Made by a program: the position numbers and the translations under genes. Below are positions 1-64,000 of a stretch of DNA of 64,000 nt, in pieces. Source of the stretch: Chloroflexota bacterium. Its GTDB lineage: Bacteria > Chloroflexota > Anaerolineae > Aggregatilineales > Phototrophicaceae. The notes under the pieces were generated by a model. It was not told the DNA's origin. It ran no database searches and saw only the letters and a program-made list of their open reading frames with translations. The stretch covers positions 1-64,000 of the forward strand of contig JAPPFH010000110.1 of the NCBI GenBank assembly GCA_028875185.1, given 5' to 3'. Positions within the stretch are counted from its first letter, which is position 1. Each line of letters begins with the position of its first letter.

Positions 1-33
1 TGGAGACGCTCATCTGCTAATACCAATCAAGCC

Positions 34-236
34 TTGTAAGGCTTGATTGGTATTAGCGAAAATCGCCTGATTTTCTGCCCCCATCCCCCAGCCCCTTACC
101 CCAAAATGAGGGAAGGGGAGCTTAGCCCAGTGCGAAACAGTACACAGATTGCGATTTCGTCTCGTTATTAGGATCTGTCATGCAGTATTCTGCCCATTTT
201 TCATGCCGGTCTTGTAATACCAATCAAGCCTTACAA
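34..236. mobile_element. MITE-like element with 22-bp terminal inverted repeats
   Basis: Bases 34-55 and 215-236 are perfect 22-bp inverted repeats; the left arm begins TTGTAAGGCTTGATTGG. The inside has no credible gene. It contains a GAAAATC/GATTTTC hairpin (58-75) and a C-rich stretch (76-117) that recurs near 24390. A further copy of the arm in the opposite sense (16-33, core TAATACCAATCAAGCC) abuts the left end, so 16-57 also reads as a near-perfect 20-bp-arm palindrome and may be the end of a neighbouring copy. No clear target-site duplication and no transposase are seen, so this would be a non-autonomous element. Confidence 0.6.
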
Positions 237-293
237 ATCGTTTGTGTGGCGGGCAAAATCCCTCAGATTGGACGCGCCAAGAGTCGCGCTCGC

Positions 294-322
294 TTGACAG
301 CGCATTGTCAATTGTCTACAAT
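294..322 (+). promoter_or_regulatory. Promoter with overlapping GntR-type operator upstream of oppD
   Basis: TTGACA (294-299), a 17-base spacer and TACAAT (317-322) form a near-consensus sigma-70 promoter. The palindrome ATTGTCTACAAT (311-322) sits on the -10 box, and the 18-mer TTGTCAATTGTCTACAAT (305-322) is repeated exactly on the minus strand at 19166-19183. ATTGT-N2-ACAAT resembles operators of FadR-subfamily GntR regulators, and such a regulator is encoded at 15346. Binding here should block transcription of the ATPase genes. The expected start near 329 also rules out the earlier in-frame start codons at 242, 323 and 326. Confidence 0.75.
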
Positions 323-355
323 ATGATGACATCGCCCAGCGACCGACTGCGCGCT

Positions 356-1381
356 ATGCCTAGCGAATCAAGCAACGTACTCGAAGTACGCGATCTCAGA
401 ACCTATTTTCAGTTGCCCGAGGGTACGCTCAAAGCGGTTGACGGCGTCGACCTGACGATCGCTCCCCACCAGACGGTTGGCGTCATTGGCGAATCCGGCT
501 CGGGCAAGAGCGTCACAGCGCAATCGATTTTGCGGATTGTGCCACCGCCTGGCGCCATCGAAACCGGGGAAATCATATTGCGGCGCAAAGACGGCAGCGC
601 GGTCGATATAGGCAAGCTGAATCCGCGCAGCGCCGAAATCCGCGCCATTCGCGGCGCCGAAGTCTCGATGGTGTTTCAGGAGCCGATGACCAGTCTTTCG
701 CCCGTCCATACGATAGGCGCGCAAATCGTCGAGGCCATTCGGCTACACATTGAAAACGACAAGAAAAAAGCCAAGCAGTTGGCGCTGGATATGATTAATC
801 GCGTCGGCATCTCGAACCCGAAGCAGCGATTCGATGAATATCCGCATCAGTTATCGGGCGGAATGCGCCAGCGGGCGATGATCGCGATGGCGCTATCATG
901 CAGCCCCTCCCTGCTCATTGCCGACGAACCCACAACCGCGCTTGATGTCACCGTACAGGCGCAGATCCTGGAATTGATGAAGGAATTGCAGGCGCAATTC
1001 GGCATGGCGATCATGTACATCACACATGATCTGGGCGTCATCGCCGAGATCGCCGACGAAGTCAACGTCATGTATCTCGGTCGCGTGGTGGAACGCGCCT
1101 CGACGGTGGAGCTGTTCAAGAATCCGCGGCACCCGTATACGCAGCGACTGCTGAAATCCATTCCGCGTTTGGGCGGTCGTGGACGCGGGCGTCTCGACGC
1201 CATACGCGGCAATGTGCCGGTGCTGATGAATCCGCCGGCTCAATGCGGCTTCGCCTCACGCTGCGATGATTTCATCAGCGGAAAGTGCGATGCCGCCGTT
1301 CCATCGCTGGTGCATATGGGAAGCGATCACTATGCGCGCTGCTTCTTGCACAGCGAAGAAAGCGAGCCGGTTTATGCCTGA
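356..1381 (+). CDS. Opp/Dpp-family ABC transporter ATP-binding protein (OppD-like)
   Basis: First ATPase of an oligopeptide-family importer, 341 residues from the chosen ATG. Visible motifs are Walker A GESGSGKS (45-52), Q-loop FQEP (107-110), signature LSGGM (166-170), Walker B LLIADE with catalytic Glu191, and the switch His224. The C-terminal oligopeptide-transporter tail has four cysteines (297, 303, 311, 329), a pattern that binds an iron-sulfur cluster in some structurally known OppD/DppD-type ATPases. The start at 356 was preferred because the promoter's -10 box ends at 322. The gene overlaps the next ATPase by 8 bases. Its permeases and binding proteins lie 6-13 kb away in the same locus, and the context points to oligosaccharide rather than peptide import, as is known for other members of this family. 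Confidence 0.9.
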   Translation: MPSESSNVLEVRDLRTYFQLPEGTLKAVDGVDLTIAPHQTVGVIGESGSGKSVTAQSILRIVPPPGAIETGEIILRRKDGSAVDIGKLNPRSAEIRAIRGAEVSMVFQEPMTSLSPVHTIGAQIVEAIRLHIENDKKKAKQLALDMINRVGISNPKQRFDEYPHQLSGGMRQRAMIAMALSCSPSLLIADEPTTALDVTVQAQILELMKELQAQFGMAIMYITHDLGVIAEIADEVNVMYLGRVVERASTVELFKNPRHPYTQRLLKSIPRLGGRGRGRLDAIRGNVPVLMNPPAQCGFASRCDDFISGKCDAAVPSLVHMGSDHYARCFLHSEESEPVYA

Positions 1382-2426
1382 GCCGGAAGCGACAAGAACG
1401 AAAGAGATCGGCGAAGTCCTGTTAGAGGTGCGTGAGCTCAAGAAGCATTTCCCAATTGAGAAGGGCTTCTTTCGCTCGGTGCAGGGCCAGGTGAAGGCGG
1501 TCGATGGCGTCAGTTTCACCATTCGCGAAGGCGAAACTTTCGGACTGGTCGGGGAATCCGGCAGCGGCAAGACGACCTTGGGGCGCTGCATCGTGCGCGG
1601 CATTGAGCCGACTTCGGGGCAAATCATGTTCCGGCTGCCCAATGGCGACGAGGTCGATATTGCCACGTTGGACAAGAAGGGATTGCGCGCCGTGCGCAAG
1701 CACTTTCACATGATCTTCCAGGATCCGTATTCTTCGCTTGATCCGCGCATGTCGGTGCTTGATATTATCTCCGAGCCGATACGCAACAATAAGCTCCTTT
1801 CCGATTCGCGCGAGATTCAAGATCGCGTGCGAGAATTGATGGACAAGGTCGGCTTGGATATTCAGCATCTCAATAGATATCCGCATGCCTTTTCCGGCGG
1901 CCAGCGGCAGCGCATCGGCATTGCCCGCTCGCTGGCGCCAAGCCCGCTGCTGATCGTTTGCGATGAGGCTGTGTCTGCGCTTGATGTCTCGATTCAGGCG
2001 CAGATTCTCAATCTGCTGGAGGATTTGCAAGAAGAATTTAATCTTACTTTTCTTTTCATCGCGCATGATTTATCGGTCGTTGAGCATATTTCCGACCGTG
2101 TCGGCGTGATGTACGTTGGCCAACTGGTGGAGTTGGCTGATACCGACTCTTTATTCACCTCGCCCAAACATCCATATACCGAGGCGCTGCTTTCAGCCGT
2201 GCCGACAACCGATCCCGAAATCAAGATGGATCGGATCGTTTTGCCCGGCGAGGTCGCCAATCCGGCGGCGCCGCCAACCGGCTGTTATTTCCACCCACGC
2301 TGCCGATACGCGCAGGCGATATGCGCCGAAGAAGCGCCGGCGTGGACAAAGGTCGCCAACGGTCATTACGCCGCCTGTCACTTCGCCGATGAGTTGGAAC
2401 TGCGCGGCGTCGAGAATGAAAGCTGA
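1374..2426 (+). CDS. Opp/Dpp-family ABC transporter ATP-binding protein (OppF-like)
   Basis: Second ATPase of the heterodimeric pair, 350 residues from the ATG at 1374, which overlaps the stop of the upstream ATPase. Walker A GESGSGKT lies near residues 60-67, followed by a Q-loop FQDP, signature FSGGQ and Walker B ending in CDE. After the Walker B it reads AVSALD where family members usually have PVSALD. The C-terminal tail again carries four cysteines in the CYFHPRC...C...C arrangement. Translation is probably coupled to the upstream gene. With that partner it should energise the permeases at 13098-15251. Confidence 0.9.
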   Translation: MPEPEATRTKEIGEVLLEVRELKKHFPIEKGFFRSVQGQVKAVDGVSFTIREGETFGLVGESGSGKTTLGRCIVRGIEPTSGQIMFRLPNGDEVDIATLDKKGLRAVRKHFHMIFQDPYSSLDPRMSVLDIISEPIRNNKLLSDSREIQDRVRELMDKVGLDIQHLNRYPHAFSGGQRQRIGIARSLAPSPLLIVCDEAVSALDVSIQAQILNLLEDLQEEFNLTFLFIAHDLSVVEHISDRVGVMYVGQLVELADTDSLFTSPKHPYTEALLSAVPTTDPEIKMDRIVLPGEVANPAAPPTGCYFHPRCRYAQAICAEEAPAWTKVANGHYAACHFADELELRGVENES

Positions 2427-2785
2427 TGGATTTACTGATCGTCTTCGTTATCGCCTCGGTGATTGGCGCCGTTATGATCGCCTGGGTCATCATTTGGACA
2501 GCCAATCGCGCTTCGGCATCGGCGATAACGCGTCACTTCAAAGCCAGCGAGTATATCCTGGAGACGGGAAAGCCGCCGCCTGATTGGCTCGCGGCGCCAA
2601 TATGGAGACGCCTGCGGGCTAAGGCGGATACGTCAAACAGCGAAATTTCCCTACTTGCGCGCCTTGATGAATTGATTCGTTTCTTCGAACACTGCAGCTT
2701 CTACGAAGATGAATTCGCGCGTGAACAGCATCTGTCTCAATTGGAGGGCATACGGCGAGCCTGGCAGTCGGGCGAGGTCCGCTAG
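2426..2785 (+). CDS. Small single-span membrane protein of the opp operon, function unknown
   Basis: 119 residues. One hydrophobic segment covers about residues 3-25 and is followed by a charged soluble region rich in Arg and Glu, so it is likely anchored with a cytoplasmic tail. The ATG overlaps the stop of the upstream ATPase (TGATG), which indicates translational coupling. I do not recognise a family. Its operon position suggests an accessory or assembly role for the transporter, but nothing in the sequence proves it. It converges on the minus-strand gene that ends four bases later. Confidence 0.7.
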   Translation: MDLLIVFVIASVIGAVMIAWVIIWTANRASASAITRHFKASEYILETGKPPPDWLAAPIWRRLRAKADTSNSEISLLARLDELIRFFEHCSFYEDEFAREQHLSQLEGIRRAWQSGEVR

Positions 2786-2788
2786 CCA

Positions 2789-4579
2789 TCACTCCAGCCT
2801 GACGATCGCCCACAATTCGAGACTTGGCACGCGAACGACTGTATCCGCGTCAATTGCGCCGCATTGGATTTCGCGCGGCGATTCCTCCGGCGCGTAAAGC
2901 GTCGCGCGAGAAAATGTTCTGCCCAGCAAGCCGCCCACTAGCGTCAATTTGAGATTTCGCACGGCGCCATACGTATCCGACTCGATGTCGTAGTTGCTGT
3001 TGAGCAGATGACAGATGACTGGCGCGTCAACATTATCTGGCTGCTGGCGAATCAGCGCGCTGATATTATCGGCGCCGCTTACGCGAACGCTGTGCCCGGC
3101 TCGGTTGAGCAGATCGCTCGCTCCCGACCAGGTGATGAGGCGATCGCCCGCCGCCTTGAGCTTGGCTTCCTGCGCCTCGGTTAAGTATGACGGTTCAAAT
3201 CGCACAACCGCGCGGTACGGGCTGAGGTCCGCCTCAAGCAGTTGGTCTTCAACCCAGTCGTCGCCGGCGACGATGAGCCGAAAGGGGACATTGGCGCGGC
3301 TAAGGGCGATGCAAGCCTCAGCCAGTTCGGTTTTGGGCGCGCTGCGATTCTGCCCGCCGAGATGGCCGCCGCTCAAACGATCGCCCAGGTATTGCCGCAC
3401 CGCATTGTTGCTGAAAATTAGCGCGACCTCCGCGGCAGATTCGTATCCATCAAACAACTCCGGATAATCGCGAATGAAGTGATAGAGCGGTTCATAATCT
3501 CCCGGCTTGCTGTGATACCAGCAGTCGGGTTCGCCCGCGTTGCGTATCGTCCACATCTTGTCCGGCGCCATGAACACATGCCCATGGGCATAAGCCTGCG
3601 CGATCCAGAGGCGGATATGCCCCGGCCGGTCCTTGAGGCGGCAGGGCTCGAAGGCGCGCGGCACGCCCGTTATCGCCATCACTCGATCCAGGGCGTCCGC
3701 CAGTTTGAGGGCGTAGACCGCGTCGGTCGGCAGGATCTCTTCTTCCGGCGCCAGATATTGCATCTCATTGGTGTAGAAATCGTGGGCGTCAACAGCGTAA
3801 ATGAACTCCGCCCAATAGAAAGGCGAATTGGAACTCATTGGCACACGCTCGCCAAATTCCTGAGCGTAGCGCTTGAAAGCGCGAAAGAGTGTGTTGACCT
3901 CTCGCCACTGGTAATCAAAGTATTGTTTAGCCAAGGGGATGACCGGTGGGAAAGCCAGTATTTCCGCCCGATAACGCTCGTCCGTGACGCCATGAGACAG
4001 GAGAAAATCACGGTAATCAAAGGACTCGATATCATCGATTCCGTGCGATTCAAGTTCGGCCTCGCTCATTTCTGAATTGATATACTCGCGAAAACCCGCC
4101 ATACAGTGTTCGCAGAAGCAGCCGCCGTAGCGCGCGTTAAGCGAGGCAATCGTTGGAATCGCCGAATCGATCATGAGCCAATCCGTTCCCGCCTCCATCA
4201 CGCGGCGCAATTGGTCCATCAAGTAATGCCGATAACCAGGCGCATTGGTGCAGAAGTAATACGGAGGGTGCCCTTTGTAGCGGTGCTCCCACCAGGTTAT
4301 CGCCGGCCGGTCATTGAGATCGCGCACGGTCGATTCCATGTAGTTGGAATCGAAATCGATCATGCCCATCCAATCGGCATCCAGCTCGACGCGCCCCTGA
4401 AACTTGACGCCGCAGCGATGCGCCTCGTCGACATCGCGCATCATCTCCTCGTCGGGCGGCAGGCCGCGGCGGTCCGGCTCGGGCAGGAAACCCCAACCCA
4501 AGCCAGTCGCTCGATAGCGCCGATAGACATCCATGCCGCATGGACGGGTAATCAGCACATCAGATCGTTGTAAAGCCAT
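2789..4579 (-). CDS. Putative glycoside hydrolase-like protein (TIM barrel plus GATase-like domain)
   Basis: 596 residues, no signal peptide. The N-terminal two thirds look like a (beta/alpha)8 barrel: repeated strand-loop segments such as the one ending in WLMIDSA, then a zinc-binding-like GGCFCEHC pair of cysteines near residue 155, as seen in GH42-related and uncharacterised glycosidase-like proteins. The last 200 residues (from about EVALIFSNN) resemble the class-I-glutamine-amidotransferase-like trimerisation domain that follows GH42 barrels. It is the third gene of a minus-strand run behind a GH117 and a sulfatase, with a GGAG-type ribosome site. Activity on a sugar chain of the same substrate is likely; the exact family and linkage cannot be read from sequence alone. 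Confidence 0.6.
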   Translation of the reverse strand: MALQRSDVLITRPCGMDVYRRYRATGLGWGFLPEPDRRGLPPDEEMMRDVDEAHRCGVKFQGRVELDADWMGMIDFDSNYMESTVRDLNDRPAITWWEHRYKGHPPYYFCTNAPGYRHYLMDQLRRVMEAGTDWLMIDSAIPTIASLNARYGGCFCEHCMAGFREYINSEMSEAELESHGIDDIESFDYRDFLLSHGVTDERYRAEILAFPPVIPLAKQYFDYQWREVNTLFRAFKRYAQEFGERVPMSSNSPFYWAEFIYAVDAHDFYTNEMQYLAPEEEILPTDAVYALKLADALDRVMAITGVPRAFEPCRLKDRPGHIRLWIAQAYAHGHVFMAPDKMWTIRNAGEPDCWYHSKPGDYEPLYHFIRDYPELFDGYESAAEVALIFSNNAVRQYLGDRLSGGHLGGQNRSAPKTELAEACIALSRANVPFRLIVAGDDWVEDQLLEADLSPYRAVVRFEPSYLTEAQEAKLKAAGDRLITWSGASDLLNRAGHSVRVSGADNISALIRQQPDNVDAPVICHLLNSNYDIESDTYGAVRNLKLTLVGGLLGRTFSRATLYAPEESPREIQCGAIDADTVVRVPSLELWAIVRLE

Positions 4580-4599
4580 TTCCCCGCTCCAATACTGCG

Positions 4600-6246
4600 C
4601 TATATCTTCGTAACATAGGTGTAGTACGCGCCACGTTCGCGCCCTGCGTTCGCATCGCTTAGGGATGTGAACAACCGGGTTGCGCCAGCGCGCAGTTCCA
4701 TTTCAAACGTTACATGGCTGAGGGCTTCAGAGACATCTTTGGTCCAAGCCTTATCGCCAAGCGTGAGGCTGGCGCTGGTTATGTTCATCGGCTTGTCAGC
4801 CTCTCGCGGATGCGTACGCAATTCAATATGGTAATGACCGGGTTGCGCAACATCAATCCACCAGAATCCAGTCGCGTCATAAGCTGGATCATCTATCCAG
4901 CTTTGCCTCCAGGGAACGCGGCCTTCCGTCGGATGCCAATCGCGCGCCGATAGCAGCGCCGGATTCTCGTAGGTCGCGCCAACTGGGATCGCGACCATCT
5001 GCGTGAAACAGTCCTGCATTTCATTCCAAAATAGATCGTAGTCGCGGCGAAGCGCGGCCGCCACTTGAGGGAAGTCAGGCGCGACATCATGCGCCTGCGC
5101 CCGATCGCGCTCGACATCGTAGAGTTCCGTCTCGTTCGCCAATCGCCAGCGCCCATTGAGCACAGCCGTCTGATGCCATTTGCGCGGCTGGTCGGGCTGG
5201 AGCTGCACGACGATTGAACGCTCCGGCAATTCATCGACATCACCGCGCGTTAAGCCAGCCAGGCTGATGCCGTCAAATGCGATTTCAGGAGCGCTTTGCA
5301 GATCGCAGAGCTCGATCAGAGTTGGCAGAATATCAATATGCGCAGTCAGTTGGCTGACGTTTCGCTCAGTGGGCAAATGCCGTGGCCAGCGCATGAAGAA
5401 GCTCACCTGATGACCGCCATCGTAAAGCGAGCCCTTTTTGCCGCGCAAGCCTGCGTTAAAGCCAGCGCCAGTCGCTGGATCAAAGCCGGCCGCGGTGCCA
5501 TGATCCGCGGTGAAGATAACCAGCGTTCGTTCATCGAGGTGCAGCGCCTTCAATCGCGCGAAAAGTCGACCCATATTTTCGTCGAAATTGGCGATCATGC
5601 CGTAGAATTTGGCGCGTTCCTCCGGGATGCCCTGATCCAAATATGGCGCGGCGTAACGGTCCGGCACGATATGCGGCGCGTGCATGGCGTTCGGCGCCAG
5701 ATATATGAAAAAGGGCGCCTGTTTATTCGCATCAATAAATTCGAGCGCAGCGTCGAAGAAAACATCGGTGCAGTAGCCTTCGCAGCGCGTTGGCTCGCCA
5801 TTATGAAAGTACACATCGTCGACATAATTATTGCCCCAGTAGTCTGGCAGCTCGCCGATGCCGCCGCCGCGGTGACAGAGCGTTTCTTCGAAGCCGCGAT
5901 ACTGCGGGGCGAAGGGATAATTGTCGCCAAGATGCCACTTGCCAAACATGGCGGCGCGATAGCCCTCCGCGGCGAATACGTCAGCCATGGTCACCGCCGC
6001 GGGATTCAGCAGATGGCGTCCCTGAATTACATGCCATACGCCGTTGCGAGCGGCGTATTGCCCGGTCAGCAGCGCGGCGCGCGAGGGCGAGCAGAGTGGA
6101 TCGTGATGATGGTTGTCGAGCTGTACGCTTTCGCGCGCCATGCAGTCGAGATTGGGCGTTTTGAGGACGGGATTGCCGTGGCAGCCAATATCGCCATAGC
6201 CTTGATCATCGGTGATGACGAAGATGACATTTGGCGCGGCGGGCAT
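4600..6246 (-). CDS. Type I (formylglycine) sulfatase
   Basis: 548 residues. The maturation signature CSPSR (Cys52 to Arg56) is intact, so Cys52 would be converted to formylglycine. Asp13 and Asp14 of ITDDQG and a later TADHG provide the calcium site. The product should remove sulfate esters from a small substrate, most plausibly a sulfated oligosaccharide given the GH117 neighbours. The protein starts MPAAPNVIFV with no signal peptide, which is unusual for bacterial glycan sulfatases and implies a cytoplasmic enzyme acting after import. GGAG lies 8 bases before the ATG. The gene follows GH117 by 26 bases and precedes the glycosidase-like gene by 20. No formylglycine-generating enzyme or anaerobic maturase lies in the window. 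Confidence 0.9.
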   Translation of the reverse strand: MPAAPNVIFVITDDQGYGDIGCHGNPVLKTPNLDCMARESVQLDNHHHDPLCSPSRAALLTGQYAARNGVWHVIQGRHLLNPAAVTMADVFAAEGYRAAMFGKWHLGDNYPFAPQYRGFEETLCHRGGGIGELPDYWGNNYVDDVYFHNGEPTRCEGYCTDVFFDAALEFIDANKQAPFFIYLAPNAMHAPHIVPDRYAAPYLDQGIPEERAKFYGMIANFDENMGRLFARLKALHLDERTLVIFTADHGTAAGFDPATGAGFNAGLRGKKGSLYDGGHQVSFFMRWPRHLPTERNVSQLTAHIDILPTLIELCDLQSAPEIAFDGISLAGLTRGDVDELPERSIVVQLQPDQPRKWHQTAVLNGRWRLANETELYDVERDRAQAHDVAPDFPQVAAALRRDYDLFWNEMQDCFTQMVAIPVGATYENPALLSARDWHPTEGRVPWRQSWIDDPAYDATGFWWIDVAQPGHYHIELRTHPREADKPMNITSASLTLGDKAWTKDVSEALSHVTFEMELRAGATRLFTSLSDANAGRERGAYYTYVTKI

Positions 6247-6272
6247 GTCAGCGCTCCGGCGCCAAATGAATG

Positions 6273-7358
6273 CTAGACCCAGCCCAGCGATTGATCATGG
6301 CGCTCCCAGCGAATGAGGAAATCCCAGGGTTCTTCGATCGACGTAATGCCGAGCGCATCCTGGCTCTGCCTAGTGGCGTGCGGGCTCCACTGGGTGACAT
6401 GGCTCAAGCCCCAGGTCAAACCCGACAGGGGCTCGGCGTTTTCCGAATCCGAGACGCGCAAGGCGCCAGACGCTTGCGGCGGATCAATGATCGTCGCTTT
6501 CAGCGCAAAGTTTAGCCCGTCGGGCGCGAACTGAATCGTGTTTTTCTCCGGACCGCAGCGGGTCAATAGCGCGCCGACGCCGCCAGCGAAATTCCAGACC
6601 ATTACTTCGTGCCCGCTGTTGGTTATCGGGTTAAGCGGCGACTTCTCGTAAGGACCCAGGGGATCGTCGGCGATGGCGACGCCCCACTTGCTCTCCATAT
6701 TGCTGTGCCCGATGCCTTCGCCTTTGAAGTAGAGCCAAAAACGACCTTCGCGGAAAAGCAGCGCCGGGTCGTGGACGCGCAAGCTGTCGAAAGACCCTTG
6801 CTCGGTTGCTTCCAGCGGGTGGGCGCGTTCATCAAGCACGCCAGAAGGATCCGGTTCGACAACTGGCGCGGGCATCTTCGTCCAGGGTCCATGCGGCGAA
6901 TCAGCCCAAGCCAGGGCGATGGATTCTGGCGTGCCGCGCCAGGTCGGCGCTCGCGTCACCTGATACACCAAATAAAAGCGATCGTCATGCGCCAACACAT
7001 CGGGCGTAAAGATGCTGCGTTCGTCGTAGGCGCCGGCTGGTCCGCGCTCGACTGCCGGTCCTTGCTCTTGCCAGGCTCGGCCGTCCGCCGACGTGGCGTA
7101 CCAGACATCGGTCAGATCCCAGGGCATCGCCGGCAGGGTATCGGTGGCGCGCACATGGCCAACCGGCGCGCGAGGATGATCACCGCGGGTATACCATACG
7201 TAGTACAAGCCATCGACTTGGATGATGCAACTCGGATCACGGCGGACGATCCCCTTTTCGTAACCCAAGCCCTCAATCGTCGAATAGCGGAACTTGGTGA
7301 ACCAGGGGTTGTCCGCATCTCGCGTCTTGAAGCGCTGCATGGCCGCGCTTTGCGGCAT
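6273..7358 (-). CDS. GH117-like glycoside hydrolase
   Basis: 361 residues, no signal peptide. It shows the features I associate with GH117 (exo-acting 3,6-anhydro-L-galactosidases of agar breakdown): the N-terminal dimerisation motif SxAxxR (residues 4-9), RRDPS with Asp41, VYYVWYTR-like first blade, a later HDP, and NSGHE holding the His-Glu pair of the active site. The fold is a five-bladed beta-propeller. It leads the minus-strand enzyme run and has a GGAGG site 8 bases before the ATG. GH117 members differ in specificity, so anhydrogalactose release is a family-based inference, not a reading of the sequence. Confidence 0.8.
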   Translation of the reverse strand: MPQSAAMQRFKTRDADNPWFTKFRYSTIEGLGYEKGIVRRDPSCIIQVDGLYYVWYTRGDHPRAPVGHVRATDTLPAMPWDLTDVWYATSADGRAWQEQGPAVERGPAGAYDERSIFTPDVLAHDDRFYLVYQVTRAPTWRGTPESIALAWADSPHGPWTKMPAPVVEPDPSGVLDERAHPLEATEQGSFDSLRVHDPALLFREGRFWLYFKGEGIGHSNMESKWGVAIADDPLGPYEKSPLNPITNSGHEVMVWNFAGGVGALLTRCGPEKNTIQFAPDGLNFALKATIIDPPQASGALRVSDSENAEPLSGLTWGLSHVTQWSPHATRQSQDALGITSIEEPWDFLIRWERHDQSLGWV

Positions 7359-7380
7359 CGTAACATCCTCCGCCAGAATA

Positions 7381-7410
7381 ATCGTGGTGTGACAGGCGCC
7401 ACACCACGAT
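7381..7410 (-). promoter_or_regulatory. Intercistronic hairpin between binding protein and GH117 genes
   Basis: ATCGTGGTGTG and CACACCACGAT form a perfect 11-bp stem with an 8-base loop. It lies just after the stop of the solute-binding protein gene and about 20 bases before the GH117 start codon. There is no T-run after it on the minus strand, so it is more likely an mRNA-stability or processing structure than a terminator. Confidence 0.6.
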
Positions 7411-7436
7411 CCACTCTTCCAAGCAGTCGGCGGGAA

Positions 7437-9437
7437 CTACATATCGCTCTCGAAATACCACTGCTCCGGCATAAACATGACCCACTGCCGGTAGCTGAAG
7501 CTCCACATGCCGTCAGTATCGTTCGGCGGCGTATTCTTCAGGCTCTTCTTGAAGAGCAAAGGCTGCGGCGGCCGCTGCACGGTGCCTATCTGATACAAAC
7601 CGCGGAACGTCATGTCATGAAACTGCTTGCCGATTTCCAGATACGACTCCGAGCCGTAGGGTTGCTGCAGCCACAGCTGGCTGAGATCCCAAAGTTCTTT
7701 GATATCGGCGGGCGGTTCACTGCCGCGTTCGCCGCCGCTGTTCAGCCAGTCGGTCCATTCTTTGGAACCGGCGCGCGCGCCCCAATGCGGTCTGATATTG
7801 TTAATCGCGCCGGAGAATTCGCCGATATCGACAATGTCCAATCCCCAGCCGGCGATGTCGTGGCCGCCAGTACCGCGCAGTTCGTTGTAATAGCTGCGCT
7901 CGATGAGCTTGAGCTGAGTCTTGACGCCGACCGCGTTCCAATAAGAAACAACGAGCTCGGCGATCTGCCCCCAGGCTTCTTCGGGCACGGCGACCTGCAT
8001 GTTGATGAACAAGGTTTCGCCATCGGATCGCAGGCGGTTGCCATCGCCGTCGCGCGCGTCCAAACCCATCTCGTCCAGCAATGCGTTCGCCTGATCCGGG
8101 TCGTAATCGGCGAAGTAATCAGTCATCCAGGGCTCATAAAAGCTGGAATCCGGCGTCGGCGCCGATTGAGACGGCGTCGCCAAACCGAAGTAGATCAGCT
8201 CGTTGATCTCACTGCGGTTGATCGCCAGCGACATCGCCTGGCGGAAGCGCGCATCGTTAAAAATCTCGCGCATCGCCGGGTCGGGATGGGTCAAGTTGAA
8301 CATCATGCTGTATTCGTTGCCGCGATTGTAGGTCACCAGCGCGGTGCGATAACCGCCCGCTTCTTCGTTGTCGCGGTAGGTCGGCACACTCAGCAATTTG
8401 CCCCAGCCGAAGTGGCTGTATTCGCCGGCTATCGCGCGCAGATCCTGCACTTGCAGATCTTCGACGAGCACACGCCGCAGCGTGTCGGTATAGGGAAGCT
8501 GATTGCCCGCGATATCCACTTTGAAGAAATAGGGATTGCGCTCAAAGCGCTTGTTGCCGAAGGAATCCTCGCTCGCGTATACAAAGGTATTCAAGGTCGG
8601 AATGCCGACGACGGTGTCGGTAGCGGTTGTGCCCGTATTGGTATTCGGACGCAGACGCGCGTTCAATAGCTGCGCCCAGCCGTCAAATCCGGCTTCCGCC
8701 GCCAGATCGTTCGCATTCTCGTTGTAGTCGATGTGGAATTGCTTGAAGTAATGCGCGGCACGGAAGCCCCGGTGGCGCGGATTGCTCGCCATGCGCACGA
8801 TCATTGAGGGATGTGGCTGTGAGAACGTGTAGCGGAGCGTCGTCTCATCAATGATTTCCAGCAGCGGTTTCTCGTTGCCGGGCCGCCATTCGCCCGGTAT
8901 CCCGCCCGTGACCTCTTCATTCCACAGGACATCTTCAAACCAGAATCGGAAATCCTCTGAGGTGAAGGGATGGCCGTCCGACCATTTATGCCCGTCTCGC
9001 AGATGAATCGTCAGCTGCGTTTGGTCCTCAGACACGTCATAAGCGGCGGCGATATTGGGGATGATCGTCTGCAAGTCCGTGTTGATGGTGAAGAGCTTCT
9101 GCATCACCATTTCGGAGACATCCCAGCCGCAGCAAGTTGGGCTGGTTGAAGGTCCCGCGAGCTCGCCGCCATAGACGCCGATCGCGTCCAGCGGTTCCAC
9201 AACGACCGGCTCAGCTGGCAAACGTTCTTCCACGGGCGGCAGCTCACCAGCAGCTGCGCGCTCCGCCAGCATCGGCGCCTCGCTGTACATGCCGATGGAT
9301 TGCCCGGTCGCCGCTTCGTATGCCGCTGGCGATCCGAACTGCTGCGGATAAGTCTTTTCGCTGATGGTCTGCCCCGAAGACGCGCTTCCAATTACAAGTG
9401 CAAGCAAAAGCGCAAGCGTTAGCCATTTTCTATTCAT
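7437..9437 (-). CDS. ABC transporter solute-binding protein, family 5 (second paralogue)
   Basis: 666 residues with an N-terminal signal peptide (hydrophobic stretch about residues 5-20, cleavage likely near SASSGQ). No lipobox cysteine is visible. The family-5 signatures are present: LTIHLRDGHKWSDGHPFT near residue 145 and FRQAMSLAINRSEI in the second lobe. It is a close paralogue of the gene just upstream (9519-11528), with the same order of motifs and the same C-terminal ending MFMPEQWYFE. Long family-5 binding proteins of this type serve oligosaccharides as well as peptides. It follows the first paralogue after a terminator-like hairpin, so it may be expressed at a lower level. Confidence 0.9.
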   Translation of the reverse strand: MNRKWLTLALLLALVIGSASSGQTISEKTYPQQFGSPAAYEAATGQSIGMYSEAPMLAERAAAGELPPVEERLPAEPVVVEPLDAIGVYGGELAGPSTSPTCCGWDVSEMVMQKLFTINTDLQTIIPNIAAAYDVSEDQTQLTIHLRDGHKWSDGHPFTSEDFRFWFEDVLWNEEVTGGIPGEWRPGNEKPLLEIIDETTLRYTFSQPHPSMIVRMASNPRHRGFRAAHYFKQFHIDYNENANDLAAEAGFDGWAQLLNARLRPNTNTGTTATDTVVGIPTLNTFVYASEDSFGNKRFERNPYFFKVDIAGNQLPYTDTLRRVLVEDLQVQDLRAIAGEYSHFGWGKLLSVPTYRDNEEAGGYRTALVTYNRGNEYSMMFNLTHPDPAMREIFNDARFRQAMSLAINRSEINELIYFGLATPSQSAPTPDSSFYEPWMTDYFADYDPDQANALLDEMGLDARDGDGNRLRSDGETLFINMQVAVPEEAWGQIAELVVSYWNAVGVKTQLKLIERSYYNELRGTGGHDIAGWGLDIVDIGEFSGAINNIRPHWGARAGSKEWTDWLNSGGERGSEPPADIKELWDLSQLWLQQPYGSESYLEIGKQFHDMTFRGLYQIGTVQRPPQPLLFKKSLKNTPPNDTDGMWSFSYRQWVMFMPEQWYFESDM

Positions 9438-9467
9438 TCTTCATTTCCTCGCTTGGTCAAAAGATAA

Positions 9468-9492
9468 GGGACTGGCAGAATCTGCCAGCCCC
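9468..9492 (-). terminator. Terminator or attenuator between the two solute-binding protein genes
   Basis: On the minus strand GGGGCTGGCAGA pairs with TCTGCCAGTCCC, followed by TTATCTTTT. This is a rho-independent terminator shape directly after the stop of the 9519-11528 gene and about 30 bases before the next start codon. Partial read-through would give more of the first binding protein than of downstream products. Confidence 0.65.
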
Positions 9493-9518
9493 TCGGATTG
9501 TAACATAGGGTCGGCGCT

Positions 9519-11528
9519 TTAGCCGTCACCCTCGAAGTACCACTGTTCGGGCATGAACATAACCCACTGCCGGTAGGTCCAACTCCATTGCCCGGTGGTG
9601 TCATTCGGCGGCGTGTTCTTCAAGTTTGTCTTGAAGAGCAGCGGCTGCGGCGGGCGTTGAATCGTACCGATTTGATACAGTCCGCCCATCGACAAGCGAT
9701 AGAATTCCTTGCCCAATTCGAGCCATTCATCGGAGCCGTAGCTCGCTTCGAGGAAGGCTTCGCCGGCCGCCCAAAGATCCTTGATCTCTTGCGGCGGCTC
9801 TTCTCCGTCTTCGCCATCGGATTGCATCCACTGGCGCCAGAGATGACCGGATGCGCGCGCGCCCCAGTGCGGCCGCATATTTGCCAGACCGTTAGCGACT
9901 TCACCGATATCCAGCATGTCTGTGCCCCAAGCCGCCATATCCACTTGATTGCCATCGCGCAATTCGCGGTACAAGCCTATTTCGATGAGCTTGTAGCTCG
10001 TCTTGACGCCGACGTCATTCCAGTACGAGGTGATCAGCTCGCCGATTTGGCGCCAGGAATCTTCCGGCACCGAGACCTGGAAGTTGATGAAGAGCGTTTC
10101 GCCATCGGGCCGCAGGCGGAAGCCGTCGCCGTCGCGCTGATCCAAGCCCATTTCGTCCAGCAGTTCATTCGCAAGATCTGGGTCGTATTGCGCGAAATAT
10201 CCGGGCATCCAGTCCTCGAAGAACAGCGAAGACGGCACGGGCGAATTCGCCGATGCGTTCGCCAAGCCAAAGTAAACCAGCTCATTGATTTCATCGCGAT
10301 TTATCGCAACCGACATCGCTTGACGGAAACGGATATCCCAAAAGATATCGCGCAGTTCCAGGTTCGGAGTCGTGAAGTTGAACATGATCGAGTATTCGTT
10401 GCCGCGGCTGTATTCGGCTAGAGCGGTGCGATAGCCGCCGGCTTCTTCATTTTCGCGATAGGTCGGGAAGCTCAAGAGCGTGCCCCAGCCATAGTGGCTG
10501 TATTCGCCAGCGATGCCCTTGAGATCTTGGACTTGCAGGTCCTCGACCAGGATGCGGCGCAGCGTGTCGGTGTATGGCAACTGGTTGCCCGCGGTATCGA
10601 CCTTGAAGAAGTAAGCGTTGCGCTCGTAGTACTTGTTGCCGAAGGAATCTTCGCGGACGAAGACGAAGGTGTTCAACGTTGGCGCGTAGGGATCAGTCTC
10701 CGAGCCGAGGTTCCAGGTGAAGTTATAGGGGCTCATCTTGGCGTTGAACATCTGGACCCAGTCTTCAAAGCCGCTCTCAGCCGCCAGCTCGTTAGCGTCT
10801 TCGTTGTAGTCGATATGGAACTGTTTGAAGTAATGAGCGGGGCGGAAGCCGCGCCGGCCCACTTCGCTGCCGACAGCGATAAGCAATGTTGGGCGCGCCT
10901 CCGCATAGGTCATGCGGATGGTTGTTTCATCCAGAATGTCAATCTGCGGCAATTCGCCCTTCAGCACCCAGGGACCGCCAGGCGAAGGCGTCAAGTCGGA
11001 ATTGCCTAGAATGTCTTCAAAGAAGAAACGGAAGTCTTCGGTGGTGAAGGGTTCGCCGTCCGACCACTTGTGACCTTCGCGCAGATGGAAGGTGAAGGTG
11101 GTTTGATCGTCCGAAACCTCATAGGCGCGGGCGATGTTGGGGATGATGGATGTCAGGTCGGTGTCGATGGTGAGCAGCTTCTGCAGGCGCATTTCGAGCA
11201 CGTCCCAGCCGCAGCAGACCGGGTTGGTCGTGGGACCGGCCAGTTCGCCGCCGTATTCGCCTATCGCTTCGAGCGGTTGCACGACAACCGGTTGCGCAGG
11301 CAAGCGCTCTTCAAGCGGCGGCAATTCCCCAGCCGCGACTCTATCCGCCAGCATCGGCGCTTCGCCCCACATGTCAATGCTGTTGCCAGTGGCGGCGGAA
11401 TAGGCGTCCAGGTCAGCGTATTGGAATGGATAGACCAGATCACCTTCGCTCATATCCTGCGCGATGGCGGCGCCCGAAAGCAAGACCAAAGCAAGGACAA
11501 GTAGCAAGCTAAACATGTTGCGTTTCAT
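9519..11528 (-). CDS. ABC transporter solute-binding protein, family 5 (first paralogue)
   Basis: 669 residues. The signal peptide is clear (MKRNMFSLLLVLALVLLSG, then AIA-QD as a likely signal peptidase I site) and there is no lipobox cysteine. Family-5 motifs include FHLREGHKWSDGEPFT and FRQAMSVAINRDEI. It is strongly similar along its full length to the next gene, so the pair arose by duplication. GAGAGG precedes the ATG. An operator-like palindrome cluster lies about 165-190 bases upstream (11690-11715), which puts it in the proposed GntR regulon. It should capture the substrate outside the membrane for the OppB/C-type permeases at 13098-15251. Confidence 0.9.
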   Translation of the reverse strand: MKRNMFSLLLVLALVLLSGAAIAQDMSEGDLVYPFQYADLDAYSAATGNSIDMWGEAPMLADRVAAGELPPLEERLPAQPVVVQPLEAIGEYGGELAGPTTNPVCCGWDVLEMRLQKLLTIDTDLTSIIPNIARAYEVSDDQTTFTFHLREGHKWSDGEPFTTEDFRFFFEDILGNSDLTPSPGGPWVLKGELPQIDILDETTIRMTYAEARPTLLIAVGSEVGRRGFRPAHYFKQFHIDYNEDANELAAESGFEDWVQMFNAKMSPYNFTWNLGSETDPYAPTLNTFVFVREDSFGNKYYERNAYFFKVDTAGNQLPYTDTLRRILVEDLQVQDLKGIAGEYSHYGWGTLLSFPTYRENEEAGGYRTALAEYSRGNEYSIMFNFTTPNLELRDIFWDIRFRQAMSVAINRDEINELVYFGLANASANSPVPSSLFFEDWMPGYFAQYDPDLANELLDEMGLDQRDGDGFRLRPDGETLFINFQVSVPEDSWRQIGELITSYWNDVGVKTSYKLIEIGLYRELRDGNQVDMAAWGTDMLDIGEVANGLANMRPHWGARASGHLWRQWMQSDGEDGEEPPQEIKDLWAAGEAFLEASYGSDEWLELGKEFYRLSMGGLYQIGTIQRPPQPLLFKTNLKNTPPNDTTGQWSWTYRQWVMFMPEQWYFEGDG

Positions 11529-11689
11529 GGGTAGAATCCTCTCTTGAAATTTCCTCGCATTTCACACACTGTTTCGATGCCCTTTGTTCAATATGCCCCC
11601 CTTATAGAGCCCTTCGCCTGCATTCAATCTTTCTGTACGAACAAAAACGAATTGCCGGATAGCGGTAGCGCGCCATCAACCTGTCGAAT

Positions 11690-11715
11690 ATTGTAAATTG
11701 TACATTGTTGACAAT
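11690..11715 (-). promoter_or_regulatory. GntR-type operator upstream of the binding-protein gene
   Basis: Contains the perfect palindrome ATTGTTGACAAT (11704-11715) preceded by ATTGTA and ATTGTACATT half-sites. The 26 bases match those at 12973-12998 at 23 positions. It lies between the 3' end of the enolase-family gene and the 5' end of the 9519-11528 gene, so it most likely controls the latter. Confidence 0.65.
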
Positions 11716-11754
11716 GCGTCCTTTCGGAACATAGCATGGTTCGGCCGCATCTGT

Positions 11755-12876
11755 CTAGCTCTTTTCATATTGTCGCAGCTGCTCCCAATCGAATTGGACG
11801 CCATGTCCTGGCGCGTCCGATGCTTCCATGACCCCGTCCCGAAGCGTCGGCGGGTTCTTGATGAAACGCTCCAAGCCAAAGCTGTGCACCTCAAGAAAGG
11901 ACGCGTTAGGTATCGCCGCCAACAAGTGAAGGTGCAGTTCATGTACACCGTGAGAAGTGACAGGCAGATTATGCGTGTAAGCCAGATTTGCCACGCGCAT
12001 CCAGTTGGTAATGCCGCCGATATTAGAGACGTCGGGCTCGGGAAAGGCAATCATGGCGTCTTCGATCGAATGACGAAACTCGTAGACCGTATGCAGGTTC
12101 TCGCCGGCCGCGATTGGCAAGCCTCCCTCGGTCGCGATGCGCGCCATGCCCTTGTAGTCGTCGGGAATAGTGGGCTCTTCAAACCAGTAGACGTCAAACT
12201 CGCGGAATTTCCGCGCGGCGCTGATGGCTTGTTCGACGCTGTAGCGCATGTTGGCATCCACCATCAGCGGCGTATCGGACCCGATGCATTGACGCACGGC
12301 GCGTACGCGTTCGACGTCTTCCGATAACCTGGCGCGCCCCACCTTGATCTTGATCGCGCGGAAGCCTTTCCGCAGGTTGCAGCGCGTCTGTTCAACCAAT
12401 TCATCAGGCTCCAATTGCAAGTCGATGCCGCCCGCGTAGGCGCGCACTTCGCGCGAATAGCCGCCGAGCAGCTTCCAAAGCGGCAAGTCCAAGCGCTTGC
12501 AGCGCAAATCCCAAAGCGCGATATCGACCGCGGACATCGCAAAGGCGACCAAGCCGCCGCGTCCAATATAGTGCATGCGCCACCACATACGGTCCCAGAG
12601 CTGTTCAATGCAATTGGCGTCCGCGCCCAGAAGCGCCGATACCAGATTCAGCTCAATCAGCGATCGAATAGCGGCGCCGCCGCAGCCAATGGTGTAGGTG
12701 TAACCATAACCAGCCAATCCACAATCCGTCTCCAGCTTGACGAGCACGACTTCAAAGTGGGTCATCACGCCATGCGATGCATCGGTCATAGGATGCGTCA
12801 GCGGGAGATGATAATGCTTGGTCTCTACGCTTTGGATGATCAACTCACTGCCTTTAGCCGCCATGATTGTCGCCAT
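11755..12876 (-). CDS. Enolase-superfamily (mandelate racemase subgroup) sugar-acid dehydratase or cycloisomerase
   Basis: 373 residues from the ATG at 12876; an internal ATG at 12864 is also possible, and neither has a strong ribosome site. The C-terminal barrel shows the full catalytic set: KIKVG (Lys-x-Lys), then metal ligands in VDAN, FEEP and AGEN, DVSNIGG, a His in TSHGVHE, and LEVH. These residues fit the mandelate racemase subgroup, which includes sugar-acid dehydratases (talarate/galactarate, fuconate) and 3,6-anhydro-L-galactonate cycloisomerase. With GH117 enzymes around, the cycloisomerase role is attractive but unproven. Product would be a 2-keto-3-deoxy sugar acid. An operator lies about 100 bases upstream. 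Confidence 0.85.
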   Translation of the reverse strand: MATIMAAKGSELIIQSVETKHYHLPLTHPMTDASHGVMTHFEVVLVKLETDCGLAGYGYTYTIGCGGAAIRSLIELNLVSALLGADANCIEQLWDRMWWRMHYIGRGGLVAFAMSAVDIALWDLRCKRLDLPLWKLLGGYSREVRAYAGGIDLQLEPDELVEQTRCNLRKGFRAIKIKVGRARLSEDVERVRAVRQCIGSDTPLMVDANMRYSVEQAISAARKFREFDVYWFEEPTIPDDYKGMARIATEGGLPIAAGENLHTVYEFRHSIEDAMIAFPEPDVSNIGGITNWMRVANLAYTHNLPVTSHGVHELHLHLLAAIPNASFLEVHSFGLERFIKNPPTLRDGVMEASDAPGHGVQFDWEQLRQYEKS

Positions 12877-12972
12877 ATACGCGGACGCGCCGCTATCGCC
12901 GCCGCTAGACTGCTCTCGCGCCTGTGCCAATCCAGCGCGAATGATAACGCATTCGCCCATGATATACAAAAG

Positions 12973-12998
12973 ATTGTACAGTGTATATTGTTGACAAT
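12973..12998. promoter_or_regulatory. GntR-type operator in the divergent enolase/permease region
   Basis: ATTGTTGACAAT (12987-12998) is a perfect ATTGT-N2-ACAAT palindrome, with an ATTGTACAGT half-site 14 bases to its left. The block is 23/26 identical to 11690-11715. It overlaps the -35 box of the plus-strand permease promoter and lies upstream of the minus-strand enolase-family gene, so one site could control both directions. Confidence 0.7.
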
Positions 12999-13019
12999 CT
13001 ACGGCGCCAGCGATAGAAT
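12991..13019 (+). promoter_or_regulatory. Promoter of the permease operon
   Basis: TTGACA (12991-12996), 17-base spacer, TAGAAT (13014-13019). The -35 box lies inside the palindromic operator. Predicted start near 13026 gives a leader of about 70 bases before the permease ATG at 13098. Confidence 0.7.
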
Positions 13020-13097
13020 CAGCGAAATAATGGTTTCTCTTCATTCAATGTCATTCAAAGATTGCCGAACGCGTCAAGCTGGCTGAATCGCAAATCG

Positions 13098-14093
13098 ATG
13101 AAAAGCTACGTCTTCCAGCGTCTCGTTTATATGATCTTCCTTTTGTGGCTGGTGTCGATTGTCACCTTTGTCGTCATCCAGTTGCCGCCGGGCGATTATC
13201 TTTCCACTTACATCAGCCGGCTTGAACAAGCGGGGCAAGACCTGAGCGACGAAGAAGTCGAGAATCTGCGCCGACAGTACGGCTTGGACCTGCCGCTTTT
13301 CCCGCGTTACATCAAATGGTTCGGGCAGGTCTTGCAAGGCAATTTCGGATTTTCTTATGACTGGCAGAAACCCGTGAAGGACCTGATTGGCGAGCGACTG
13401 GCCTTCACCTTCACAATCGCTATTCTTAGCGCGATATTTACCTATTCTGTCGCCATTCCTATCGGCATATATTCGGCGACGCACCAATACTCAATCGGCG
13501 ACTATCTTGTCTCGTTACTGGGCTTTTTTGGTTTGGCGATTCCGAACTTCATGCTGGCGCTAGTCATGCTATATATCGCATGGAAATCTTATGGACTGAA
13601 CCTGACCGGGCTGATTTCCACCGAGTACATGGACGCGCCCTGGAGTATGGCGAAAATCGGCGATTTGCTGCTGCACTTGCCGATTCCGATCATCGTGGTC
13701 GGCACTGCTGGCACGGCTGGCATGATTCGCGTTCTGCGCGGCACCTTGCTAGACGAATTGAACAAACAATACGTTATCACGGCGCGCAGCAAAGGCGTCG
13801 GCGAAGTGAAAATGCTCTTCAAGTATCCCGTTCGCGTGGCTTTGAACCCGATCGTCAGCGGTTTTGCCTGGTTGTTTCCCTCGCTAATCTCGGCAGGAAC
13901 TATCACGGCCTATGTCTTGGGTTTGCCGACGGCGGGCCCGATGTTACTTCGCTCACTGATCACCCAGGACACGTTTCTGACAGCAACCTTGCTGATGTTT
14001 ATCACGATTTTGACCGTTATTGGCACGACAGTATCCGATATTCTGCTTGTGGTGGTTGATCCGCGCATTCGTATGGAGCGCGCGGCCACTTAG
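13098..14093 (+). CDS. Opp/Dpp-family ABC transporter permease (OppB/DppB-like)
   Basis: 331 residues from the ATG at 13098, which opens directly into the conserved first transmembrane helix (SYVFQRLVYMIFLLWLVSI). The periplasmic loop with LRRQYGLDLPLFPRY and GNFGFSY is typical of the DppB type. Five further helices follow, and the cytoplasmic coupling loop reads YVITARSKGVGEVKMLFKYP (EAA motif). It pairs with the next gene 6 bases downstream and with the ATPases at 356-2426. Ribosome-site sequence before the ATG is weak. Confidence 0.9.
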   Translation: MKSYVFQRLVYMIFLLWLVSIVTFVVIQLPPGDYLSTYISRLEQAGQDLSDEEVENLRRQYGLDLPLFPRYIKWFGQVLQGNFGFSYDWQKPVKDLIGERLAFTFTIAILSAIFTYSVAIPIGIYSATHQYSIGDYLVSLLGFFGLAIPNFMLALVMLYIAWKSYGLNLTGLISTEYMDAPWSMAKIGDLLLHLPIPIIVVGTAGTAGMIRVLRGTLLDELNKQYVITARSKGVGEVKMLFKYPVRVALNPIVSGFAWLFPSLISAGTITAYVLGLPTAGPMLLRSLITQDTFLTATLLMFITILTVIGTTVSDILLVVVDPRIRMERAAT

Positions 14094-14099
14094 CCGAGG

Positions 14100-15251
14100 A
14101 TGACGATGTTGCGCCGATTTCGCCCAAGCCGCGCCAAGCCCCAAGCATCAGCCACTCAATACGACGAGAGCTATTATCTGGCGTCGCAGCGGCAGCTGAT
14201 CTGGCGGAAGTTTCGCCGACACCGCCTGGCGATGTTTTCAAGCCTGGTGATCCTTTTCTTATATTCGATGGCCATATTCGCAGAATTCTATTCGACAAAT
14301 GATTTTCAGAAGCGCCACGTTAAGTATGCCAAGGCGCCGCCACATACGCTTCATTTCGTTGATGAGGTCGGCAATTTTCATTTCTCGCCCTTCATCTACG
14401 AAATGAAACAAGAATTGGATATGAACACTCTTCAGAGAAACTATACCGAAGACACCTCCAAACGCTATCATCTGCGCTTCTTCACAGAAGGCGAACCATA
14501 CAAGCTTCTGGGCTTATTCGAGACTAATATCCACCTCATGGGTGTGGACGATCCGGCCGTTTATTTCCCCTTCGGCACTGACGAATTTGGACGCGACGTC
14601 TATTCGCGCACGATGCACGCGGCGCGGATTACGCTGTCGATTGGATTCGTCGGCGTCATCGTCAGCTTCTGTCTCGGCTGCTTGATAGGGGGTATTTCAG
14701 GATATTTTGGCGGCACGGTTGACTTGGTTGTTCAACGAGTGATTGAATTCATCATTTCCATTCCGCAAATCCCTCTCTGGATGGCGCTTTCCGCCGCCTT
14801 GCCTAGCGAATGGAGCTCCACACAAGATTACTTCAGCATTACGGTCGTCCTGGCAGTACTAACCTGGCCGCCGCTGGCGCGCGCCGTGCGCGGCAAGCTG
14901 CTCGAATTGCGCGAAGCCGACTTTGTTATGGCGGCGCGCATCTCCAATATGGGCGATATGGAGATTATCGTCAAGCACCTGCTGCCATCCTTCGCCAGCT
15001 TTCTGATTGTGGTGCTTAGTCTGGCCGTACCCGGCATGATCCTGGCGGAGACGGCTTTGAGCTTTCTGCAAATCGGCATTCGGCCGCCGGCGGTCAGCTG
15101 GGGTGTATTGCTGCAGGACGCCCAGAATATCCGAAGCCTCAGCCAGAGCCCTTGGCTGCTGATACCGGGTCTCTTTGTCATTGCCACCGTGTTATCGTTC
15201 AACTTCCTGGGAGACGGCTTGCGCGATGCCGCTGATCCGTATAAGCAATAG
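14100..15251 (+). CDS. Opp/Dpp-family ABC transporter permease (OppC/DppC-like) with enlarged external loop
   Basis: 383 residues from ATG 14100; the ATG at 14106 has the better-spaced GAGGA and may be the true start. The N-terminal helix around residue 50 follows a basic cytoplasmic stretch (RRHRLAMFSSLVILF). About 110 residues separate helix 1 from the FGTDEFGRDVYSR motif, a much longer external loop than in ordinary OppC. The permease domain then shows five helices and the coupling motif ADFVMAARISNMGDMEIIVKHLLP. A large loop could contact the long solute-binding proteins of this locus. Confidence 0.9.
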   Translation: MTMLRRFRPSRAKPQASATQYDESYYLASQRQLIWRKFRRHRLAMFSSLVILFLYSMAIFAEFYSTNDFQKRHVKYAKAPPHTLHFVDEVGNFHFSPFIYEMKQELDMNTLQRNYTEDTSKRYHLRFFTEGEPYKLLGLFETNIHLMGVDDPAVYFPFGTDEFGRDVYSRTMHAARITLSIGFVGVIVSFCLGCLIGGISGYFGGTVDLVVQRVIEFIISIPQIPLWMALSAALPSEWSSTQDYFSITVVLAVLTWPPLARAVRGKLLELREADFVMAARISNMGDMEIIVKHLLPSFASFLIVVLSLAVPGMILAETALSFLQIGIRPPAVSWGVLLQDAQNIRSLSQSPWLLIPGLFVIATVLSFNFLGDGLRDAADPYKQ

Positions 15252-15345
15252 TTTACTGACGTTTATTCGAGCCACAGTCCGTCCGTTCGTAGAGCGCTTT
15301 CTTGATGCGATACGACGAATGACGAAACTGAATGAAGGACAAGCA

Positions 15346-15954
15346 ATGCCAGCGAATGAAATCTTCCGAACACTTCCCGAGCAAATCGCGGCGCGTCTGC
15401 AGCAGGATATACTAGGGGGCCAAATAACGCTTGGCGAACCTTTGCGCGAAGCCGATCTCTCGGAACGTTTTGGCGTCAGCCGCGGTCCGGTGCGCGAAGC
15501 TTTTCGTCTGCTCGTGCAGCAGGGTCTGCTCGTGCTGGAACCGAATAAGGGTGTGCGCGTGGCGCAGAACCCCAGCGTCGAGGTGCGGCCGCTCGTGGTG
15601 CAACTGCGGCGAACGATTGAAGTCTTCGTGCTCGAAAGCATCTTCGACCGCATCACCGACAGCGACATAGCAGTCTGGTCCAATATCTTGAACGACATCA
15701 AGGCGGCGTGCGAAGCGAACGATCTGAACGCGCTGACCGACCACGACCTTCGATTTCATCAGGCCATCATCAAGAGCCATGACGACCGCGATATCTTTAC
15801 GCTTTGGCAGCCTATAGCGATGCGCATGATGATGCAATACAATCGGCTGGACGACTTAATGGAGAGCTACCGCGAGCATAAGCGAATCCTGGACGCGATA
15901 CGCGTCCGCGACAAGGCGGCGGCGATACAGGCGCTTTCCACCAATATCCAATAG
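15346..15954 (+). CDS. GntR-family transcriptional regulator with FCD domain
   Basis: 202 residues from ATG 15346, chosen because GAAGGA sits 7 bases upstream; a much longer in-frame extension has no ribosome site and no family similarity. The winged helix is DLSERFGVSRGPVREAFRLL, classic for GntR. The C-terminal helical domain carries DHDLRFHQAII and later His residues of the FCD/FadR metal-binding fold. Regulators of this subfamily usually sense sugar acids or other carboxylates and bind short palindromes. Four ATTGT-N2-ACAAT sites flank the transport and enzyme genes, so this is the obvious binder. The protein ends slightly short of many FCD members. Confidence 0.9.
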   Translation: MPANEIFRTLPEQIAARLQQDILGGQITLGEPLREADLSERFGVSRGPVREAFRLLVQQGLLVLEPNKGVRVAQNPSVEVRPLVVQLRRTIEVFVLESIFDRITDSDIAVWSNILNDIKAACEANDLNALTDHDLRFHQAIIKSHDDRDIFTLWQPIAMRMMMQYNRLDDLMESYREHKRILDAIRVRDKAAAIQALSTNIQ

Positions 15955-16067
15955 CGCCAGGCGAGTTATCCTGGCTACGGTAGGGCGTTTTCCTGAATCG
16001 TCCGCCTATTCAAGACTGGTAAGACCGGGCGCCCCAATATCAAACGAACCAGTTAAGGCAAAATGAC

Positions 16068-17084
16068 ATGGCGCAAGCAGCCTATTACGAAGGCGAACGG
16101 AAAATACGCCTGGGCGTCGGCGAGCCGGTTGATCCCGGCGCGGGCGAGGCGCAATTGCAGGTGTCGCATTGCGGCATTTGCGGCACTGATCTTCACATAT
16201 TCCACGGCGCGATGGACGCGCGCGTCAAGATGCCCTTGGTCATGGGACATGAAATGTCGGCCACAGTGAGCAAGCTCGGCGCCGGCGTGGAGGGCTTTGA
16301 CCTTGGCGATAGAGTCGTGGTCATGCCGCTGGCGCCTTGTGGAAAGTGCCCCGCTTGCGCCGCTGGGCACGGTCATATTTGCCACAATCTGGATTTCCTC
16401 GGCATTGATACGCCCGGCGCGTTCCAAAGCTATTGGACTGTCCCCGCGTATACGCTGCACCGCATTCCAGCGAATCTATCGCTGAAACACGCTGCCTTAA
16501 TCGAGCCGCTGGCGGTGGCTTGCCACGATGTTCGCCTGGCGGACGTGAAGGCGGGCGATGAGGTCGTTGTCCTGGGTGGCGGGCCCATCGGCATGTTGGT
16601 GGCGCTGGTTGCGAAGCAGCGAGGCGCAAACACGCTCGTCTCGGAAATTAATCCGTTTCGCCTGGAATTGGCGCGGTCTCTCGGCTTGGCGGCGGTTGAT
16701 CCCAACGAGATTGATTTGGTGAAACACGTAATGGAAGAGACGGGCAACGCCGGCGCTGACATCGTGTTTGAAGTATCAGGCTCGCAAGCGGGCGCCGACA
16801 TTCTGACCGAGTTGCTGCGGACGCGCGGGCTGGCGGTCATCGTGGCGATATTCGCGCAAAAGCCGAAGATTGACCTCTTCCGCTTTTTCTGGCGCGAACT
16901 CCGTTTGAAAGGCGTGCGCGTTTACGAATCGCAAGATTTCGCCGACGCCATAGCGCTGGCGGCCGCGGGCGCCCTGCCCCTGGATGAGCTGATCACCGAT
17001 ATCCGTCCGCTTAGCGCGCTGCGTTCCGGCTTTGAAGACATGGAACAAGGCGGGCAAGTGATGAAGATTTTGCTGGAGATCTGA
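16068..17084 (+). CDS. Zinc-dependent MDR-family alcohol/polyol dehydrogenase
   Basis: 338 residues. Catalytic zinc ligands are Cys38 in HCGICGTD and His61-Glu62 in GHE. The structural zinc loop has Cys91, 94, 97 and 105. A Rossmann motif GGGPIG is followed by SEINPFR, where the acidic residue after strand 2 favours NAD. Closest by eye to the threonine/sorbitol/butanediol dehydrogenase group. In this locus it probably oxidises a sugar, polyol or sugar-acid hydroxyl. It is followed without a gap by the SDR gene, so the two likely act in the same pathway. Confidence 0.88.
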   Translation: MAQAAYYEGERKIRLGVGEPVDPGAGEAQLQVSHCGICGTDLHIFHGAMDARVKMPLVMGHEMSATVSKLGAGVEGFDLGDRVVVMPLAPCGKCPACAAGHGHICHNLDFLGIDTPGAFQSYWTVPAYTLHRIPANLSLKHAALIEPLAVACHDVRLADVKAGDEVVVLGGGPIGMLVALVAKQRGANTLVSEINPFRLELARSLGLAAVDPNEIDLVKHVMEETGNAGADIVFEVSGSQAGADILTELLRTRGLAVIVAIFAQKPKIDLFRFFWRELRLKGVRVYESQDFADAIALAAAGALPLDELITDIRPLSALRSGFEDMEQGGQVMKILLEI

Positions 17085-17855
17085 ATGAATGTGATGGAGC
17101 AGTTTCGACTTGATGGCTTGACCGCGCTAGTCACCGGGGCGCGCCGCGGCATCGGCAAGGCGATGGCGCTTGGATTGGCGGAAGCGGGCGCCGACATCAT
17201 CGCCGTCAGCGCGAATCTGGAAGCGAATGGCAGCGCAATCGAGAGAGCGGTCGCGGCGCGCGGTCGCGCCTTCGCTGGCTATCGCTGTGACTTTTCCGAT
17301 CGCGACGACCTCTACCGTTTCATCAACCAAGTGAATGCCAATCACCCCGCCATCGACATCCTGGTCAATAACGCCGGCACGGTTCTGCGCGAGCCAGCCG
17401 AGCGGCACAGCGACGACTATTGGGACAAGATCATCAACACGAACCTCAGCGCCCAGTTTGTGCTCAGCCGCGAAATTGGCAAAGGAATGCTGGCGCGCGG
17501 CCGCGGCAAAATCATCTTCACCGCCTCGCTGCTCACCTTCCAAGGCGGCATCACCGTGCCCGGCTACGCGGCCAGCAAGGGCGGCGTTGGTCAATTGACC
17601 AAAGCGCTCGCCAACGAATGGGCGGGACGGGGCGTGCAAGTGAATGCGATCGCGCCCGGTTATGTGCGCACCGATGTCACCGAAGCGCTGCAAAATGACA
17701 CGGAGCGTTCTCGTTCTATTCTCGAGCGCATACCGGCCGGGCGCTGGGGCGAAATCGACGATTTCAAGGGTCCAGCAGTCTTCCTCGCTTCGTCCGCTTC
17801 GGACTTCGTCAATGGCGAGATTCTGGTGGTCGACGGCGGCTGGATGGGACGTTGA
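17085..17855 (+). CDS. KduD-like short-chain dehydrogenase
   Basis: 256 residues. TGARRGIG (cofactor loop), NNAG, the catalytic Ser in ASLLTFQGG and YAASK give a complete classical SDR. The pattern SLLTFQGGITVPGYAASKGG and the ending IPAGRWGE...VNGEILVVDGGW match 2-deoxy-D-gluconate 3-dehydrogenase (KduD), which interconverts keto groups on 2-keto-3-deoxy sugar acids. That fits as a step after the enolase-family enzyme at 11755. The start codon follows the stop of the MDR gene directly; GGAG in the end of that gene serves as ribosome site. Confidence 0.88.
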   Translation: MNVMEQFRLDGLTALVTGARRGIGKAMALGLAEAGADIIAVSANLEANGSAIERAVAARGRAFAGYRCDFSDRDDLYRFINQVNANHPAIDILVNNAGTVLREPAERHSDDYWDKIINTNLSAQFVLSREIGKGMLARGRGKIIFTASLLTFQGGITVPGYAASKGGVGQLTKALANEWAGRGVQVNAIAPGYVRTDVTEALQNDTERSRSILERIPAGRWGEIDDFKGPAVFLASSASDFVNGEILVVDGGWMGR

Positions 17856-17875
17856 CCAATCGACCGCAATTCATA

Positions 17876-19114
17876 CTAGACGCCGATAGTCGGGCGATCC
17901 GCTTCGGCTTGCTCCGCCAGGATGCGCGCGCGCCATTCATCGCTCAAACGCGCTTGTGGCTGGAACCAGGCCGCTTCATGCCAATGCAAGTTGCTGCCCT
18001 TGAACTCGGGCCGCTCGCTATCGCGTGACAGCGCGCAATCGAAGCGAACGATATACAAGTCATCATAGGCGGCTTCGGTTTGGGGAATGATATGACTCAG
18101 CCCCCAAGTGATGCCGCGTCCGTCGCCATCATCAGCGAAGGCATCAGGGCAGAAAGGACCGGGCGCGTGCGGCGCTAGCTGAACATGCGCCTTGGGCGCG
18201 AAATTTAAGCCGTCCTGCGCGAATTGCACCGTGTCTTTCTCTGGCCCATCCTGGATGAGCAAAGCCGCGATGCCGCCTTCGTAGGGCCAGAGCATCGTTT
18301 CGTGCCCGGAATTCGTCACCGGATTCAACGTTGACTTGATGTAGGGACCTTCGGGATTCTCGGCGATGGCGACGCCTTGCGCGCGCAGCAGGTTGCCCGG
18401 CGATTTGTCGGCTGGCGAGCCTTTGTAATATACCCAAATCTTCCCTTTGTAGACCAGCGGATAGGGATCATGAATGGCGCAGCTATCCCATTCGCCTTCC
18501 GCGCCCTGCTCCACGACCGGGCGTTCCAGACGCGTCCATGGCCCATCAGGCGAATCCGACCAAGCCATGCTGACGTTGACGCAGTCGTTCTGGCGCCACA
18601 TGGTCGTGAAACACTGATAATAGAGATAGTATTTTCCGCCGTAGACGAGGATGTCGGGCGTAGAAAGCGAGCGATCGCCGTAATTGCCTTTGGGCGCGCG
18701 CGGCACCGCCACGCCTTGCTCCTCCCAGTTGAAGCCGTCGCTTGAGGTAGCGTAGCAGATGTCCGCCAGGTCCCAATCGACGATTGGCGTTTCATCATCG
18801 CCCTGGTCGATATTGAAGCGGCCAACGGGCTTGCGCTTGGTGCGCCGGCGCGTATACCAGACATAATACGCGTCGCCGATTTTGAGCACCTTGGATGGGT
18901 CGCGGCGCGAGACCGACAATGCGGATTCATCTCTGCCGATGCCGGTGACCGGCGAATATTTGAAGACGGTATAGAAAGGATTGCCGATATCCTGCTCCGG
19001 CGTCCACATATCATAAAGGCGATGCATCGCCGCGCTTAGGGGCCGATCGGTCGGTTTCTCCGGCTGCAATCGGCTGGGGAATGCGGCGGTCCGTCTGTTG
19101 TTATCTTTGCTCAT
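17876..19114 (-). CDS. GH117-like glycoside hydrolase
   Basis: 412 residues, no signal peptide, strong GAGGAGGAG before the ATG. SxAxxR motif at 27-32, Asp72 in RRDPS, YYVWYTRR, IHDPYPLV and TNSGHET follow in the GH117 order. An N-terminal extension of about 20 residues and a C-terminal tail distinguish it from the 361-residue copy at 6273. It has its own operator-controlled promoter (19166-19194) identical in core to that of oppD. Converges with the SDR gene. The two other GH117 genes of the locus suggest action on different linkages or chain ends. Confidence 0.82.
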   Translation of the reverse strand: MSKDNNRRTAAFPSRLQPEKPTDRPLSAAMHRLYDMWTPEQDIGNPFYTVFKYSPVTGIGRDESALSVSRRDPSKVLKIGDAYYVWYTRRRTKRKPVGRFNIDQGDDETPIVDWDLADICYATSSDGFNWEEQGVAVPRAPKGNYGDRSLSTPDILVYGGKYYLYYQCFTTMWRQNDCVNVSMAWSDSPDGPWTRLERPVVEQGAEGEWDSCAIHDPYPLVYKGKIWVYYKGSPADKSPGNLLRAQGVAIAENPEGPYIKSTLNPVTNSGHETMLWPYEGGIAALLIQDGPEKDTVQFAQDGLNFAPKAHVQLAPHAPGPFCPDAFADDGDGRGITWGLSHIIPQTEAAYDDLYIVRFDCALSRDSERPEFKGSNLHWHEAAWFQPQARLSDEWRARILAEQAEADRPTIGV

Positions 19115-19165
19115 ATCTCCTCCTCAAAATTGGTAGGCGGCAGTCGTCAGCGGTATAATCGCTGG

Positions 19166-19196
19166 ATTGTAGACAATTGACAAAGTCCTGTCAATT
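19166..19196 (-). promoter_or_regulatory. Operator-covered promoter of the GH117 gene in a divergent region
   Basis: On the minus strand TTGACA (19194-19189), a 17-base spacer and TACAAT (19171-19166) form a promoter in which ATTGTCTACAAT covers the -10 box. Layout and 18 core bases equal those at 305-322. An added inverted repeat, AATTGACA-N6-TGTCAATT (19175-19196), lies across the spacer. The same region precedes the plus-strand GMC gene, so both may be controlled. Confidence 0.75.
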
Positions 19197-19249
19197 TTCT
19201 GGCGATGCTTAGCAAGCGCTCGCATAGGGCGGCGAAGTGGGAGGGCGAA

Positions 19250-20824
19250 TTGATCAGGGCGGATTACATTGTGGTCGGCGCCGGCTCAGCCGGGGCGGCG
19301 GTCGCCAGCCGGCTTAGCGAAGAGCCTGCCTGTTCAGTTCTGCTGCTCGAAGCCGGCGGACCAGACAGTGATCCAAACATCCATATTCCGGCGCGCTTCA
19401 GCGAGCTATTCCACAGCGAGGCCGACTGGGATTATGAAACCATTCCGCAGCCCGGATTGAACAACCGCCGCGATTATGTGCCGCGCGGCAAAGTCTTCGG
19501 CGGCACCAGTTCGATGAACGCCATGGTTTATCAGCGCGGACATCCGTCAGATTATGATGGCTGGGCGGCCCGCGGAAACGAAGGTTGGGCTTATGAAGAT
19601 GCGCTTCCCTACTTCCGCAAAATGCAGCATCAGGAGCGCGGCGAATCCGAGCATCATGGCGTCGGCGGTCCCATCAATGTCGCTGACCCGCAGGATCCCA
19701 ATCCGCTGAGCCTGGCTTTCGTCGAGGCGGCGCTCGCACTGGGATTCAAGGGCAATGACGACTTCAACGACGGCGATCAAGAAGGTTTCGGAGTCTACCA
19801 GGTTACGCAGAAGCGCGGGCAGCGACACAGCAGCGCCGCCGGCTATTTGCGCCCGGCGCTGGAACGAGCGAACTTCACTGCCTTGCCATACGCGCAGGTC
19901 ACCAGGCTCAGCATCGAGAATTCCCGCTGCGCAGGTCTTGAGTACTTGCACGCCGGCGAAACAAAAACGGCGCGCGCGAATCGAGAAATCATCATCTGCG
20001 GCGGGGCGATCAACTCGCCACAACTGCTGCTGCTTTCCGGGATCGGACCAGCCGATCAACTTGCTGAATTTGACATTCCGCTAGTGATGGATTTGCCGGG
20101 CGTCGGCCAGAACCTCATGGATCATATTCAGGTTCCCGTCGCCTACCACAGCAAGGCGCCGATCAGCCTGGTTGGCAAAGACGCGCCCGAGCAAATCCAG
20201 CTTTATCATGAGGAGCGGATGGGGCTGCTAACATCGAATCTCGGGGAATCAGGCGGCTTTGTGAAGCTCGATCCGGCTGCGCGCGCGCCCGAATTGCAGT
20301 TTCACTTCGGCCCCGACTGGTTCATCCGCCATGGCTTCGAAACACCCACCGGTCACGGCTTTACGATTCTCGCCGGATTGGTGGGCACGAAGAGCGTCGG
20401 CGAGCTCCGGCTGTTATCGAGCGATCCATTTGCCGCGCCCGCGATCGACTTTTCCTGCCTCGAAGAAGACGAGGATGTCAAGGTGTTGCTGCAAGCCGTC
20501 AAGCTTGGGCGCAAGATCGCGGCCGCCGCCCCTTTCGCACACTATCGCGGCGCCGAATTCTTACCCGGCGAGGGCGTCACCGCTGACAGCGAACTTATCC
20601 ATTTCATCCGCGAGTTCTCAACGACAATTTATCATCCAGCCGGCAGCTGCAAGATGGGGCGCGACCCGCTGGCCGTGGTTGACGAGCGGCTGCGCGTTCA
20701 TGGAATACGAGGCTTGCGCGTTGCCGATGCTTCAATTATGCCGCAAATCATCAATGCCAATACAAATGCCCCTTGCATCATGATTGGAGAAAAAGCGGCC
20801 GCGATGATCAAGGAGGAATGGTGA
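19250..20824 (+). CDS. GMC-family FAD-dependent oxidoreductase
   Basis: 524 residues if translation begins at TTG 19250, which has GGGAGGG four bases upstream; the ATG at 19205 has no ribosome site. The FAD-binding GAGSAGAAVASRL opens the protein, followed by the GMC signature GGTSSMNAMVY. The active site is His in YHPAGSC and Asn in NANTNAP. Members oxidise alcohols or sugars (choline, glucose, pyranose); this one lacks a signal peptide, so it should work in the cytoplasm. It is coupled to the tandem GH117 gene 3 bases downstream, suggesting it oxidises the released sugar or a derivative. Confidence 0.88.
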   Translation: MIRADYIVVGAGSAGAAVASRLSEEPACSVLLLEAGGPDSDPNIHIPARFSELFHSEADWDYETIPQPGLNNRRDYVPRGKVFGGTSSMNAMVYQRGHPSDYDGWAARGNEGWAYEDALPYFRKMQHQERGESEHHGVGGPINVADPQDPNPLSLAFVEAALALGFKGNDDFNDGDQEGFGVYQVTQKRGQRHSSAAGYLRPALERANFTALPYAQVTRLSIENSRCAGLEYLHAGETKTARANREIIICGGAINSPQLLLLSGIGPADQLAEFDIPLVMDLPGVGQNLMDHIQVPVAYHSKAPISLVGKDAPEQIQLYHEERMGLLTSNLGESGGFVKLDPAARAPELQFHFGPDWFIRHGFETPTGHGFTILAGLVGTKSVGELRLLSSDPFAAPAIDFSCLEEDEDVKVLLQAVKLGRKIAAAAPFAHYRGAEFLPGEGVTADSELIHFIREFSTTIYHPAGSCKMGRDPLAVVDERLRVHGIRGLRVADASIMPQIINANTNAPCIMIGEKAAAMIKEEW

Positions 20825-20827
20825 GAA

Positions 20828-23314
20828 ATGGCGAAAATATCGAGCGACAAAAGGCGCCTCCCGGGCGAAAAGAGCGAAGCGAAGCCGACCGAGCGCCAGC
20901 TCAGCGCCGCGCATGCCCGACTCTACGACAAATGGGGCATCTATCAGGACTCGAACAACGAATTCTACACCACCTTCAAGTACAGCCGCATCACGGGTAT
21001 CGGCAAGGAAGCCGGCGTCACCAGACGTGACCCGACCACAGTCCTGCGCATCGACGGCGCCTACTACGTCTGGTACACGCGGCGCAAAACAGCCAAAGAC
21101 CGCGATCATGGCAACAGACCGCCCCGGCGCCAGCAGACTTGGGACACACCGGTATTTGACTGGGATCTGGCTGAGATTTGGTATGCGACATCGGAGGACG
21201 GCTTCAATTGGACGGAGCGCGGCGCCGCGGTGAAGCGCGGACCGGCGGACGCGTACGACGGGCGCTCGGTATTCACGCCTGATGTCTTGATGACCAAAGA
21301 CGGCTTTTATCTATATTATCAAGCGGTCGATTATCCCTATCGGACGAGGACGAGAAATTCAATCGGCATGTCCTTTTCGAAGTCGCCCCATGGTCCTTGG
21401 CAGCGCGCCGAGGCGCCGGTGCTGCGGCCAGGCGAGCCGGGCGAATGGCAGAGCGATGACGACTCCGACGAGGTCCGCCATTATGGCGATTGGGACAGCC
21501 ACAAGGTTCACGATCCATTCATTATCGTCCGCGACGGCGAATATTGGCTCTATTACAAAGGGCAGCCGATGGGTTGGACGACGAAATATTCGCGCGGCAT
21601 CGGCTGGGGCGTGGCTATCGCCGACAAGCCCGAAGGACCCTTCGTCAAGTCGCCGTTGAATCCGGTCACCAATAGCGGGCACGAGACCTGCCTCTTTCCC
21701 TACAGCGAAGGCATCCTGGCGATCTGCGGACATGATGGTCCGGAGAAAGACACAATCCAATACGCGGCGGACGGGCTCAATTTTGACGTGGTCGCCCATG
21801 TCACTCTCCCGCCGCTGGCTGCCGGTCCATTCGCGCCCGATTCATACAGCGATACGCGGGATGGAGCGGGCATTATCTGGGGGCTGTCGCACATCGCCAC
21901 CGAAGAGATGAAGACGGGCAATTCTTATATCGTTCGCTTCGACTGCAACCTGCGCCGCGAACTGGAACGGACCGGATTCCGCGGCAGCAATATCCGCTAT
22001 CCAGAAGCGGTCTATTTCTCGCCGGATCTGGCGTTGAACGAGCGGAACATGCAGGATCTGGCCTACGCTAATGAGCCCGCAAAGCCAGACGAAGCTCGAC
22101 CAGCTGGACCCATCAGCCGGGCGATGGCGCGCGTCTACGATACTTATGGCGTCTACAAGGACGCGCAAAGCGAATTCTTCAGCGCTTTCCGCTACTCGCC
22201 TGTCGGCGGCATCGGCGTTGAGGCGGGCGTCACCCGGCGCGACCCGTCGAAGGTCATCAATGTCGGCGGCAATTATTATGTCTGGTATACCCGGCGGCAG
22301 ACCGCACTCGGCTGGCGCGGGATCGCAAATGCCAGCGAGACGCGACCGGCTTGGGATTGGGATATGGCCGACATTTGGTACGCCACCTCCCGCGATGGCT
22401 TTCACTGGGAGGAACGCGGACCGGCCGTAAAGCGCGGCGAGCCGGGTTCCTTCGACGATCGAGCGGTTTTCACGCCCGATATCCTGGCGCATGAGGGCAA
22501 ATATTATCTCTATTATCAGGTGACTCAGGGCGTCTGGAAGCATCGGTCGCTCCACCAGATCGGCATGGCTTGGGCTGCATCGCCGGATGGCCCCTGGACG
22601 AAGCTGGCGGAGCCGGTCTTGCGTACAGGCCGGCGCGGCCGCTTTATCGGCGACGCGGATGACGCTGATGCGGTGGACAGCTTCGGCGATTGGGATTCAC
22701 ACAAACTGCACGACCCCTATGCGCTCAAGTACCGCGGGCAAATTTGGCTTTATTACAAGGGCGTGCAATTCGGCCGTACCTATCGGCACGATCTGGGCAT
22801 TGGCTGGGGCGCCGCCATCGCCGACGATCCTCGCGGTCCGTTTGTAAAGTCGCCCTTGAACCCGCTGACTAACAGCGGACACGAGACCTTTCTTTATCCC
22901 TTCCGCGGGGGCATCGCCGCGGTCACGAGCCACGAAGGTCCGGAGAAGAACACGGTGCAATTTGCGCCCGATGGCTTGAACTTCGAGGTCATGGGCAAGG
23001 TTAGCGCGCCGCCGGTCGCTGCTGGTCCTCACGTGCCCGACGCCTTCAGCGACAATGGCGATGGCCGAGGCGTCAGCTGGGGTTTGGCTCATATCCAGCA
23101 TGGGCATGCGGGGCGGCTGGCGAATGGGTATCTGGTTCGCTTTGACTGCAACCTGAGCCGGGATTGGCGGCGCGCCGATTTCTACCGCGCCTGGAATTAT
23201 CGCTTTCCCGAATCCGTCTATTTCAGCCAGGAATTCAGATTGACCGAGCAGGAACAGGCGGATGCGATTGAGTTGATGCAGCGAATCGACGAAGACACCA
23301 AGCTGCCTGAGTGA
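20828..23314 (+). CDS. Tandem double-domain GH117-like glycoside hydrolase
   Basis: 828 residues made of two complete GH117-like propellers. Domain 1 (about 20-415) has SAAHAR at 26-31, Asp68 in RRDPT, His228-Asp229 and NSGHE at 282-286. Domain 2 (about 425-820) has SRAMAR at 430-435, Asp472 in RRDPS, His628-Asp629 and NSGHE at 682-686. Both halves therefore keep the residues thought to be catalytic. No signal peptide and no obvious linker beyond a short Pro/Ala/Glu-rich stretch. GH117 proteins normally form domain-swapped dimers through the SxAxxR helix, so this fusion may be a covalent dimer. Translationally linked to the GMC gene. Confidence 0.82.
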   Translation: MAKISSDKRRLPGEKSEAKPTERQLSAAHARLYDKWGIYQDSNNEFYTTFKYSRITGIGKEAGVTRRDPTTVLRIDGAYYVWYTRRKTAKDRDHGNRPPRRQQTWDTPVFDWDLAEIWYATSEDGFNWTERGAAVKRGPADAYDGRSVFTPDVLMTKDGFYLYYQAVDYPYRTRTRNSIGMSFSKSPHGPWQRAEAPVLRPGEPGEWQSDDDSDEVRHYGDWDSHKVHDPFIIVRDGEYWLYYKGQPMGWTTKYSRGIGWGVAIADKPEGPFVKSPLNPVTNSGHETCLFPYSEGILAICGHDGPEKDTIQYAADGLNFDVVAHVTLPPLAAGPFAPDSYSDTRDGAGIIWGLSHIATEEMKTGNSYIVRFDCNLRRELERTGFRGSNIRYPEAVYFSPDLALNERNMQDLAYANEPAKPDEARPAGPISRAMARVYDTYGVYKDAQSEFFSAFRYSPVGGIGVEAGVTRRDPSKVINVGGNYYVWYTRRQTALGWRGIANASETRPAWDWDMADIWYATSRDGFHWEERGPAVKRGEPGSFDDRAVFTPDILAHEGKYYLYYQVTQGVWKHRSLHQIGMAWAASPDGPWTKLAEPVLRTGRRGRFIGDADDADAVDSFGDWDSHKLHDPYALKYRGQIWLYYKGVQFGRTYRHDLGIGWGAAIADDPRGPFVKSPLNPLTNSGHETFLYPFRGGIAAVTSHEGPEKNTVQFAPDGLNFEVMGKVSAPPVAAGPHVPDAFSDNGDGRGVSWGLAHIQHGHAGRLANGYLVRFDCNLSRDWRRADFYRAWNYRFPESVYFSQEFRLTEQEQADAIELMQRIDEDTKLPE

Positions 23315-23347
23315 GCGGCAGGGGCAATCGCGCTGCCAAAGCGCTTG

Positions 23348-24202
23348 TCAGCGATTCGACTCGGCGACCAGACTGAACATCAGGGGGGTATTTTGCGGCA
23401 AATGAGCCGGCATTGCATAGCGCCGCCCGCCCAAATTAACCATATCGGCAATGGGCTTGAAACCGTTGCAATAATTGTATTCAGCTAAATGCGACAGCCG
23501 CAGGCCGGCGTCTATCAAAGCCGACGCCACTTCAGCGATGCCCCATTGGAATTCGACGCCCGGGCACGGATTCCGGAAATCGCAAATGCCGGGCAGCAAG
23601 GCGTCAATCTCGGCTGTTGAGCCAGTCCAAGCGACATAATCGCCAACGCCTGATTCGAACTCGTATGCAAGACCGCCCATATAATTGTGCTTCAGTTGCC
23701 AATCCCGATCGAACATGGTGAAGGCTGGATGAAAATCAACAAGGATGAATCGGCCGCCGGGATTGAGCAAGCGGGCAATGCCGCGCCCCCAGGCAGCCAA
23801 ATCAGACAGCCAGCAAAGAACGCCGTATGACGAGAAGATATTGTCGTAGCCTTCGCTTGCAGTAGCGAAGAAATCATATATGTCGGCGCGCGTGTAGCTG
23901 GCTTGGATGCCGCTATCGCGCGACAGTTGGCGAGCAAATCGAATCGCTTCATCGCTAATATCCACGCCAGTGACGATCGCCCCGAGATGACTGGCGATGC
24001 TCAAACTGTCTTGGCCGCAATTGCACTGGAGATGCAGCAAGGTTTCGCCAGCGACATCGCCGAGCAGACCGCGCTCCTCGGCAAAGAGCGTACTGCCGCC
24101 AGCGCGGAAAAAAGCCGCTTGATCGCCCTTGTGGCTGTTATGCGCCTTGGTGCCTTCATTCCAGGAAAGGCGATTAATCTCGTGGCGCGCCTTGTCCGGC
24201 AT
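23348..24202 (-). CDS. Class I SAM-dependent methyltransferase
   Basis: 284 residues with GGAGGAG before the ATG. Motif I reads LLHLQCNCGQDSLSIA, followed by VTGVDISDEAI (acidic residue for SAM ribose) and a later LLNPGGRFILVDFHP. The aromatic-rich C-terminal half (NYMGGLAYEFESG) is common in small-molecule methyltransferases of this type. Substrate unknown. It converges with the GH117 fusion and may not belong to the sugar locus. Confidence 0.85.
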   Translation of the reverse strand: MPDKARHEINRLSWNEGTKAHNSHKGDQAAFFRAGGSTLFAEERGLLGDVAGETLLHLQCNCGQDSLSIASHLGAIVTGVDISDEAIRFARQLSRDSGIQASYTRADIYDFFATASEGYDNIFSSYGVLCWLSDLAAWGRGIARLLNPGGRFILVDFHPAFTMFDRDWQLKHNYMGGLAYEFESGVGDYVAWTGSTAEIDALLPGICDFRNPCPGVEFQWGIAEVASALIDAGLRLSHLAEYNYCNGFKPIADMVNLGGRRYAMPAHLPQNTPLMFSLVAESNR

Positions 24203-24387
24203 CGCTCCTCCTTAATCTTTGCTCCGCATACCTGATGATGCTGCACTCGCCTATGCGCAATAATGGGGACGCTGGAGCCTTCAGATCCACCCCATCTTGA
24301 CGATTCCCCATGATATGCCGCCGTGCGCCTAGCCGTCCAGCATCAATGGTGGCGGGGAGTGGTGAATTTCATTGATAGCGCGACAAA

Positions 24388-24497
24388 CCCCCATCCCCCG
24401 GCCCCTTGCCCCCACAAGGAGGGAAGGGGAGTTTTTCAAAGAATTACGGGCTTTTGAAGTCTCTCCCTCATTTTGGGGGAGGGATTTAGGGTGGGGG
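24388..24497. repeat. C-rich/G-rich palindromic intergenic repeat
   Basis: CCCCCATCCCCCGGCCCC and AGGGAAGGGGAG on the left are mirrored by CTCCCTCATTTTGGGGGAGG and AGGGTGGGGG on the right, giving a large imperfect inverted repeat. Its left half closely resembles bases 76-117 inside the element at the window start (CCCCCATCCCCCAGCCCC, then AGGGAAGGGGAG). This looks like one member of a dispersed intergenic repeat family. Confidence 0.6.
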
Positions 24498-24689
24498 AAA
24501 CGAGGGATATATCAAGACATTCACCACACCCTGGTGGCGAGCGCGTAAGCTATCCACGGCGTCCTTGATGAAAGAATCGCCAGCATTTGAAATATTCCGC
24601 GCGCGGGCGCTTGGCCAGGCGGACGCAATGCCGCGCCACGCCGCGCCGAGACCAGAAAACCGCAAGCTAAAAGTCGACCGGCAATTTTC

Positions 24690-24718
24690 TTGCCTGAGGA
24701 CGCGCTCAGGTCTATAAT
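24690..24718 (+). promoter_or_regulatory. Promoter of the double-XRE gene
   Basis: TTGCCT (24690-24695), 17-base spacer, TATAAT (24713-24718). The expected start near 24725 leaves about 20 bases before the ATG at 24746. Confidence 0.65.
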
Positions 24719-24745
24719 CCTCGTTACACAAATGCGAAATCGTAA

Positions 24746-25516
24746 ATGGACCTCGTGTACCTGACACAAGAGGCGCTGGAAGCGCTGCAACCATCGACCC
24801 TTCCGTCGGCCAGAATCATAGATCATGAAGAAGCGCGCAGCATTCGCCGCAAGCTGCTCGGCGTGTTGATACGCAAGCGCCGGCTGGAAGCCGAGCGCTC
24901 GCTTGGCGAATGCGCCAAATTCATGGGCGCTGAGCCGGGACTGGTCGAAGATTGGGAGTACGGCGACAGCGAACCTTCGCTGCCGCAGTTGGAGTTGCTC
25001 GGGCGGTTCTTCAATGGGCGAGCGACACATGCGGGTGGAGCCGCGCCTGTTGAGGATAAGGCGCTGCAAGAAGAGTATATGCTCCTGCGTCAGCGGCTCA
25101 TCGGCGCTATGCTGCGCGCAGCACGGGAATCAAGCGGAAAGAGTTTAGACGAATTGAGCGCGTCCGCGGGCATGGAATCGCTACAGCTTGAAAAGTTTGA
25201 GTTTGGCGAGGTGAAGATTCCGATCAGCAGCTTGACCGCGCTGGCGCAAGCGCTTCAATTGGATATGCGATATTTCGAAGCGTCGCCGCAAGATTCGCGC
25301 GAACAGCCTCAAACGAGCCGCGTACTGGAATTAGCGGACGAAGCACAGCCTGATTGGCGCGATTTCGCCGCTGAGAGCGGCAACCTCCCTTTCATCCGGC
25401 TGGCGATGGCTTTTCAGCATATGGCGCGCGCTGATCTGCACCGTATCGCCGAAGCGCTAGTCGCCATCATCCGAGCAAACGGCGAAGCCAAGGGATTGTC
25501 CGGTTCCCCAACTTGA
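24746..25516 (+). CDS. Protein with two XRE-type helix-turn-helix domains
   Basis: 256 residues. Two Cro/C1-like domains are visible, one at about 37-88 (RKRRLEAERSLGECAKFMG, then LVEDWEYGDSEPSLPQL) and one at about 118-170 (LRAARESSGKSLDELSASAG, then LEKFEFGEVKIPISSLTAL). A helical C-terminal segment of about 60 residues follows. It is the first gene before a large membrane protein, 10 bases upstream of that start, so it may be a dedicated regulator of the envelope genes or an unorthodox structural adapter. The family is not recognised beyond the domain. Confidence 0.75.
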   Translation: MDLVYLTQEALEALQPSTLPSARIIDHEEARSIRRKLLGVLIRKRRLEAERSLGECAKFMGAEPGLVEDWEYGDSEPSLPQLELLGRFFNGRATHAGGAAPVEDKALQEEYMLLRQRLIGAMLRAARESSGKSLDELSASAGMESLQLEKFEFGEVKIPISSLTALAQALQLDMRYFEASPQDSREQPQTSRVLELADEAQPDWRDFAAESGNLPFIRLAMAFQHMARADLHRIAEALVAIIRANGEAKGLSGSPT

Positions 25517-25526
25517 ACCAGCATTG

Positions 25527-27926
25527 ATGAACATCCCCTCAGATAAGATCCATCGCCTGCGCATTTGCCTGCTGCTGGTCGCATTCTGCCTGGGCATCTA
25601 TATGCTGACGTATCGCGCGCTGATCCAATCGGGCGATACGCGCCGTACGCTCGACGCAATTACCAGCTACGTCCGCTATGGCGACTGGCTGATGGATGAA
25701 TCGACTTGGCTGAAGCCGCCTTACCGCATACGAGAGTCGGATGCCCTACCCTTGGGCGAATATCGTGTGCAGGAAAGGCTTCATATTCTGCTCGCCAGCC
25801 CCTTGCTGAGGCTTGCGGACGCGTTCCCGCGCCTTGGCGGCATTCATACCGTTTGGCTGTTTAATTGTCTGGTCGCTTCGCTAATTGCCGGCTTGATCTA
25901 TCTGCTTCTGCGCGCGCTGGGATATTCCGATCTTGTCGCAGTCATTGTCGCGATCAGCGCTGGACTGGGCACAAACCTATGGGCTTACAGCCAGACCTTA
26001 TTCCGCGAGCCCTTGACCGCGTTTTTTGTTTTGGCGGCGCTGCTCGTACTGCAATGGAGCCGCCGCTCAAGGTTGATTGGCCGCGCATTAGGCTTCTGCC
26101 TCGCGGCGATCGCGCTTGTCTTCGCTTATGAAACAAAATTCTCGGCTGGGTTCGCCGTCCCGGCTTTGGTCGTATTCGCGCTGCCCGACGCCTCCTTTGG
26201 TCGCGCCCGGATCTGGCGCGCGGCGATGCTCGCCCTGGCTGTGATTCCCTTGTTGGTACTTAGTCTTCTGATGCTGCTTGATCCCCTTCCGCCGCCTTTG
26301 ATAAATCTTTTCGCCGGATTCGGCCACCCATTGGATTACCTCGGCGAGGCATTGCGCGCCTACATTATCAGTCCGGGCGCCAGCATCTGGGCAACATCTC
26401 CATTGACGCTGCTGGCTATTCCCGGAGTCATCATTCTCTGGCGTCGCGGGCAATGGCGGCTCGTTTCTGCGATAAGCTTGCTCACCGCCGGATACGCGCT
26501 TGGTCACGCATTGCTGGCTGGACCGCATTGGGCTGGCGGGCTCAGCTGGCCGCCGCGTTTTATGTTGCCGTTGCTTCCGTTCCTGATGATGGCGACAGCG
26601 CCAATAGCCGAAGCGATGCTTCGCGGGCGCCGTCGGCGGCTCAAAATTGTCTGGGCGCTGCTGCTCTGTTACGGAATTTGGATCCAATTCGTCGGCGTAT
26701 CGCTGAGCCTGAACCGATACAGCGAGGCATTGCCGCCGGAGTCCAAGGGATTCGCCGAATGGGGACCGTCGCTAACGCAGCCGCGCTATTTCCGCTGGGT
26801 GGTATTGCCGCGGCGCTGGCGAGAATTGGGTTTCGAATTCTTGTGGGCGCGCGCCGACCTGCCGGTCTGGGTTCTGAGCTTCGCCCTGTTCTCAGCGCTG
26901 ATCATCGCCTCCCTGGCGCGCATATTGCGCCATCCGCGCCATCGCTGGCGCCAGCTGTCGCCCCTGCTTGCGTTTCTTGGGTTGCCGCTGATCCTGCTCA
27001 ATCTGGCATCCGCCTACGATAAGGATCCCCAGACGCAGTCGAGCCAAGCCGCCTTGCACGAAGCGCTTGACTTCTTGACCGTCAGCGCAGACGCCGACGA
27101 TGTATTGCTGCTGCCGGGCGACGATTATCAAAACTTCATACTCAATCACATGCAATCCAGCAGGCCGCGCCCGATTATCCTTCAGCGCTCGCCGGCACAA
27201 GCGGCAAGCGACCGGCAGCCGGCCGCAATCGCGTCCCTCAATCCAAACGACTGGTTCGATGTCCCGAGCTTCCGCACCTTGCGTCATCTCGCCAGCCAGC
27301 TGGATCGCCTGTGGATACTTGAAAACACCAGCCCGTATATGTCTTGGAGCTTCCGCCCGCTTGAACGCTATCTGGCGCAGCATTATTATCCGCTGCGCGA
27401 GGTAAAACTACCGACAGCTGATCCGAGCGTGCGCCTTCTCGAATACAGTACGCGCGGCGCGGCGCCAAATCCCTTAAGCGCATTTGCCGGCGATATCGCC
27501 ACAGGTCTTCAGTACGGCGCCAGCATACAGCTGCTTGGTCTGACGCTGCCAACGGGCTACATTTACCAATCGGGAGAGACCGTAGAACTCTCGCTGTTAT
27601 GGAAGACGGACGAGCCGCTAACGCGCGATTACACGATTGCCGTTTTCATCGCCGACAAAGCGACAAGAACACCAGTCATCCAAGGCTGGGATTCGGGACC
27701 GCAGAACGGTTTCGCGCCCACATCATCCTGGACTGCGGGCGCGCCGGTATGGGACAATCGCGCGCTGCGCGTCCCGCAGAGCGCCGCTCCCGGCGATTAT
27801 CAGGTATGGGTGTTGATGTACCGCCAAGACGACAGCGGCGAAATCGTCCGTCTGCCTGTCAGCGGCGCAAACCTTACGGAAAGCGCGACAATCGGCGTGC
27901 TCCCTTTAGAGATAGTCATTGAATGA
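25527..27926 (+). CDS. Large multi-pass membrane protein, GT-C glycosyltransferase-like
   Basis: 799 residues from ATG 25527 (TTG 25524 is adjacent). About ten or more hydrophobic helices fill residues 12-480. The first external loop contains an acidic/aromatic stretch (GDWLMDES), as in protein-mannosyltransferase-like enzymes, but no strict GT39 DE motif is evident. The last 150 residues are beta-rich (YIYQSGETVELSLLWKTDEP) and resemble an external carbohydrate-binding-like module common in Chloroflexota membrane proteins. Likely transfers or exports glycan material at the outer face of the membrane; the substrate is unknown. Confidence 0.65.
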   Translation: MNIPSDKIHRLRICLLLVAFCLGIYMLTYRALIQSGDTRRTLDAITSYVRYGDWLMDESTWLKPPYRIRESDALPLGEYRVQERLHILLASPLLRLADAFPRLGGIHTVWLFNCLVASLIAGLIYLLLRALGYSDLVAVIVAISAGLGTNLWAYSQTLFREPLTAFFVLAALLVLQWSRRSRLIGRALGFCLAAIALVFAYETKFSAGFAVPALVVFALPDASFGRARIWRAAMLALAVIPLLVLSLLMLLDPLPPPLINLFAGFGHPLDYLGEALRAYIISPGASIWATSPLTLLAIPGVIILWRRGQWRLVSAISLLTAGYALGHALLAGPHWAGGLSWPPRFMLPLLPFLMMATAPIAEAMLRGRRRRLKIVWALLLCYGIWIQFVGVSLSLNRYSEALPPESKGFAEWGPSLTQPRYFRWVVLPRRWRELGFEFLWARADLPVWVLSFALFSALIIASLARILRHPRHRWRQLSPLLAFLGLPLILLNLASAYDKDPQTQSSQAALHEALDFLTVSADADDVLLLPGDDYQNFILNHMQSSRPRPIILQRSPAQAASDRQPAAIASLNPNDWFDVPSFRTLRHLASQLDRLWILENTSPYMSWSFRPLERYLAQHYYPLREVKLPTADPSVRLLEYSTRGAAPNPLSAFAGDIATGLQYGASIQLLGLTLPTGYIYQSGETVELSLLWKTDEPLTRDYTIAVFIADKATRTPVIQGWDSGPQNGFAPTSSWTAGAPVWDNRALRVPQSAAPGDYQVWVLMYRQDDSGEIVRLPVSGANLTESATIGVLPLEIVIE

Positions 27927-28003
27927 GACGCAATATCAGCTTAATGCCATTGGAGCAAAATCATCCATTCTGAAAAAGATGACCGTCGGCTAAACTCGGG
28001 TCA

Positions 28004-29824
28004 TTGACATCCGTCCGCGCCGGACACGCCATGACCGCCGAGTTCAACGTAAAATCGCCAATCACCAGCAATCGCGGCAGCCCCTTCCGTTTTATCCTGT
28101 CCCACATCATGCGCCACCCATTTGCCGCCCTGCTCTTGGTGATCGGCGCCTTCAGCAACGCCTACCTGGCCGGCGTCGTGCCCGGCGCCCTCGGCGACGC
28201 TTTCAATGCGATTCTGCTCTCAAATGATCAGACACTCGCGCTGACGCTCAACAGCATTATGCTGATTCTCGTCTCGCAAACGATTCGATCCGCCTTGCAG
28301 TTCTTGCGCAACTTCTCGGCCGAAGTTTTCGCCCAGCGCTTTGAACGCGACATTCGCGATGAACTCTACTCGAGCTTGCTGGGCAAAAGCATGAGCTATC
28401 ACGACCGGCAGCCGGTTGGCGAGACGATGGCGCGCGTGACCAATGACGTGCGCGAGATGAACCTCATGATGAATCCGGGCGTCAATCTGATTACGGGCGC
28501 CAACATGTTTCTCATCATGCCCGCGATTTACGCGCCGGGGATATTGCCCGAATTGGTCATCGTGCCGCTGCTGTTCATCGTCTCTCACATCTTGGTGCAG
28601 ATTTATTTCATTTTGCGGCTGCACCCGATTGCGCAGCAAGCGCGCGCCAGTTTTGGCGGCATGAACGCCAAGCTGGCGGAATCGCTTGATGGCTTGGAAG
28701 TGGTTAAGGGCGCCGCGCAAGAAGAGAGCGAAATCCGCTCGTTTAGTGGCTTGGCTGATGTCGTGCGCGATCGCTTTATCGATCAGGGCGAGTTTGAAGC
28801 GCGCTACCTGTCGGTGCTGCTCTTCGGATTGACTATCGTCGGCGCGCTGTTTCATGCGGCAATGCTTTACCGCGGCGGCACAATCAGCGAGGGCGACGTC
28901 ATCGCCTTTCTGGGCTTAATCAGTCTATTTCAATTTCCCGTGTTTATCTCGCTGTTCACATCGTCGCGGCTGGCTTCGGGTTACGCCAGCGCCGAGCGGA
29001 TCCTGGAAGTGCTGGTGACGAGCAACAAACTAGATCAGAACGTTGAGGGATACAGCGGCGTCATCCGCGGCAGCATTCAATTTGAAGGCGTCTCTTTCGG
29101 TTACAGCGCGGACGAGACCAACCTAAGCGAAGTTTCATTCAGCGTAAAGCCGGGGCAGACCGTCGCCATCGTCGGGCAGACCGGCGCCGGCAAGAGTACG
29201 CTCAGCAAACTGGTCAATCGCATCTATGATGTCGACGCGGGCCGCGTGCTGGTGGACGGCGTCGATGCGCGCGAATGGAATCTGCAAGCGTTGCGATCAC
29301 AAATCAGCATCATCGAACAGGACGTTTTTCTCTTCAGCCGCAGCGTGGCGGAGAACATCGCCTTTGGCTTGGACGAATTCGATATGGACGGCATCATCGA
29401 GTCTGCGAAAGCGGCGCAGGCGCATGATTTCATCGCGGCGTTTCCAGCCGGTTATGACACGATCATCGGCCAGCGCGGCATGACCTTGAGCGGCGGCCAA
29501 AGGCAGCGCTTGGCGCTCGCCCGCGCATTCCAGACCAATCCGCCGATCCTCATCCTCGACGACAGCACCAGCGCCATCGACAGCGCCACCGAAGACAAGA
29601 TACAGCGCGCGATCTGGTCGGCAGCCAGCGGGCGCACAACCTTGCTCATCACCCATCGGCTGTCACAAATCCGCTGGGCTGATCATATTGTCGTGCTGCG
29701 AAGGGGCCGTGTGGTCGCGCAAGGCACCCACGAAAATCTCTTGCGAACCTCGGAATCATACCGGCATATCTTCGATCGGTATCCATCGCCCGATGCGCCA
29801 ATAGAACTGGCGGCGGGAGAATAA
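28004..29824 (+). CDS. Heterodimeric ABC exporter subunit with degenerate ATP site
   Basis: 606 residues from TTG 28004; ATG 28031 is an equally possible start. A six-helix exporter domain (about 30-330) is followed by an ATPase: Walker A GQTGAGKST, Q-loop EQDVFLFS, canonical LSGGQRQR and Walker B ending in LILDDSTSAID. The catalytic Glu after Walker B is Asp here. The partner gene starts one base after the stop. Pairing this Asp with the altered signature of the partner gives one degenerate and one active ATP site, as in TM287/288 and BmrCD. Flanking genes suggest a lipid or glycan precursor as cargo, but drugs or peptides are equally possible. Confidence 0.9.
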   Translation: MTSVRAGHAMTAEFNVKSPITSNRGSPFRFILSHIMRHPFAALLLVIGAFSNAYLAGVVPGALGDAFNAILLSNDQTLALTLNSIMLILVSQTIRSALQFLRNFSAEVFAQRFERDIRDELYSSLLGKSMSYHDRQPVGETMARVTNDVREMNLMMNPGVNLITGANMFLIMPAIYAPGILPELVIVPLLFIVSHILVQIYFILRLHPIAQQARASFGGMNAKLAESLDGLEVVKGAAQEESEIRSFSGLADVVRDRFIDQGEFEARYLSVLLFGLTIVGALFHAAMLYRGGTISEGDVIAFLGLISLFQFPVFISLFTSSRLASGYASAERILEVLVTSNKLDQNVEGYSGVIRGSIQFEGVSFGYSADETNLSEVSFSVKPGQTVAIVGQTGAGKSTLSKLVNRIYDVDAGRVLVDGVDAREWNLQALRSQISIIEQDVFLFSRSVAENIAFGLDEFDMDGIIESAKAAQAHDFIAAFPAGYDTIIGQRGMTLSGGQRQRLALARAFQTNPPILILDDSTSAIDSATEDKIQRAIWSAASGRTTLLITHRLSQIRWADHIVVLRRGRVVAQGTHENLLRTSESYRHIFDRYPSPDAPIELAAGE

Positions 29825-29825
29825 G

Positions 29826-31646
29826 ATGGCGGCAGTCTTCGGCGGCTTGCAAAGCGACGCCTACGACCGGCAATACGGCGATACCTATCTCTTCAAGCGC
29901 ATTGGCAATTATCTGGCTTCGCACAAGAGACTGGTTGTTCTGGGTTTGCTCGGTTTTCTGTTCGTGGGCTTGGCGCGCGCGCTTCGGCCCGTCTTCATCA
30001 GCGCGGCTGTTGACGCCATGGTTGCTGCCGGCGACCTGCTGAATCTCGTTCTTGTTGTACTTACGCTGATCGCCCTTATCGAGTACATCTGCAATTATGG
30101 CCGCCGCCGTTTCACGGTCGTCGTAATAGGCCGGATCGTCGCGCGCATGCGCAAAGATTGCTTTGCCGCGGCGATAGAGCGTGATCTGGCATTTTACGAT
30201 CGGCACAAGTCAGGCGCGGTAATCAGCCGCATCACTAGCGATACGCAGGAATTTGGCGATGTCATGCTCTTGGGCAGCGAAGTCATTTCGCAGTTTCTTT
30301 CCGTAACGATCCTTTTCGCGGCGCTATTGAGTTATTCGGTCGAGATGACCATCGTGCTGCTGTTCACCATGCCGCTGGTTGTCTTCGCCGCGCTTGCGTT
30401 CCGTTACCTGGCGCGCATCGTGACGCGACAAGGCGCGCGCGCGATGGCGGTAGTGAACGATAATATTCAGGAGAGCGTGACCGGAATCAGCGTTGCCAAG
30501 AATTTCCGCCAGGAAGCGATGATTTACGATGAGTTTTCCGCGGTCAACAATCTCAGTTACGGAATTAATCTGCGGCGCGGTTTCATTCTTTCGCTGGTGT
30601 TCCCCACGATGGGCGTTCTCTCCGCAATCGCTCTATCGATCGTCGTCTGGATGGGCGCCCACTCAGTCTTGGCCGGCGCCTTCAGCGCGGGCGCCTGGTA
30701 TCTATACATCCAGAGCGTCGATCGTTTCTGGTTTCCCTTCATGAATCTGGCGTCGTTCTGGAGTCAATTTCAGCAGGGCTTGAGCGCGGCCGAGCGCATC
30801 TTCGCCTTGATCGACGCCGAGAACACGGTGGCGCAGACGAGCAATCAAGTGCTGGGCGAATTCGCCGGGCGCATCCAATTCGAAAATGTATCCTTTGAAT
30901 ACGAAAAGGGCGAAACGGTGCTGCGCGATTTCAGCCTGGATATCAAACCGGGGGAGAACGTCGCCTTTGTCGGGCATACGGGCGCCGGCAAAAGCACCAT
31001 TGCCAAGTTGATCACCCGCTATTACGAATTTCAGCAAGGGGCGATCCGCATAGACGGCGTCGATGTCCGCAGCCTTGATATGAAGCGTTATCGCTCGCGA
31101 TTGGGCATTGTGCCGCAGCAGCCTTTTCTCTTCAGCGGCACGGTGCTGGAGAACATCCGCTACGGCAATCCACAAGCGTCCTTGAAAGAAATCAACGAGA
31201 TTGCGCTTGGCATCGGTCATGGCGAATGGCTGGACAGCCTGCCGGATGGGCTGGATACGTCTGTCGGCGAGCGCGGCGCCCGCCTCAGCGTGGGGCAACG
31301 GCAATTGGTCAGCCTGCTGCGCGTGCTGGTGCAGAAACCGTCGATCTTCATCCTGGATGAAGCCACCGCCAGCATCGACCCTTTCACCGAGACGCAGATT
31401 CAGGACGCGATCGAACTGATTCTGGCGCGTTCCACCTCAATCCTGATTGCGCATCGGCTAAGCACCGTGCGCAGCGCAGACCGAATCATCGTATTGCGGG
31501 ACGGCGCCATCATTGAAGAAGGCAACCACGAGAAACTGATGCTGGATGAGGGGCACTATGCGGAACTTTACAATACTTACTTTCGGCATCAATCGCTGAA
31601 TTACATCGAGCGCGCCAAAGACAGATTCGCCACCAGCTTGGATTAA
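29826..31646 (+). CDS. Heterodimeric ABC exporter subunit with catalytic glutamate
   Basis: 606 residues. Transmembrane domain about 40-340, then Walker A GHTGAGKST, Q-loop PQQPFLFS, a non-canonical signature LSVGQRQL and Walker B IFILDEATASID with intact catalytic Glu. This is the complement of its neighbour: its own Walker motifs and the neighbour's LSGGQ make the competent site. Start ATG lies one base after the upstream stop, so the two subunits are made together. Confidence 0.9.
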   Translation: MAAVFGGLQSDAYDRQYGDTYLFKRIGNYLASHKRLVVLGLLGFLFVGLARALRPVFISAAVDAMVAAGDLLNLVLVVLTLIALIEYICNYGRRRFTVVVIGRIVARMRKDCFAAAIERDLAFYDRHKSGAVISRITSDTQEFGDVMLLGSEVISQFLSVTILFAALLSYSVEMTIVLLFTMPLVVFAALAFRYLARIVTRQGARAMAVVNDNIQESVTGISVAKNFRQEAMIYDEFSAVNNLSYGINLRRGFILSLVFPTMGVLSAIALSIVVWMGAHSVLAGAFSAGAWYLYIQSVDRFWFPFMNLASFWSQFQQGLSAAERIFALIDAENTVAQTSNQVLGEFAGRIQFENVSFEYEKGETVLRDFSLDIKPGENVAFVGHTGAGKSTIAKLITRYYEFQQGAIRIDGVDVRSLDMKRYRSRLGIVPQQPFLFSGTVLENIRYGNPQASLKEINEIALGIGHGEWLDSLPDGLDTSVGERGARLSVGQRQLVSLLRVLVQKPSIFILDEATASIDPFTETQIQDAIELILARSTSILIAHRLSTVRSADRIIVLRDGAIIEEGNHEKLMLDEGHYAELYNTYFRHQSLNYIERAKDRFATSLD

Positions 31647-31805
31647 GCGAAGGCGGCCGTCGCGGGCGCCCAGTCACGGCTGCGGTCTGGGTCACAGGCC
31701 AGCTTGAATATGTCGCATACTATGTTGAAGCCGGGAGTTTAGCATTATACTCTCGAATGGCTCTTTAGCCTTTCGCGCGAAAGCCAACGAGGGTGTCTCG
31801 CGATC

Positions 31806-34349
31806 ATGCAGGCAAAACTCGCTCGATTTGGGTCAAATGCTCGCCACCAGCTGAAACGTGGGATGATCGGCGTCGAGTGGGTCTATGACCGCATGCTCAT
31901 TCTGTGGCGCTGGCTGAACTCGCTTGACATACCGCTAAGCGCTTTGCAATGGATCCTGGTCGTTTATCTGATTTTTGGGCTCGTCTACGCCATTTCGACG
32001 CCCGCCTTTGAAGCGAACGACGAACTCTGGCATTTTGGTTATGTCGAGCATCTGCGCAAGACTGGCAGCCTGCCCGTGCAGAAGCTGAACGAGCGCGATA
32101 CGTTGTACCGGCAGCATGGCAGTCAACCGCCGCTTTACTACAGCTTGATGGCGCTGGCGTCGGCGCCGATAAGCATTGACGATTCGGCGGCTTACCGCCA
32201 GCTGAATCCCTATGTCGCCAGACAGCAACCGGGCGCCTTTGGCAACAAGAATCTGACCATTCATGATGTATCGCGCTCGCCACTAAGCGGTACCGGATTG
32301 GCGGTGCATTTCCTGCGCTTGCTCGGTCTTGCCCTAGGCGCGGGAACCATCTTCTTCGTTTACCGCATCGGCGGGCTTATCGCGCCGCAGCGCCCTACTG
32401 TCGCCTTTGTCGCGGCGGCGATAACGGGCTTCAATCCAATGTTTATCTTCGTCACCGCCTCGGTCAACAACGATGCGCTGGCCATGTTCGTCAATGGCGC
32501 TCTGGTGTGGCTGCTGTTGCGCACCTTGCGCGATGGCTTCTCGCTGCGATTCACCTTGGCGCTGGCGCTGCTATTCGCCCTCTCAAGTTTGACCAAATTG
32601 ACCGGTCTTGCATTGCTGCCGGTCTTGCTTGGCGTTGCATTTTTCGCCTTCAGCAGAACGCGCGATCGCCGCGGCTTGTTGGCTTACCTTTATGTGACTG
32701 CTTTATTCTGGCTGCTAATCGCGGGCTGGTGGTACTTCCGCAATTTGCAGCTTTACGGCGAGCCCTTCGGCATCATCACCATGGCTGATATCGCCGGTCC
32801 GCGCGATTTGACCTTTAGCCTGGCGGACCTATTCGCCGAGTATCAACAGTTTCGCATGTCATTCTGGGGTCTATTTGGCGCGCTAAACATTCAGCTGGCG
32901 AGCGTATTTTATTTGTTGCTGGATTTGCTGACGTTCCTCAGCGTCGTGGGCTGCGTTTTTCTTGGGCTACAGCTTCTGGCGATAAGCGACTTCGCCTACG
33001 CGCGTTACGAGTTGGCGCATCTGCTGACGCTGGCCAGCGCGCTAATGCTTCTGTGGCTTGGCGTCTTGTACTGGAGCACGCTCACGCGAGCGGCCGAGGG
33101 GCGCATGTTATTCCCGCTGATCGCCGTCGTCAGTCCCTTAATGGCGGTCGGATTCGTCGAGATTGTATGGTGGTTGGTCTTTTCTTTGCGGCCGCCAAAT
33201 CTGGAGTTTGTTCGCGCTGGCGATGCCGTGCCGAAGGAATTGCTGCAAAGCGCCATGCTCTGGCAAATGAGATTTCTCGCGCTTGTCGCGTTTTTGGCGC
33301 CATTCACGCTTATCGTCGGTCAATATAGCGCGCCGCAGCCGGTTGAGGCGCTTCCAGAGCGGGCGCGGCCGCTCTATGCGGAATTCGGCGATGTCGCGCT
33401 GATCGGCTACGAGCGCGTTGACCGTCGCTACTCCACTGGCGACTTGGCGCGCTTCAAGCTCTATTGGCAAGTGCGTAAGCAATCCGCCAGCGACAACAGT
33501 ATTCATCTTAACTTAATCGATGACCGCGGGCATGAAATTGGCCGCTATGTCACTTTTCCGGGCGCCGGCAGCTTACGCACATCGCGCTGGACTGAGAGCC
33601 TGATTTATCCTGACGAATATGTGATCAACATTAACCGAGCCGCCTATGGGCGCTATCCATTTTATTTGCGCATCGAGTGGCGAGAAGGGGCGCGCTCAAA
33701 GCCCATACTCGCCAAGAACGTCGACGGCGGGGGAATCGAGCCGGTGCTGCTGGATATCGGCGCCGTCGTCTCCACAAGATTCCAGCAGACCACTACCGGA
33801 TTCAGCGAGATTCCGCTGGATTCACAGCCAGTCTTTGGTGGCGCGATCCGCCTTGAGTCTTTTAAGCTAGACCTGGAACTCAACGAGATCACCTTGAACT
33901 GGAAAGCCGAATCATCGCCGGAAGAGAACTACCGGGTGTTTGCCCATTTGCTGGACGCGGACGGGAACATTCTAAGCCAGGATGATAACGCTCCCCGCCT
34001 GCCAACCAAATACTGGCGCTGGGGCGAGTCTTTCACGACTTTTCATCGTTTCGACCACGCATTCAATATGATTGATTTTCCGGTGGCGGTGGGCTTATAC
34101 ATTTACGATGGCCTCAGCTACCCCAAGCTTGAATATACCGTGACCTTGGAAGAAGACGACGAGGACGAAGTTGTCGAGCTTGTGCTTGATTCATTCACCA
34201 TTCCCTGGGCGATCGCGGCCGAAGTAATCGAATTGACTCCGACAGCGGCGCCAACGGGCGATGGAACGGGGCAAGCATCAGGTGACGCGCAAGTCGCGGA
34301 TGCTATCCAGCAATCCGAGACTGCCGTGACGAATGCGCCAGAGCCCTAA
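31806..34349 (+). CDS. Large multi-pass membrane protein, GT-C/DUF2142-like
   Basis: 847 residues. After a basic N-terminal tail, the first helix (about 47-65) is followed by an external loop with FEANDELWHFGYVEHLR, an acidic-His arrangement like that of GT39/DUF2142 membrane transferases. Around ten helices run to about residue 515. The C-terminal third is two beta-rich external modules and a low-complexity tail rich in Glu, Thr and Ala. It is separated from the exporter by 159 bases. Probably acts on lipid-linked sugars at the outer membrane face; not proven. Confidence 0.65.
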   Translation: MQAKLARFGSNARHQLKRGMIGVEWVYDRMLILWRWLNSLDIPLSALQWILVVYLIFGLVYAISTPAFEANDELWHFGYVEHLRKTGSLPVQKLNERDTLYRQHGSQPPLYYSLMALASAPISIDDSAAYRQLNPYVARQQPGAFGNKNLTIHDVSRSPLSGTGLAVHFLRLLGLALGAGTIFFVYRIGGLIAPQRPTVAFVAAAITGFNPMFIFVTASVNNDALAMFVNGALVWLLLRTLRDGFSLRFTLALALLFALSSLTKLTGLALLPVLLGVAFFAFSRTRDRRGLLAYLYVTALFWLLIAGWWYFRNLQLYGEPFGIITMADIAGPRDLTFSLADLFAEYQQFRMSFWGLFGALNIQLASVFYLLLDLLTFLSVVGCVFLGLQLLAISDFAYARYELAHLLTLASALMLLWLGVLYWSTLTRAAEGRMLFPLIAVVSPLMAVGFVEIVWWLVFSLRPPNLEFVRAGDAVPKELLQSAMLWQMRFLALVAFLAPFTLIVGQYSAPQPVEALPERARPLYAEFGDVALIGYERVDRRYSTGDLARFKLYWQVRKQSASDNSIHLNLIDDRGHEIGRYVTFPGAGSLRTSRWTESLIYPDEYVININRAAYGRYPFYLRIEWREGARSKPILAKNVDGGGIEPVLLDIGAVVSTRFQQTTTGFSEIPLDSQPVFGGAIRLESFKLDLELNEITLNWKAESSPEENYRVFAHLLDADGNILSQDDNAPRLPTKYWRWGESFTTFHRFDHAFNMIDFPVAVGLYIYDGLSYPKLEYTVTLEEDDEDEVVELVLDSFTIPWAIAAEVIELTPTAAPTGDGTGQASGDAQVADAIQQSETAVTNAPEP

Positions 34350-34538
34350 GCGTCCCTTTGTCTCAGCGCGATATGGATGTTTCATCCGCCGGACAACGCG
34401 CGGCTCGGTAAACACATAAGCAGTAGAGGCAATCCAAGCGGATTATCGGCGCGCGCAGCTTCTCCGCGACTGCCTCGCGCCGCCACGCCCTCTCCAGCCC
34501 AGCCAGTTCGCGCGAGGTTTCGGATGGATGCGGACGGG

Positions 34539-35057
34539 TCAACAGTCGTTGCTTGGCGTGGGACCGTAAATTTGTTCCCAAGCCGAGACCATCTGTTCGG
34601 ATATGTTTGACAAGGTATCGGGCACGGCGCGCGCGCCGCCGATGCATTCCATAAAGCTGTGATCGCCATTCCAGCGCGGCACGATATGGAGGTGGAAATG
34701 GGTGGCGATGCCAGCGCCCGCGGCCGCGCCGATATTGGCGCCTATGTTAAAAGCCGGCGGATCGGCGATCTCCCGCAGTACGCGCATCGTACGATTTGTC
34801 ATCAGCATCAGGTCCGCTAATTCGTCCGCGCTCAGGTCTTCGGTCGATGTGAGATGCTTATAAGGAATGACCATTGTATGACCGTAGGTATACGGATAGC
34901 GATTGAGCACGGCGTATGTATGCGCTGATCGGGCAACGACAAAATGCGCCATGTCGTCTTCCGGCTGCCGGGCGAACTGGCAGAATACGCATGAATCAAA
35001 GCCCTTGCGCTTGCCCTTGATATAATCCATGCGCCAAGGTGCCCAGATCTGTTTCAT
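34539..35057 (-). CDS. HIT-family nucleotide hydrolase or Ap4A phosphorylase-like
   Basis: 172 residues. The N-terminal WAPWRMDYIKG and the zinc-type pair Cys23-Cys26 (CVFC) are followed by the HIT motif HFHLHIVPRW, in which the histidines bind the nucleotide phosphates. The length and W-x-P-x-R-x2-Y opening resemble mycobacterial Rv2613c-type Ap4A phosphorylases. Substrate assignment is tentative. Ribosome site is weak (GGGACGACA). Confidence 0.88.
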   Translation of the reverse strand: MKQIWAPWRMDYIKGKRKGFDSCVFCQFARQPEDDMAHFVVARSAHTYAVLNRYPYTYGHTMVIPYKHLTSTEDLSADELADLMLMTNRTMRVLREIADPPAFNIGANIGAAAGAGIATHFHLHIVPRWNGDHSFMECIGGARAVPDTLSNISEQMVSAWEQIYGPTPSNDC

Positions 35058-35214
35058 TGTCGTCCCATATTCGGCTACAAACTGTCGGTCGCTAACTTGG
35101 CGCGCGCCTTAGCTGCCGCCCACAATCAGGAAGCGGCGCGGATTAACAACGATATTCTAACGGCTTTGCCAAATCTGATACAATGCGAAACGGCGAATCA
35201 AGATTGGAGCGGGA

Positions 35215-35970
35215 GTGACACTTTCTCAGAAGCTGCTTGAGCAGCGCGTGACCCGACCATTCAAGTATTTTGAACAGGTCGACAGCACCAATGACGTCGC
35301 CAAAGCCTGGCTGGCGGCGGGCGCGCCAGAAGGCGCCGTCGTCATCGCGAATGAGCAGACGCGCGGACGTGGGCGCAGAGGACGCGCTTGGCAAACGCCT
35401 CCTGGCGCGAGCTTGGCGCTGTCGGTCATCTTGAAGCCGGAGAGCGCGCAGCTTTCGCGATTGAATATGGTTGCCTCGCTTGGCGTCTACGATCTCGCGC
35501 GGGAATGCGGCTGCGAGAATGTCGGTATAAAATGGCCCAATGACGTCCAGGTTCGTGGGTTAAAAGTGAGCGGCGCGCTGCCGGAAGCCGTCTGGGAAGG
35601 CAGCCGGCTGCGGGGCGCAATCCTTGGCATCGGCGTCAATATTCGCGTCAATTTTCATGACGGCGACTTGCGCCATTCGGCAATTAGCTTGGAAGATGTC
35701 GTCAAGCGCAGGCTGGACCGCTGTGAGCTGATCGCGTCGCTGCTGAGCCGGATTGATCATTGGTATCATCGCATAAACTCACCCACGCTTGTCGCCAACT
35801 GGAAATGCCGACTGACAACGCTTAATCAAATAGTCGCCATAGGCGGCGTCAAAGGAATCGCGCTGGATGCTTTGGCGGACGGGGCGCTGACCATCCGAGA
35901 CGCAATGGGGCAACTCCATCAAGTGCGAACAGACGATATCGACGAATATGCAATCGGAGTGCCGCGATAA
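35215..35970 (+). CDS. birA: Biotin--protein ligase, catalytic part only
   Basis: 251 residues from GTG 35215, with GGAG five bases upstream. VDSTNDVAK, the biotinyl-AMP loop GRGRRGRAW, and GIKWPNDV with the following KVSGAL are all present, so it should attach biotin to acyl-CoA carboxylase carrier domains. There is no N-terminal DNA-binding domain, so it is a class I ligase that cannot repress biotin genes itself. The C-terminal SH3-like domain is present. It abuts the next gene directly. Confidence 0.92.
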   Translation: MTLSQKLLEQRVTRPFKYFEQVDSTNDVAKAWLAAGAPEGAVVIANEQTRGRGRRGRAWQTPPGASLALSVILKPESAQLSRLNMVASLGVYDLARECGCENVGIKWPNDVQVRGLKVSGALPEAVWEGSRLRGAILGIGVNIRVNFHDGDLRHSAISLEDVVKRRLDRCELIASLLSRIDHWYHRINSPTLVANWKCRLTTLNQIVAIGGVKGIALDALADGALTIRDAMGQLHQVRTDDIDEYAIGVPR

Positions 35971-37341
35971 ATGAGCCGGATACGTTTCGAGTGGAATGTC
36001 GAATCGCAGCAAGTTCAGCGGTTCGACGGCGAGGACGCGCGGGCAAAGCGCAGGCGACGGCGAAACTTGCTTTTGCTCGCGACGCTGGTCTTGTCCCTCT
36101 TGGCAGTGATCGCGCTGGGGCTGGCGCTCCTGCGGCAGCGCGTTCACGATGTCGAAACGCAATATAGGCAGCTCCTGCAAGACACGGTCAAAGCCGAGGT
36201 CGCCACGCTGCGCATAGGGGATCTTTATTCCTTTCTCAACACGCAAAATCCTGACGATTCCGACTGGCTCGCGGAACAACGACGGATGTTTCGCCGTTAC
36301 AGCGCGCTAAAGGCGGACGGCGCCATTGAATTGACGGGCAACATCCTGGCGCTGGAAATAGATCAGTCGCGCGCTCGCGTCCTGGTTCAGGAAAATATCA
36401 ATGGGTCGCCATACGCGCGGCTATGGTTTTACCAAAGAAGCGGCGCAGGCTGGCGGCATATCGCGCCTGATTTTTCATTCTGGGGCGAAGCAAGTACGCT
36501 TGAGTCCGACAAGCTCGCTGTCAATTATCGCGCCGCCGATCAACAGTTCGCGCGTCAGGTCAGCGCCGCTCTGACCGCCTGGATCAAACTAGGCTGCGAC
36601 CTGCTTGATTGCGGAAACCTGCCCCGGCTCACAGTTGATATCGAGCCCAATGCCGAGACCCACGCGCTGTGGGTCGACGAGACCGCGCTGCGCCTGCGAC
36701 TGCGCTCGCCCTATGTCGATATCGCCCGCGCAGACACGCCTTTCGATGGGCAGCGACAGCTGCTCGTCAGCGGCATGCTAGCTGAGCGCCTCGTCAACGC
36801 GCATGGCAATAGCCTGATGGCGCAATATCCCCACGACGCATCCTTTCTCCAGCGCGCGTCCATAGCTTGGCTTGGCGAGAAATTTACCCGATTCGATAGC
36901 GGCGCTTTGCTGATGCGATCAATAGCAGAAAAATATGGCGATGACGCAATCGCGCGCATTTTGGCGCAACTCTCAGCCACGAGCGATATGTCGATTCTGG
37001 AGGTCGTGATTGGTCAGCCGCTTGAAGACGCGGAACTGGACTGGCGCGATTTCATTGCGTGGCGATTGACGCTCGAAGACGAGCTCATCCGCGAGGGCAG
37101 ACAGGATGAGTGGCTCAAATTATATGACACGGTCGATGAAAGTGTTCGTCTGGCAGCGTATGACCGCTACAGCCGCGGCGCGACCGCCCGTAGCTATCAG
37201 GTCGTCGATCAGGTGATTTGGTCTAGGGCAAACGGCTGGCCCCAACTGCGCGCCACCGTGCAAGTCCGCGGTGGAAGCGGCGCCGCAGACGAGATCATCT
37301 TGTTCAATTTAGTCAATAGCGTGTGGAAGCGCGCAAGCTAA
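35971..37341 (+). CDS. Single-span membrane protein with external domain, function unknown
   Basis: 456 residues. A short basic N-terminal region, one helix at about 33-53 and a long external part. The external part has a Cys pair (GCDLLDCG) and a helical region near 260-310 (LSGMLAERLVNAHGNSLM, then FLQRASIAWLGEKF) that loosely resembles peptidase-MA-like folds, but no HExxH zinc motif is seen. Its start touches the birA stop, so the two are cotranscribed; the pairing may be only positional. Confidence 0.7.
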   Translation: MSRIRFEWNVESQQVQRFDGEDARAKRRRRRNLLLLATLVLSLLAVIALGLALLRQRVHDVETQYRQLLQDTVKAEVATLRIGDLYSFLNTQNPDDSDWLAEQRRMFRRYSALKADGAIELTGNILALEIDQSRARVLVQENINGSPYARLWFYQRSGAGWRHIAPDFSFWGEASTLESDKLAVNYRAADQQFARQVSAALTAWIKLGCDLLDCGNLPRLTVDIEPNAETHALWVDETALRLRLRSPYVDIARADTPFDGQRQLLVSGMLAERLVNAHGNSLMAQYPHDASFLQRASIAWLGEKFTRFDSGALLMRSIAEKYGDDAIARILAQLSATSDMSILEVVIGQPLEDAELDWRDFIAWRLTLEDELIREGRQDEWLKLYDTVDESVRLAAYDRYSRGATARSYQVVDQVIWSRANGWPQLRATVQVRGGSGAADEIILFNLVNSVWKRAS

Positions 37342-37391
37342 TTGTGAAGTCATCGGCGCAGCCGTGACAATCGCGCCGCTTGGAACGAAAA

Positions 37392-37421
37392 GCGGGCCTG
37401 CGATGGCAATCACAGACCCGC
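37392..37421 (-). terminator. Rho-independent terminator of the small membrane-protein gene
   Basis: A GCGGG/CCCGC-closed stem with two internal C-A mismatches, followed on the minus strand by TTTTCGTT. It lies about 35 bases after the stop of the minus-strand gene at 37456. Confidence 0.65.
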
Positions 37422-37455
37422 AAGATGTAGCCGTTCAAGTTTCGCCAACTGGCGT

Positions 37456-37962
37456 TTATTCGTCGTCCATGCCCAGCGCCGCGTCGCGAATCACCACGAC
37501 GAAGGCGAGCACGTGGCCGAATATGATATGACCGAACAAGCTTGGACTATTGAGATTAATCTGCAGCAACTCGCCGCCAGCGATCGCCGGCATGATGATC
37601 AAGCCACCCAGAATCCACCAGATCACGCCGTAGATCAAGCCGCCCACCGCAATGTTGTACAGCGGACTGCCCAGATCAACGTACTGAGTAAAGAGCCCGG
37701 TGTAGAGGGCGCCGATCACCGCGCTGATGATAATGTGCAGGATAAAGCCAATCAGAGCGTCCGCCCCAATCATCCCGCCAACCATCTCGAGCATGCCGTT
37801 GTTCATCATTGGAGCGCCTTGCTCGACGGCCGTCACCATTCCAGCGTCGTCCGTTGTAACCATCGGGGCGCCCGGCACCATGCTCGCCCCGATGAAGGCT
37901 AGAAAGATATAACCGGCGATGATTCCCGGTATAATCCCCCTCATAAGTTTATCGCTGTCCAT
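37456..37962 (-). CDS. Small multi-pass membrane protein, function unknown
   Basis: 168 residues from the ATG at 37962, which has an excellent TAGGAGGA site 6 bases upstream; a longer reading from 38019 lacks one. Four hydrophobic segments are visible (GIIPGIIAGYIFLAFIGAS, ADALIGFILHIIISAVIGAL, IAVGGLIYGVIWWILGGLI, FGHIIFGHVLAFVVVI). Methionine- and glycine-rich external loop between the first two. I do not recognise the family with certainty. It has its own promoter and terminator, so it is a monocistronic unit. Confidence 0.75.
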   Translation of the reverse strand: MDSDKLMRGIIPGIIAGYIFLAFIGASMVPGAPMVTTDDAGMVTAVEQGAPMMNNGMLEMVGGMIGADALIGFILHIIISAVIGALYTGLFTQYVDLGSPLYNIAVGGLIYGVIWWILGGLIIMPAIAGGELLQINLNSPSLFGHIIFGHVLAFVVVIRDAALGMDDE

Positions 37963-38490
37963 GCTGATTCCTCCTAAGAATGCTAAGAACTTCGATAGCG
38001 ATGCAAGATGTAATGACATCTATATATAGGTAAGCTTCATAAAACTTACCTGCTTCAATTATCAATAGTATATACAGTTCGTTTCGCGCAAGCAAGTTAA
38101 ATGCAGTATCAATTGTCAATTTTGTAGTTGACGCCGTGTTAGATTGCCCAACGCTGCCTATTTCACATCCTATGATCAAGTTGGTTCGCGCAAGGTCGGC
38201 CGCCCTCGCTGAAGTGCCGGAATCGCGGGCAAGTTCCCGCTCGGGGAGAGTGGCGCGGAATACGCGAATATGCTAGAATTGCGACAAATAATGGCGAGGA
38301 CGCAACACCGAGCGGCGCCGGGAATCCCGTCTCGCCGAAGCGGGGGATGCACCCGCCGCAAGGCTGAAATCGCGGGCTTCGGCTCTGGTTGGCGGCGACT
38401 GAAACGCAACAATGACCTGATTGCGCTTGGCGTGAACGCGCGCCAAATCCGGGAAAATGAGGCGACCTAAAATGAGGATAACCGCAGCGG
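37963..38490. other. Intergenic region before gyrA
   Basis: Contains the minus-strand promoter at 38067-38095 on its left side and a candidate extended -10 (TGCTAGAAT, 38271-38279) for gyrA with no good -35. The remaining 200 bases up to gyrA are GC-rich with small stems; no gene or named RNA is recognised. Confidence 0.5.
38067..38095 (-). promoter_or_regulatory. Promoter of the small membrane-protein gene
   Basis: On the minus strand TTGCTT (38095-38090), 17-base spacer, TATACT (38072-38067), about 100 bases upstream of the start codon. Confidence 0.55.
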
Positions 38491-41022
38491 ATGGATAATC
38501 TCGACACGAACGCCTTAGAAGACGGCGCTGGCGCCATTCGCACAGTCACCATCAATGAAGAGATGCGCGGCAGTTATCTCAACTACGCCATGAGCGTGAT
38601 TGTCGCGCGCGCGCTGCCAGACGCCCGCGACGGCTTGAAGCCGGTTCACCGAAGAATCTTGTTCGCGATGCATGACATGGGACTGCGGCCCGGCGCTGGC
38701 TACAAAAAGAGCGCGCGGCTGGTGGGCGAGGTACTGGGCAAATATCACCCGCATGGCGACCAAACAATATACGACGCGATGGCGCGCATGGCGCAGGATT
38801 TCTCGCTTCGCTATCCCCTTGTTGACGGGCAAGGCAACTTTGGCAGCCAAGATGGCGACAAACCGGCGGCGATGCGCTACACCGAGGCGCGCATGGCGAA
38901 CATCGCCAGCGAACTGCTGACTGATATCAACATGGACACCGTAGACTTCGCCGAGAATTATGACAATACACAGGAAGAGCCCACCGTCCTGCCAGCGCGA
39001 TTGCCTAATCTGCTGCTCAATGGCGCCAGCGGAATCGCAGTCGGCATGGCGACCAGCATCCCGCCGCACAATCTGCGCGAACTGGCCGCCGCGATCACCC
39101 ATTTGATCGATCACTACAGTCAAATCGACGCGGTTACTGTCGACGATCTGATGCAATTCATCAAAGGACCGGACTTTCCCACCGGCGCCACGATAGTTGT
39201 TGGCGACGAATTGAGAGAGGCTTATGCTCAGGGCAAAGGACGCGTTGCAGTCCGCTCGGGCGTCGACTTTGAAGAGCGCGGCGACGGCTTCAATCTTGTC
39301 ATCAGCTCCATACCATACCAGGTCAGCAAGTCGGCGATTATCGAACGAATCGTATCCTTGGTGCGTGAGGGGCGCATTGAAGCGATTCGCGACCTGCGCG
39401 ATGAATCCGACAGGCGAGGCTTGCGCCTGGTCGTCGAATTGAAACGACACGCGCAGCCGCAGCGTGTCCTCAACCAGCTCTACAAATATACGCAGCTCCA
39501 AAGCGTCTACAGCATTCAGATGCTGGCGCTGGTCAACGGCGAGCCGCGAACATTAAGCCTTAAGCGCTGCCTTCAGATCTATATTGAGCACCGCTACGAT
39601 GTCATCGTCCGCCGGTCGGAATACGACCTGGCAAGGCAACGCGCCCGCGCCCATGTTTTGAGTGGCTTGCTCAAGGCGGTCGCCAATATCGACGCGGTTA
39701 TCCAATCCATTCGCAATTCGGAAAATGTCGAGCGCGCCCGAACGCAGTTGATGGCGAACTTTGAACTGACAGAGGTCCAAGCCAACGCGATTCTCGATAT
39801 GCAGCTGCGGCGTTTGAGCGCCCTTGAGCGGCAAAAGCTGCAAGAGGAGTACGACACCGTGCAGGCGCGCATCGCTTATCTGGAGGATCTGCTGGCTTCC
39901 CCGCAGAAAATCCTCGACCTGATACGGGAAGACGTGGCCGAAATCGCGGAGAGGTATGGCGACGAGCGCAAGACCACTGTTGCCTATGGCAATGTAGACC
40001 TTGATGAAGCTGATCTCTATCGGCGCGAAAATGTCGTCATCTCGTTGACGGAGAACGGCTATATCAAGCGGGTGGCGGCCGAAAAGTACAAGCAGCAGCG
40101 GCGCGGGGGCAAAGGCATGCGCGGGATGGAACTCAAAGACAGCGACCGTCTAATGGATATCTTTTTTGCCCACAGCCACGATTCCATTCTCTTTTTCAGC
40201 AACAAGGGCAAAGTGTATTCGCGCAAGTCCTATGATATTCCTGAAACGCAACGGGATAAGCGCGGCACGCTTATTCAGATTCTGTTGCCGTTGACAAACG
40301 ATGAGCGGATTACGGCGCTTCTTGCGCTTCCCGACTCGGCCTTCGAGCGCGACGAAGCCTATTGTGTGATAGCGACGCGACACGGGCGCATTAAGCGGAT
40401 GGAACTGAGCGAGTTTCAGTTTATCCGACCGAGTGGATTGGTTCTCACCCGTCTGCACGACGATGACACTGTAGGCTGGGTCAAAGCTACGCGGGGCGAC
40501 CAGCACATCGTCATGGTTACCGCCGATGGGAAGGGGATTCTCTTCCGAGAAAACGAAGTGCGAGTGATGGGACGAATCGCGGCCGGCGTTCGAGGAATGC
40601 GTTTGAGACTAGGCGATGAGATCGCGGGTATGGATGTGCTCGCCAAAGATGACAGCCACATTCTCGTCGTTACGCGCAGCGGTTACGGGAAACGCACAAC
40701 AATTGAAGACTACAATCCTCAAAGACGATACGGGTACGGCGTGATTACACTCAAACGCACCGAGCGAAAAGGTCCGGTTGTGGCCGTGCGCTGCATTGGG
40801 GAAAATGAAGGAATCATGCTCATTTCGCAACAGGGCACTGTGATTCGAACAGACCTTTCAGAAATTCGCGCAAAGGGGCGGAATACTGAAGGCGTAACCG
40901 TAATGGATCTTGACGAAGACGACGAAGTCGCCGGCATAGCAATAATGAATGCCACCGAAGATAAGCCGACCAAATCCACCGCTGACAATGAAAGTGCGTC
41001 CAACCATAACGGCAACAAGTAA
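38491..41022 (+). CDS. gyrA: DNA gyrase subunit A
   Basis: 843 residues. Catalytic Tyr130 in [10 protein letters not shown]. The N-terminal core reads [20 protein letters not shown], and the GyrA-box QRRGGKG is present, which separates gyrase from topoisomerase IV. The quinolone-determining stretch is [10 protein letters not shown] (86-95): the usual serine (E. coli Ser83) is Gln91, while the acidic partner (Asp87) is conserved as Asp95. The C-terminal beta-pinwheel is followed by an acidic/Asn-rich tail. gyrB is not adjacent. GAGGAT lies before the ATG. Confidence 0.97.
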
Positions 41023-41150
41023 GCGCGCCGCGCAAAGTCCGCTTCAGTTGCGCCGCTACTGGATCCAATCAATGAATAGCTTGCTCGCGGCATTTATCGC
41101 GCGGATTGCACCGACATTCCACAGCGCGCAAGCACCGCGTCAATCTAAGC

Positions 41151-41795
41151 TTAGGCTCCCTCGTCGTCGGCTTCTTCGCCTTCCGCCTCTTCACCCTCGA
41201 GCGCTTCATCCAGCTCGTCCAGTTCTTCTTCGGCGCGCGCGGCCGCTGGCTGGACGATCTTGGCGAGCATCTCGTTGGGATCGTTGTGGACAGTGACGTT
41301 GTCGCCGAAGCTGAGATCGCGCACCAGCACTTCAGCGCCCATCTCGGTCAGCGTTGATAGATCAATGATGATGCGATCGCGAATGTCGCTGGGGTATACC
41401 TCCAAGGTCAGCGAGCTCCTGCCGGTAATCAAGATGCCTTCGCGCGCCGCGACTACTGGGCTCTCGCCCTGCATCACAATTGGCACTTCGACGCTGATGC
41501 GCTGCGTCTGGTCAACTGCGAGGAAATCGACATGCAGTATATCGCCGCGCACGACATCGCGCTGGACTTCACGCGCCAAGGACGGAAAGCTTTCGCCGTT
41601 CACTTCAATGTCTATAAGATTGGTGCCGCCAGCATTCATCAACAAGACTTCTAAAGCGCGATATGGAAACTGCACGCTGATTGGATCCGTTGACGGTCCA
41701 TAAACGATCCCGGGGACATATCCGGTACGCCGAAGCTGACGATTCTTCTTCCCCTGCGCCTGACGCGCTTCCGCGGCAATTTGAAACTCCGCCAT
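41151..41795 (-). CDS. rplY: 50S ribosomal protein bL25/CTC
   Basis: 214 residues: an N-terminal 5S-rRNA-binding L25 domain (RQLRRTGYVPGIVYGP) followed by the CTC-type beta domain and an acidic Glu-rich tail. Long CTC forms like this are common outside the gamma-proteobacteria. GAGGAG lies 10 bases before the ATG. A good promoter is found at 41878-41906. Converges with gyrA. Confidence 0.93.
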   Translation of the reverse strand: MAEFQIAAEARQAQGKKNRQLRRTGYVPGIVYGPSTDPISVQFPYRALEVLLMNAGGTNLIDIEVNGESFPSLAREVQRDVVRGDILHVDFLAVDQTQRISVEVPIVMQGESPVVAAREGILITGRSSLTLEVYPSDIRDRIIIDLSTLTEMGAEVLVRDLSFGDNVTVHNDPNEMLAKIVQPAAARAEEELDELDEALEGEEAEGEEADDEGA

Positions 41796-41877
41796 AGTGT
41801 AAAACTCCTCAATATGCGCTCAGCGACTCATCATGCCGACGCCCGCGAGCATATTATTGCCCTGGAAAATCCGGCGT

Positions 41878-41906
41878 ATTCTAGTTAAGCATTGGCTATT
41901 GGTCAA
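41878..41906 (-). promoter_or_regulatory. Promoter of the bL25 gene
   Basis: Minus strand TTGACC (41906-41901), 17-base spacer, TAGAAT (41883-41878). Leader of about 75 bases to the start codon. Confidence 0.7.
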
Positions 41907-41953
41907 TGGCGGCAGGTGAAATGACCCGCGCGGCAGCGCGAAAATCTCAGATT

Positions 41954-42026
41954 AGCGGGTAACGGGACTCGAACCCGTGACCTTCTGCTTGGGAAGCAGG
42001 CGCTCTACCAACTGAGCTATACCCGC
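41954..42026 (-). tRNA. tRNA-Gly (anticodon CCC)
   Basis: Seven-pair acceptor stem (GCGGGTA/TACCCGC), D-arm GCTC/GAGC, anticodon loop TTCCCAA giving CCC for GGG codons, and T-arm ACGGG-TTCGAGT-CCCGT. The discriminator is U, as expected for bacterial tRNA-Gly. Position 27-43 of the anticodon stem is a C-A mismatch. CCA is not encoded. Confidence 0.95.
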
Positions 42027-42037
42027 AGATTGCGTGT

Positions 42038-42066
42038 ATTCTAGGCGATGGCCACGCAATTGTCAA
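42038..42066 (-). promoter_or_regulatory. Promoter of tRNA-Gly
   Basis: Minus strand TTGACA (42066-42061), 17-base spacer, TAGAAT (42043-42038), starting about 12-15 bases before the mature tRNA 5' end. Confidence 0.8.
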
Positions 42067-42459
42067 ATTGGCTGACGCTGCGACTAGACCGGATAGCTTG
42101 TTCGGCTATCGGAATCCGCCGGTGTTTAATTTGATGTGGCGTGGAGCGCGGGCGGCGGAACGCGCGCTCCGCCCACTAGAGCAAACTATCTATGAATGCG
42201 GCGCGCCAAGCGCGTATCATGTCATATGCGTCGCCGCTAACAGCGCGCGTCAAATGTGCTATGCTATGATGTCAATTGCTTGCCGCAGCCGGGACAGGGC
42301 AACAAAATACCGCGGAACGCGGCGCGAATGTGATGGTTTCGATTGACCCAAAGTGAGCTTCTTGGTCGATTAATGCGCGTTGCTTTGCATGAATTTTGGG
42401 AAAACTGACGCGCGCTTCGCAAATTGAAGCGCGTGATTCGAGGAGCGCAACGCAGGCTG
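42067..42459. other. Intergenic region before the glycan cluster
   Basis: No convincing gene. Two stems are visible, GATAGC/GCTATC near 42094-42112 and GGGCGG/CCGCCC near 42150-42175, the latter possibly a terminator-like fold without a T-run. No clear promoter for the following glycosyltransferase was found. Confidence 0.45.
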
Positions 42460-43635
42460 ATGCCAGAAAACGCCAAGCCGAAAACCGGCAAGCTAAAGAT
42501 TCTGATTGTCTTGCTCTATTATCACCCGCACTCGACTGGTCTAACGCATTATGTAAAGATGCTGGCTGAGGAGCTTGTCTGTCGCGGTCATGAGGTAACG
42601 GTGATTGCCTCCTGCCACAGCCGTGAATTGCCGCTCGGCGAGGCCACGCTCAATGGCGTGCGCGTCATTCGGCTCTGGGCGCCAATCGCATTGAGCCGCG
42701 GCCGGATTATGCCGACTTATCCCTGGGCGATTTACCGCCTCTTGCGCGAGCACGATGTGGTGAACATCCACGTCCCGCTGTTGGAAACGGCGCTGGTGGC
42801 TTTCCTCGCGGGCATCGCCGGCGTCAAGATCATCCCGACGCATCATGGCGATCTGATCCTGCCTGATAATCCTATCAACAACATGATCAGCAAGATCATG
42901 TTCGCTTTCTACAAGTACATGGCGAAACGCGCGCCCTGCATCATCGGGCTTAGCGATGACTATGCGGATAATTCGTATTACCTTCTGCCATTTCGGGAAA
43001 AGGTGAGAATCATCTATCCCCCCATGATTATTCCAGAGCCCGATCCGGTCGGCGTTCAAAGACTGCGCCGAGAGTGGCGGAGGAATGGCGGACCGCTCAT
43101 TGGATACGCCGGCCGATTTGTCCAGGAGAAGCGACCTGATCTGCTGATTCGCTCGCTTGACGTGATTAATGGGACGCATCCAAACGCGCGGATCGTATTC
43201 GCCGGCGACTACGACATCAGCTATGAAGGCACCTGGCGGCGGCATCAGGACCTGGTGGAAAAATACCGTTCGCAACTGACGTTTCTCGGTTTGATTCGCG
43301 ACAAGCAAGAATTGGCGAATTTCTACGCCGCCTGCGATGTGCTCGTCTTGCCCAGCGACAGCGACTGTTTTCCCTTGGTTCAGGGTGAAGCGATGCTCTG
43401 CGGGACGCCAGTCGTGATGACCGATATCGCCGGCGGGCGCGTGGCTGTATCGATCACCGGTATGGGCAAACTTGCCAAAGCGGGAGATTGGCGCTCTATT
43501 GGCGAAACAACGCTCGAGGTGCTGGCTGACCCCGCCCGATTTTCGAAGCCGAGAGACACTATCCGGGACGTCTTCTCTTTTGAAGAAACCGTCAACCGCT
43601 ACGAATCAATCTTTTACGAACACGCCCGAACCTGA
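42460..43635 (+). CDS. GT4-type glycosyltransferase
   Basis: 391 residues from ATG 42460; AGGAG lies 13 bases upstream, and TTG/GTG starts at 42424/42430 are alternatives. GT-B architecture: the N-terminal Rossmann domain opens KILIVLLYYHPHSTGLTHYV, the C-terminal domain has GYAGRFVQEKRPDLL and the nucleotide-sugar end motif PSDSDCFPLVQGEAMLCGTPVV (E-x7-E-like). Cytoplasmic enzyme adding a sugar to a lipid-linked or nascent glycan. First gene of a run that continues to 63058. Confidence 0.88.
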   Translation: MPENAKPKTGKLKILIVLLYYHPHSTGLTHYVKMLAEELVCRGHEVTVIASCHSRELPLGEATLNGVRVIRLWAPIALSRGRIMPTYPWAIYRLLREHDVVNIHVPLLETALVAFLAGIAGVKIIPTHHGDLILPDNPINNMISKIMFAFYKYMAKRAPCIIGLSDDYADNSYYLLPFREKVRIIYPPMIIPEPDPVGVQRLRREWRRNGGPLIGYAGRFVQEKRPDLLIRSLDVINGTHPNARIVFAGDYDISYEGTWRRHQDLVEKYRSQLTFLGLIRDKQELANFYAACDVLVLPSDSDCFPLVQGEAMLCGTPVVMTDIAGGRVAVSITGMGKLAKAGDWRSIGETTLEVLADPARFSKPRDTIRDVFSFEETVNRYESIFYEHART

Positions 43636-43639
43636 GGCA

Positions 43640-44509
43640 ATGTCCATGCCCCCAGGCCAGGCAATTGAATGGGATACGATAGCGTTTATGACGCGCAATG
43701 AAGCCGACATGGCATTCAAGCGGCGCGTCAAAACAATCTTCGACTTCATCGAGCCCAGCGATGACATGCGAATTCTCGATCTTCCCTGCGGGCGCGGGTT
43801 TTATCTGCATATGTTTCGTCACGTCAGCGAATGCGAACTGATCGGCGCCGATCTGGACTGGAATGTCTTGCGGACAGCTAAGCGGGCGCTCGCCAAGTAC
43901 CCGCGGATTCACGTTAATCACGCCAGCATAGTAGACATGCCCTTTGCGCGCGACAGTTTTGACGCAGTCATCCTATCCGAAGTGCTTGAGCATATTAACG
44001 ACGATGGTCGCGCTCTCGAAGAAGCCTTTCGCGTTCTGAAACCGGGCGGCGCGCTGGCAGTTACGGTGCCCCATGCGAATTATCCGTTTTGGTGGGATCC
44101 GATAAATAAAGTATTGGAAGCGCTCTTCAACTGGCATATCAAGAGCGGACCACTGGCCGGGTTATGGGCAAATCATGTTCGGCTCTATACCGCCAGCCAA
44201 CTGCGATTAGCGGTGGAAGCGGCGGGCTTCCACATAGAGGAAGAGCGTGCGTTAACCCATTACTGTTTCCCTTTTATCCACAATCTGGTTTATGGCTTGG
44301 GAAAACCGCTCTTGGAATCCCGGATGCTGCCAGGATCGATGCTCGCCCTTGCCGATCGTCACGACTTTGAGGCAAAGGGCGGCCGGTTGAATCCGGTTCG
44401 TTTGGGCGTCGCCCTCTTCAATGCATTTGACCGCGGAAACAGCCCGGACGAGGGACCGGATCGAGCGACAGTCAACCTAGCGATTAAGGGTCGAAAGCCA
44501 AATGAATGA
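43640..44509 (+). CDS. Class I SAM-dependent methyltransferase (glycan-associated)
   Basis: 289 residues from ATG 43640 (43646 is better spaced from GAGG). Motif I ILDLPCGRGFYL, acidic GADLDW, and the post-motif FDAVILSEVLEHI with ALEEAFRVLKPGGALAVTVP make a UbiE/COQ5-like fold. It starts just after the glycosyltransferase stop and overlaps the next gene by 8 bases, so it likely methylates a sugar or lipid carrier in the same pathway. Confidence 0.87.
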   Translation: MSMPPGQAIEWDTIAFMTRNEADMAFKRRVKTIFDFIEPSDDMRILDLPCGRGFYLHMFRHVSECELIGADLDWNVLRTAKRALAKYPRIHVNHASIVDMPFARDSFDAVILSEVLEHINDDGRALEEAFRVLKPGGALAVTVPHANYPFWWDPINKVLEALFNWHIKSGPLAGLWANHVRLYTASQLRLAVEAAGFHIEEERALTHYCFPFIHNLVYGLGKPLLESRMLPGSMLALADRHDFEAKGGRLNPVRLGVALFNAFDRGNSPDEGPDRATVNLAIKGRKPNE

Positions 44510-47177
44510 GGGCCCGGGCGACAGGCAGACTGAGGCGATCCCGGCGCCGGACTCCACGAAGCTGGAGCGCGCCGGAGCCCCAGAAACGCGTCCGATCGAG
44601 GACCTGACGCTAAGCGAACTCGTCAGCCGCTGGCTGCGCGCGCCGCGCTCGACCTGGCGCGGATTCAGGCTGGCGGCAGCCGCTCATGGAGCCAACCAGC
44701 CTCAAGTCCAAGCGGCGGCTTCCGCTATTGCGATTCAATCCTCAGAAACAATTGAGCGGGAAGGCGGCGCCGAGACCGCTTTGCACGCTCTGCCGCGCGC
44801 CTTGCTTCATGTGGATGCCATTCAATTGCTGCTATACGCTGCCGCCATCGTTTGCGCCATGATCGGCAGCGTCATCGTACGCGGCAGTGATGATGTGACG
44901 CGCGCCGATGGCTATTCATTGAGCTTCGGCGGTCCCTATCTATGGCTCGGGTTTCTGCTTTGGCTGATCGCGGAAGTCGTTGGCAACTGGAAGCGGCTGA
45001 AGGGCTATTGGCGGACGCTCGACGCCGGCGAACGTTTACGTTGGGCAGCGCGAGCCTTGCCCATATTGATCTGGTTTAGCGCGATTCTCACATTCAACGC
45101 GTCGATGAGCGCGCCGCGGGACAGCGCTACCGACTTAGCGCTGACGGCTATCGGGCGCTTCGCATTTGGCTGCGCCCTCTGGCTCGCAATTGAAGTCGCC
45201 AATTGGCAAATTCGTCGGCGTCACGCATATACCGACGTCAGATCTCCGAAGATCATAATTCGGCGAAGCGCAATCCGGCCGCAAGTCAGTCGATTGCGCC
45301 TGGCGCTCTTCACGGTTGCAACGATATGCAGCCTGCTGGTTTGGATGAACACCACCGGCAATCGGATTGAGCCGCCGGTGATCTTGCTCTGGCTGATTAG
45401 CGCGGCTTTATGGGGGTTCGTCTTTGCGCCGCTCCGTTGGAATCCATTTGCCTGGGCTAGCGGCAAAATAGATTGCTTTCGCCGGATTCGCTGGCGCGAC
45501 CATCGCGTGACCATTGCATCCCTCGCCCTGGTCATGATCTTGGGCGCTGCATTCCGCTTCAACGAGCTCGATGCCTATCCGCCTCAGATGTACAGCGATC
45601 AGGTTGAGAAAATCCAGGACGCATACAAGATCCACCATCTCGGTGACTATCGAATCTTTTTTGCAAATATCGGCGGCAGGGAGCCGCTCCACTTCTACTT
45701 CTTGTCCATACTTGCGAGCCAGCCGGGCATGGAATTTGATCACTACGCGCTCAAGTTAATGTCGGCGATCGAGAGCCTGATTACGCTGCCGATCGTGTTT
45801 TGGCTGGGCGCCGAAGTGATGGGCAAAGACCGTCGCCGTTTCGGCCTGCTGTTCGGCGCGCTGGCTGCGGCGCTGGTCGCCGTCAGCTTCTGGCATACGG
45901 TCATCGGCCGGCAAGGCTTGCGCATCAGCCTGGCGCCGCTTTTCTCAGCTTTGACCGCCATCTACCTCATTCGAGGCTTGCGCTGCAATCGGCGCTCGGA
46001 TTATGTGAAAGCCGGGCTTGCCCTCGGTTTCGGACTTATGGGATATCAAGCGGTTCGTATGCTGCCGCTTGCCGCAGTCGCCGGCGTCGCGCTCGCCTTT
46101 GCATTCGGCAGGCACTCGTGGCGGACGCGCCTTGAATATCTCCTCAATCTGGCGGTACTGGCCTTTGTGGCTTTGATGGTTTTCTTGCCCATGCTTCACT
46201 ACTGGATTGAAGAGCCGGAAAATTATATGCGCCGCGCAAACACGCGCGTATTTGGAGACTTGCCGACGACTGATGCGGAACGCGCGGCATTCCTCGCGGA
46301 TAGCGTTCCTGTCTTGCTGAACAATATCAAAAAGACAGCGTTGATGTATCACTTTTACGGGGACAACAGTTGGGTCAGTGGCTTGGGCGACGAACCAGCG
46401 ATGGACCCGGTAAGCGCCGCCTTCATGATCCTGGGTTTGGCGGCGTGGCTCGCCTTGATCGTCAAATCGCGCGAGCCTGCTTTGGCTTTTGTGCCCATCT
46501 ATCTCGTGGCGATGTTATTGCCGACGGCGCTCGCGCTATCGTTTCCGATTGAAGTGCCCAGTTTTATCCGAGCCAGCGGCGCTATTCCGCCAGCTTATCT
46601 GATCGCCGCGCTTCCCTTTGCGGTCTTTTGCCTGCGCCTGTGTAAATGCCTTTCAGGGCCTGCGGGCAAAGTCGTTGCCGCCTCGTTTGCGGCTGTCTTG
46701 CTGCTCGCCGCCAACGACTACAATACAAGCTTGTATTTCGGGAGATTCACCGACGACTACGTTCGCGCATCGCATCCGCAGGCGCAGGCTGGCGCAATTT
46801 TGAGAGGCTTCGCCGAGAGCGACGGCGCCTATGGCAACGCCTTTGTGCTTGCGTCAGCACATTGGTGGGATACGCGCGCTATCGGGATCGAAGCAGGCAT
46901 GATGTTCTGGGACAGTGGCGGAGAGGCGCGCGCGGCGCCACAATTGATCGAACGCGGTCTACGGAGGGAGGCCCCCTATCGGCTTGATCCCGAGCGCGAC
47001 CTGCTCTTCTTTTACGCCCGCCAGAACCTGGAGGCGCTGGAGTTGCTTAGCGGCTGGTTCCCGAATGGCCGGCAGCTGCTGGTTGATGTCGAGCCACAGC
47101 AGAAATCATTCTATGTTTTTCGCGCGCCGGCACTGGGCGCCGCTGGCTTGCGGCAATTCCTCTATGAGAATCGGTAG
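44502..47177 (+). CDS. Giant GT39-like multi-pass membrane protein
   Basis: 891 residues. An N-terminal soluble region of about 100 residues is followed by about 14 hydrophobic helices. After the fifth or so helix, RFNELDAYPPQMYSDQVEKI sits where GT39-family enzymes have their catalytic acidic loop, and REPLHFYFLSILA continues that family pattern. It probably transfers sugars from a polyprenyl donor on the outer side of the membrane. The N-terminal soluble part is unfamiliar. Coupled to the methyltransferase by overlap. Confidence 0.7.
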   Translation: MNEGPGDRQTEAIPAPDSTKLERAGAPETRPIEDLTLSELVSRWLRAPRSTWRGFRLAAAAHGANQPQVQAAASAIAIQSSETIEREGGAETALHALPRALLHVDAIQLLLYAAAIVCAMIGSVIVRGSDDVTRADGYSLSFGGPYLWLGFLLWLIAEVVGNWKRLKGYWRTLDAGERLRWAARALPILIWFSAILTFNASMSAPRDSATDLALTAIGRFAFGCALWLAIEVANWQIRRRHAYTDVRSPKIIIRRSAIRPQVSRLRLALFTVATICSLLVWMNTTGNRIEPPVILLWLISAALWGFVFAPLRWNPFAWASGKIDCFRRIRWRDHRVTIASLALVMILGAAFRFNELDAYPPQMYSDQVEKIQDAYKIHHLGDYRIFFANIGGREPLHFYFLSILASQPGMEFDHYALKLMSAIESLITLPIVFWLGAEVMGKDRRRFGLLFGALAAALVAVSFWHTVIGRQGLRISLAPLFSALTAIYLIRGLRCNRRSDYVKAGLALGFGLMGYQAVRMLPLAAVAGVALAFAFGRHSWRTRLEYLLNLAVLAFVALMVFLPMLHYWIEEPENYMRRANTRVFGDLPTTDAERAAFLADSVPVLLNNIKKTALMYHFYGDNSWVSGLGDEPAMDPVSAAFMILGLAAWLALIVKSREPALAFVPIYLVAMLLPTALALSFPIEVPSFIRASGAIPPAYLIAALPFAVFCLRLCKCLSGPAGKVVAASFAAVLLLAANDYNTSLYFGRFTDDYVRASHPQAQAGAILRGFAESDGAYGNAFVLASAHWWDTRAIGIEAGMMFWDSGGEARAAPQLIERGLRREAPYRLDPERDLLFFYARQNLEALELLSGWFPNGRQLLVDVEPQQKSFYVFRAPALGAAGLRQFLYENR

Positions 47178-47195
47178 ACATGATAGCAATTCGCT

Positions 47196-50100
47196 ATGGA
47201 TGCGGCCTTAACAGGAAGGTCGAAGCGCCCGCCGATGAGAATTAGAGCCCTTACTGCATTCTTCCTGGCGGCCATTCTAATCTTCGGCGGCGCCTTGCGC
47301 TTCGTCGGGCAGAATTGGGACGATTTCTCGCATACGCATCCCGATGAATTGTTCCTCACGCTGCTCGTCCTGCCAAATATCGGCGGCAATAACGCTTTCA
47401 CCAATGACGAGGAACACTTTCCAGCGCTGCAGCTTCTCATCCCAAGTGATTCGACCGAGATTCTCAGCCGCGATGACCTGCGCAATTTTCCCAACGCGCA
47501 GCTAGGCGTCGTGCGCGATTCCTTCGCGGCCAAAGCAAGCAGCTGGCTAATCGACGCCGACCAAATCCAAGTCTTTGACGACATCCCTAGCGCGCAGGCC
47601 GCCTTGCGTGCTCGTCATGTGCGCGCGCTGCTCGTCGAGAGCCGGCGCTCGCCAGAACTGGAAGGTGTGATTAATTCGGATTTACTCTCCTCAGCCGACC
47701 TGCAGGCATTGCGCTGTCTGCATCTAAACCCGAATTCCACGGGCATCGGCGGCTACTTTGATACCAGCTGCTCGCCTTTGAATCCGCATAACGCCGGTCA
47801 CGGATTCTTTGTGTACGGGACGCTGCCGCTGCTGCTCGCTCACTACGCCAGCGACTTTGTCCGCACGCAGACCGAGCAAGACTCAGGCGCCTTCGACTTT
47901 CAGGGCGGTCATCTGGTGTGGCGCGCGCTCTCGATGTTCTTCGATATCCTCAGCATCGTGGTTGTTTTCGCGCTCGGCGCGCGGCTGCACAATCGCTGGG
48001 TTGGTTTGCTCGCCGCCCTATTCTATGCCGCCGCGCCACTGGCGATACAGAAGGCGCACTTCGGAACCGTGAATGCGATGGCGGCTTTTTTCGTCGTTCT
48101 CGCGCTGTATTTCGCCGCGCAGGTCCAGCAGCGTGGAAAGCTCCTGCCCTACCTGTTCTTCGGCATCGCCTGCGGGTTGGCGGTCGCCAGCCGAATAAAT
48201 CTGGCGCCCTTGGCCGGAATCATCCTTATCCCAGCCGTCGTGCAGGCGCTGCCCGCGTTCGACCGCCGTCTTAGCCAGAACGAACGCGCCGCCATCGCCG
48301 CTCGTCACGTTGCCGGCTTGTTGCTGGCCGGGCTCGGCGCATTCCTAGCATTCCGCATTTGTAATCCTTACGCATTTAGCGGACCGGGCTTTTTCGGATT
48401 GCTGCCAAATGAACGATGGTTCGCCAATCTGGCTCAGGTCAGCCGTGGGGTCAGCGGCGCGCAGGATTATCCGCCGCTCTGGCAATGGCTGGCGCGCTCG
48501 CCTCTCGTCTACATAACCAAGGATTTGCTGTTTTGGGGAATGGGTTTGAGCTTTGGCGTTGTAGCTGGCTGCGGCTGGTTTTGGGCGGCGTATCGCGCTT
48601 TTCGCAATCGACCGGCTGCGACGGCATATCTGGTCCTGATCGTATGGATCGGCGGCTACCTGTTGTGGATGAGCGGACTATGGGCGATGACCATGCGCTA
48701 CTACCTGCCATTGTACGGCGCATTTGCCGTCCTGGCGGGCTGGTGCCTGTACGAACTTAATCTCCACGCGCGCACACACAAACGAAGCTTGCCGATCACG
48801 TCTTGGCTGTTGGGCGGCATAGGATCAGTCTTCGCCGTGGTCGGCGCGTACCAGGTCGCCGGCGGAGTAGCCGACGCGACCGCGCTTAGCGCGCTCGGCC
48901 TCGGCGTCGCGCTTTTGGCTTGCGCCGCGCTGCCGCCGCTGAATCGCTTTCGCCCCTTGATCTTAGGCGTATTCGCCATCGGGTTCGCGTTGATTTGGGG
49001 TCTGATGCACGGCAATATTTATCGGCATCAGACAACACTTGTTCAGTCTTCGCGTTACATTTTCGAGCGTGTGCCGGGCGACTTCGCTATGCGGATCGAG
49101 GACGCGCCGGACTCCGTGCCTTTGATCAATCTCGCCGTGCATGACAGCGGGCTTTCAATCGCGGATCTGAGCGGCGCTCTCTTTGAACGCGCAACGCTTT
49201 ATCGCGAGCTCGAGCCAACGCGCGACAGTTTCGTCGCGCCAGCAAGCGGTGAGGTGTTGAGCGTATTCGCGCCCCATCTTGGCGATCCCTGGGACGATGA
49301 GGCGCCGGAAGAAGTCATACTGCGCGTGTACGCGGCCGGCGGCGAATCGCTACTGGCTGAAGCGATCTTGAGAACAAATCTTAGGCGCGACGATCATCCG
49401 CTCGGCGCGTCATACAGCATACCATTTTCCGAGCCGCTTCAGGTCGTGGCGGACGAACGCTACGAATTTGAGGCGCTCATCGGCGCCGGCAGCGGAGACG
49501 TCATAGGATCTGGCTCGGTCGTGCTCACCGAAGGCGACTGGGACAATCGCGCCACTGGAATCCGCACTTGCGACTTGCCCGACGGATTGACGCTGGCGGA
49601 CGATCCGCCCTCAGGTATGGTACATGCTCATGAATGCCGCGGTTCGCAAGCCTTTTATCGCCTCGTGAACGCCCAAGACCAGATCATGTCCTTTCCGGTG
49701 GACAATCAGATTAAGTACGATGACATCCTGCGCACGCTCGATATCGGCGATTATCTGACGATCGCCAGCAATCGATTTTATGATGCGGAAACGCGCAATC
49801 CAATGCGCTGGCCCTTGACGACGCTCTACTACAAGAAGCTGTTCGCGGGCGAACTCGGCTACGAACTCGAGCGGGTATTCGATGAAAGTTTCGAGTTCGG
49901 TCCCTGGCGCGTGTCTGATCAGCACCTGCCCGTCTATGAGTCCCCCGCCTGGCTGAACGAACTGGAAGCCGACGAAGCCTTCCACGTGTATGATCATCCA
50001 GCGGTATTCATCTTCCGCAAATCGCCGGATTATTCGCGCGCGAAAGTCGAAGCCGCGCTTGCCGAAGTCTCGCTCAAACAGGAGAACGATTTGCACGGCA

Positions 50101-53081
50101 GCCAAAACGAGGCGCAGTTGCTCGGCGTATTCTATTGGAGTTCGGCTGAGGCTGATGCCGTTCCCACCGCGCTAACTTTCCCGCATGAAGATTACGCGAG
50201 GCAAACATCCGGCGGAACTTGGTCCGAGCGCTTCTTCAGCGACAGCATTATCAATACCAATCAGGCGATTGGCGTGCTCGCCTGGTACGCGACCATATTC
50301 GTCTTCGGCGCGCTCGCCTTTCCGCTGGTGTTCTCGCTGTTTCCCTCTATGGCTGATGGCGGTTACGGCGTCTGCAAACTGATCGGGATGCTGCTGGTCG
50401 CATTTTTCGCCTGGGCTGTTTCCAGCTTGAAAATCCCCATCTGGTCTCAAGGCGGCATACTGTTTTCCGCCGTGCTGCTTGCTCTGCTAAGCGGGTTCAT
50501 AGGATACCGCAATCGCAGGCGCCTGGCGGCGTTTTTGCGCGATCGCTGGCGGCGGCTCGCCTGGATGGAGCTAATCAGCATCATCGCCTTCAGCGCCATG
50601 ATTCTAGTGCGCTTGACCAATCCCGATCTTTGGCATCCCTACAAAGGTGGCGAGAAGCCGATGGACTTCGCCTATTTGAACGGCGTCCTACGCAGCACCA
50701 CCTTCCCGCCGATTGATCCCTGGTTCGCCGGCGGATTCATCAACTATTATTACTTTGGCTATGTGTTGCTAGGCGCGCCGACGCTCTTGCTTGGCGTGAT
50801 ACCGGCCTTTGCCTACAATCTCATGATCCCCATCATTTTCAGTTTGACCGGCTTGGGCGCTTTCGCCGCTGCCTACAACATATTGTCGCATTGGCGCGAG
50901 AATGACCACCTCCAGCTACCGATCAAGATTTCTGCTACGCGTAAACTCGGCAATCCCTGGATCGGCGGGCTTATGGCGCTGCTGCTCTGCGTCGTGCTCG
51001 GCAACCTCGATACCGCGCGCGTGTTGGGCAATGGCGTCGCCAGCCTGGGCGGCTACAACAGACCCTTGGGCTTGGAAAAATTCTTAATCGACGAATATAC
51101 CGAGGAAACGGGCAGCGACGCGCCGGCTGAAGTTCGCGCGCAGTTGGCTGAGCGCGCCCGTACCTGGCAGCCATGGGATCGTATTCGCTATGAGTTTGAC
51201 AGTTCGCTTTCTCTCGTGGGCGGGTTGCTGCGCGGCGCCGGGCGAGCGCTGCAGGGCGAGCCACTGCCAATCGGCAGCGATCGTTGGTATTGGGGACCGT
51301 CGCGCGTCCTGGCGGAAACGCCGGGCGTCGGTGGCGGCGCCATCACCGAGATGCCGTTTTTCACCTTTCTCTATGGTGATCTTCACGCCCACATGATCAG
51401 CATGCCCTTTATTCTCATGGCGGTTCTCTTCGTATTCAACGAGCTGGCGCAAGCGGGCGGCGAACAGCGGGCGAAGCTTGAACGCTTTCTCGCGTTGGCG
51501 CTGGGCGCCTTGGCTGTCGGCGTACTGCGAGCGACCAATACCTGGGATTGGCCCACGATGACGCTCTTCGCAGTCGTCGGGCTGGGCTATGCCTGGTGGC
51601 TGCGCTGGCGCTCGACGCTCCGCCCGCCTACAGATCTGCGATTCTACGCTGGTCTTTGCGGCGCGCTGCTATTGGCGGCTGCGCTGATCACAGTATTGAT
51701 TCCGCCAGCCCGGGCGGCGTTCAATGGCATCGTGCCGCCGCTGACGAGCGCCGCCATCGCCATTCGCCTGCTGCTGCTGGCGGGCGCCGCGCTAGTCTTG
51801 CTTCGAGTAGCCGTCAAATTCTGGCTTACGCGCGCGTCCGCGCTTGAATTAGCCGGGAGTATCGGCGCATTCCTCTTGCTCAATTTCGCGGCTGCCCTGC
51901 CCTACACATCCTGGTACGCCGCGATCTATAACAGCGTCAGATTATGGGAAGGCGGCAAGACCCCGCTCTGGGCTTACTTCGACATTTATGGTCTGTTTCT
52001 TTTCCTTATCGCATCCCTCTTGCTCTTGGATACGGCTCGCTGGCTGCGCGCGACACCGGTTCGCGCGCTCATCGACAATCTTACCCTGGCGAAATCTGCG
52101 GCTGGCTTAGGCCTGCTCATCGGTCTGCTTGCGGTCGGATTAGCCATGGCCAGCTACCAGGTCGCCCTGATCGTCCTGCCGCTAGTCGCTTGGATTGTTC
52201 TCCTATTCTTTCGCTCGCGCCAGTCGCTTGCCATGCGCTTTATACTGGTGCTTGTCGGCCTGGCGCTATCGCTGACGCTCGGCGTTGAAATCATCGTCAT
52301 TGGCGGCGATATCGGCCGGCAGAATACCGTCTTCAAGTTTTACATGCAGGTATGGCTGCTCCTTAGCGTTGCCTGCGGCGTCGCCTTCGCCTGTCTGCTG
52401 CGCGCCTCCGACGAAATCGTCAAGCCCTTGCGCATTGCCTGGTACGTGACCTGCGCCATACTGGTATTTGTCGCGGGCTTGTTTCCGATCGTGGGGACGC
52501 GAGGGCGATCGTTCGATCGCATGGCGCCAAAGCTGCCGCTGACGCTGAACGGGCTGGATTACATGACCCAATCGCGCCATTATGAGAGCGCGCCAAGCAC
52601 GGGGCAAAACGCCTGGATAGATCTGGCAGTGGATCATCAACTCATTCGCTGGCTGCAAGAGCGCGCTAGCGGATCGCCGGTGATCATTGAAGGGCGGCGG
52701 CGGCCCAGCGAGTATCAGTGGAACGGCCGCATTTCTATCGCAACAGGCCTGCCATCGGTGCTCGGCTGGAACTTCCATCAGCGGCAGCAGCGAACTTTCC
52801 ATCCGATGCCCCGTTGGGTCGACCAGCGCGAGCAGAATGTCCTGCAATTCTACAATACCGAGGACATTGATATCGCCGTCGAGATCATCAATCATTACGA
52901 TATCAAGTACATCATCAGAAGCGGCTTGGAAGAAGTGCATTCGTCCGCCGCCGGATTAGCGAAATTCGACCGCATGGTTGAATCGGGCTTGCTCGATGTC
53001 GCGTTTGTCATTGAGGGAGGGACGATATACGAGGTAAATGACGACGCGATCTTCGGCAATCTGGTGGAGCGGTTCCGATGA
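47196..53081 (+). CDS. 1961-residue fusion of GT39-like and DUF2298 (YYY) membrane domains
   Basis: Start ATG 47196 or 47235. Residues 15-600 form a GT39-like membrane domain: HTHPDEL near 46-52 and later SPLNPHNAGHGFFVYGTLPL. Residues about 62-182 between them form an extra external insert. A beta-rich external stretch (about 630-1000) leads into the DUF2298 part with the triple-tyrosine motif NYYYFGY near 1185 and GDLHAHM near 1395, both signatures of the Chlor_Arch_YYY family. More than 25 hydrophobic helices in total. Function of DUF2298 is unknown; joining it to a glycosyltransferase points to surface-glycan synthesis. Confidence 0.75.
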   Translation: MDAALTGRSKRPPMRIRALTAFFLAAILIFGGALRFVGQNWDDFSHTHPDELFLTLLVLPNIGGNNAFTNDEEHFPALQLLIPSDSTEILSRDDLRNFPNAQLGVVRDSFAAKASSWLIDADQIQVFDDIPSAQAALRARHVRALLVESRRSPELEGVINSDLLSSADLQALRCLHLNPNSTGIGGYFDTSCSPLNPHNAGHGFFVYGTLPLLLAHYASDFVRTQTEQDSGAFDFQGGHLVWRALSMFFDILSIVVVFALGARLHNRWVGLLAALFYAAAPLAIQKAHFGTVNAMAAFFVVLALYFAAQVQQRGKLLPYLFFGIACGLAVASRINLAPLAGIILIPAVVQALPAFDRRLSQNERAAIAARHVAGLLLAGLGAFLAFRICNPYAFSGPGFFGLLPNERWFANLAQVSRGVSGAQDYPPLWQWLARSPLVYITKDLLFWGMGLSFGVVAGCGWFWAAYRAFRNRPAATAYLVLIVWIGGYLLWMSGLWAMTMRYYLPLYGAFAVLAGWCLYELNLHARTHKRSLPITSWLLGGIGSVFAVVGAYQVAGGVADATALSALGLGVALLACAALPPLNRFRPLILGVFAIGFALIWGLMHGNIYRHQTTLVQSSRYIFERVPGDFAMRIEDAPDSVPLINLAVHDSGLSIADLSGALFERATLYRELEPTRDSFVAPASGEVLSVFAPHLGDPWDDEAPEEVILRVYAAGGESLLAEAILRTNLRRDDHPLGASYSIPFSEPLQVVADERYEFEALIGAGSGDVIGSGSVVLTEGDWDNRATGIRTCDLPDGLTLADDPPSGMVHAHECRGSQAFYRLVNAQDQIMSFPVDNQIKYDDILRTLDIGDYLTIASNRFYDAETRNPMRWPLTTLYYKKLFAGELGYELERVFDESFEFGPWRVSDQHLPVYESPAWLNELEADEAFHVYDHPAVFIFRKSPDYSRAKVEAALAEVSLKQENDLHGSQNEAQLLGVFYWSSAEADAVPTALTFPHEDYARQTSGGTWSERFFSDSIINTNQAIGVLAWYATIFVFGALAFPLVFSLFPSMADGGYGVCKLIGMLLVAFFAWAVSSLKIPIWSQGGILFSAVLLALLSGFIGYRNRRRLAAFLRDRWRRLAWMELISIIAFSAMILVRLTNPDLWHPYKGGEKPMDFAYLNGVLRSTTFPPIDPWFAGGFINYYYFGYVLLGAPTLLLGVIPAFAYNLMIPIIFSLTGLGAFAAAYNILSHWRENDHLQLPIKISATRKLGNPWIGGLMALLLCVVLGNLDTARVLGNGVASLGGYNRPLGLEKFLIDEYTEETGSDAPAEVRAQLAERARTWQPWDRIRYEFDSSLSLVGGLLRGAGRALQGEPLPIGSDRWYWGPSRVLAETPGVGGGAITEMPFFTFLYGDLHAHMISMPFILMAVLFVFNELAQAGGEQRAKLERFLALALGALAVGVLRATNTWDWPTMTLFAVVGLGYAWWLRWRSTLRPPTDLRFYAGLCGALLLAAALITVLIPPARAAFNGIVPPLTSAAIAIRLLLLAGAALVLLRVAVKFWLTRASALELAGSIGAFLLLNFAAALPYTSWYAAIYNSVRLWEGGKTPLWAYFDIYGLFLFLIASLLLLDTARWLRATPVRALIDNLTLAKSAAGLGLLIGLLAVGLAMASYQVALIVLPLVAWIVLLFFRSRQSLAMRFILVLVGLALSLTLGVEIIVIGGDIGRQNTVFKFYMQVWLLLSVACGVAFACLLRASDEIVKPLRIAWYVTCAILVFVAGLFPIVGTRGRSFDRMAPKLPLTLNGLDYMTQSRHYESAPSTGQNAWIDLAVDHQLIRWLQERASGSPVIIEGRRRPSEYQWNGRISIATGLPSVLGWNFHQRQQRTFHPMPRWVDQREQNVLQFYNTEDIDIAVEIINHYDIKYIIRSGLEEVHSSAAGLAKFDRMVESGLLDVAFVIEGGTIYEVNDDAIFGNLVERFR

Positions 53082-55789
53082 TTCTGCTGCTCGACTGGCT
53101 GTCGCGCGAGGGGCATATAATTTTTGCCTGGTGGCTGTGGATGACGCTGGCGGGCGCCGCCGTATTCCCGCTATGCCTGCGACTGCTCGGCGGCCTGCCA
53201 GACCGGGGATACACGCTGGCGCGCGCGCTGGGTTTGATGCTTACGACCTTCATTTTCTGGCTGCTCGCCAGTTTCGGCTTGCTCGATAATTCGGCGGGCA
53301 GCATCGCGCTATCGTGGCTCATTCTGCTTGTCTTCTCCTTAGCGCTTTTTGAACGCTTTGGCGAACGAGACTCATTCGCAAACTGGTGGCGCGAGAACCG
53401 CGGGCTCATCGTATCGTCCGAATTGCTCTTCATTGTTTTGTTCTTCGGCTGGGCGCTATTTCGCGCGCACCAGAACGATATCACCGCCACCGAAAAGCCG
53501 ATGGAGCTCGCCTTCTTCAGCGCGGCGCAACGCAGCAGCGCCTTCCCGCCAAACGATCCCTGGATGTCGGGTTACGCCATCAGCTATTACTATATGGGTT
53601 ATGTCATGTGGGCGGCGCTTTCCACCTTAAGTGGCGTGGCAAGCACCATCGGATTCAATTTGACCGTCGCCTCGCTGTTCGCGCTTGCCGGGTTGAGCGC
53701 ATTCGGCCTGGCTTATAATCTGGTTCGCTCGGTCACTCGCGAAGCTGCAGAACGCATTGGCGCTTTAACCGGTCAGACGGCGGCAATCGCGACCGGCATC
53801 GTGGCGCTGGCGCTGCTGCTCCTAGTCGGCAATTTCCAGATGGTCTTCATCGAAGCGCCCTACCAAGCCCGGGCGGCGCCTCAATCCTACCTCGAGTACT
53901 GGGGCACGCAGGCGCGTTCCAACTTCAGCGACGGCGATTATGTTCAAGACAGTGAAGCCAAATTCAGCTTGCACTCGTCCACTTGGGATTACTGGTGGTG
54001 GTTCCGCGCCAGCCGAGTCGTTACTGACTACGACCTAGATGGCGATCCCATTGGCACGCAGCCAATTGCGGAATTCCCCGCCTTTAGTTTCATCCTCGGC
54101 GACAATCACCCGCATGTGCTCGCGCTTCCCTTCGTCTTGATGGCAATCGGCATGATGCTGAATTTGACGCTTTTGCGGCGCGCGCCCGCCATTAGCGAAA
54201 TCTTGCTCTATGGCTTGGCAATTGGCGGCTTGACCTTTCTCAACGCCTGGGACGGGCCGATTTATCTAGTCGGGTTGGTCGGCGCCGAAGCGCTGCGCCG
54301 GCTGCTGACGAGTGACAGCGGCGCGCTAACGAAGCCGGATTGGCTTGGTCTGGCGCGTTTTGGCGCGACAGTTGCGCTGGTCGCGTTTGTCGCTTACCTG
54401 CCCTACTTCGTCGGATTCCGATCGCAAGCCGGTGGCATATTGCCGAATCTGCTGCATCCGACTTTGTTTCGTCGCTTCTTCCTCATGTTCGGACCCTTGA
54501 TTGTCCTTGTAGGCGCATATCTTTTGGTTGAGGCCTGGCGCGGTCATAAAGCGCATCGTCTGAACTGGCGCCTCGCTCTCAAGGCCAGCGGAATTATCTT
54601 GATTTCCCTGGCGGCTTTGACGATTGCGCTAGGTATCATGATTGGGCATTTCACCCGCGCTACGGCAGAATCCAGCGCGCTGATTGGACAACTACTTCAG
54701 CGCAGGATTGAATTCGGCTTGACCTCAGTCATCCTCCTCCTGGGCATTGTGATCGTGCTGGCGCGCGTTTTTCCCGCCCGCCGTCAAGCCATCGCCGAGG
54801 CCAACGTGGCGATCAGCTGGATCAAGTATCCGAGCGCAACTGGCTTTGTCTTGCTCTTGATCGGCATGGGGCTGGCGCTGACCTTATTCCCCGAATTTCT
54901 CTATCTGAAAGACAACTTCGGCGTCCGCATCAATACCGTATTCAAATTCTATTATCAGGCCTGGGCATTATGGAGCCTCGCAGGCGCCTACGCCGCATAC
55001 AGCATCATGGCGGATGAAAGCAGGCCTCGGCCGCATCGTCTAGTCCGCTTGGGATTCGCATTCGCCCTGGCGCTAAGCCTTGGGGCGGGATTGATCTACA
55101 GCATTGAGGGCGTCTACCACCGCGCGCGCATTGAAACCGGACGCCAGCGCCACCTGGATACGCGACATTACACGCCGCCGGAGGGATGGGATAATGCGAT
55201 TCGACGCGTCGCCGAAGGCGAATCGGTCGAGCCGGGCGCGGTATTGTTCTCCAACGGCAAATTGATCCATGCCGCCGAACAAGACTTGCTTCGCGCGAAT
55301 CACGAGGGAATCATCATCTATGACCGCAAAGCCTTGACCATCGCGGAACCGCTAAGCCTTGACGGCGCAAAGGGATTGCTGGACCGCGATGATCAGGCTG
55401 TCATCAACTGTCTTAGCGACTTGGTCGGGCGAGCGGATGTCGTGGTCGCCGAGGCTGTTGGCGATCCGTACCGCATCGAGTACGGGCGCGTTGGCACGCT
55501 GGCGGGGATTCCAATCGTGCTCGGCTGGGAGAATCACGAACGGCAGTGGCGCGGCGATTCATACGCCGCGATCGCCGGCACGCGCGCCCAGGATATCAAG
55601 CGCTTGTTCACCGCCTCCGATATGATTGACATCGACGATATAATCAAGCGCTATGACATCAGTTATATTTTGTTTGGCGCGTCGGAACGGCAGCGATATG
55701 GCGAATTTGGCGAAGAGAAGTTCCTCAATCAGCTGCCCGTCGTCTGCCAATCCGGGCGCTCGCGAATCTATTATTCCGGCAATCGCTGA
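53078..55789 (+). CDS. DUF2298 (Chlor_Arch_YYY) membrane protein
   Basis: 903 residues, overlapping the previous stop by 4 bases (ATGA). ISYYYMGY and later GDNHPHVLALPF are the counterparts of NYYYFGY and GDLHAHM in the previous protein, so this is a second, unfused copy of the same family. About 20 hydrophobic helices. A C-terminal soluble part ends DISYILFGASERQRYG, matching the end of the fused protein. Duplication of the DUF2298 unit within one operon is evident. Confidence 0.78.
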   Translation: MILLLDWLSREGHIIFAWWLWMTLAGAAVFPLCLRLLGGLPDRGYTLARALGLMLTTFIFWLLASFGLLDNSAGSIALSWLILLVFSLALFERFGERDSFANWWRENRGLIVSSELLFIVLFFGWALFRAHQNDITATEKPMELAFFSAAQRSSAFPPNDPWMSGYAISYYYMGYVMWAALSTLSGVASTIGFNLTVASLFALAGLSAFGLAYNLVRSVTREAAERIGALTGQTAAIATGIVALALLLLVGNFQMVFIEAPYQARAAPQSYLEYWGTQARSNFSDGDYVQDSEAKFSLHSSTWDYWWWFRASRVVTDYDLDGDPIGTQPIAEFPAFSFILGDNHPHVLALPFVLMAIGMMLNLTLLRRAPAISEILLYGLAIGGLTFLNAWDGPIYLVGLVGAEALRRLLTSDSGALTKPDWLGLARFGATVALVAFVAYLPYFVGFRSQAGGILPNLLHPTLFRRFFLMFGPLIVLVGAYLLVEAWRGHKAHRLNWRLALKASGIILISLAALTIALGIMIGHFTRATAESSALIGQLLQRRIEFGLTSVILLLGIVIVLARVFPARRQAIAEANVAISWIKYPSATGFVLLLIGMGLALTLFPEFLYLKDNFGVRINTVFKFYYQAWALWSLAGAYAAYSIMADESRPRPHRLVRLGFAFALALSLGAGLIYSIEGVYHRARIETGRQRHLDTRHYTPPEGWDNAIRRVAEGESVEPGAVLFSNGKLIHAAEQDLLRANHEGIIIYDRKALTIAEPLSLDGAKGLLDRDDQAVINCLSDLVGRADVVVAEAVGDPYRIEYGRVGTLAGIPIVLGWENHERQWRGDSYAAIAGTRAQDIKRLFTASDMIDIDDIIKRYDISYILFGASERQRYGEFGEEKFLNQLPVVCQSGRSRIYYSGNR

Positions 55790-55805
55790 GCGGGGCCCGT
55801 CTTAA

Positions 55806-57827
55806 TTGATTGCCGATGCTTTTGAAGAGCCAGGGAAATCAGTGATAGCGGACGATAATCCAAAGCCAATTGACCAGGAATCAGCGCCTGCGCTTGACGC
55901 TGCCGAGCGCATCGATACCAAGCCAAGCGTATCGATTGAAGCCTTGGCATATTTGGGCTTGGCGCTTGTCACTATGATCCTCCGCCTCAGCGACCTGGAT
56001 ACCGTGCCTATTTCCGAATTCGAAGCGAAAGGCGCCTTGCACGCTTGGCACACGATCGAAGACGATGCGCCCGGCGCCTTCACGCCGTCGAGCAGCCCAT
56101 TGACCTATCTTGCGCAATTGACATCCTTTTCGCTGCTTGGTGCGAGCGAGTTCACGGCTCGAATCGGCGCGGCAATCGCTGGCATGGCGCTGGCGTTTAC
56201 GCCGCTGCTGTTCCGCGAGAATTTAGGCAAGACCAGAACCTTCGTTTGGGCGGCGCTGCTATCGCTGCTGACCATCCCGATCGTGGCATCGCGGATTGCC
56301 GACGGCGTCTCCTTCATGATGCTCTTCGCCATTCTGGCGATCTGGCTAGTCCGGCGCTATTGGTATTCCAGGCGGCAAAGCGATGCCTTTTTGGCAATTG
56401 CGAGCATCACTTTCATGCTGCTGCTGTCCAGCCCAAGGGGCATTCCGATGCTGGCGGTCATGCTGGCGGCCGGCTGGCTGGCTGTCTGGCGGACGGCGCT
56501 CAGCGCCCCGCAGCGTCTGGGCTTGCCGGGCGATGACATCTTGCAGCTTGCCCTAAGACGGCTGCGAGAATTCCCGGTCGCCCAAGCGGCATTCATTCCC
56601 ATTCTCATCGTTTTCTTGACGGCGACCATGTTCATGTTGAATCCGGCCGGCTTGAGCACTGTGAGCGAGCTGGTCAACCAAGCTGTCAGCGGCTTGACTC
56701 AAAGCGATAGCCCGGATGGGACAGGCCTCGGCTTCATCACGCTCGTCGCTTACGAGCCCTTGCTCATCATTTATGCGCTCGGCGGCGCCTGGCTTCTATG
56801 GAAAAAAGGCGATATTACCTACATCGATCGTTTTGCCGCCGCCTGGGCCGCCATCGGCGCGCTCGGATTGCTGCTCTATCCCGGCGCCATGGCAACGGAC
56901 GCGATGTGGGTTGTGGCGCCGCTGTCGCTTTTGGCGAGTTATGGCATAACGCAACTAATGGTCGATCGGCGCGTCGTCATTCTCTGGGCGGCAGCCGAAG
57001 ACGATGCCGACGACAGCGCGCTGTATTCGCCGCGATATCGCTGGGTCAAATGGACGATCTCGGCTGGCGTGTTGATGTTCCTGCTAATCCTTGCCGTGCA
57101 GTTTATGCAGGTAGCGCGGCTGCTGCTGGCGCTGCCCGCTGGAACCACCTTCGCCGAGCTGTTTCCCTTGCTGTTTGAGCCGGCGCAGATAAGGCTGCTG
57201 CAAGGCGCGGGCTTGCTCGTTCTGACGGCGATCATATCGCTGATCGTCTTTCTGCTGACAGCCAATTTCTGGGGCTTGGGCACCTGCCTGCAAGGCATAG
57301 GACTTGGCTTTTTTTGGCTGATGCTGCTCTCCGGGATAGGCGGCGCCTGGAATGGCAACATAGCCAAAGCGGCGGATCCGCGTCATTTGTGGCGGCAGCG
57401 CGCCGTATCCGAAGACGCCTATCTATTGCGTGATACGCTCTTTGAATTGGCGGACCGCGCGACATCCGGTTTCCCCGAATTGGAGATTTTCATTGTGCGC
57501 GATGAAGACGGGATCATTCGCAACGACGGACTAATCGCCTGGTTCGCGCGCGACTTTCCCAAGGCGCGCTTCGTCAACAGTCCGGCAGAGGCAGCCGGGG
57601 AAGGAATCGTTTTGACGGCGCAGCCGGATCAAGAGCCTGAAACGCTAGGCGGCGATTATGTCGGCCAGCGATTCCTGCTGCAGCGATCCTGGTCATTCAC
57701 CGAATTAGGCTTGTGGGATCTGCCCGCCTGGTGGTCGCAAGGTCGCCTTCGCGATGGCATACTGAAAGACGACGTCGTCATGCTATGGTTGCGCCAAGAT
57801 GTATATGATGGAATTCGAACCTCCTAA
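55806..57827 (+). CDS. GT39-like multi-pass membrane protein
   Basis: 673 residues from TTG 55806; GTG 55842, behind an AGGG, is a credible alternative, as no early ATG exists. A soluble N-terminal tail of about 40 residues precedes around 11 helices. The external loop reads SEFEAKGALHAWHTIED, which occupies the place of the GT39 acidic motif. C-terminal external region contains FIVRDEDGIIRNDGLIAWFA. Likely another glycosyltransferase or flippase-like partner of the two DUF2298 proteins. Confidence 0.65.
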   Translation: MIADAFEEPGKSVIADDNPKPIDQESAPALDAAERIDTKPSVSIEALAYLGLALVTMILRLSDLDTVPISEFEAKGALHAWHTIEDDAPGAFTPSSSPLTYLAQLTSFSLLGASEFTARIGAAIAGMALAFTPLLFRENLGKTRTFVWAALLSLLTIPIVASRIADGVSFMMLFAILAIWLVRRYWYSRRQSDAFLAIASITFMLLLSSPRGIPMLAVMLAAGWLAVWRTALSAPQRLGLPGDDILQLALRRLREFPVAQAAFIPILIVFLTATMFMLNPAGLSTVSELVNQAVSGLTQSDSPDGTGLGFITLVAYEPLLIIYALGGAWLLWKKGDITYIDRFAAAWAAIGALGLLLYPGAMATDAMWVVAPLSLLASYGITQLMVDRRVVILWAAAEDDADDSALYSPRYRWVKWTISAGVLMFLLILAVQFMQVARLLLALPAGTTFAELFPLLFEPAQIRLLQGAGLLVLTAIISLIVFLLTANFWGLGTCLQGIGLGFFWLMLLSGIGGAWNGNIAKAADPRHLWRQRAVSEDAYLLRDTLFELADRATSGFPELEIFIVRDEDGIIRNDGLIAWFARDFPKARFVNSPAEAAGEGIVLTAQPDQEPETLGGDYVGQRFLLQRSWSFTELGLWDLPAWWSQGRLRDGILKDDVVMLWLRQDVYDGIRTS

Positions 57828-57899
57828 AATTGAGGATGTTGGCGGTACTATGTGTACATGAGGGAGTGTCCAAGGAGCGCCGGCAGCAGGATTGCAAAC

Positions 57900-58505
57900 A
57901 TGACAGAGAATCGAAGACAAAGCCACACTGAGATTGACGCGATAATTGAACGCGCGCTCGCTGGCGATCAGATCGGATACGCCGATCTCTATGATCGCTA
58001 TGCTGCCAGCCTGTACCGGCTGTGCTATAGCCTGTTGATGAATGAACAAGATGCGGAAGATATTCTGCAAGAATCATTTCTTTACGCCTTCAAGAATCTA
58101 CATCGCTTTGACTCGCGCAAGGCTTCCCTGAAGACCTGGCTCTACACGATCGCTGTGAGCCGCTGCCGCAACACCTACCGCCGCAAACGCTTCCTCACGG
58201 TCGATATCAGTCAGTGGCTGGGCTTGGAATTGCGAGCGCCGTCCTCGGAAGCGCCGGAAGCGGCTGTAATACGCCGAGACGCCAACGAATCCATCACACG
58301 GGCGCTGCAAGATTTGTCGCCGCGTCTGCGCGAGGCGATCGTGCTGCGTTATGGCCAAGGCATGACTTATCGCGAAATCTCCGAGGTGATGGGCTGCCCG
58401 CAAAAGACAGCTGAAAGCCGCGTCCGCCTGGGGCACCAGCGATTGAAACAATCTTTGCAGCCGGTGGGCATGGGGCTGCTGGAAGAGCTTCTGAGCGTTC
58501 ACTAG
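57900..58505 (+). CDS. ECF-type RNA polymerase sigma factor
   Basis: 201 residues from ATG 57900 with AGGA about 9 bases upstream; an earlier GTG/ATG pair (57852/57858) is possible. Region 2 reads DLYDRYAASLYRLCYSLLMNEQDAEDILQESF, region 4 ALQDLSPRLREAIVLRY followed by GMTYREISEVMGCPQKTAESRV. Group IV sigma factor, normally held by an anti-sigma protein; the next gene encodes a membrane-anchored candidate. Embedded in the glycan run, it may respond to envelope stress. Confidence 0.93.
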   Translation: MTENRRQSHTEIDAIIERALAGDQIGYADLYDRYAASLYRLCYSLLMNEQDAEDILQESFLYAFKNLHRFDSRKASLKTWLYTIAVSRCRNTYRRKRFLTVDISQWLGLELRAPSSEAPEAAVIRRDANESITRALQDLSPRLREAIVLRYGQGMTYREISEVMGCPQKTAESRVRLGHQRLKQSLQPVGMGLLEELLSVH

Positions 58506-58532
58506 ACAATCGCTGGAGACGTTAAAGGCACG

Positions 58533-59063
58533 ATGGTCCGGTTCAAGTATCGCTACTGCAAGGTATTCATGGCGCGCTTCGTCAGCGGCGATCTCTCGCC
58601 GGCGGCAAGGCGGCGCGTCGGGCGATACATAGACGAATGTGAAGATTGCCGGCGGGAATACAGGCGGCATAGGGAATTCGCCCGAAGGCTGGAGCGCAAC
58701 TTGCCAGCGCTGGGCGCGCCCAACGCGAAGCGCCTGGACGAGCTCTGGTCATCGCTGCAATCTGAGCTTCAGACGCCGGCGGCGCAGACGATGAGGATAT
58801 CCGATTTCGCGTCGCCGCAGAGCATGCAAGTCGGTTACGGATTGGTCATGCTGGCGATATCGATTGCGCTGCTGCTGCCTATGGTAATTGGATTTCAAGC
58901 CTCGCTTTCGCCGGTGGATTTGCCCCGAGCGCCACTTGGATTCAGCAGCGAATCGACGCGGCACGCGCATCAGGCGAACAAGCCCTCGATTATTGCGACA
59001 GCGCAGCCGGGCGCTCGAGGCGGCCTTCCAATGTTGCACAACACGCCGGCGCCGCATCGCTGA
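58533..59063 (+). CDS. Putative membrane-anchored anti-sigma factor
   Basis: 176 residues. N-terminal soluble part with RRVGRYIDECEDCRREY, the position of the zinc-binding anti-sigma (ZAS) motif H-x3-C-x2-C. Here the expected His is Tyr, so canonical zinc binding may be lost or altered. One transmembrane helix follows (VGYGLVMLAISIALLLPMVI, about 106-125) and a short external tail of about 50 residues. Directly downstream of the ECF sigma gene, the usual arrangement for sigma/anti-sigma pairs. Confidence 0.72.
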   Translation: MVRFKYRYCKVFMARFVSGDLSPAARRRVGRYIDECEDCRREYRRHREFARRLERNLPALGAPNAKRLDELWSSLQSELQTPAAQTMRISDFASPQSMQVGYGLVMLAISIALLLPMVIGFQASLSPVDLPRAPLGFSSESTRHAHQANKPSIIATAQPGARGGLPMLHNTPAPHR

Positions 59064-59104
59064 GCGCTCTGCCTGAATCAACCTGATATGGTCGAAGACA
59101 AGGC

Positions 59105-62100
59105 ATGATAACCTCTCCCAATCAGCAGGAAGACAATGCCTTGGGTCGCTTTCTATCCCTGCGTCTGCCCCTGAACCGGGAGCTGGCTGTCTACATCGCT
59201 ATTTTCTTGTTAGCGGTCTTCACGCGATTCCATATGCTGGACGACCGCGTCATGAGCCACGACGAGAGCCTCCACACCCGCTTCTCTTACAATCTGTACA
59301 AGGACGGCAACTTTCAGCATACACCCTTGATGCACGGTCCGGTGCTGTTTCACGCGACGGCGCTTTCGTTTTATCTCTTCGGCGACAGCGACTTTTCGGG
59401 CCGCATATACACTGCGCTGTTGGGTGTCATCATGGTGATATTTCCCACCCTGCTGCGCAAGTGGCTGGGCCGCTGGGGCGCCATGTTTGCCGCGTTCTTG
59501 CTGCTGATTTCGCCGCTCTTGCTCTATTACAATCGCTATATCCGTCATGATACGCCGTCCATTCTCTTCGGCATGATCATGGCGTACTGCATATTGATGT
59601 ACCTTGACGGGTCGCCGCGTTTTCGCCGGCGCGCCTTCTGGCTCTATCTCTTCGCCGCCGCCATGATTCTCAATCTGGGCTCGAAAGAAACAGCTTTCAT
59701 CTATATCGCGATCTTTGGCAGCTTCCTGCTCATCTTCTTTTTAGTTCGCCTGGCTCAGCAGCGTTATCGTGTGCGCGGAAAGCCGATATTCAATTCGGTC
59801 GTGCTCGGTATCCTGCTCGGTGGTGTAATGACATTGGGCATGTACACCGTCGTCGACGTGATACCAGTCGAGATTGTGCCGGGGCGCGGCGCCAATTGGG
59901 CTGATCTCACCGATCTTGAACGTAGCAGCTGGATCAATTGGATGGCGCTATCGGCGCTTGGCGCTGTATTCGTATTGGTATCGACAGCGCTTTATGCCTT
60001 TCGCGATCGTCCCCGGCGCATTCCCCGCCGCGAAGTCTCCGTCATTCTGTTGATCGCCGCAATCACTGCTGGCAGCCTGCTATTCATTGAAGAACTTTCC
60101 CACGTTGCGGCGCCGGCGGAAGCCGTGGAACCGTCCGACCCATTCGCGGACAGCAGCGAGAATGTCGCGGGAAGCCAAGGCGCCTCGATTCGCTGGGCGC
60201 CCGGCTTGGCTCTTTGGCTATTTGCAATCGCAGCCGCCATTTACCTGATCCGCGATGCGCGGCGCGCGACCCGATCCGGCGATAAACTTTCGGCGGATAA
60301 GCCAGAGGGCGGCGGGCTTTGGGCTTTCCTCTATCAATTCCCCGAAGTCGATTTCATTGTCTTAATCGTCACACTGATATTGCCCTGGACGACTGCGCTC
60401 TTCGTCCGCATGATGGGCGGCTCCAGCGCAGCCTACGCTGGCTTGGCTGAGTCCTTGCCGGATGGCTTGTACCAGTTGCTGGCGAGCCTGCCAAACCTGG
60501 GGTCGGTTGGGGAAGTTGGGCAGTTTCTGGTTGGCGCCTTCGCATTTGCGCCACTCATTTTAATCTCGATAGCCCTCGGTTTGGCTTGGAACTGGAAACG
60601 CTGGCTGGTCTGTGCCGCCATTTTTCACATCATTTTCGCCTTTTTCTTCACCAGCGTTTTCACCAATATCGCCGGCTTGGGCACGGGCATGATCTACAGC
60701 CTGGGCTATTGGCTTGAGCAGCAAGGCGTCCGGCGCGGCAGTCAACCGCAGTATTATTACCTGCTCATTATTTTGCCGACCTATGAATTCCTGCCCATCA
60801 TCGGCAGCGTCAGCGCCATGTTCGCCGGCGTAACCTGCTTCTGGAAATCGCGCCGCGATCGAATCGTTAAAGGCGAGATTCTCCGCCGCGAGCAAGCCGA
60901 TGCCGCTACGGAAACTGCGCGCGAACTGGCGAGCGAAAACGCGAACGCGGATGCGGCGCAAGCAAATGAAACGAACACGCGAGACCAGCAGACTGACATC
61001 GACGATGCGGACGAGCTGCTGAGCCAGCCTTCGGGCGAGGCGACAGACGCGGAAGCTGACCTTGCCGACGAAGACAAGCTCGGACGCCTGCCCTTCCTGC
61101 TGCTGCTCGCTTGGTGGGCGGTGCTCAACCTTGTTGGTTATTCGCTCGCCGGGGAGAAGATGCCCTGGCTCGGCACCCATTTGACCACACCGATGATCCT
61201 GATAACAGCTTGGTATTTTGGCGGTGTGCTTTCGCGTGTCGACACGACACAGTTCCGCGCGCGCGGCTGGCTGGCGCTGCTGCTCATGCCCGCATTTGTC
61301 ATCAGCCTGGCGCAAGTCTTGGGCGCCTTCATCGCCGGCAACCCGCCTTTCGCCGGGCTGGAACAGGTTCAGCTGGGGCGCACCTATGCCTGGCTGGCCT
61401 CCCTCTTCCTCACGGTCGGTTTGGGCTATCTGCTTTTGCGTCTGGCGCGCTTGACCAGTTGGATGCATATCCGGCGGCTCGGCGCCGCGGCCGTCTTTGG
61501 CATACTGAGCCTGCTGACCTTACGGGCGGCTTGGATGGCGTCCTTCATCAACTATGACCTGCCGACCGAGCTGCTGGTCTATGCGCATGCCGCCCCCGCC
61601 GTCAAATGGGTGCTGGATGACATTGAAGAAATGAGCCTGCGGATGACCGACGGCAAAGAAATGCGATTCGCCTACGACGACGAAGTCTCCTGGCCCTATA
61701 GCTGGTATTTCCGCGATTACGGCGACGCTGTATTCGTTGGCGGAAACCCCACCTTGCAGAATACGCAAGACGCCGTATTTGTCGTGGTCGGCGCCGGGCA
61801 TCGCGGCGATGTCGAGCCTTTGCTCGAAGATCATTACATGCGGCGCGATCATATGCGCATGTGGTGGCCGATGCAAGAATACTTCAACTTGACACCGCAG
61901 CGGATCATCAACGCGCTGGACTTTTCGCCGGCGAACGAAAACGCGGCGGCGCTGCGCCGAGGCATATTCGATATTTGGTGGTCGCGCGATTATGACCAAT
62001 ATGGCGAGGCGACCGGCAAAGACTTCTCTTTGACCAACTGGCCCGTTTCCGACCGTATGCACATATATGTCCGCAAGGACTTCGCTTCCAAGATCTGGGA

Positions 62101-63058
62101 ATACGGCATCGGCGATGGAGAAGTGCCTAGCAATATCCCGACTGAAATCAACCAATGCGCCGCCAACTGGCAGCAGATTAACCCGATTCTTTCGTTTGAC
62201 ACATCGGTCCAATCTCTCAGGAATCCTTTGGGCATGTCGGCTGCCGCCGGCTACGTCGCCATCGCTGATGAAAACGCCAATCTCGTCCATGTATTCACCA
62301 GCGATGGCGAACATATTCGCAGCTTGGGCGCCGGCGGCGCGCTCGCATTCAATCGACCGAACAGCGCGCTTTTGCTGCCAGGCGGTGATTTGCTGGTGGT
62401 CGATACCTGGAATTACCGCATACTGCGAATCGGCGCGGATGAGGCTGAAAGGGTGGCTTGGGGCGCCGCCGGCGAATTCGGTTTTGACGCGCCAGCCGAG
62501 CCGTCCGATGGCTTCTGGGGACCGCGAGACGCTGCGGTTTACGATACAGATCGGGTCTTCATCGCCGACACTGGCAACAAGCGCATCCGCGTGTACGCGC
62601 TTGAGGGCGCCGACGCGCTCTATCAGTACGATATCGGCAGCGGCGGCAGCGGACCCGGCGAGCTCGACGAGCCGAGCGGACTGGCCATCCACAGCGACGG
62701 GCGTCTTTTCGTCGCCGACACCTGGAATCGCCGAATCGCCGTATTTGACGTCAGCGGCGCGCACATCACGAACTTCCGCGTCCGCGGCTGGTACAACACG
62801 ACATTCAACCGGCCGTATCTGGCATTAGACGAAGCAAGCGACATGCTCTACGTCAGCGACCCGGACGGAAGGCGAATCCTGGTATATTCGACTGGCGGCG
62901 ACTGTATCGGCTCTTTCGCCGAAGCGGGCGAAAACGGCGCGCTCGGGCAATTTACAGATATCGGCGGCATCGCTGTTGACGAAGCGGGCTTTGTTTACGT
63001 CAGCGATTCAAATGCGGGAGAAGTGTTCAAATTCGAGCCCTTCCCCAGGGGCCAATAG
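59105..63058 (+). CDS. TIGR03663-like giant membrane protein with C-terminal NHL propeller
   Basis: 1317 residues. The N-terminal half is a GT39-like membrane domain: MSHDESLHTRFSYNLYKDG, then HTPLMHGPVLFH and LYYNRYIRHDTPSILFG, a pattern typical of the TIGR03663 proteins found in Chloroflexota and archaea. A Glu/Ala/Asp-rich cytoplasmic insert (about 595-655) splits the helices. The last 280 residues are NHL-type repeats with VVDTWNYRILRIG, IADTGNKRIRVYAL, VADTWNRRIAVFD and VSDPDGRRILVYST, forming an external six-bladed-like propeller. The propeller may bind glycan or protein at the surface. Last gene of the run. Confidence 0.78.
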   Translation: MITSPNQQEDNALGRFLSLRLPLNRELAVYIAIFLLAVFTRFHMLDDRVMSHDESLHTRFSYNLYKDGNFQHTPLMHGPVLFHATALSFYLFGDSDFSGRIYTALLGVIMVIFPTLLRKWLGRWGAMFAAFLLLISPLLLYYNRYIRHDTPSILFGMIMAYCILMYLDGSPRFRRRAFWLYLFAAAMILNLGSKETAFIYIAIFGSFLLIFFLVRLAQQRYRVRGKPIFNSVVLGILLGGVMTLGMYTVVDVIPVEIVPGRGANWADLTDLERSSWINWMALSALGAVFVLVSTALYAFRDRPRRIPRREVSVILLIAAITAGSLLFIEELSHVAAPAEAVEPSDPFADSSENVAGSQGASIRWAPGLALWLFAIAAAIYLIRDARRATRSGDKLSADKPEGGGLWAFLYQFPEVDFIVLIVTLILPWTTALFVRMMGGSSAAYAGLAESLPDGLYQLLASLPNLGSVGEVGQFLVGAFAFAPLILISIALGLAWNWKRWLVCAAIFHIIFAFFFTSVFTNIAGLGTGMIYSLGYWLEQQGVRRGSQPQYYYLLIILPTYEFLPIIGSVSAMFAGVTCFWKSRRDRIVKGEILRREQADAATETARELASENANADAAQANETNTRDQQTDIDDADELLSQPSGEATDAEADLADEDKLGRLPFLLLLAWWAVLNLVGYSLAGEKMPWLGTHLTTPMILITAWYFGGVLSRVDTTQFRARGWLALLLMPAFVISLAQVLGAFIAGNPPFAGLEQVQLGRTYAWLASLFLTVGLGYLLLRLARLTSWMHIRRLGAAAVFGILSLLTLRAAWMASFINYDLPTELLVYAHAAPAVKWVLDDIEEMSLRMTDGKEMRFAYDDEVSWPYSWYFRDYGDAVFVGGNPTLQNTQDAVFVVVGAGHRGDVEPLLEDHYMRRDHMRMWWPMQEYFNLTPQRIINALDFSPANENAAALRRGIFDIWWSRDYDQYGEATGKDFSLTNWPVSDRMHIYVRKDFASKIWEYGIGDGEVPSNIPTEINQCAANWQQINPILSFDTSVQSLRNPLGMSAAAGYVAIADENANLVHVFTSDGEHIRSLGAGGALAFNRPNSALLLPGGDLLVVDTWNYRILRIGADEAERVAWGAAGEFGFDAPAEPSDGFWGPRDAAVYDTDRVFIADTGNKRIRVYALEGADALYQYDIGSGGSGPGELDEPSGLAIHSDGRLFVADTWNRRIAVFDVSGAHITNFRVRGWYNTTFNRPYLALDEASDMLYVSDPDGRRILVYSTGGDCIGSFAEAGENGALGQFTDIGGIAVDEAGFVYVSDSNAGEVFKFEPFPRGQ

Positions 63059-63134
63059 TGGCCAGCGCGGGCGCGCGGCCAGGTCATGCGCCAGCGGCCG
63101 CAAAAGGCACAAGACAGCCGCCCCGCCTCTCGCC

Positions 63135-63163
63135 TTGACGCCCGCGAGAATTACTGCTATATT
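63135..63163 (+). promoter_or_regulatory. Promoter of nusA
   Basis: TTGACG (63135-63140), 17-base spacer, TATATT (63158-63163). Start near 63170 gives a leader of about 105 bases that carries the hairpin at 63188-63206. Confidence 0.75.
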
Positions 63164-63187
63164 CTGGTCATAAGCAAGTGTTCGCAG

Positions 63188-63211
63188 AAGTGGGAGCCCC
63201 CCACTTTTCGT
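63188..63211 (+). promoter_or_regulatory. rimP-leader-like hairpin (attenuator) before nusA
   Basis: AAGTGGG (63188-63194) and CCCACTT (63200-63206) enclose AGCCC, followed by TTCGTTTT. The shape and the GTGGG/CCCAC core recall the rimP leader found upstream of rimP-nusA operons in many bacteria, thought to sense NusA. Here it lies 20-odd bases after the promoter and about 65 bases before nusA. Confidence 0.6.
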
Positions 63212-63274
63212 TTTATATGGGGATTGCGCGGGCGCTGCGACTATACGAAGCTCGGCACTTTGGAGTGAGGCAGC

Positions 63275-64000
63275 ATGTCGAACGAATTGGGAACCGCATT
63301 CAAGGAAATTGAGGACATTCGCGCCTTACCGGAAGACATCATTTTGGATGCGCTTCAGAGCGCCTTGGTCTCGGCTTATCGAAAGGATACTGGCGCCAGC
63401 GCCGCCCAAGAGATTGAAGCGAAAATCGACCTCAAAACGGGGCGGCAAATGGTCTTTGTCGAGAAAGAAGTCGTTGATGACGTATTGAATGACGCGACTG
63501 AAGTCACCTTGGAGCGGGCGCGCTTTTACGAACCCGAGGCGCAACTCCATGATGTTGTGATGATCCAGGTCGAGCATACGACCAGGAGCTTCGGGCGCAT
63601 CGCCGCGCAGACGGCGAAACAAGTCATCCTGCAGAAAATCCGCGAAGCCGAGCGCAATGCGCTATACGACGAATTCATCAACCGTGAAGGCGATTTGATC
63701 ACCGGCACGGTGCAAAGCACCAACGCCAGAAAAGTCACGCTCAGCTTGGGGCGCGCGGAGGCTGACCTGCCGCGGCAGCATCAGATACCCGGCGAACGAT
63801 ACCGGACGCATGAGAAGATCCGCGTATTTGTTGTCGAAGTGTCCAAGAGCAATCGCGGTCCGCAGATCCTGGTCAGCCGGGCGCATCGCAGCATGCTGCG
63901 CCGATTGCTGGAATATGAAGTCCCCGAGATATACAACGGGCAAGTTGAAATCAAGAATATCGCGCGCGAGGCTGGCCACCGTTCCAAAGTCGCGGTTGCG
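63275..64000 (+). CDS. nusA: Transcription termination/antitermination factor NusA (5' part)
   Basis: 242 residues are visible and the reading frame is open to the window edge. GTGAGG precedes the ATG by 5 bases. The N-terminal RNA-polymerase-binding domain (LPEDIILDALQSALVSAYRK, then ARFYEPEAQLHD) leads into the S1 domain (GDLITGTVQSTNARKVTLSLG) and the start of the KH region (GPQILVSRAHRSMLRRLLEYEVPEIYNG). The S1/KH organisation is the usual one for NusA. No rimP lies upstream. Confidence 0.93.
   Translation, partial: MSNELGTAFKEIEDIRALPEDIILDALQSALVSAYRKDTGASAAQEIEAKIDLKTGRQMVFVEKEVVDDVLNDATEVTLERARFYEPEAQLHDVVMIQVEHTTRSFGRIAAQTAKQVILQKIREAERNALYDEFINREGDLITGTVQSTNARKVTLSLGRAEADLPRQHQIPGERYRTHEKIRVFVVEVSKSNRGPQILVSRAHRSMLRRLLEYEVPEIYNGQVEIKNIAREAGHRSKVAVA

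Follow-up and report, generated by a model that had tools for sequence, protein, structure and literature searches.

Predicted operators of an FCD-domain GntR regulator in a putative agar-sugar locus of a Chloroflexota genus

Genes of the locus

The window, i.e., the whole 64-kb stretch of DNA analyzed, belongs to the genome of an uncultured Chloroflexota bacterium (4,372,157 bases, 93.8% complete). The following genes were identified in it:

356..1381, + strand, oppD-like ABC transporter ATPase (probably starting at 356; Pfam ABC_tran and oligo_HPY on the open reading frame 242-1381)
1266..2426, + strand, oppF-like ABC transporter ATPase (Pfam ABC_tran and oligo_HPY)
2789..4579, - strand, 596-aa protein with alpha-agarase similarity (PDB 9m0b, E 2e-44)
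4600..6246, - strand, sulfatase (PF00884, E 3.4e-58)
6273..7358, - strand, 3,6-anhydro-alpha-L-galactosidase-like glycosidase of GH117 type, labeled gh43a (PDB 3r4y, E 7e-98; 3p2n; 4ak5)
7437..9437, - strand, solute-binding protein SBP1 (Pfam SBP_bac_5)
9519..11528, - strand, solute-binding protein SBP2 (Pfam SBP_bac_5)
11755..12882, - strand, enolase-superfamily enzyme, 3,6-anhydro-L-galactonate cycloisomerase-like (PDB 5xd7, E 2.8e-116)
13062..15251, + strand, oppB- and oppC-like permeases (13062-14093 and 14100-15251)
15346..15954, + strand, GntR1, FCD (six-helix, VanR-group) transcription regulator, proposed repressor (Pfam, AlphaFold2, PDB folds)
16068..17855, + strand, Zn-dependent dehydrogenase (16068-17084) and SDR near 2-deoxy-D-gluconate 3-dehydrogenase (17085-17855)
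17876..19114, - strand, gh117b, GH117-type glycosidase b, labeled gh43b (PDB 4u6d, E 4.3e-113; 4ak5, E 1.5e-73)
19205..20824, + strand, gmc, GMC-family oxidoreductase
20828..23314, + strand, 828-aa protein, apparently with a tandem pair of GH117-type domains (PDB 3r4y on residues 23-356, 4u6d on 422-800; two Pfam GH43 stretches)

The enzymes of the locus resemble those acting on 3,6-anhydro-L-galactose, a sugar of agar: homologs of the anhydrogalactosidase and of the cycloisomerase are present, as judged by similarity only. The Pfam label GH43 carried by three of the proteins was replaced by anhydrogalactosidase, GH117 being the family number which we take to apply to them. This number has been stated for a neoagarobiose hydrolase (PMC7000632). 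The best PDB match of the enolase-superfamily enzyme is a "putative racemase" (2ovl, E 9.3e-122), 5xd7 ranking second, and the NCBIfam talarate/galactarate dehydratase assignment was rejected, since its score (258.9 of 500 bits) was below the cut-off and the cycloisomerase structures outscored it. The 596-aa protein matched no Pfam family at E 0.001, and the domain search of the locus proteins detected no aldehyde dehydrogenase family. The "sugar acid" of the preliminary description is probably, more precisely, one of the 3,6-anhydro-L-galactose pathway.

Palindromic sites and promoters

Exact ATTGT-N2-ACAAT palindromes occur four times in the window (311-322, 11704-11715, 12987-12998, and 19166-19177), precisely where the preliminary description had placed them, versus a mean of 0.05 in shuffled sequences, none of the 100 shuffles reaching four. 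Its two further observations were also reproduced: positions 305-322 are the exact reverse complement of the 18-mer at 19166-19183, and 11690-11715 and 12973-12998 share 23 of 26 bases. The predicted operators and the promoters associated with them are as follows:

305..322, + strand, predicted operator S1, TTGT-CA-ATTGT-CT-ACAAT, with TACAAT, the -10 of the oppDF promoter, as its right arm
294-322, + strand, oppDF promoter at S1, TTGACA-17-TACAAT (-35 TTGACA at 294-299)
11690..11715, + strand, predicted operator S2, ATTGTAA-ATTGTAC-ATTGTTG-ACAAT, upstream of SBP2
12973..12998, + strand, predicted operator S3, ATTGTAC-AGTGTAT-ATTGTTG-ACAAT, in a divergent region and containing the -35 TTGACA 12991-12996
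12991-13019, + strand, oppBC-gntR promoter at S3, TTGACA-17-TAGAAT (-10 TAGAAT to 13019)
19166..19183, - strand, predicted operator S4, TTGT-CA-ATTGT-CT-ACAAT, the right arm being the -10 of the gh117b promoter
19194-19166, - strand, gh117b promoter at S4, TTGACA-17-TACAAT (-35 at 19194-19189)
19130-19159, + strand, promoter-like site facing gmc, TTGGTA-18-TATAAT, S4 lying just downstream on the + strand

The promoters at S1, S3, and S4 are the three best of the 19 promoter-like matches found in positions 1-20000, and the overlaps announced in the preliminary description were found, S1 and S4 lying on a -10 box and S3 on a -35 box. Its broader claim that every site lies at a promoter or upstream of a gene holds in so far as all four lie in promoter regions and belong to a single catabolic locus, but at S2, which is located between the enolase-family gene and the SBP2 gene, the best sigma-70-like match (10/12) points away from the latter.

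The whole genome contains 17 exact palindromes, 13 of them in the 4.3 Mb outside the window. The genome scan which the preliminary description called for placed 4 of the 17 within 18.9 kb (Poisson probability about 1e-6, for a region picked after the sites had been seen). When up to one mismatch is allowed, no clear enrichment is observed (112 places in the genome, versus about 96 when the 1.40 per 64 kb that shuffled sequences give on average is scaled up), and the bare palindrome with one mismatch was rejected as a means of finding the regulon, since its 112 matches are close to background. The 13 remaining exact sites were not retained as regulon members: ten are inside open reading frames of at least 148 aa (C3, C5, two in C18, C25, C31, C33, C41, C98, and C111), the intragenic status of that in C98 being doubtful because it lies at the very start of its frame. 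The other three are in an 81-aa frame (C137), in an 87-aa frame (C69), and in no frame (C48); the C69 and C48 sites are conserved promoter slots.

The regulator

The FCD-type GntR assignment proposed in the preliminary description for the 15346-15954 protein was borne out by Pfam, where both PF00392 (E 3.7e-18) and PF07729 (E 2.3e-17) scored above the cut-off; FCD-domain GntR regulators combine a GntR winged helix at the N terminus with an FCD domain at the C terminus. In the AlphaFold2 model of GntR1 (mean pLDDT 89.6), the winged helix is followed by six helices (81-200), as in the VanR group, and its PDB fold matches include FCD regulators such as 7u5q, TM0439, McbR, AlkR, and Atu1419. The metal site of FCD domains consists of four conserved ligands, D/N-H-H-H (PMC7797058, PMC6608401). 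In GntR1, D134, H138, and H178 are present in 33/33 sequences; the fourth ligand is missing, the residue being Asn200 in 33/33 and His in GntR2, GntR3, and the C136 and C138 proteins. Because of this replacement, neither the effector nor the use of a metal should be assumed for GntR1.

Operators of the FadR subfamily have a palindromic consensus with a GT-N2/3-AC core (PMC4494728), and this core is present as TTGT-N2-ACAA at all four sites. A cooperative operator of the NanR type is not indicated: the repeats are present, but GntR1 has only about nine residues before its first helix. GntR1 might be an activator or a dual regulator rather than a repressor, as CitO, an FCD protein, activates (PMC4746285); this seems improbable, since S1 and S4 on the -10 and S3 on the -35 are polymerase-blocking positions, from which Atu1419 and AlkR repress (PMC7797058, PMC12042122).

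Conservation in related genomes

The slots were compared between this genome and its relatives, counting assessable cases only. The exact site was found at S1 in 19 of 22 genomes (two more having one mismatch), at S3 in 30 of 31 (the remaining one having one mismatch), at S4 in 31 of 33, and at S2 in 17 of 30, the latter being the least conserved of the four (absent in 13/30). At 21 named loci, 48 sites were observed versus 0.21 expected. This preservation of the sites in relatives suggests that they are binding sites of the regulator encoded at the locus. GntR1 and gh117b, taken as the marker of the locus, occur in the same 32 of the 34 genomes of the genus. In G048, which belongs to another genus and has a rearranged locus, S3 and S4 are retained with their promoters; S1 and S2 were looked for there and not found. 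G047 carries gh117b without any close GntR1 match, and its gh117b upstream sequence has two mismatches (a single genome, 85% complete, with a different neighboring gene). In G091, GntR1 is present, yet S4 has two mismatches. The reading of the sites as one GntR regulon, put forward in the preliminary description, is supported by most of these tests, among them slot conservation, co-occurrence, and the carry-over in G048, the value for S2 being only 17/30.

The promoter boxes are also conserved (with at most two mismatches each). A -35 box resembling TTGACA occurs exactly 17 bp before the -10 in 19/19 exact S1 sites. At the same spacing, N17, 28/31 S4 sites have a -35-like box and 23/25 assessable S3 cases a -10-like box, while the alternative spacings between 12 and 24 give 0 to 3. 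On the gmc side of S4, a TATAAT-like box is at most 25 bp away in 24/31.

Besides its two arms, the palindrome is accompanied by a third half-site, a TGT spaced exactly 7 bp from its own TGT, in 95 of the 97 slot sites (this genome and relatives), as compared with 1/11 of the other palindromes of this genome. Slots 2 and 3 have one more TGT, at 14 bp. Among the non-redundant S2 sites, TGT occurs at -7 in 13/15 and at -14 in 15/15. The predicted operator is longer than the 12-mer and has TGT half-sites at 7-bp steps, a feature that is new here. The extended motif TGT-N2-ATTGT-N2-ACAAT has five exact occurrences in the genome, consisting of the four window sites and one on C41, which was rejected since it lies inside a 211-aa open frame at the contig end.

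The palindromes could also be by-products of promoters, made up of TTGACA and TACAAT boxes in AT-rich sequence and having no operator function. Three of the four sites do overlap promoter boxes, but the left arm of S1 and S4 is outside the boxes and still conserved, and the third half-site is placed differently relative to the promoter at S1 and S4 than at S3, which makes this explanation highly improbable.

Paralogous regulators and other loci

Three FCD genes were found in this genome. Two paralogs, GntR2 (15/34 genomes of the genus) and GntR3 (9/34), are absent from it, and their loci bear the same palindrome, the third half-site being present in 14/14 GntR2 sites. The bare 12-mer does not name GntR1 by itself, as it also marks the loci of these two paralogous regulators. 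Another FCD paralog (GntR2, GntR3, or the C136 or C138 proteins) might be the main reader of the four sites, GntR1 being a mere neighbor. This would fit the sharing of the motif; it is quite improbable in view of the three FCD genes of the genome, the best GntR2 matches being GntR1 (30%) and the C136 protein (38%, on residues 3-89 only), of the failure to find any exact site in the 8,265 bases around C136 or the 11,001 bases around C138, and of the 32/34 distribution of the locus, which only GntR1 shows.

Outside the genus, the extended operator occurs 26-306 bp 5' of the aligned gene of FCD paralogs in 12 of the 26 places checked. Since these paralogs are closest in the panel to GntR2 and not to GntR1, this result supports the operator class, not GntR1 by itself. 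No FCD gene was found next to the extended motif, within the stretch examined, in 11 of the 26 places outside the genus and in 6/6 additional ones in the genus.

The site on C69, ATTGTTTACAAT, matches the extended motif with one mismatch and precedes an epimerase gene by 152 bp; that on C48, ATTGTTGACAAT, precedes a DUF4438 gene by 47 bp. Four genomes lacking GntR2 have an exact site in front of the epimerase gene, G068, G087, and G088 at the same distance as C69, G073 at 137 bp. With GntR2 and GntR3 absent here, GntR1 might regulate a wider set including these two loci, both of which keep their palindromes. We regard this as possible but unlikely: C48 misses the extended motif even with one mismatch, and the ten genomes having the epimerase gene without GntR2 show five exact sites, one with one mismatch, and four with none, a picture to which the decay of ownerless sites would give rise as well.

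Discussion

The four sites are very probably operators of GntR1, which would be an autoregulated FCD/VanR-group repressor of a regulon for the uptake and catabolism of red-algal galactan (3,6-anhydro-L-galactose). Without inducer, a GntR1 dimer would bind ATTGT-N2-ACAAT, further subunits probably occupying the adjoining TGT half-sites at 7-bp steps. Bound GntR1 would cover the -10 of oppDF at S1 and that of gh117b at S4; at S3 it would cover the -35 of oppBC-gntR, hence the proposed autoregulation. As the start region of the gmc operon would also be covered on the other strand of S4, one operator could shut two divergent promoters. The candidate inducer is an intermediate of the pathway, such as 3,6-anhydro-L-galactose, the corresponding acid, or 2-keto-3-deoxygalactonate, the binding of which to the FCD domain would release the DNA. 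As a whole, the switch is well supported and of an ordinary kind, with an unusually regular layout.

Similar arrangements are known in other VanR-group FCD regulators. AlkR of Pseudomonas aeruginosa SJTD-1, the fold of which is similar to that of GntR1 (9isw, TMq 0.81), has an operator with identical arms, ATTGTCAGACAAT, over -10 regions; it differs in that GT and AC are separated by three bases, not two, and in that AlkR controls the oxidation of alkanes, acyl-CoA compounds causing its release (PMC12042122). The Agrobacterium repressor Atu1419 also binds a short palindrome, ATGTATACAT, with two bases from GT to AC, over -10 boxes, but the arms are different, it acts as a tetramer with looping, its zinc ligands are one Asn and three His, and methylenetetrahydrofolate is the proposed effector (PMC7797058). 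NanR of E. coli is likewise a GntR-type repressor of a sugar-acid pathway, cooperative on repeated direct half-sites; its operator is, however, a (GGTATA)3 direct repeat, and its cooperativity needs a 32-residue N-terminal extension which GntR1 lacks (PMC8012715).

A weaker half-site 7-12 nt from the palindrome center has been described in 13 FadR-subfamily groups (Suvorova et al., 2015; PMC4494728). The third half-site here, about 10 nt from the center, is within that range, but it is nearly invariant (95/97), and S2 and S3 have yet another, located 7 bp farther out (about 17 nt from the center). These nearly invariant rows of 7-bp half-sites may provide a clean system for studying the role of the extra half-sites of the GntR family, a question which that study left to experiment.

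A cycloisomerase-type enzyme for 3,6-anhydro-L-galactonate is predicted here, as in the pathways by which Vibrio EJY3 and Streptomyces coelicolor break down agar sugars; the first step in those organisms involves an NADP-dependent aldehyde-dehydrogenase-type enzyme, none of which was found among the locus proteins scanned (PMC9706016). The present locus also differs in its Opp-type uptake, its GMC oxidoreductase, and its predicted control by an FCD-GntR protein. The regulon was undescribed among the matches listed in the open-licence literature on the operators, regulons, locus, and host. It would be a testable regulon for a Chloroflexota genus (34 species genomes), tied to agar-type sugars.

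The set of paralogs raises the question as to how regulators with a common operator are kept separate or come to control one another's genes. We tentatively suggest, as a rather unlikely extension, that the FCD regulators of this Chloroflexota family share one operator grammar (rows of TGT repeated exactly every 7 bp and ending in a single inverted ACA, the copy number and the two spacer bases varying by locus), and that the surviving GntR1 took over, in trans, loci whose regulators were lost. If so, regulons would merge through regulator loss with little change in the operators. The spacer dinucleotide was rejected as the sole specificity code, CT/AG being common to S1 and S4 of GntR1 and most of the GntR2 sites. 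Described in terms of this grammar, the spacers are mostly TG and CT for GntR1, CT and AT for GntR2, and CG without the third half-site for GntR3.

Putative operator sites and promoter geometry

The putative operators and the neighboring genes are as follows.

305-322, site S1 (palindrome 311-322), facing oppDF
11690-11715, site S2 (palindrome 11704-11715), upstream of SBP2
12973-12998, site S3 (palindrome 12987-12998), facing oppBC-gntR
15346-15954, plus strand, GntR1, FCD-type GntR regulator and proposed repressor
17876-19114, minus strand, gh117b, GH117-type glycosidase gene
19166-19183, site S4 (palindrome 19166-19177), between gh117b and gmc
19205-20824, plus strand, gmc, GMC-family oxidoreductase gene

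The four exact ATTGT-N2-ACAAT palindromes of the preliminary description are present, with a chance expectation of 0.05, and the identities it reported (an 18-mer common to two sites, 23 of 26 bases shared by the other two) are exact. The genome scan it proposed (4.37 Mb, 158 contigs, the window covering the first 64 kb of one that is 107,287 bases long) gave 17 exact palindromes. Among the 13 outside the window, placed using longest-ORF calls, two (contigs C48 and C69) occupy conserved promoter slots, 10 lie within ORFs of at least 148 aa, and one is in an 81-aa ORF. In the genome-wide count, palindromes with at most one mismatch showed no excess over background. At the contig end, the window carries a 20-nt perfect inverted repeat with a 2-nt loop (16-57), part of which recurs, inverted and without mismatch over 22 nt, at 215-236; a dispersed repeat may have interrupted the assembly here.

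Conservation of the operator slots (for each orthologous gene, the best upstream palindrome within the stretches fetched; source genome included)
Slot; exact palindrome; TGT at -7; the same, near-identical flanks removed
S1; 19/22 (one mismatch in G065 and G078, none in G048); 19/19; 16/16
S2; 17/30 (13 without a site); 15/17; 13/15
S3; 30/31 (one mismatch in G075); 30/30 (as GTGT); 22/22
S4; 31/33 (two mismatches in G047 and G091); 31/31; 29/29

Judging from its flanks, the operator appears to extend beyond the palindrome: at 95 of the 97 slot sites, the left-arm TGT is preceded by another TGT at a distance of exactly 7 bp. Like the other counts across the genus, this one comes from related and hence non-independent genomes, which the removal of near-identical flanks mends in part. 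At the flank-filtered sites, a further TGT is found at 14 bp in S2 (15/15) and S3 (22/22), and 17 of the 29 S4 sites have a mirror ACA at +7. The -7 TGT was present at 1 of 11 other palindromes of the source genome and at none of the 17 exact palindromes of the 30 loci carrying a DUF4438 gene. The extended pattern TGT-N2-ATTGT-N2-ACAAT has five exact copies in the source genome, namely the four window sites and one at the end of contig C41, where it falls inside an open frame.

AlkR binds arms identical to those of the present sites, with a centre one base longer (PMC12042122), the Atu1419 palindrome has a two-base centre and lies over -10 boxes (PMC7797058), additional half-sites, weaker and 7-12 nt away from the centre, are described for 13 FadR-subfamily groups (PMC4494728), and NanR binds an operator of three direct repeats (PMC8012715). 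This type of operator is therefore already known, and it is the row of half-sites that is unusually regular and conserved. No description of the present regulon was found among the titles listed in the open-licence literature.

The overlap with promoter boxes claimed for three of the sites is largely kept across orthologous S1, S3, and S4 sites. The right-arm TACAAT is preceded, at a distance of exactly 17 bp, by a TTGACA-like box (at most two mismatches) at 19/19 S1 sites and 28/31 S4 sites (12 perfect in each case); the other spacings tried (12-16 and 18-24 bp) gave 0-3 such boxes at S4 and none at S1. In S3, TTGACA is inside the palindrome and a -10-like box follows 17 bp on in 23/25 (0-2 at other spacings). 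Of the S4 sites, 24/31 also have a TATAAT-like box towards gmc, no more than 25 bp upstream of the operator. The operator therefore covers the -10, the -35, or the start region, a layout suggestive of repression by polymerase blocking, and gntR1 would be autoregulated through S3.

The regulator GntR1 and its paralogs

The FCD-type regulator reported previously is indeed a 202-aa FCD-GntR protein. Its model (mean pLDDT 89.6) combines a winged helix with a six-helix FCD domain, and its Foldseek matches are FCD-type regulators including 7u5q, TM0439, McbR, AlkR, Atu1419, and NanR. D134, H138, and H178 are invariant in 33/33 sequences (32 from the genus and G048); the fourth metal ligand position is Asn200 in all 33 and His in the paralogs GntR2 and GntR3, a substitution that may alter metal or effector binding.

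GntR1 orthologs (at least 74% identity) are present in 32/34 genus genomes, source genome counted, and gh117b (at least 72%) in the same 32; neither was found in the other two of the 34, G063 and G076. Outside the genus, an ortholog with 60% identity occurs in G048, where S3 and S4 are kept despite altered gene order around both. In the single incomplete genome G047, gh117b stands head to head with a cycloisomerase gene instead of gmc, its best upstream palindrome has two mismatches, and no close GntR1 match was found (best E 5.2e-22). GntR1 (at least 75%) was also identified in 21 of 45 loci from named genomes, titled Anaerolineae, Chloroflexi, or Chloroflexota MAGs and presumably sponge-associated, going by their isolate codes; these 21 loci carry 48 exact palindromes vs. 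0.21 expected.

GntR2 (at least 68% identity to the G065 copy) occurs in 15/34 genus genomes, and an exact palindrome, with a third half-site on one side in all 14 cases, lies upstream of it in 14 of the 15 loci fetched, G083 being the exception. GntR3 (40-44% identity to GntR2) occurs in 9/34 and adjoins the DUF4438 (Pfam) gene in 8/30 loci. Exact ATTGTCGACAAT is located 5' of the DUF4438 gene in all eight of these loci and in 6 of the 22 others, which further include one other exact site (source genome), three one-mismatch sites, and 12 loci where no site was found before the gene, two of them with fewer than 300 bases to inspect.

Extended-pattern matches number 1 to 6 in each of the 32 GntR1-bearing genus members, 0 in G076, and 2 in G063 (GntR2 only), and at least one is present in 25/64 genomes outside the genus, one site being able to score on both strands. 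Among the matches listed, 26 places outside the genus were compared with seven FCD proteins as a panel. Of these places, 15 had an FCD gene within the up to 5 kb fetched, the site lying 26-306 bp 5' of the aligned FCD part in 12 and on the 3' side in three, and 11 had none within that distance. These genes are closest, within the panel, to GntR2-type proteins. For six further places inside the genus, again among the matches listed, no FCD gene was found within the stretch fetched.

No close GntR2 or GntR3 copy was found in the source genome, which keeps sites at both GntR2- and GntR3-type loci. Those on C69 and C48 may either have been taken over by GntR1 or be decaying relics. The loci concerned are further catabolic ones, L028 on C69 (epimerase, Gfo/Idh, M20, glyoxalase, DHDPS) and L027 on C48 (DUF4438, Ldh2), and the source genome lacks the paralogous regulators that some relatives have at these loci. 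In the divergent genus member G063, C48-like and C69-like genes form one locus (L169, contig C8) around a single operator and GntR2, an arrangement that is possibly ancestral.

Genes of the locus

The locus (about 356-23314) encodes Opp-type ABC transporter parts, two solute-binding proteins, a sulfatase, dehydrogenases, and a GMC oxidoreductase. Comparison with solved structures changed the reading of its enzymes. The enolase-superfamily protein matches first 2ovl, an unnamed "putative racemase" (E 9.3e-122), and second the 3,6-anhydro-L-galactonate cycloisomerase 5xd7 (E 2.8e-116); all three "GH43" proteins, one apparently a tandem, match 3,6-anhydro-alpha-L-galactosidases; a 596-aa protein, with no Pfam family at E 0.001, matches an alpha-agarase (E 2e-44); and the SDR is closest to 2-deoxy-D-gluconate 3-dehydrogenase. 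These similarities point to an agar-type galactan as the likely substrate, and 2789-23314 looks like a catabolic island of the agar/porphyran (3,6-anhydro-L-galactose) type.

Farther along, at 47196-63058, very large membrane proteins of 1961, 903, 673, and 1317 aa follow one another. In a scan covering the 1961-, 903-, and 1317-aa proteins, DUF2298 was identified in two and PMT_2-type glycosyltransferase domains in two, and NHL repeats also occur in the last one (1317 aa).
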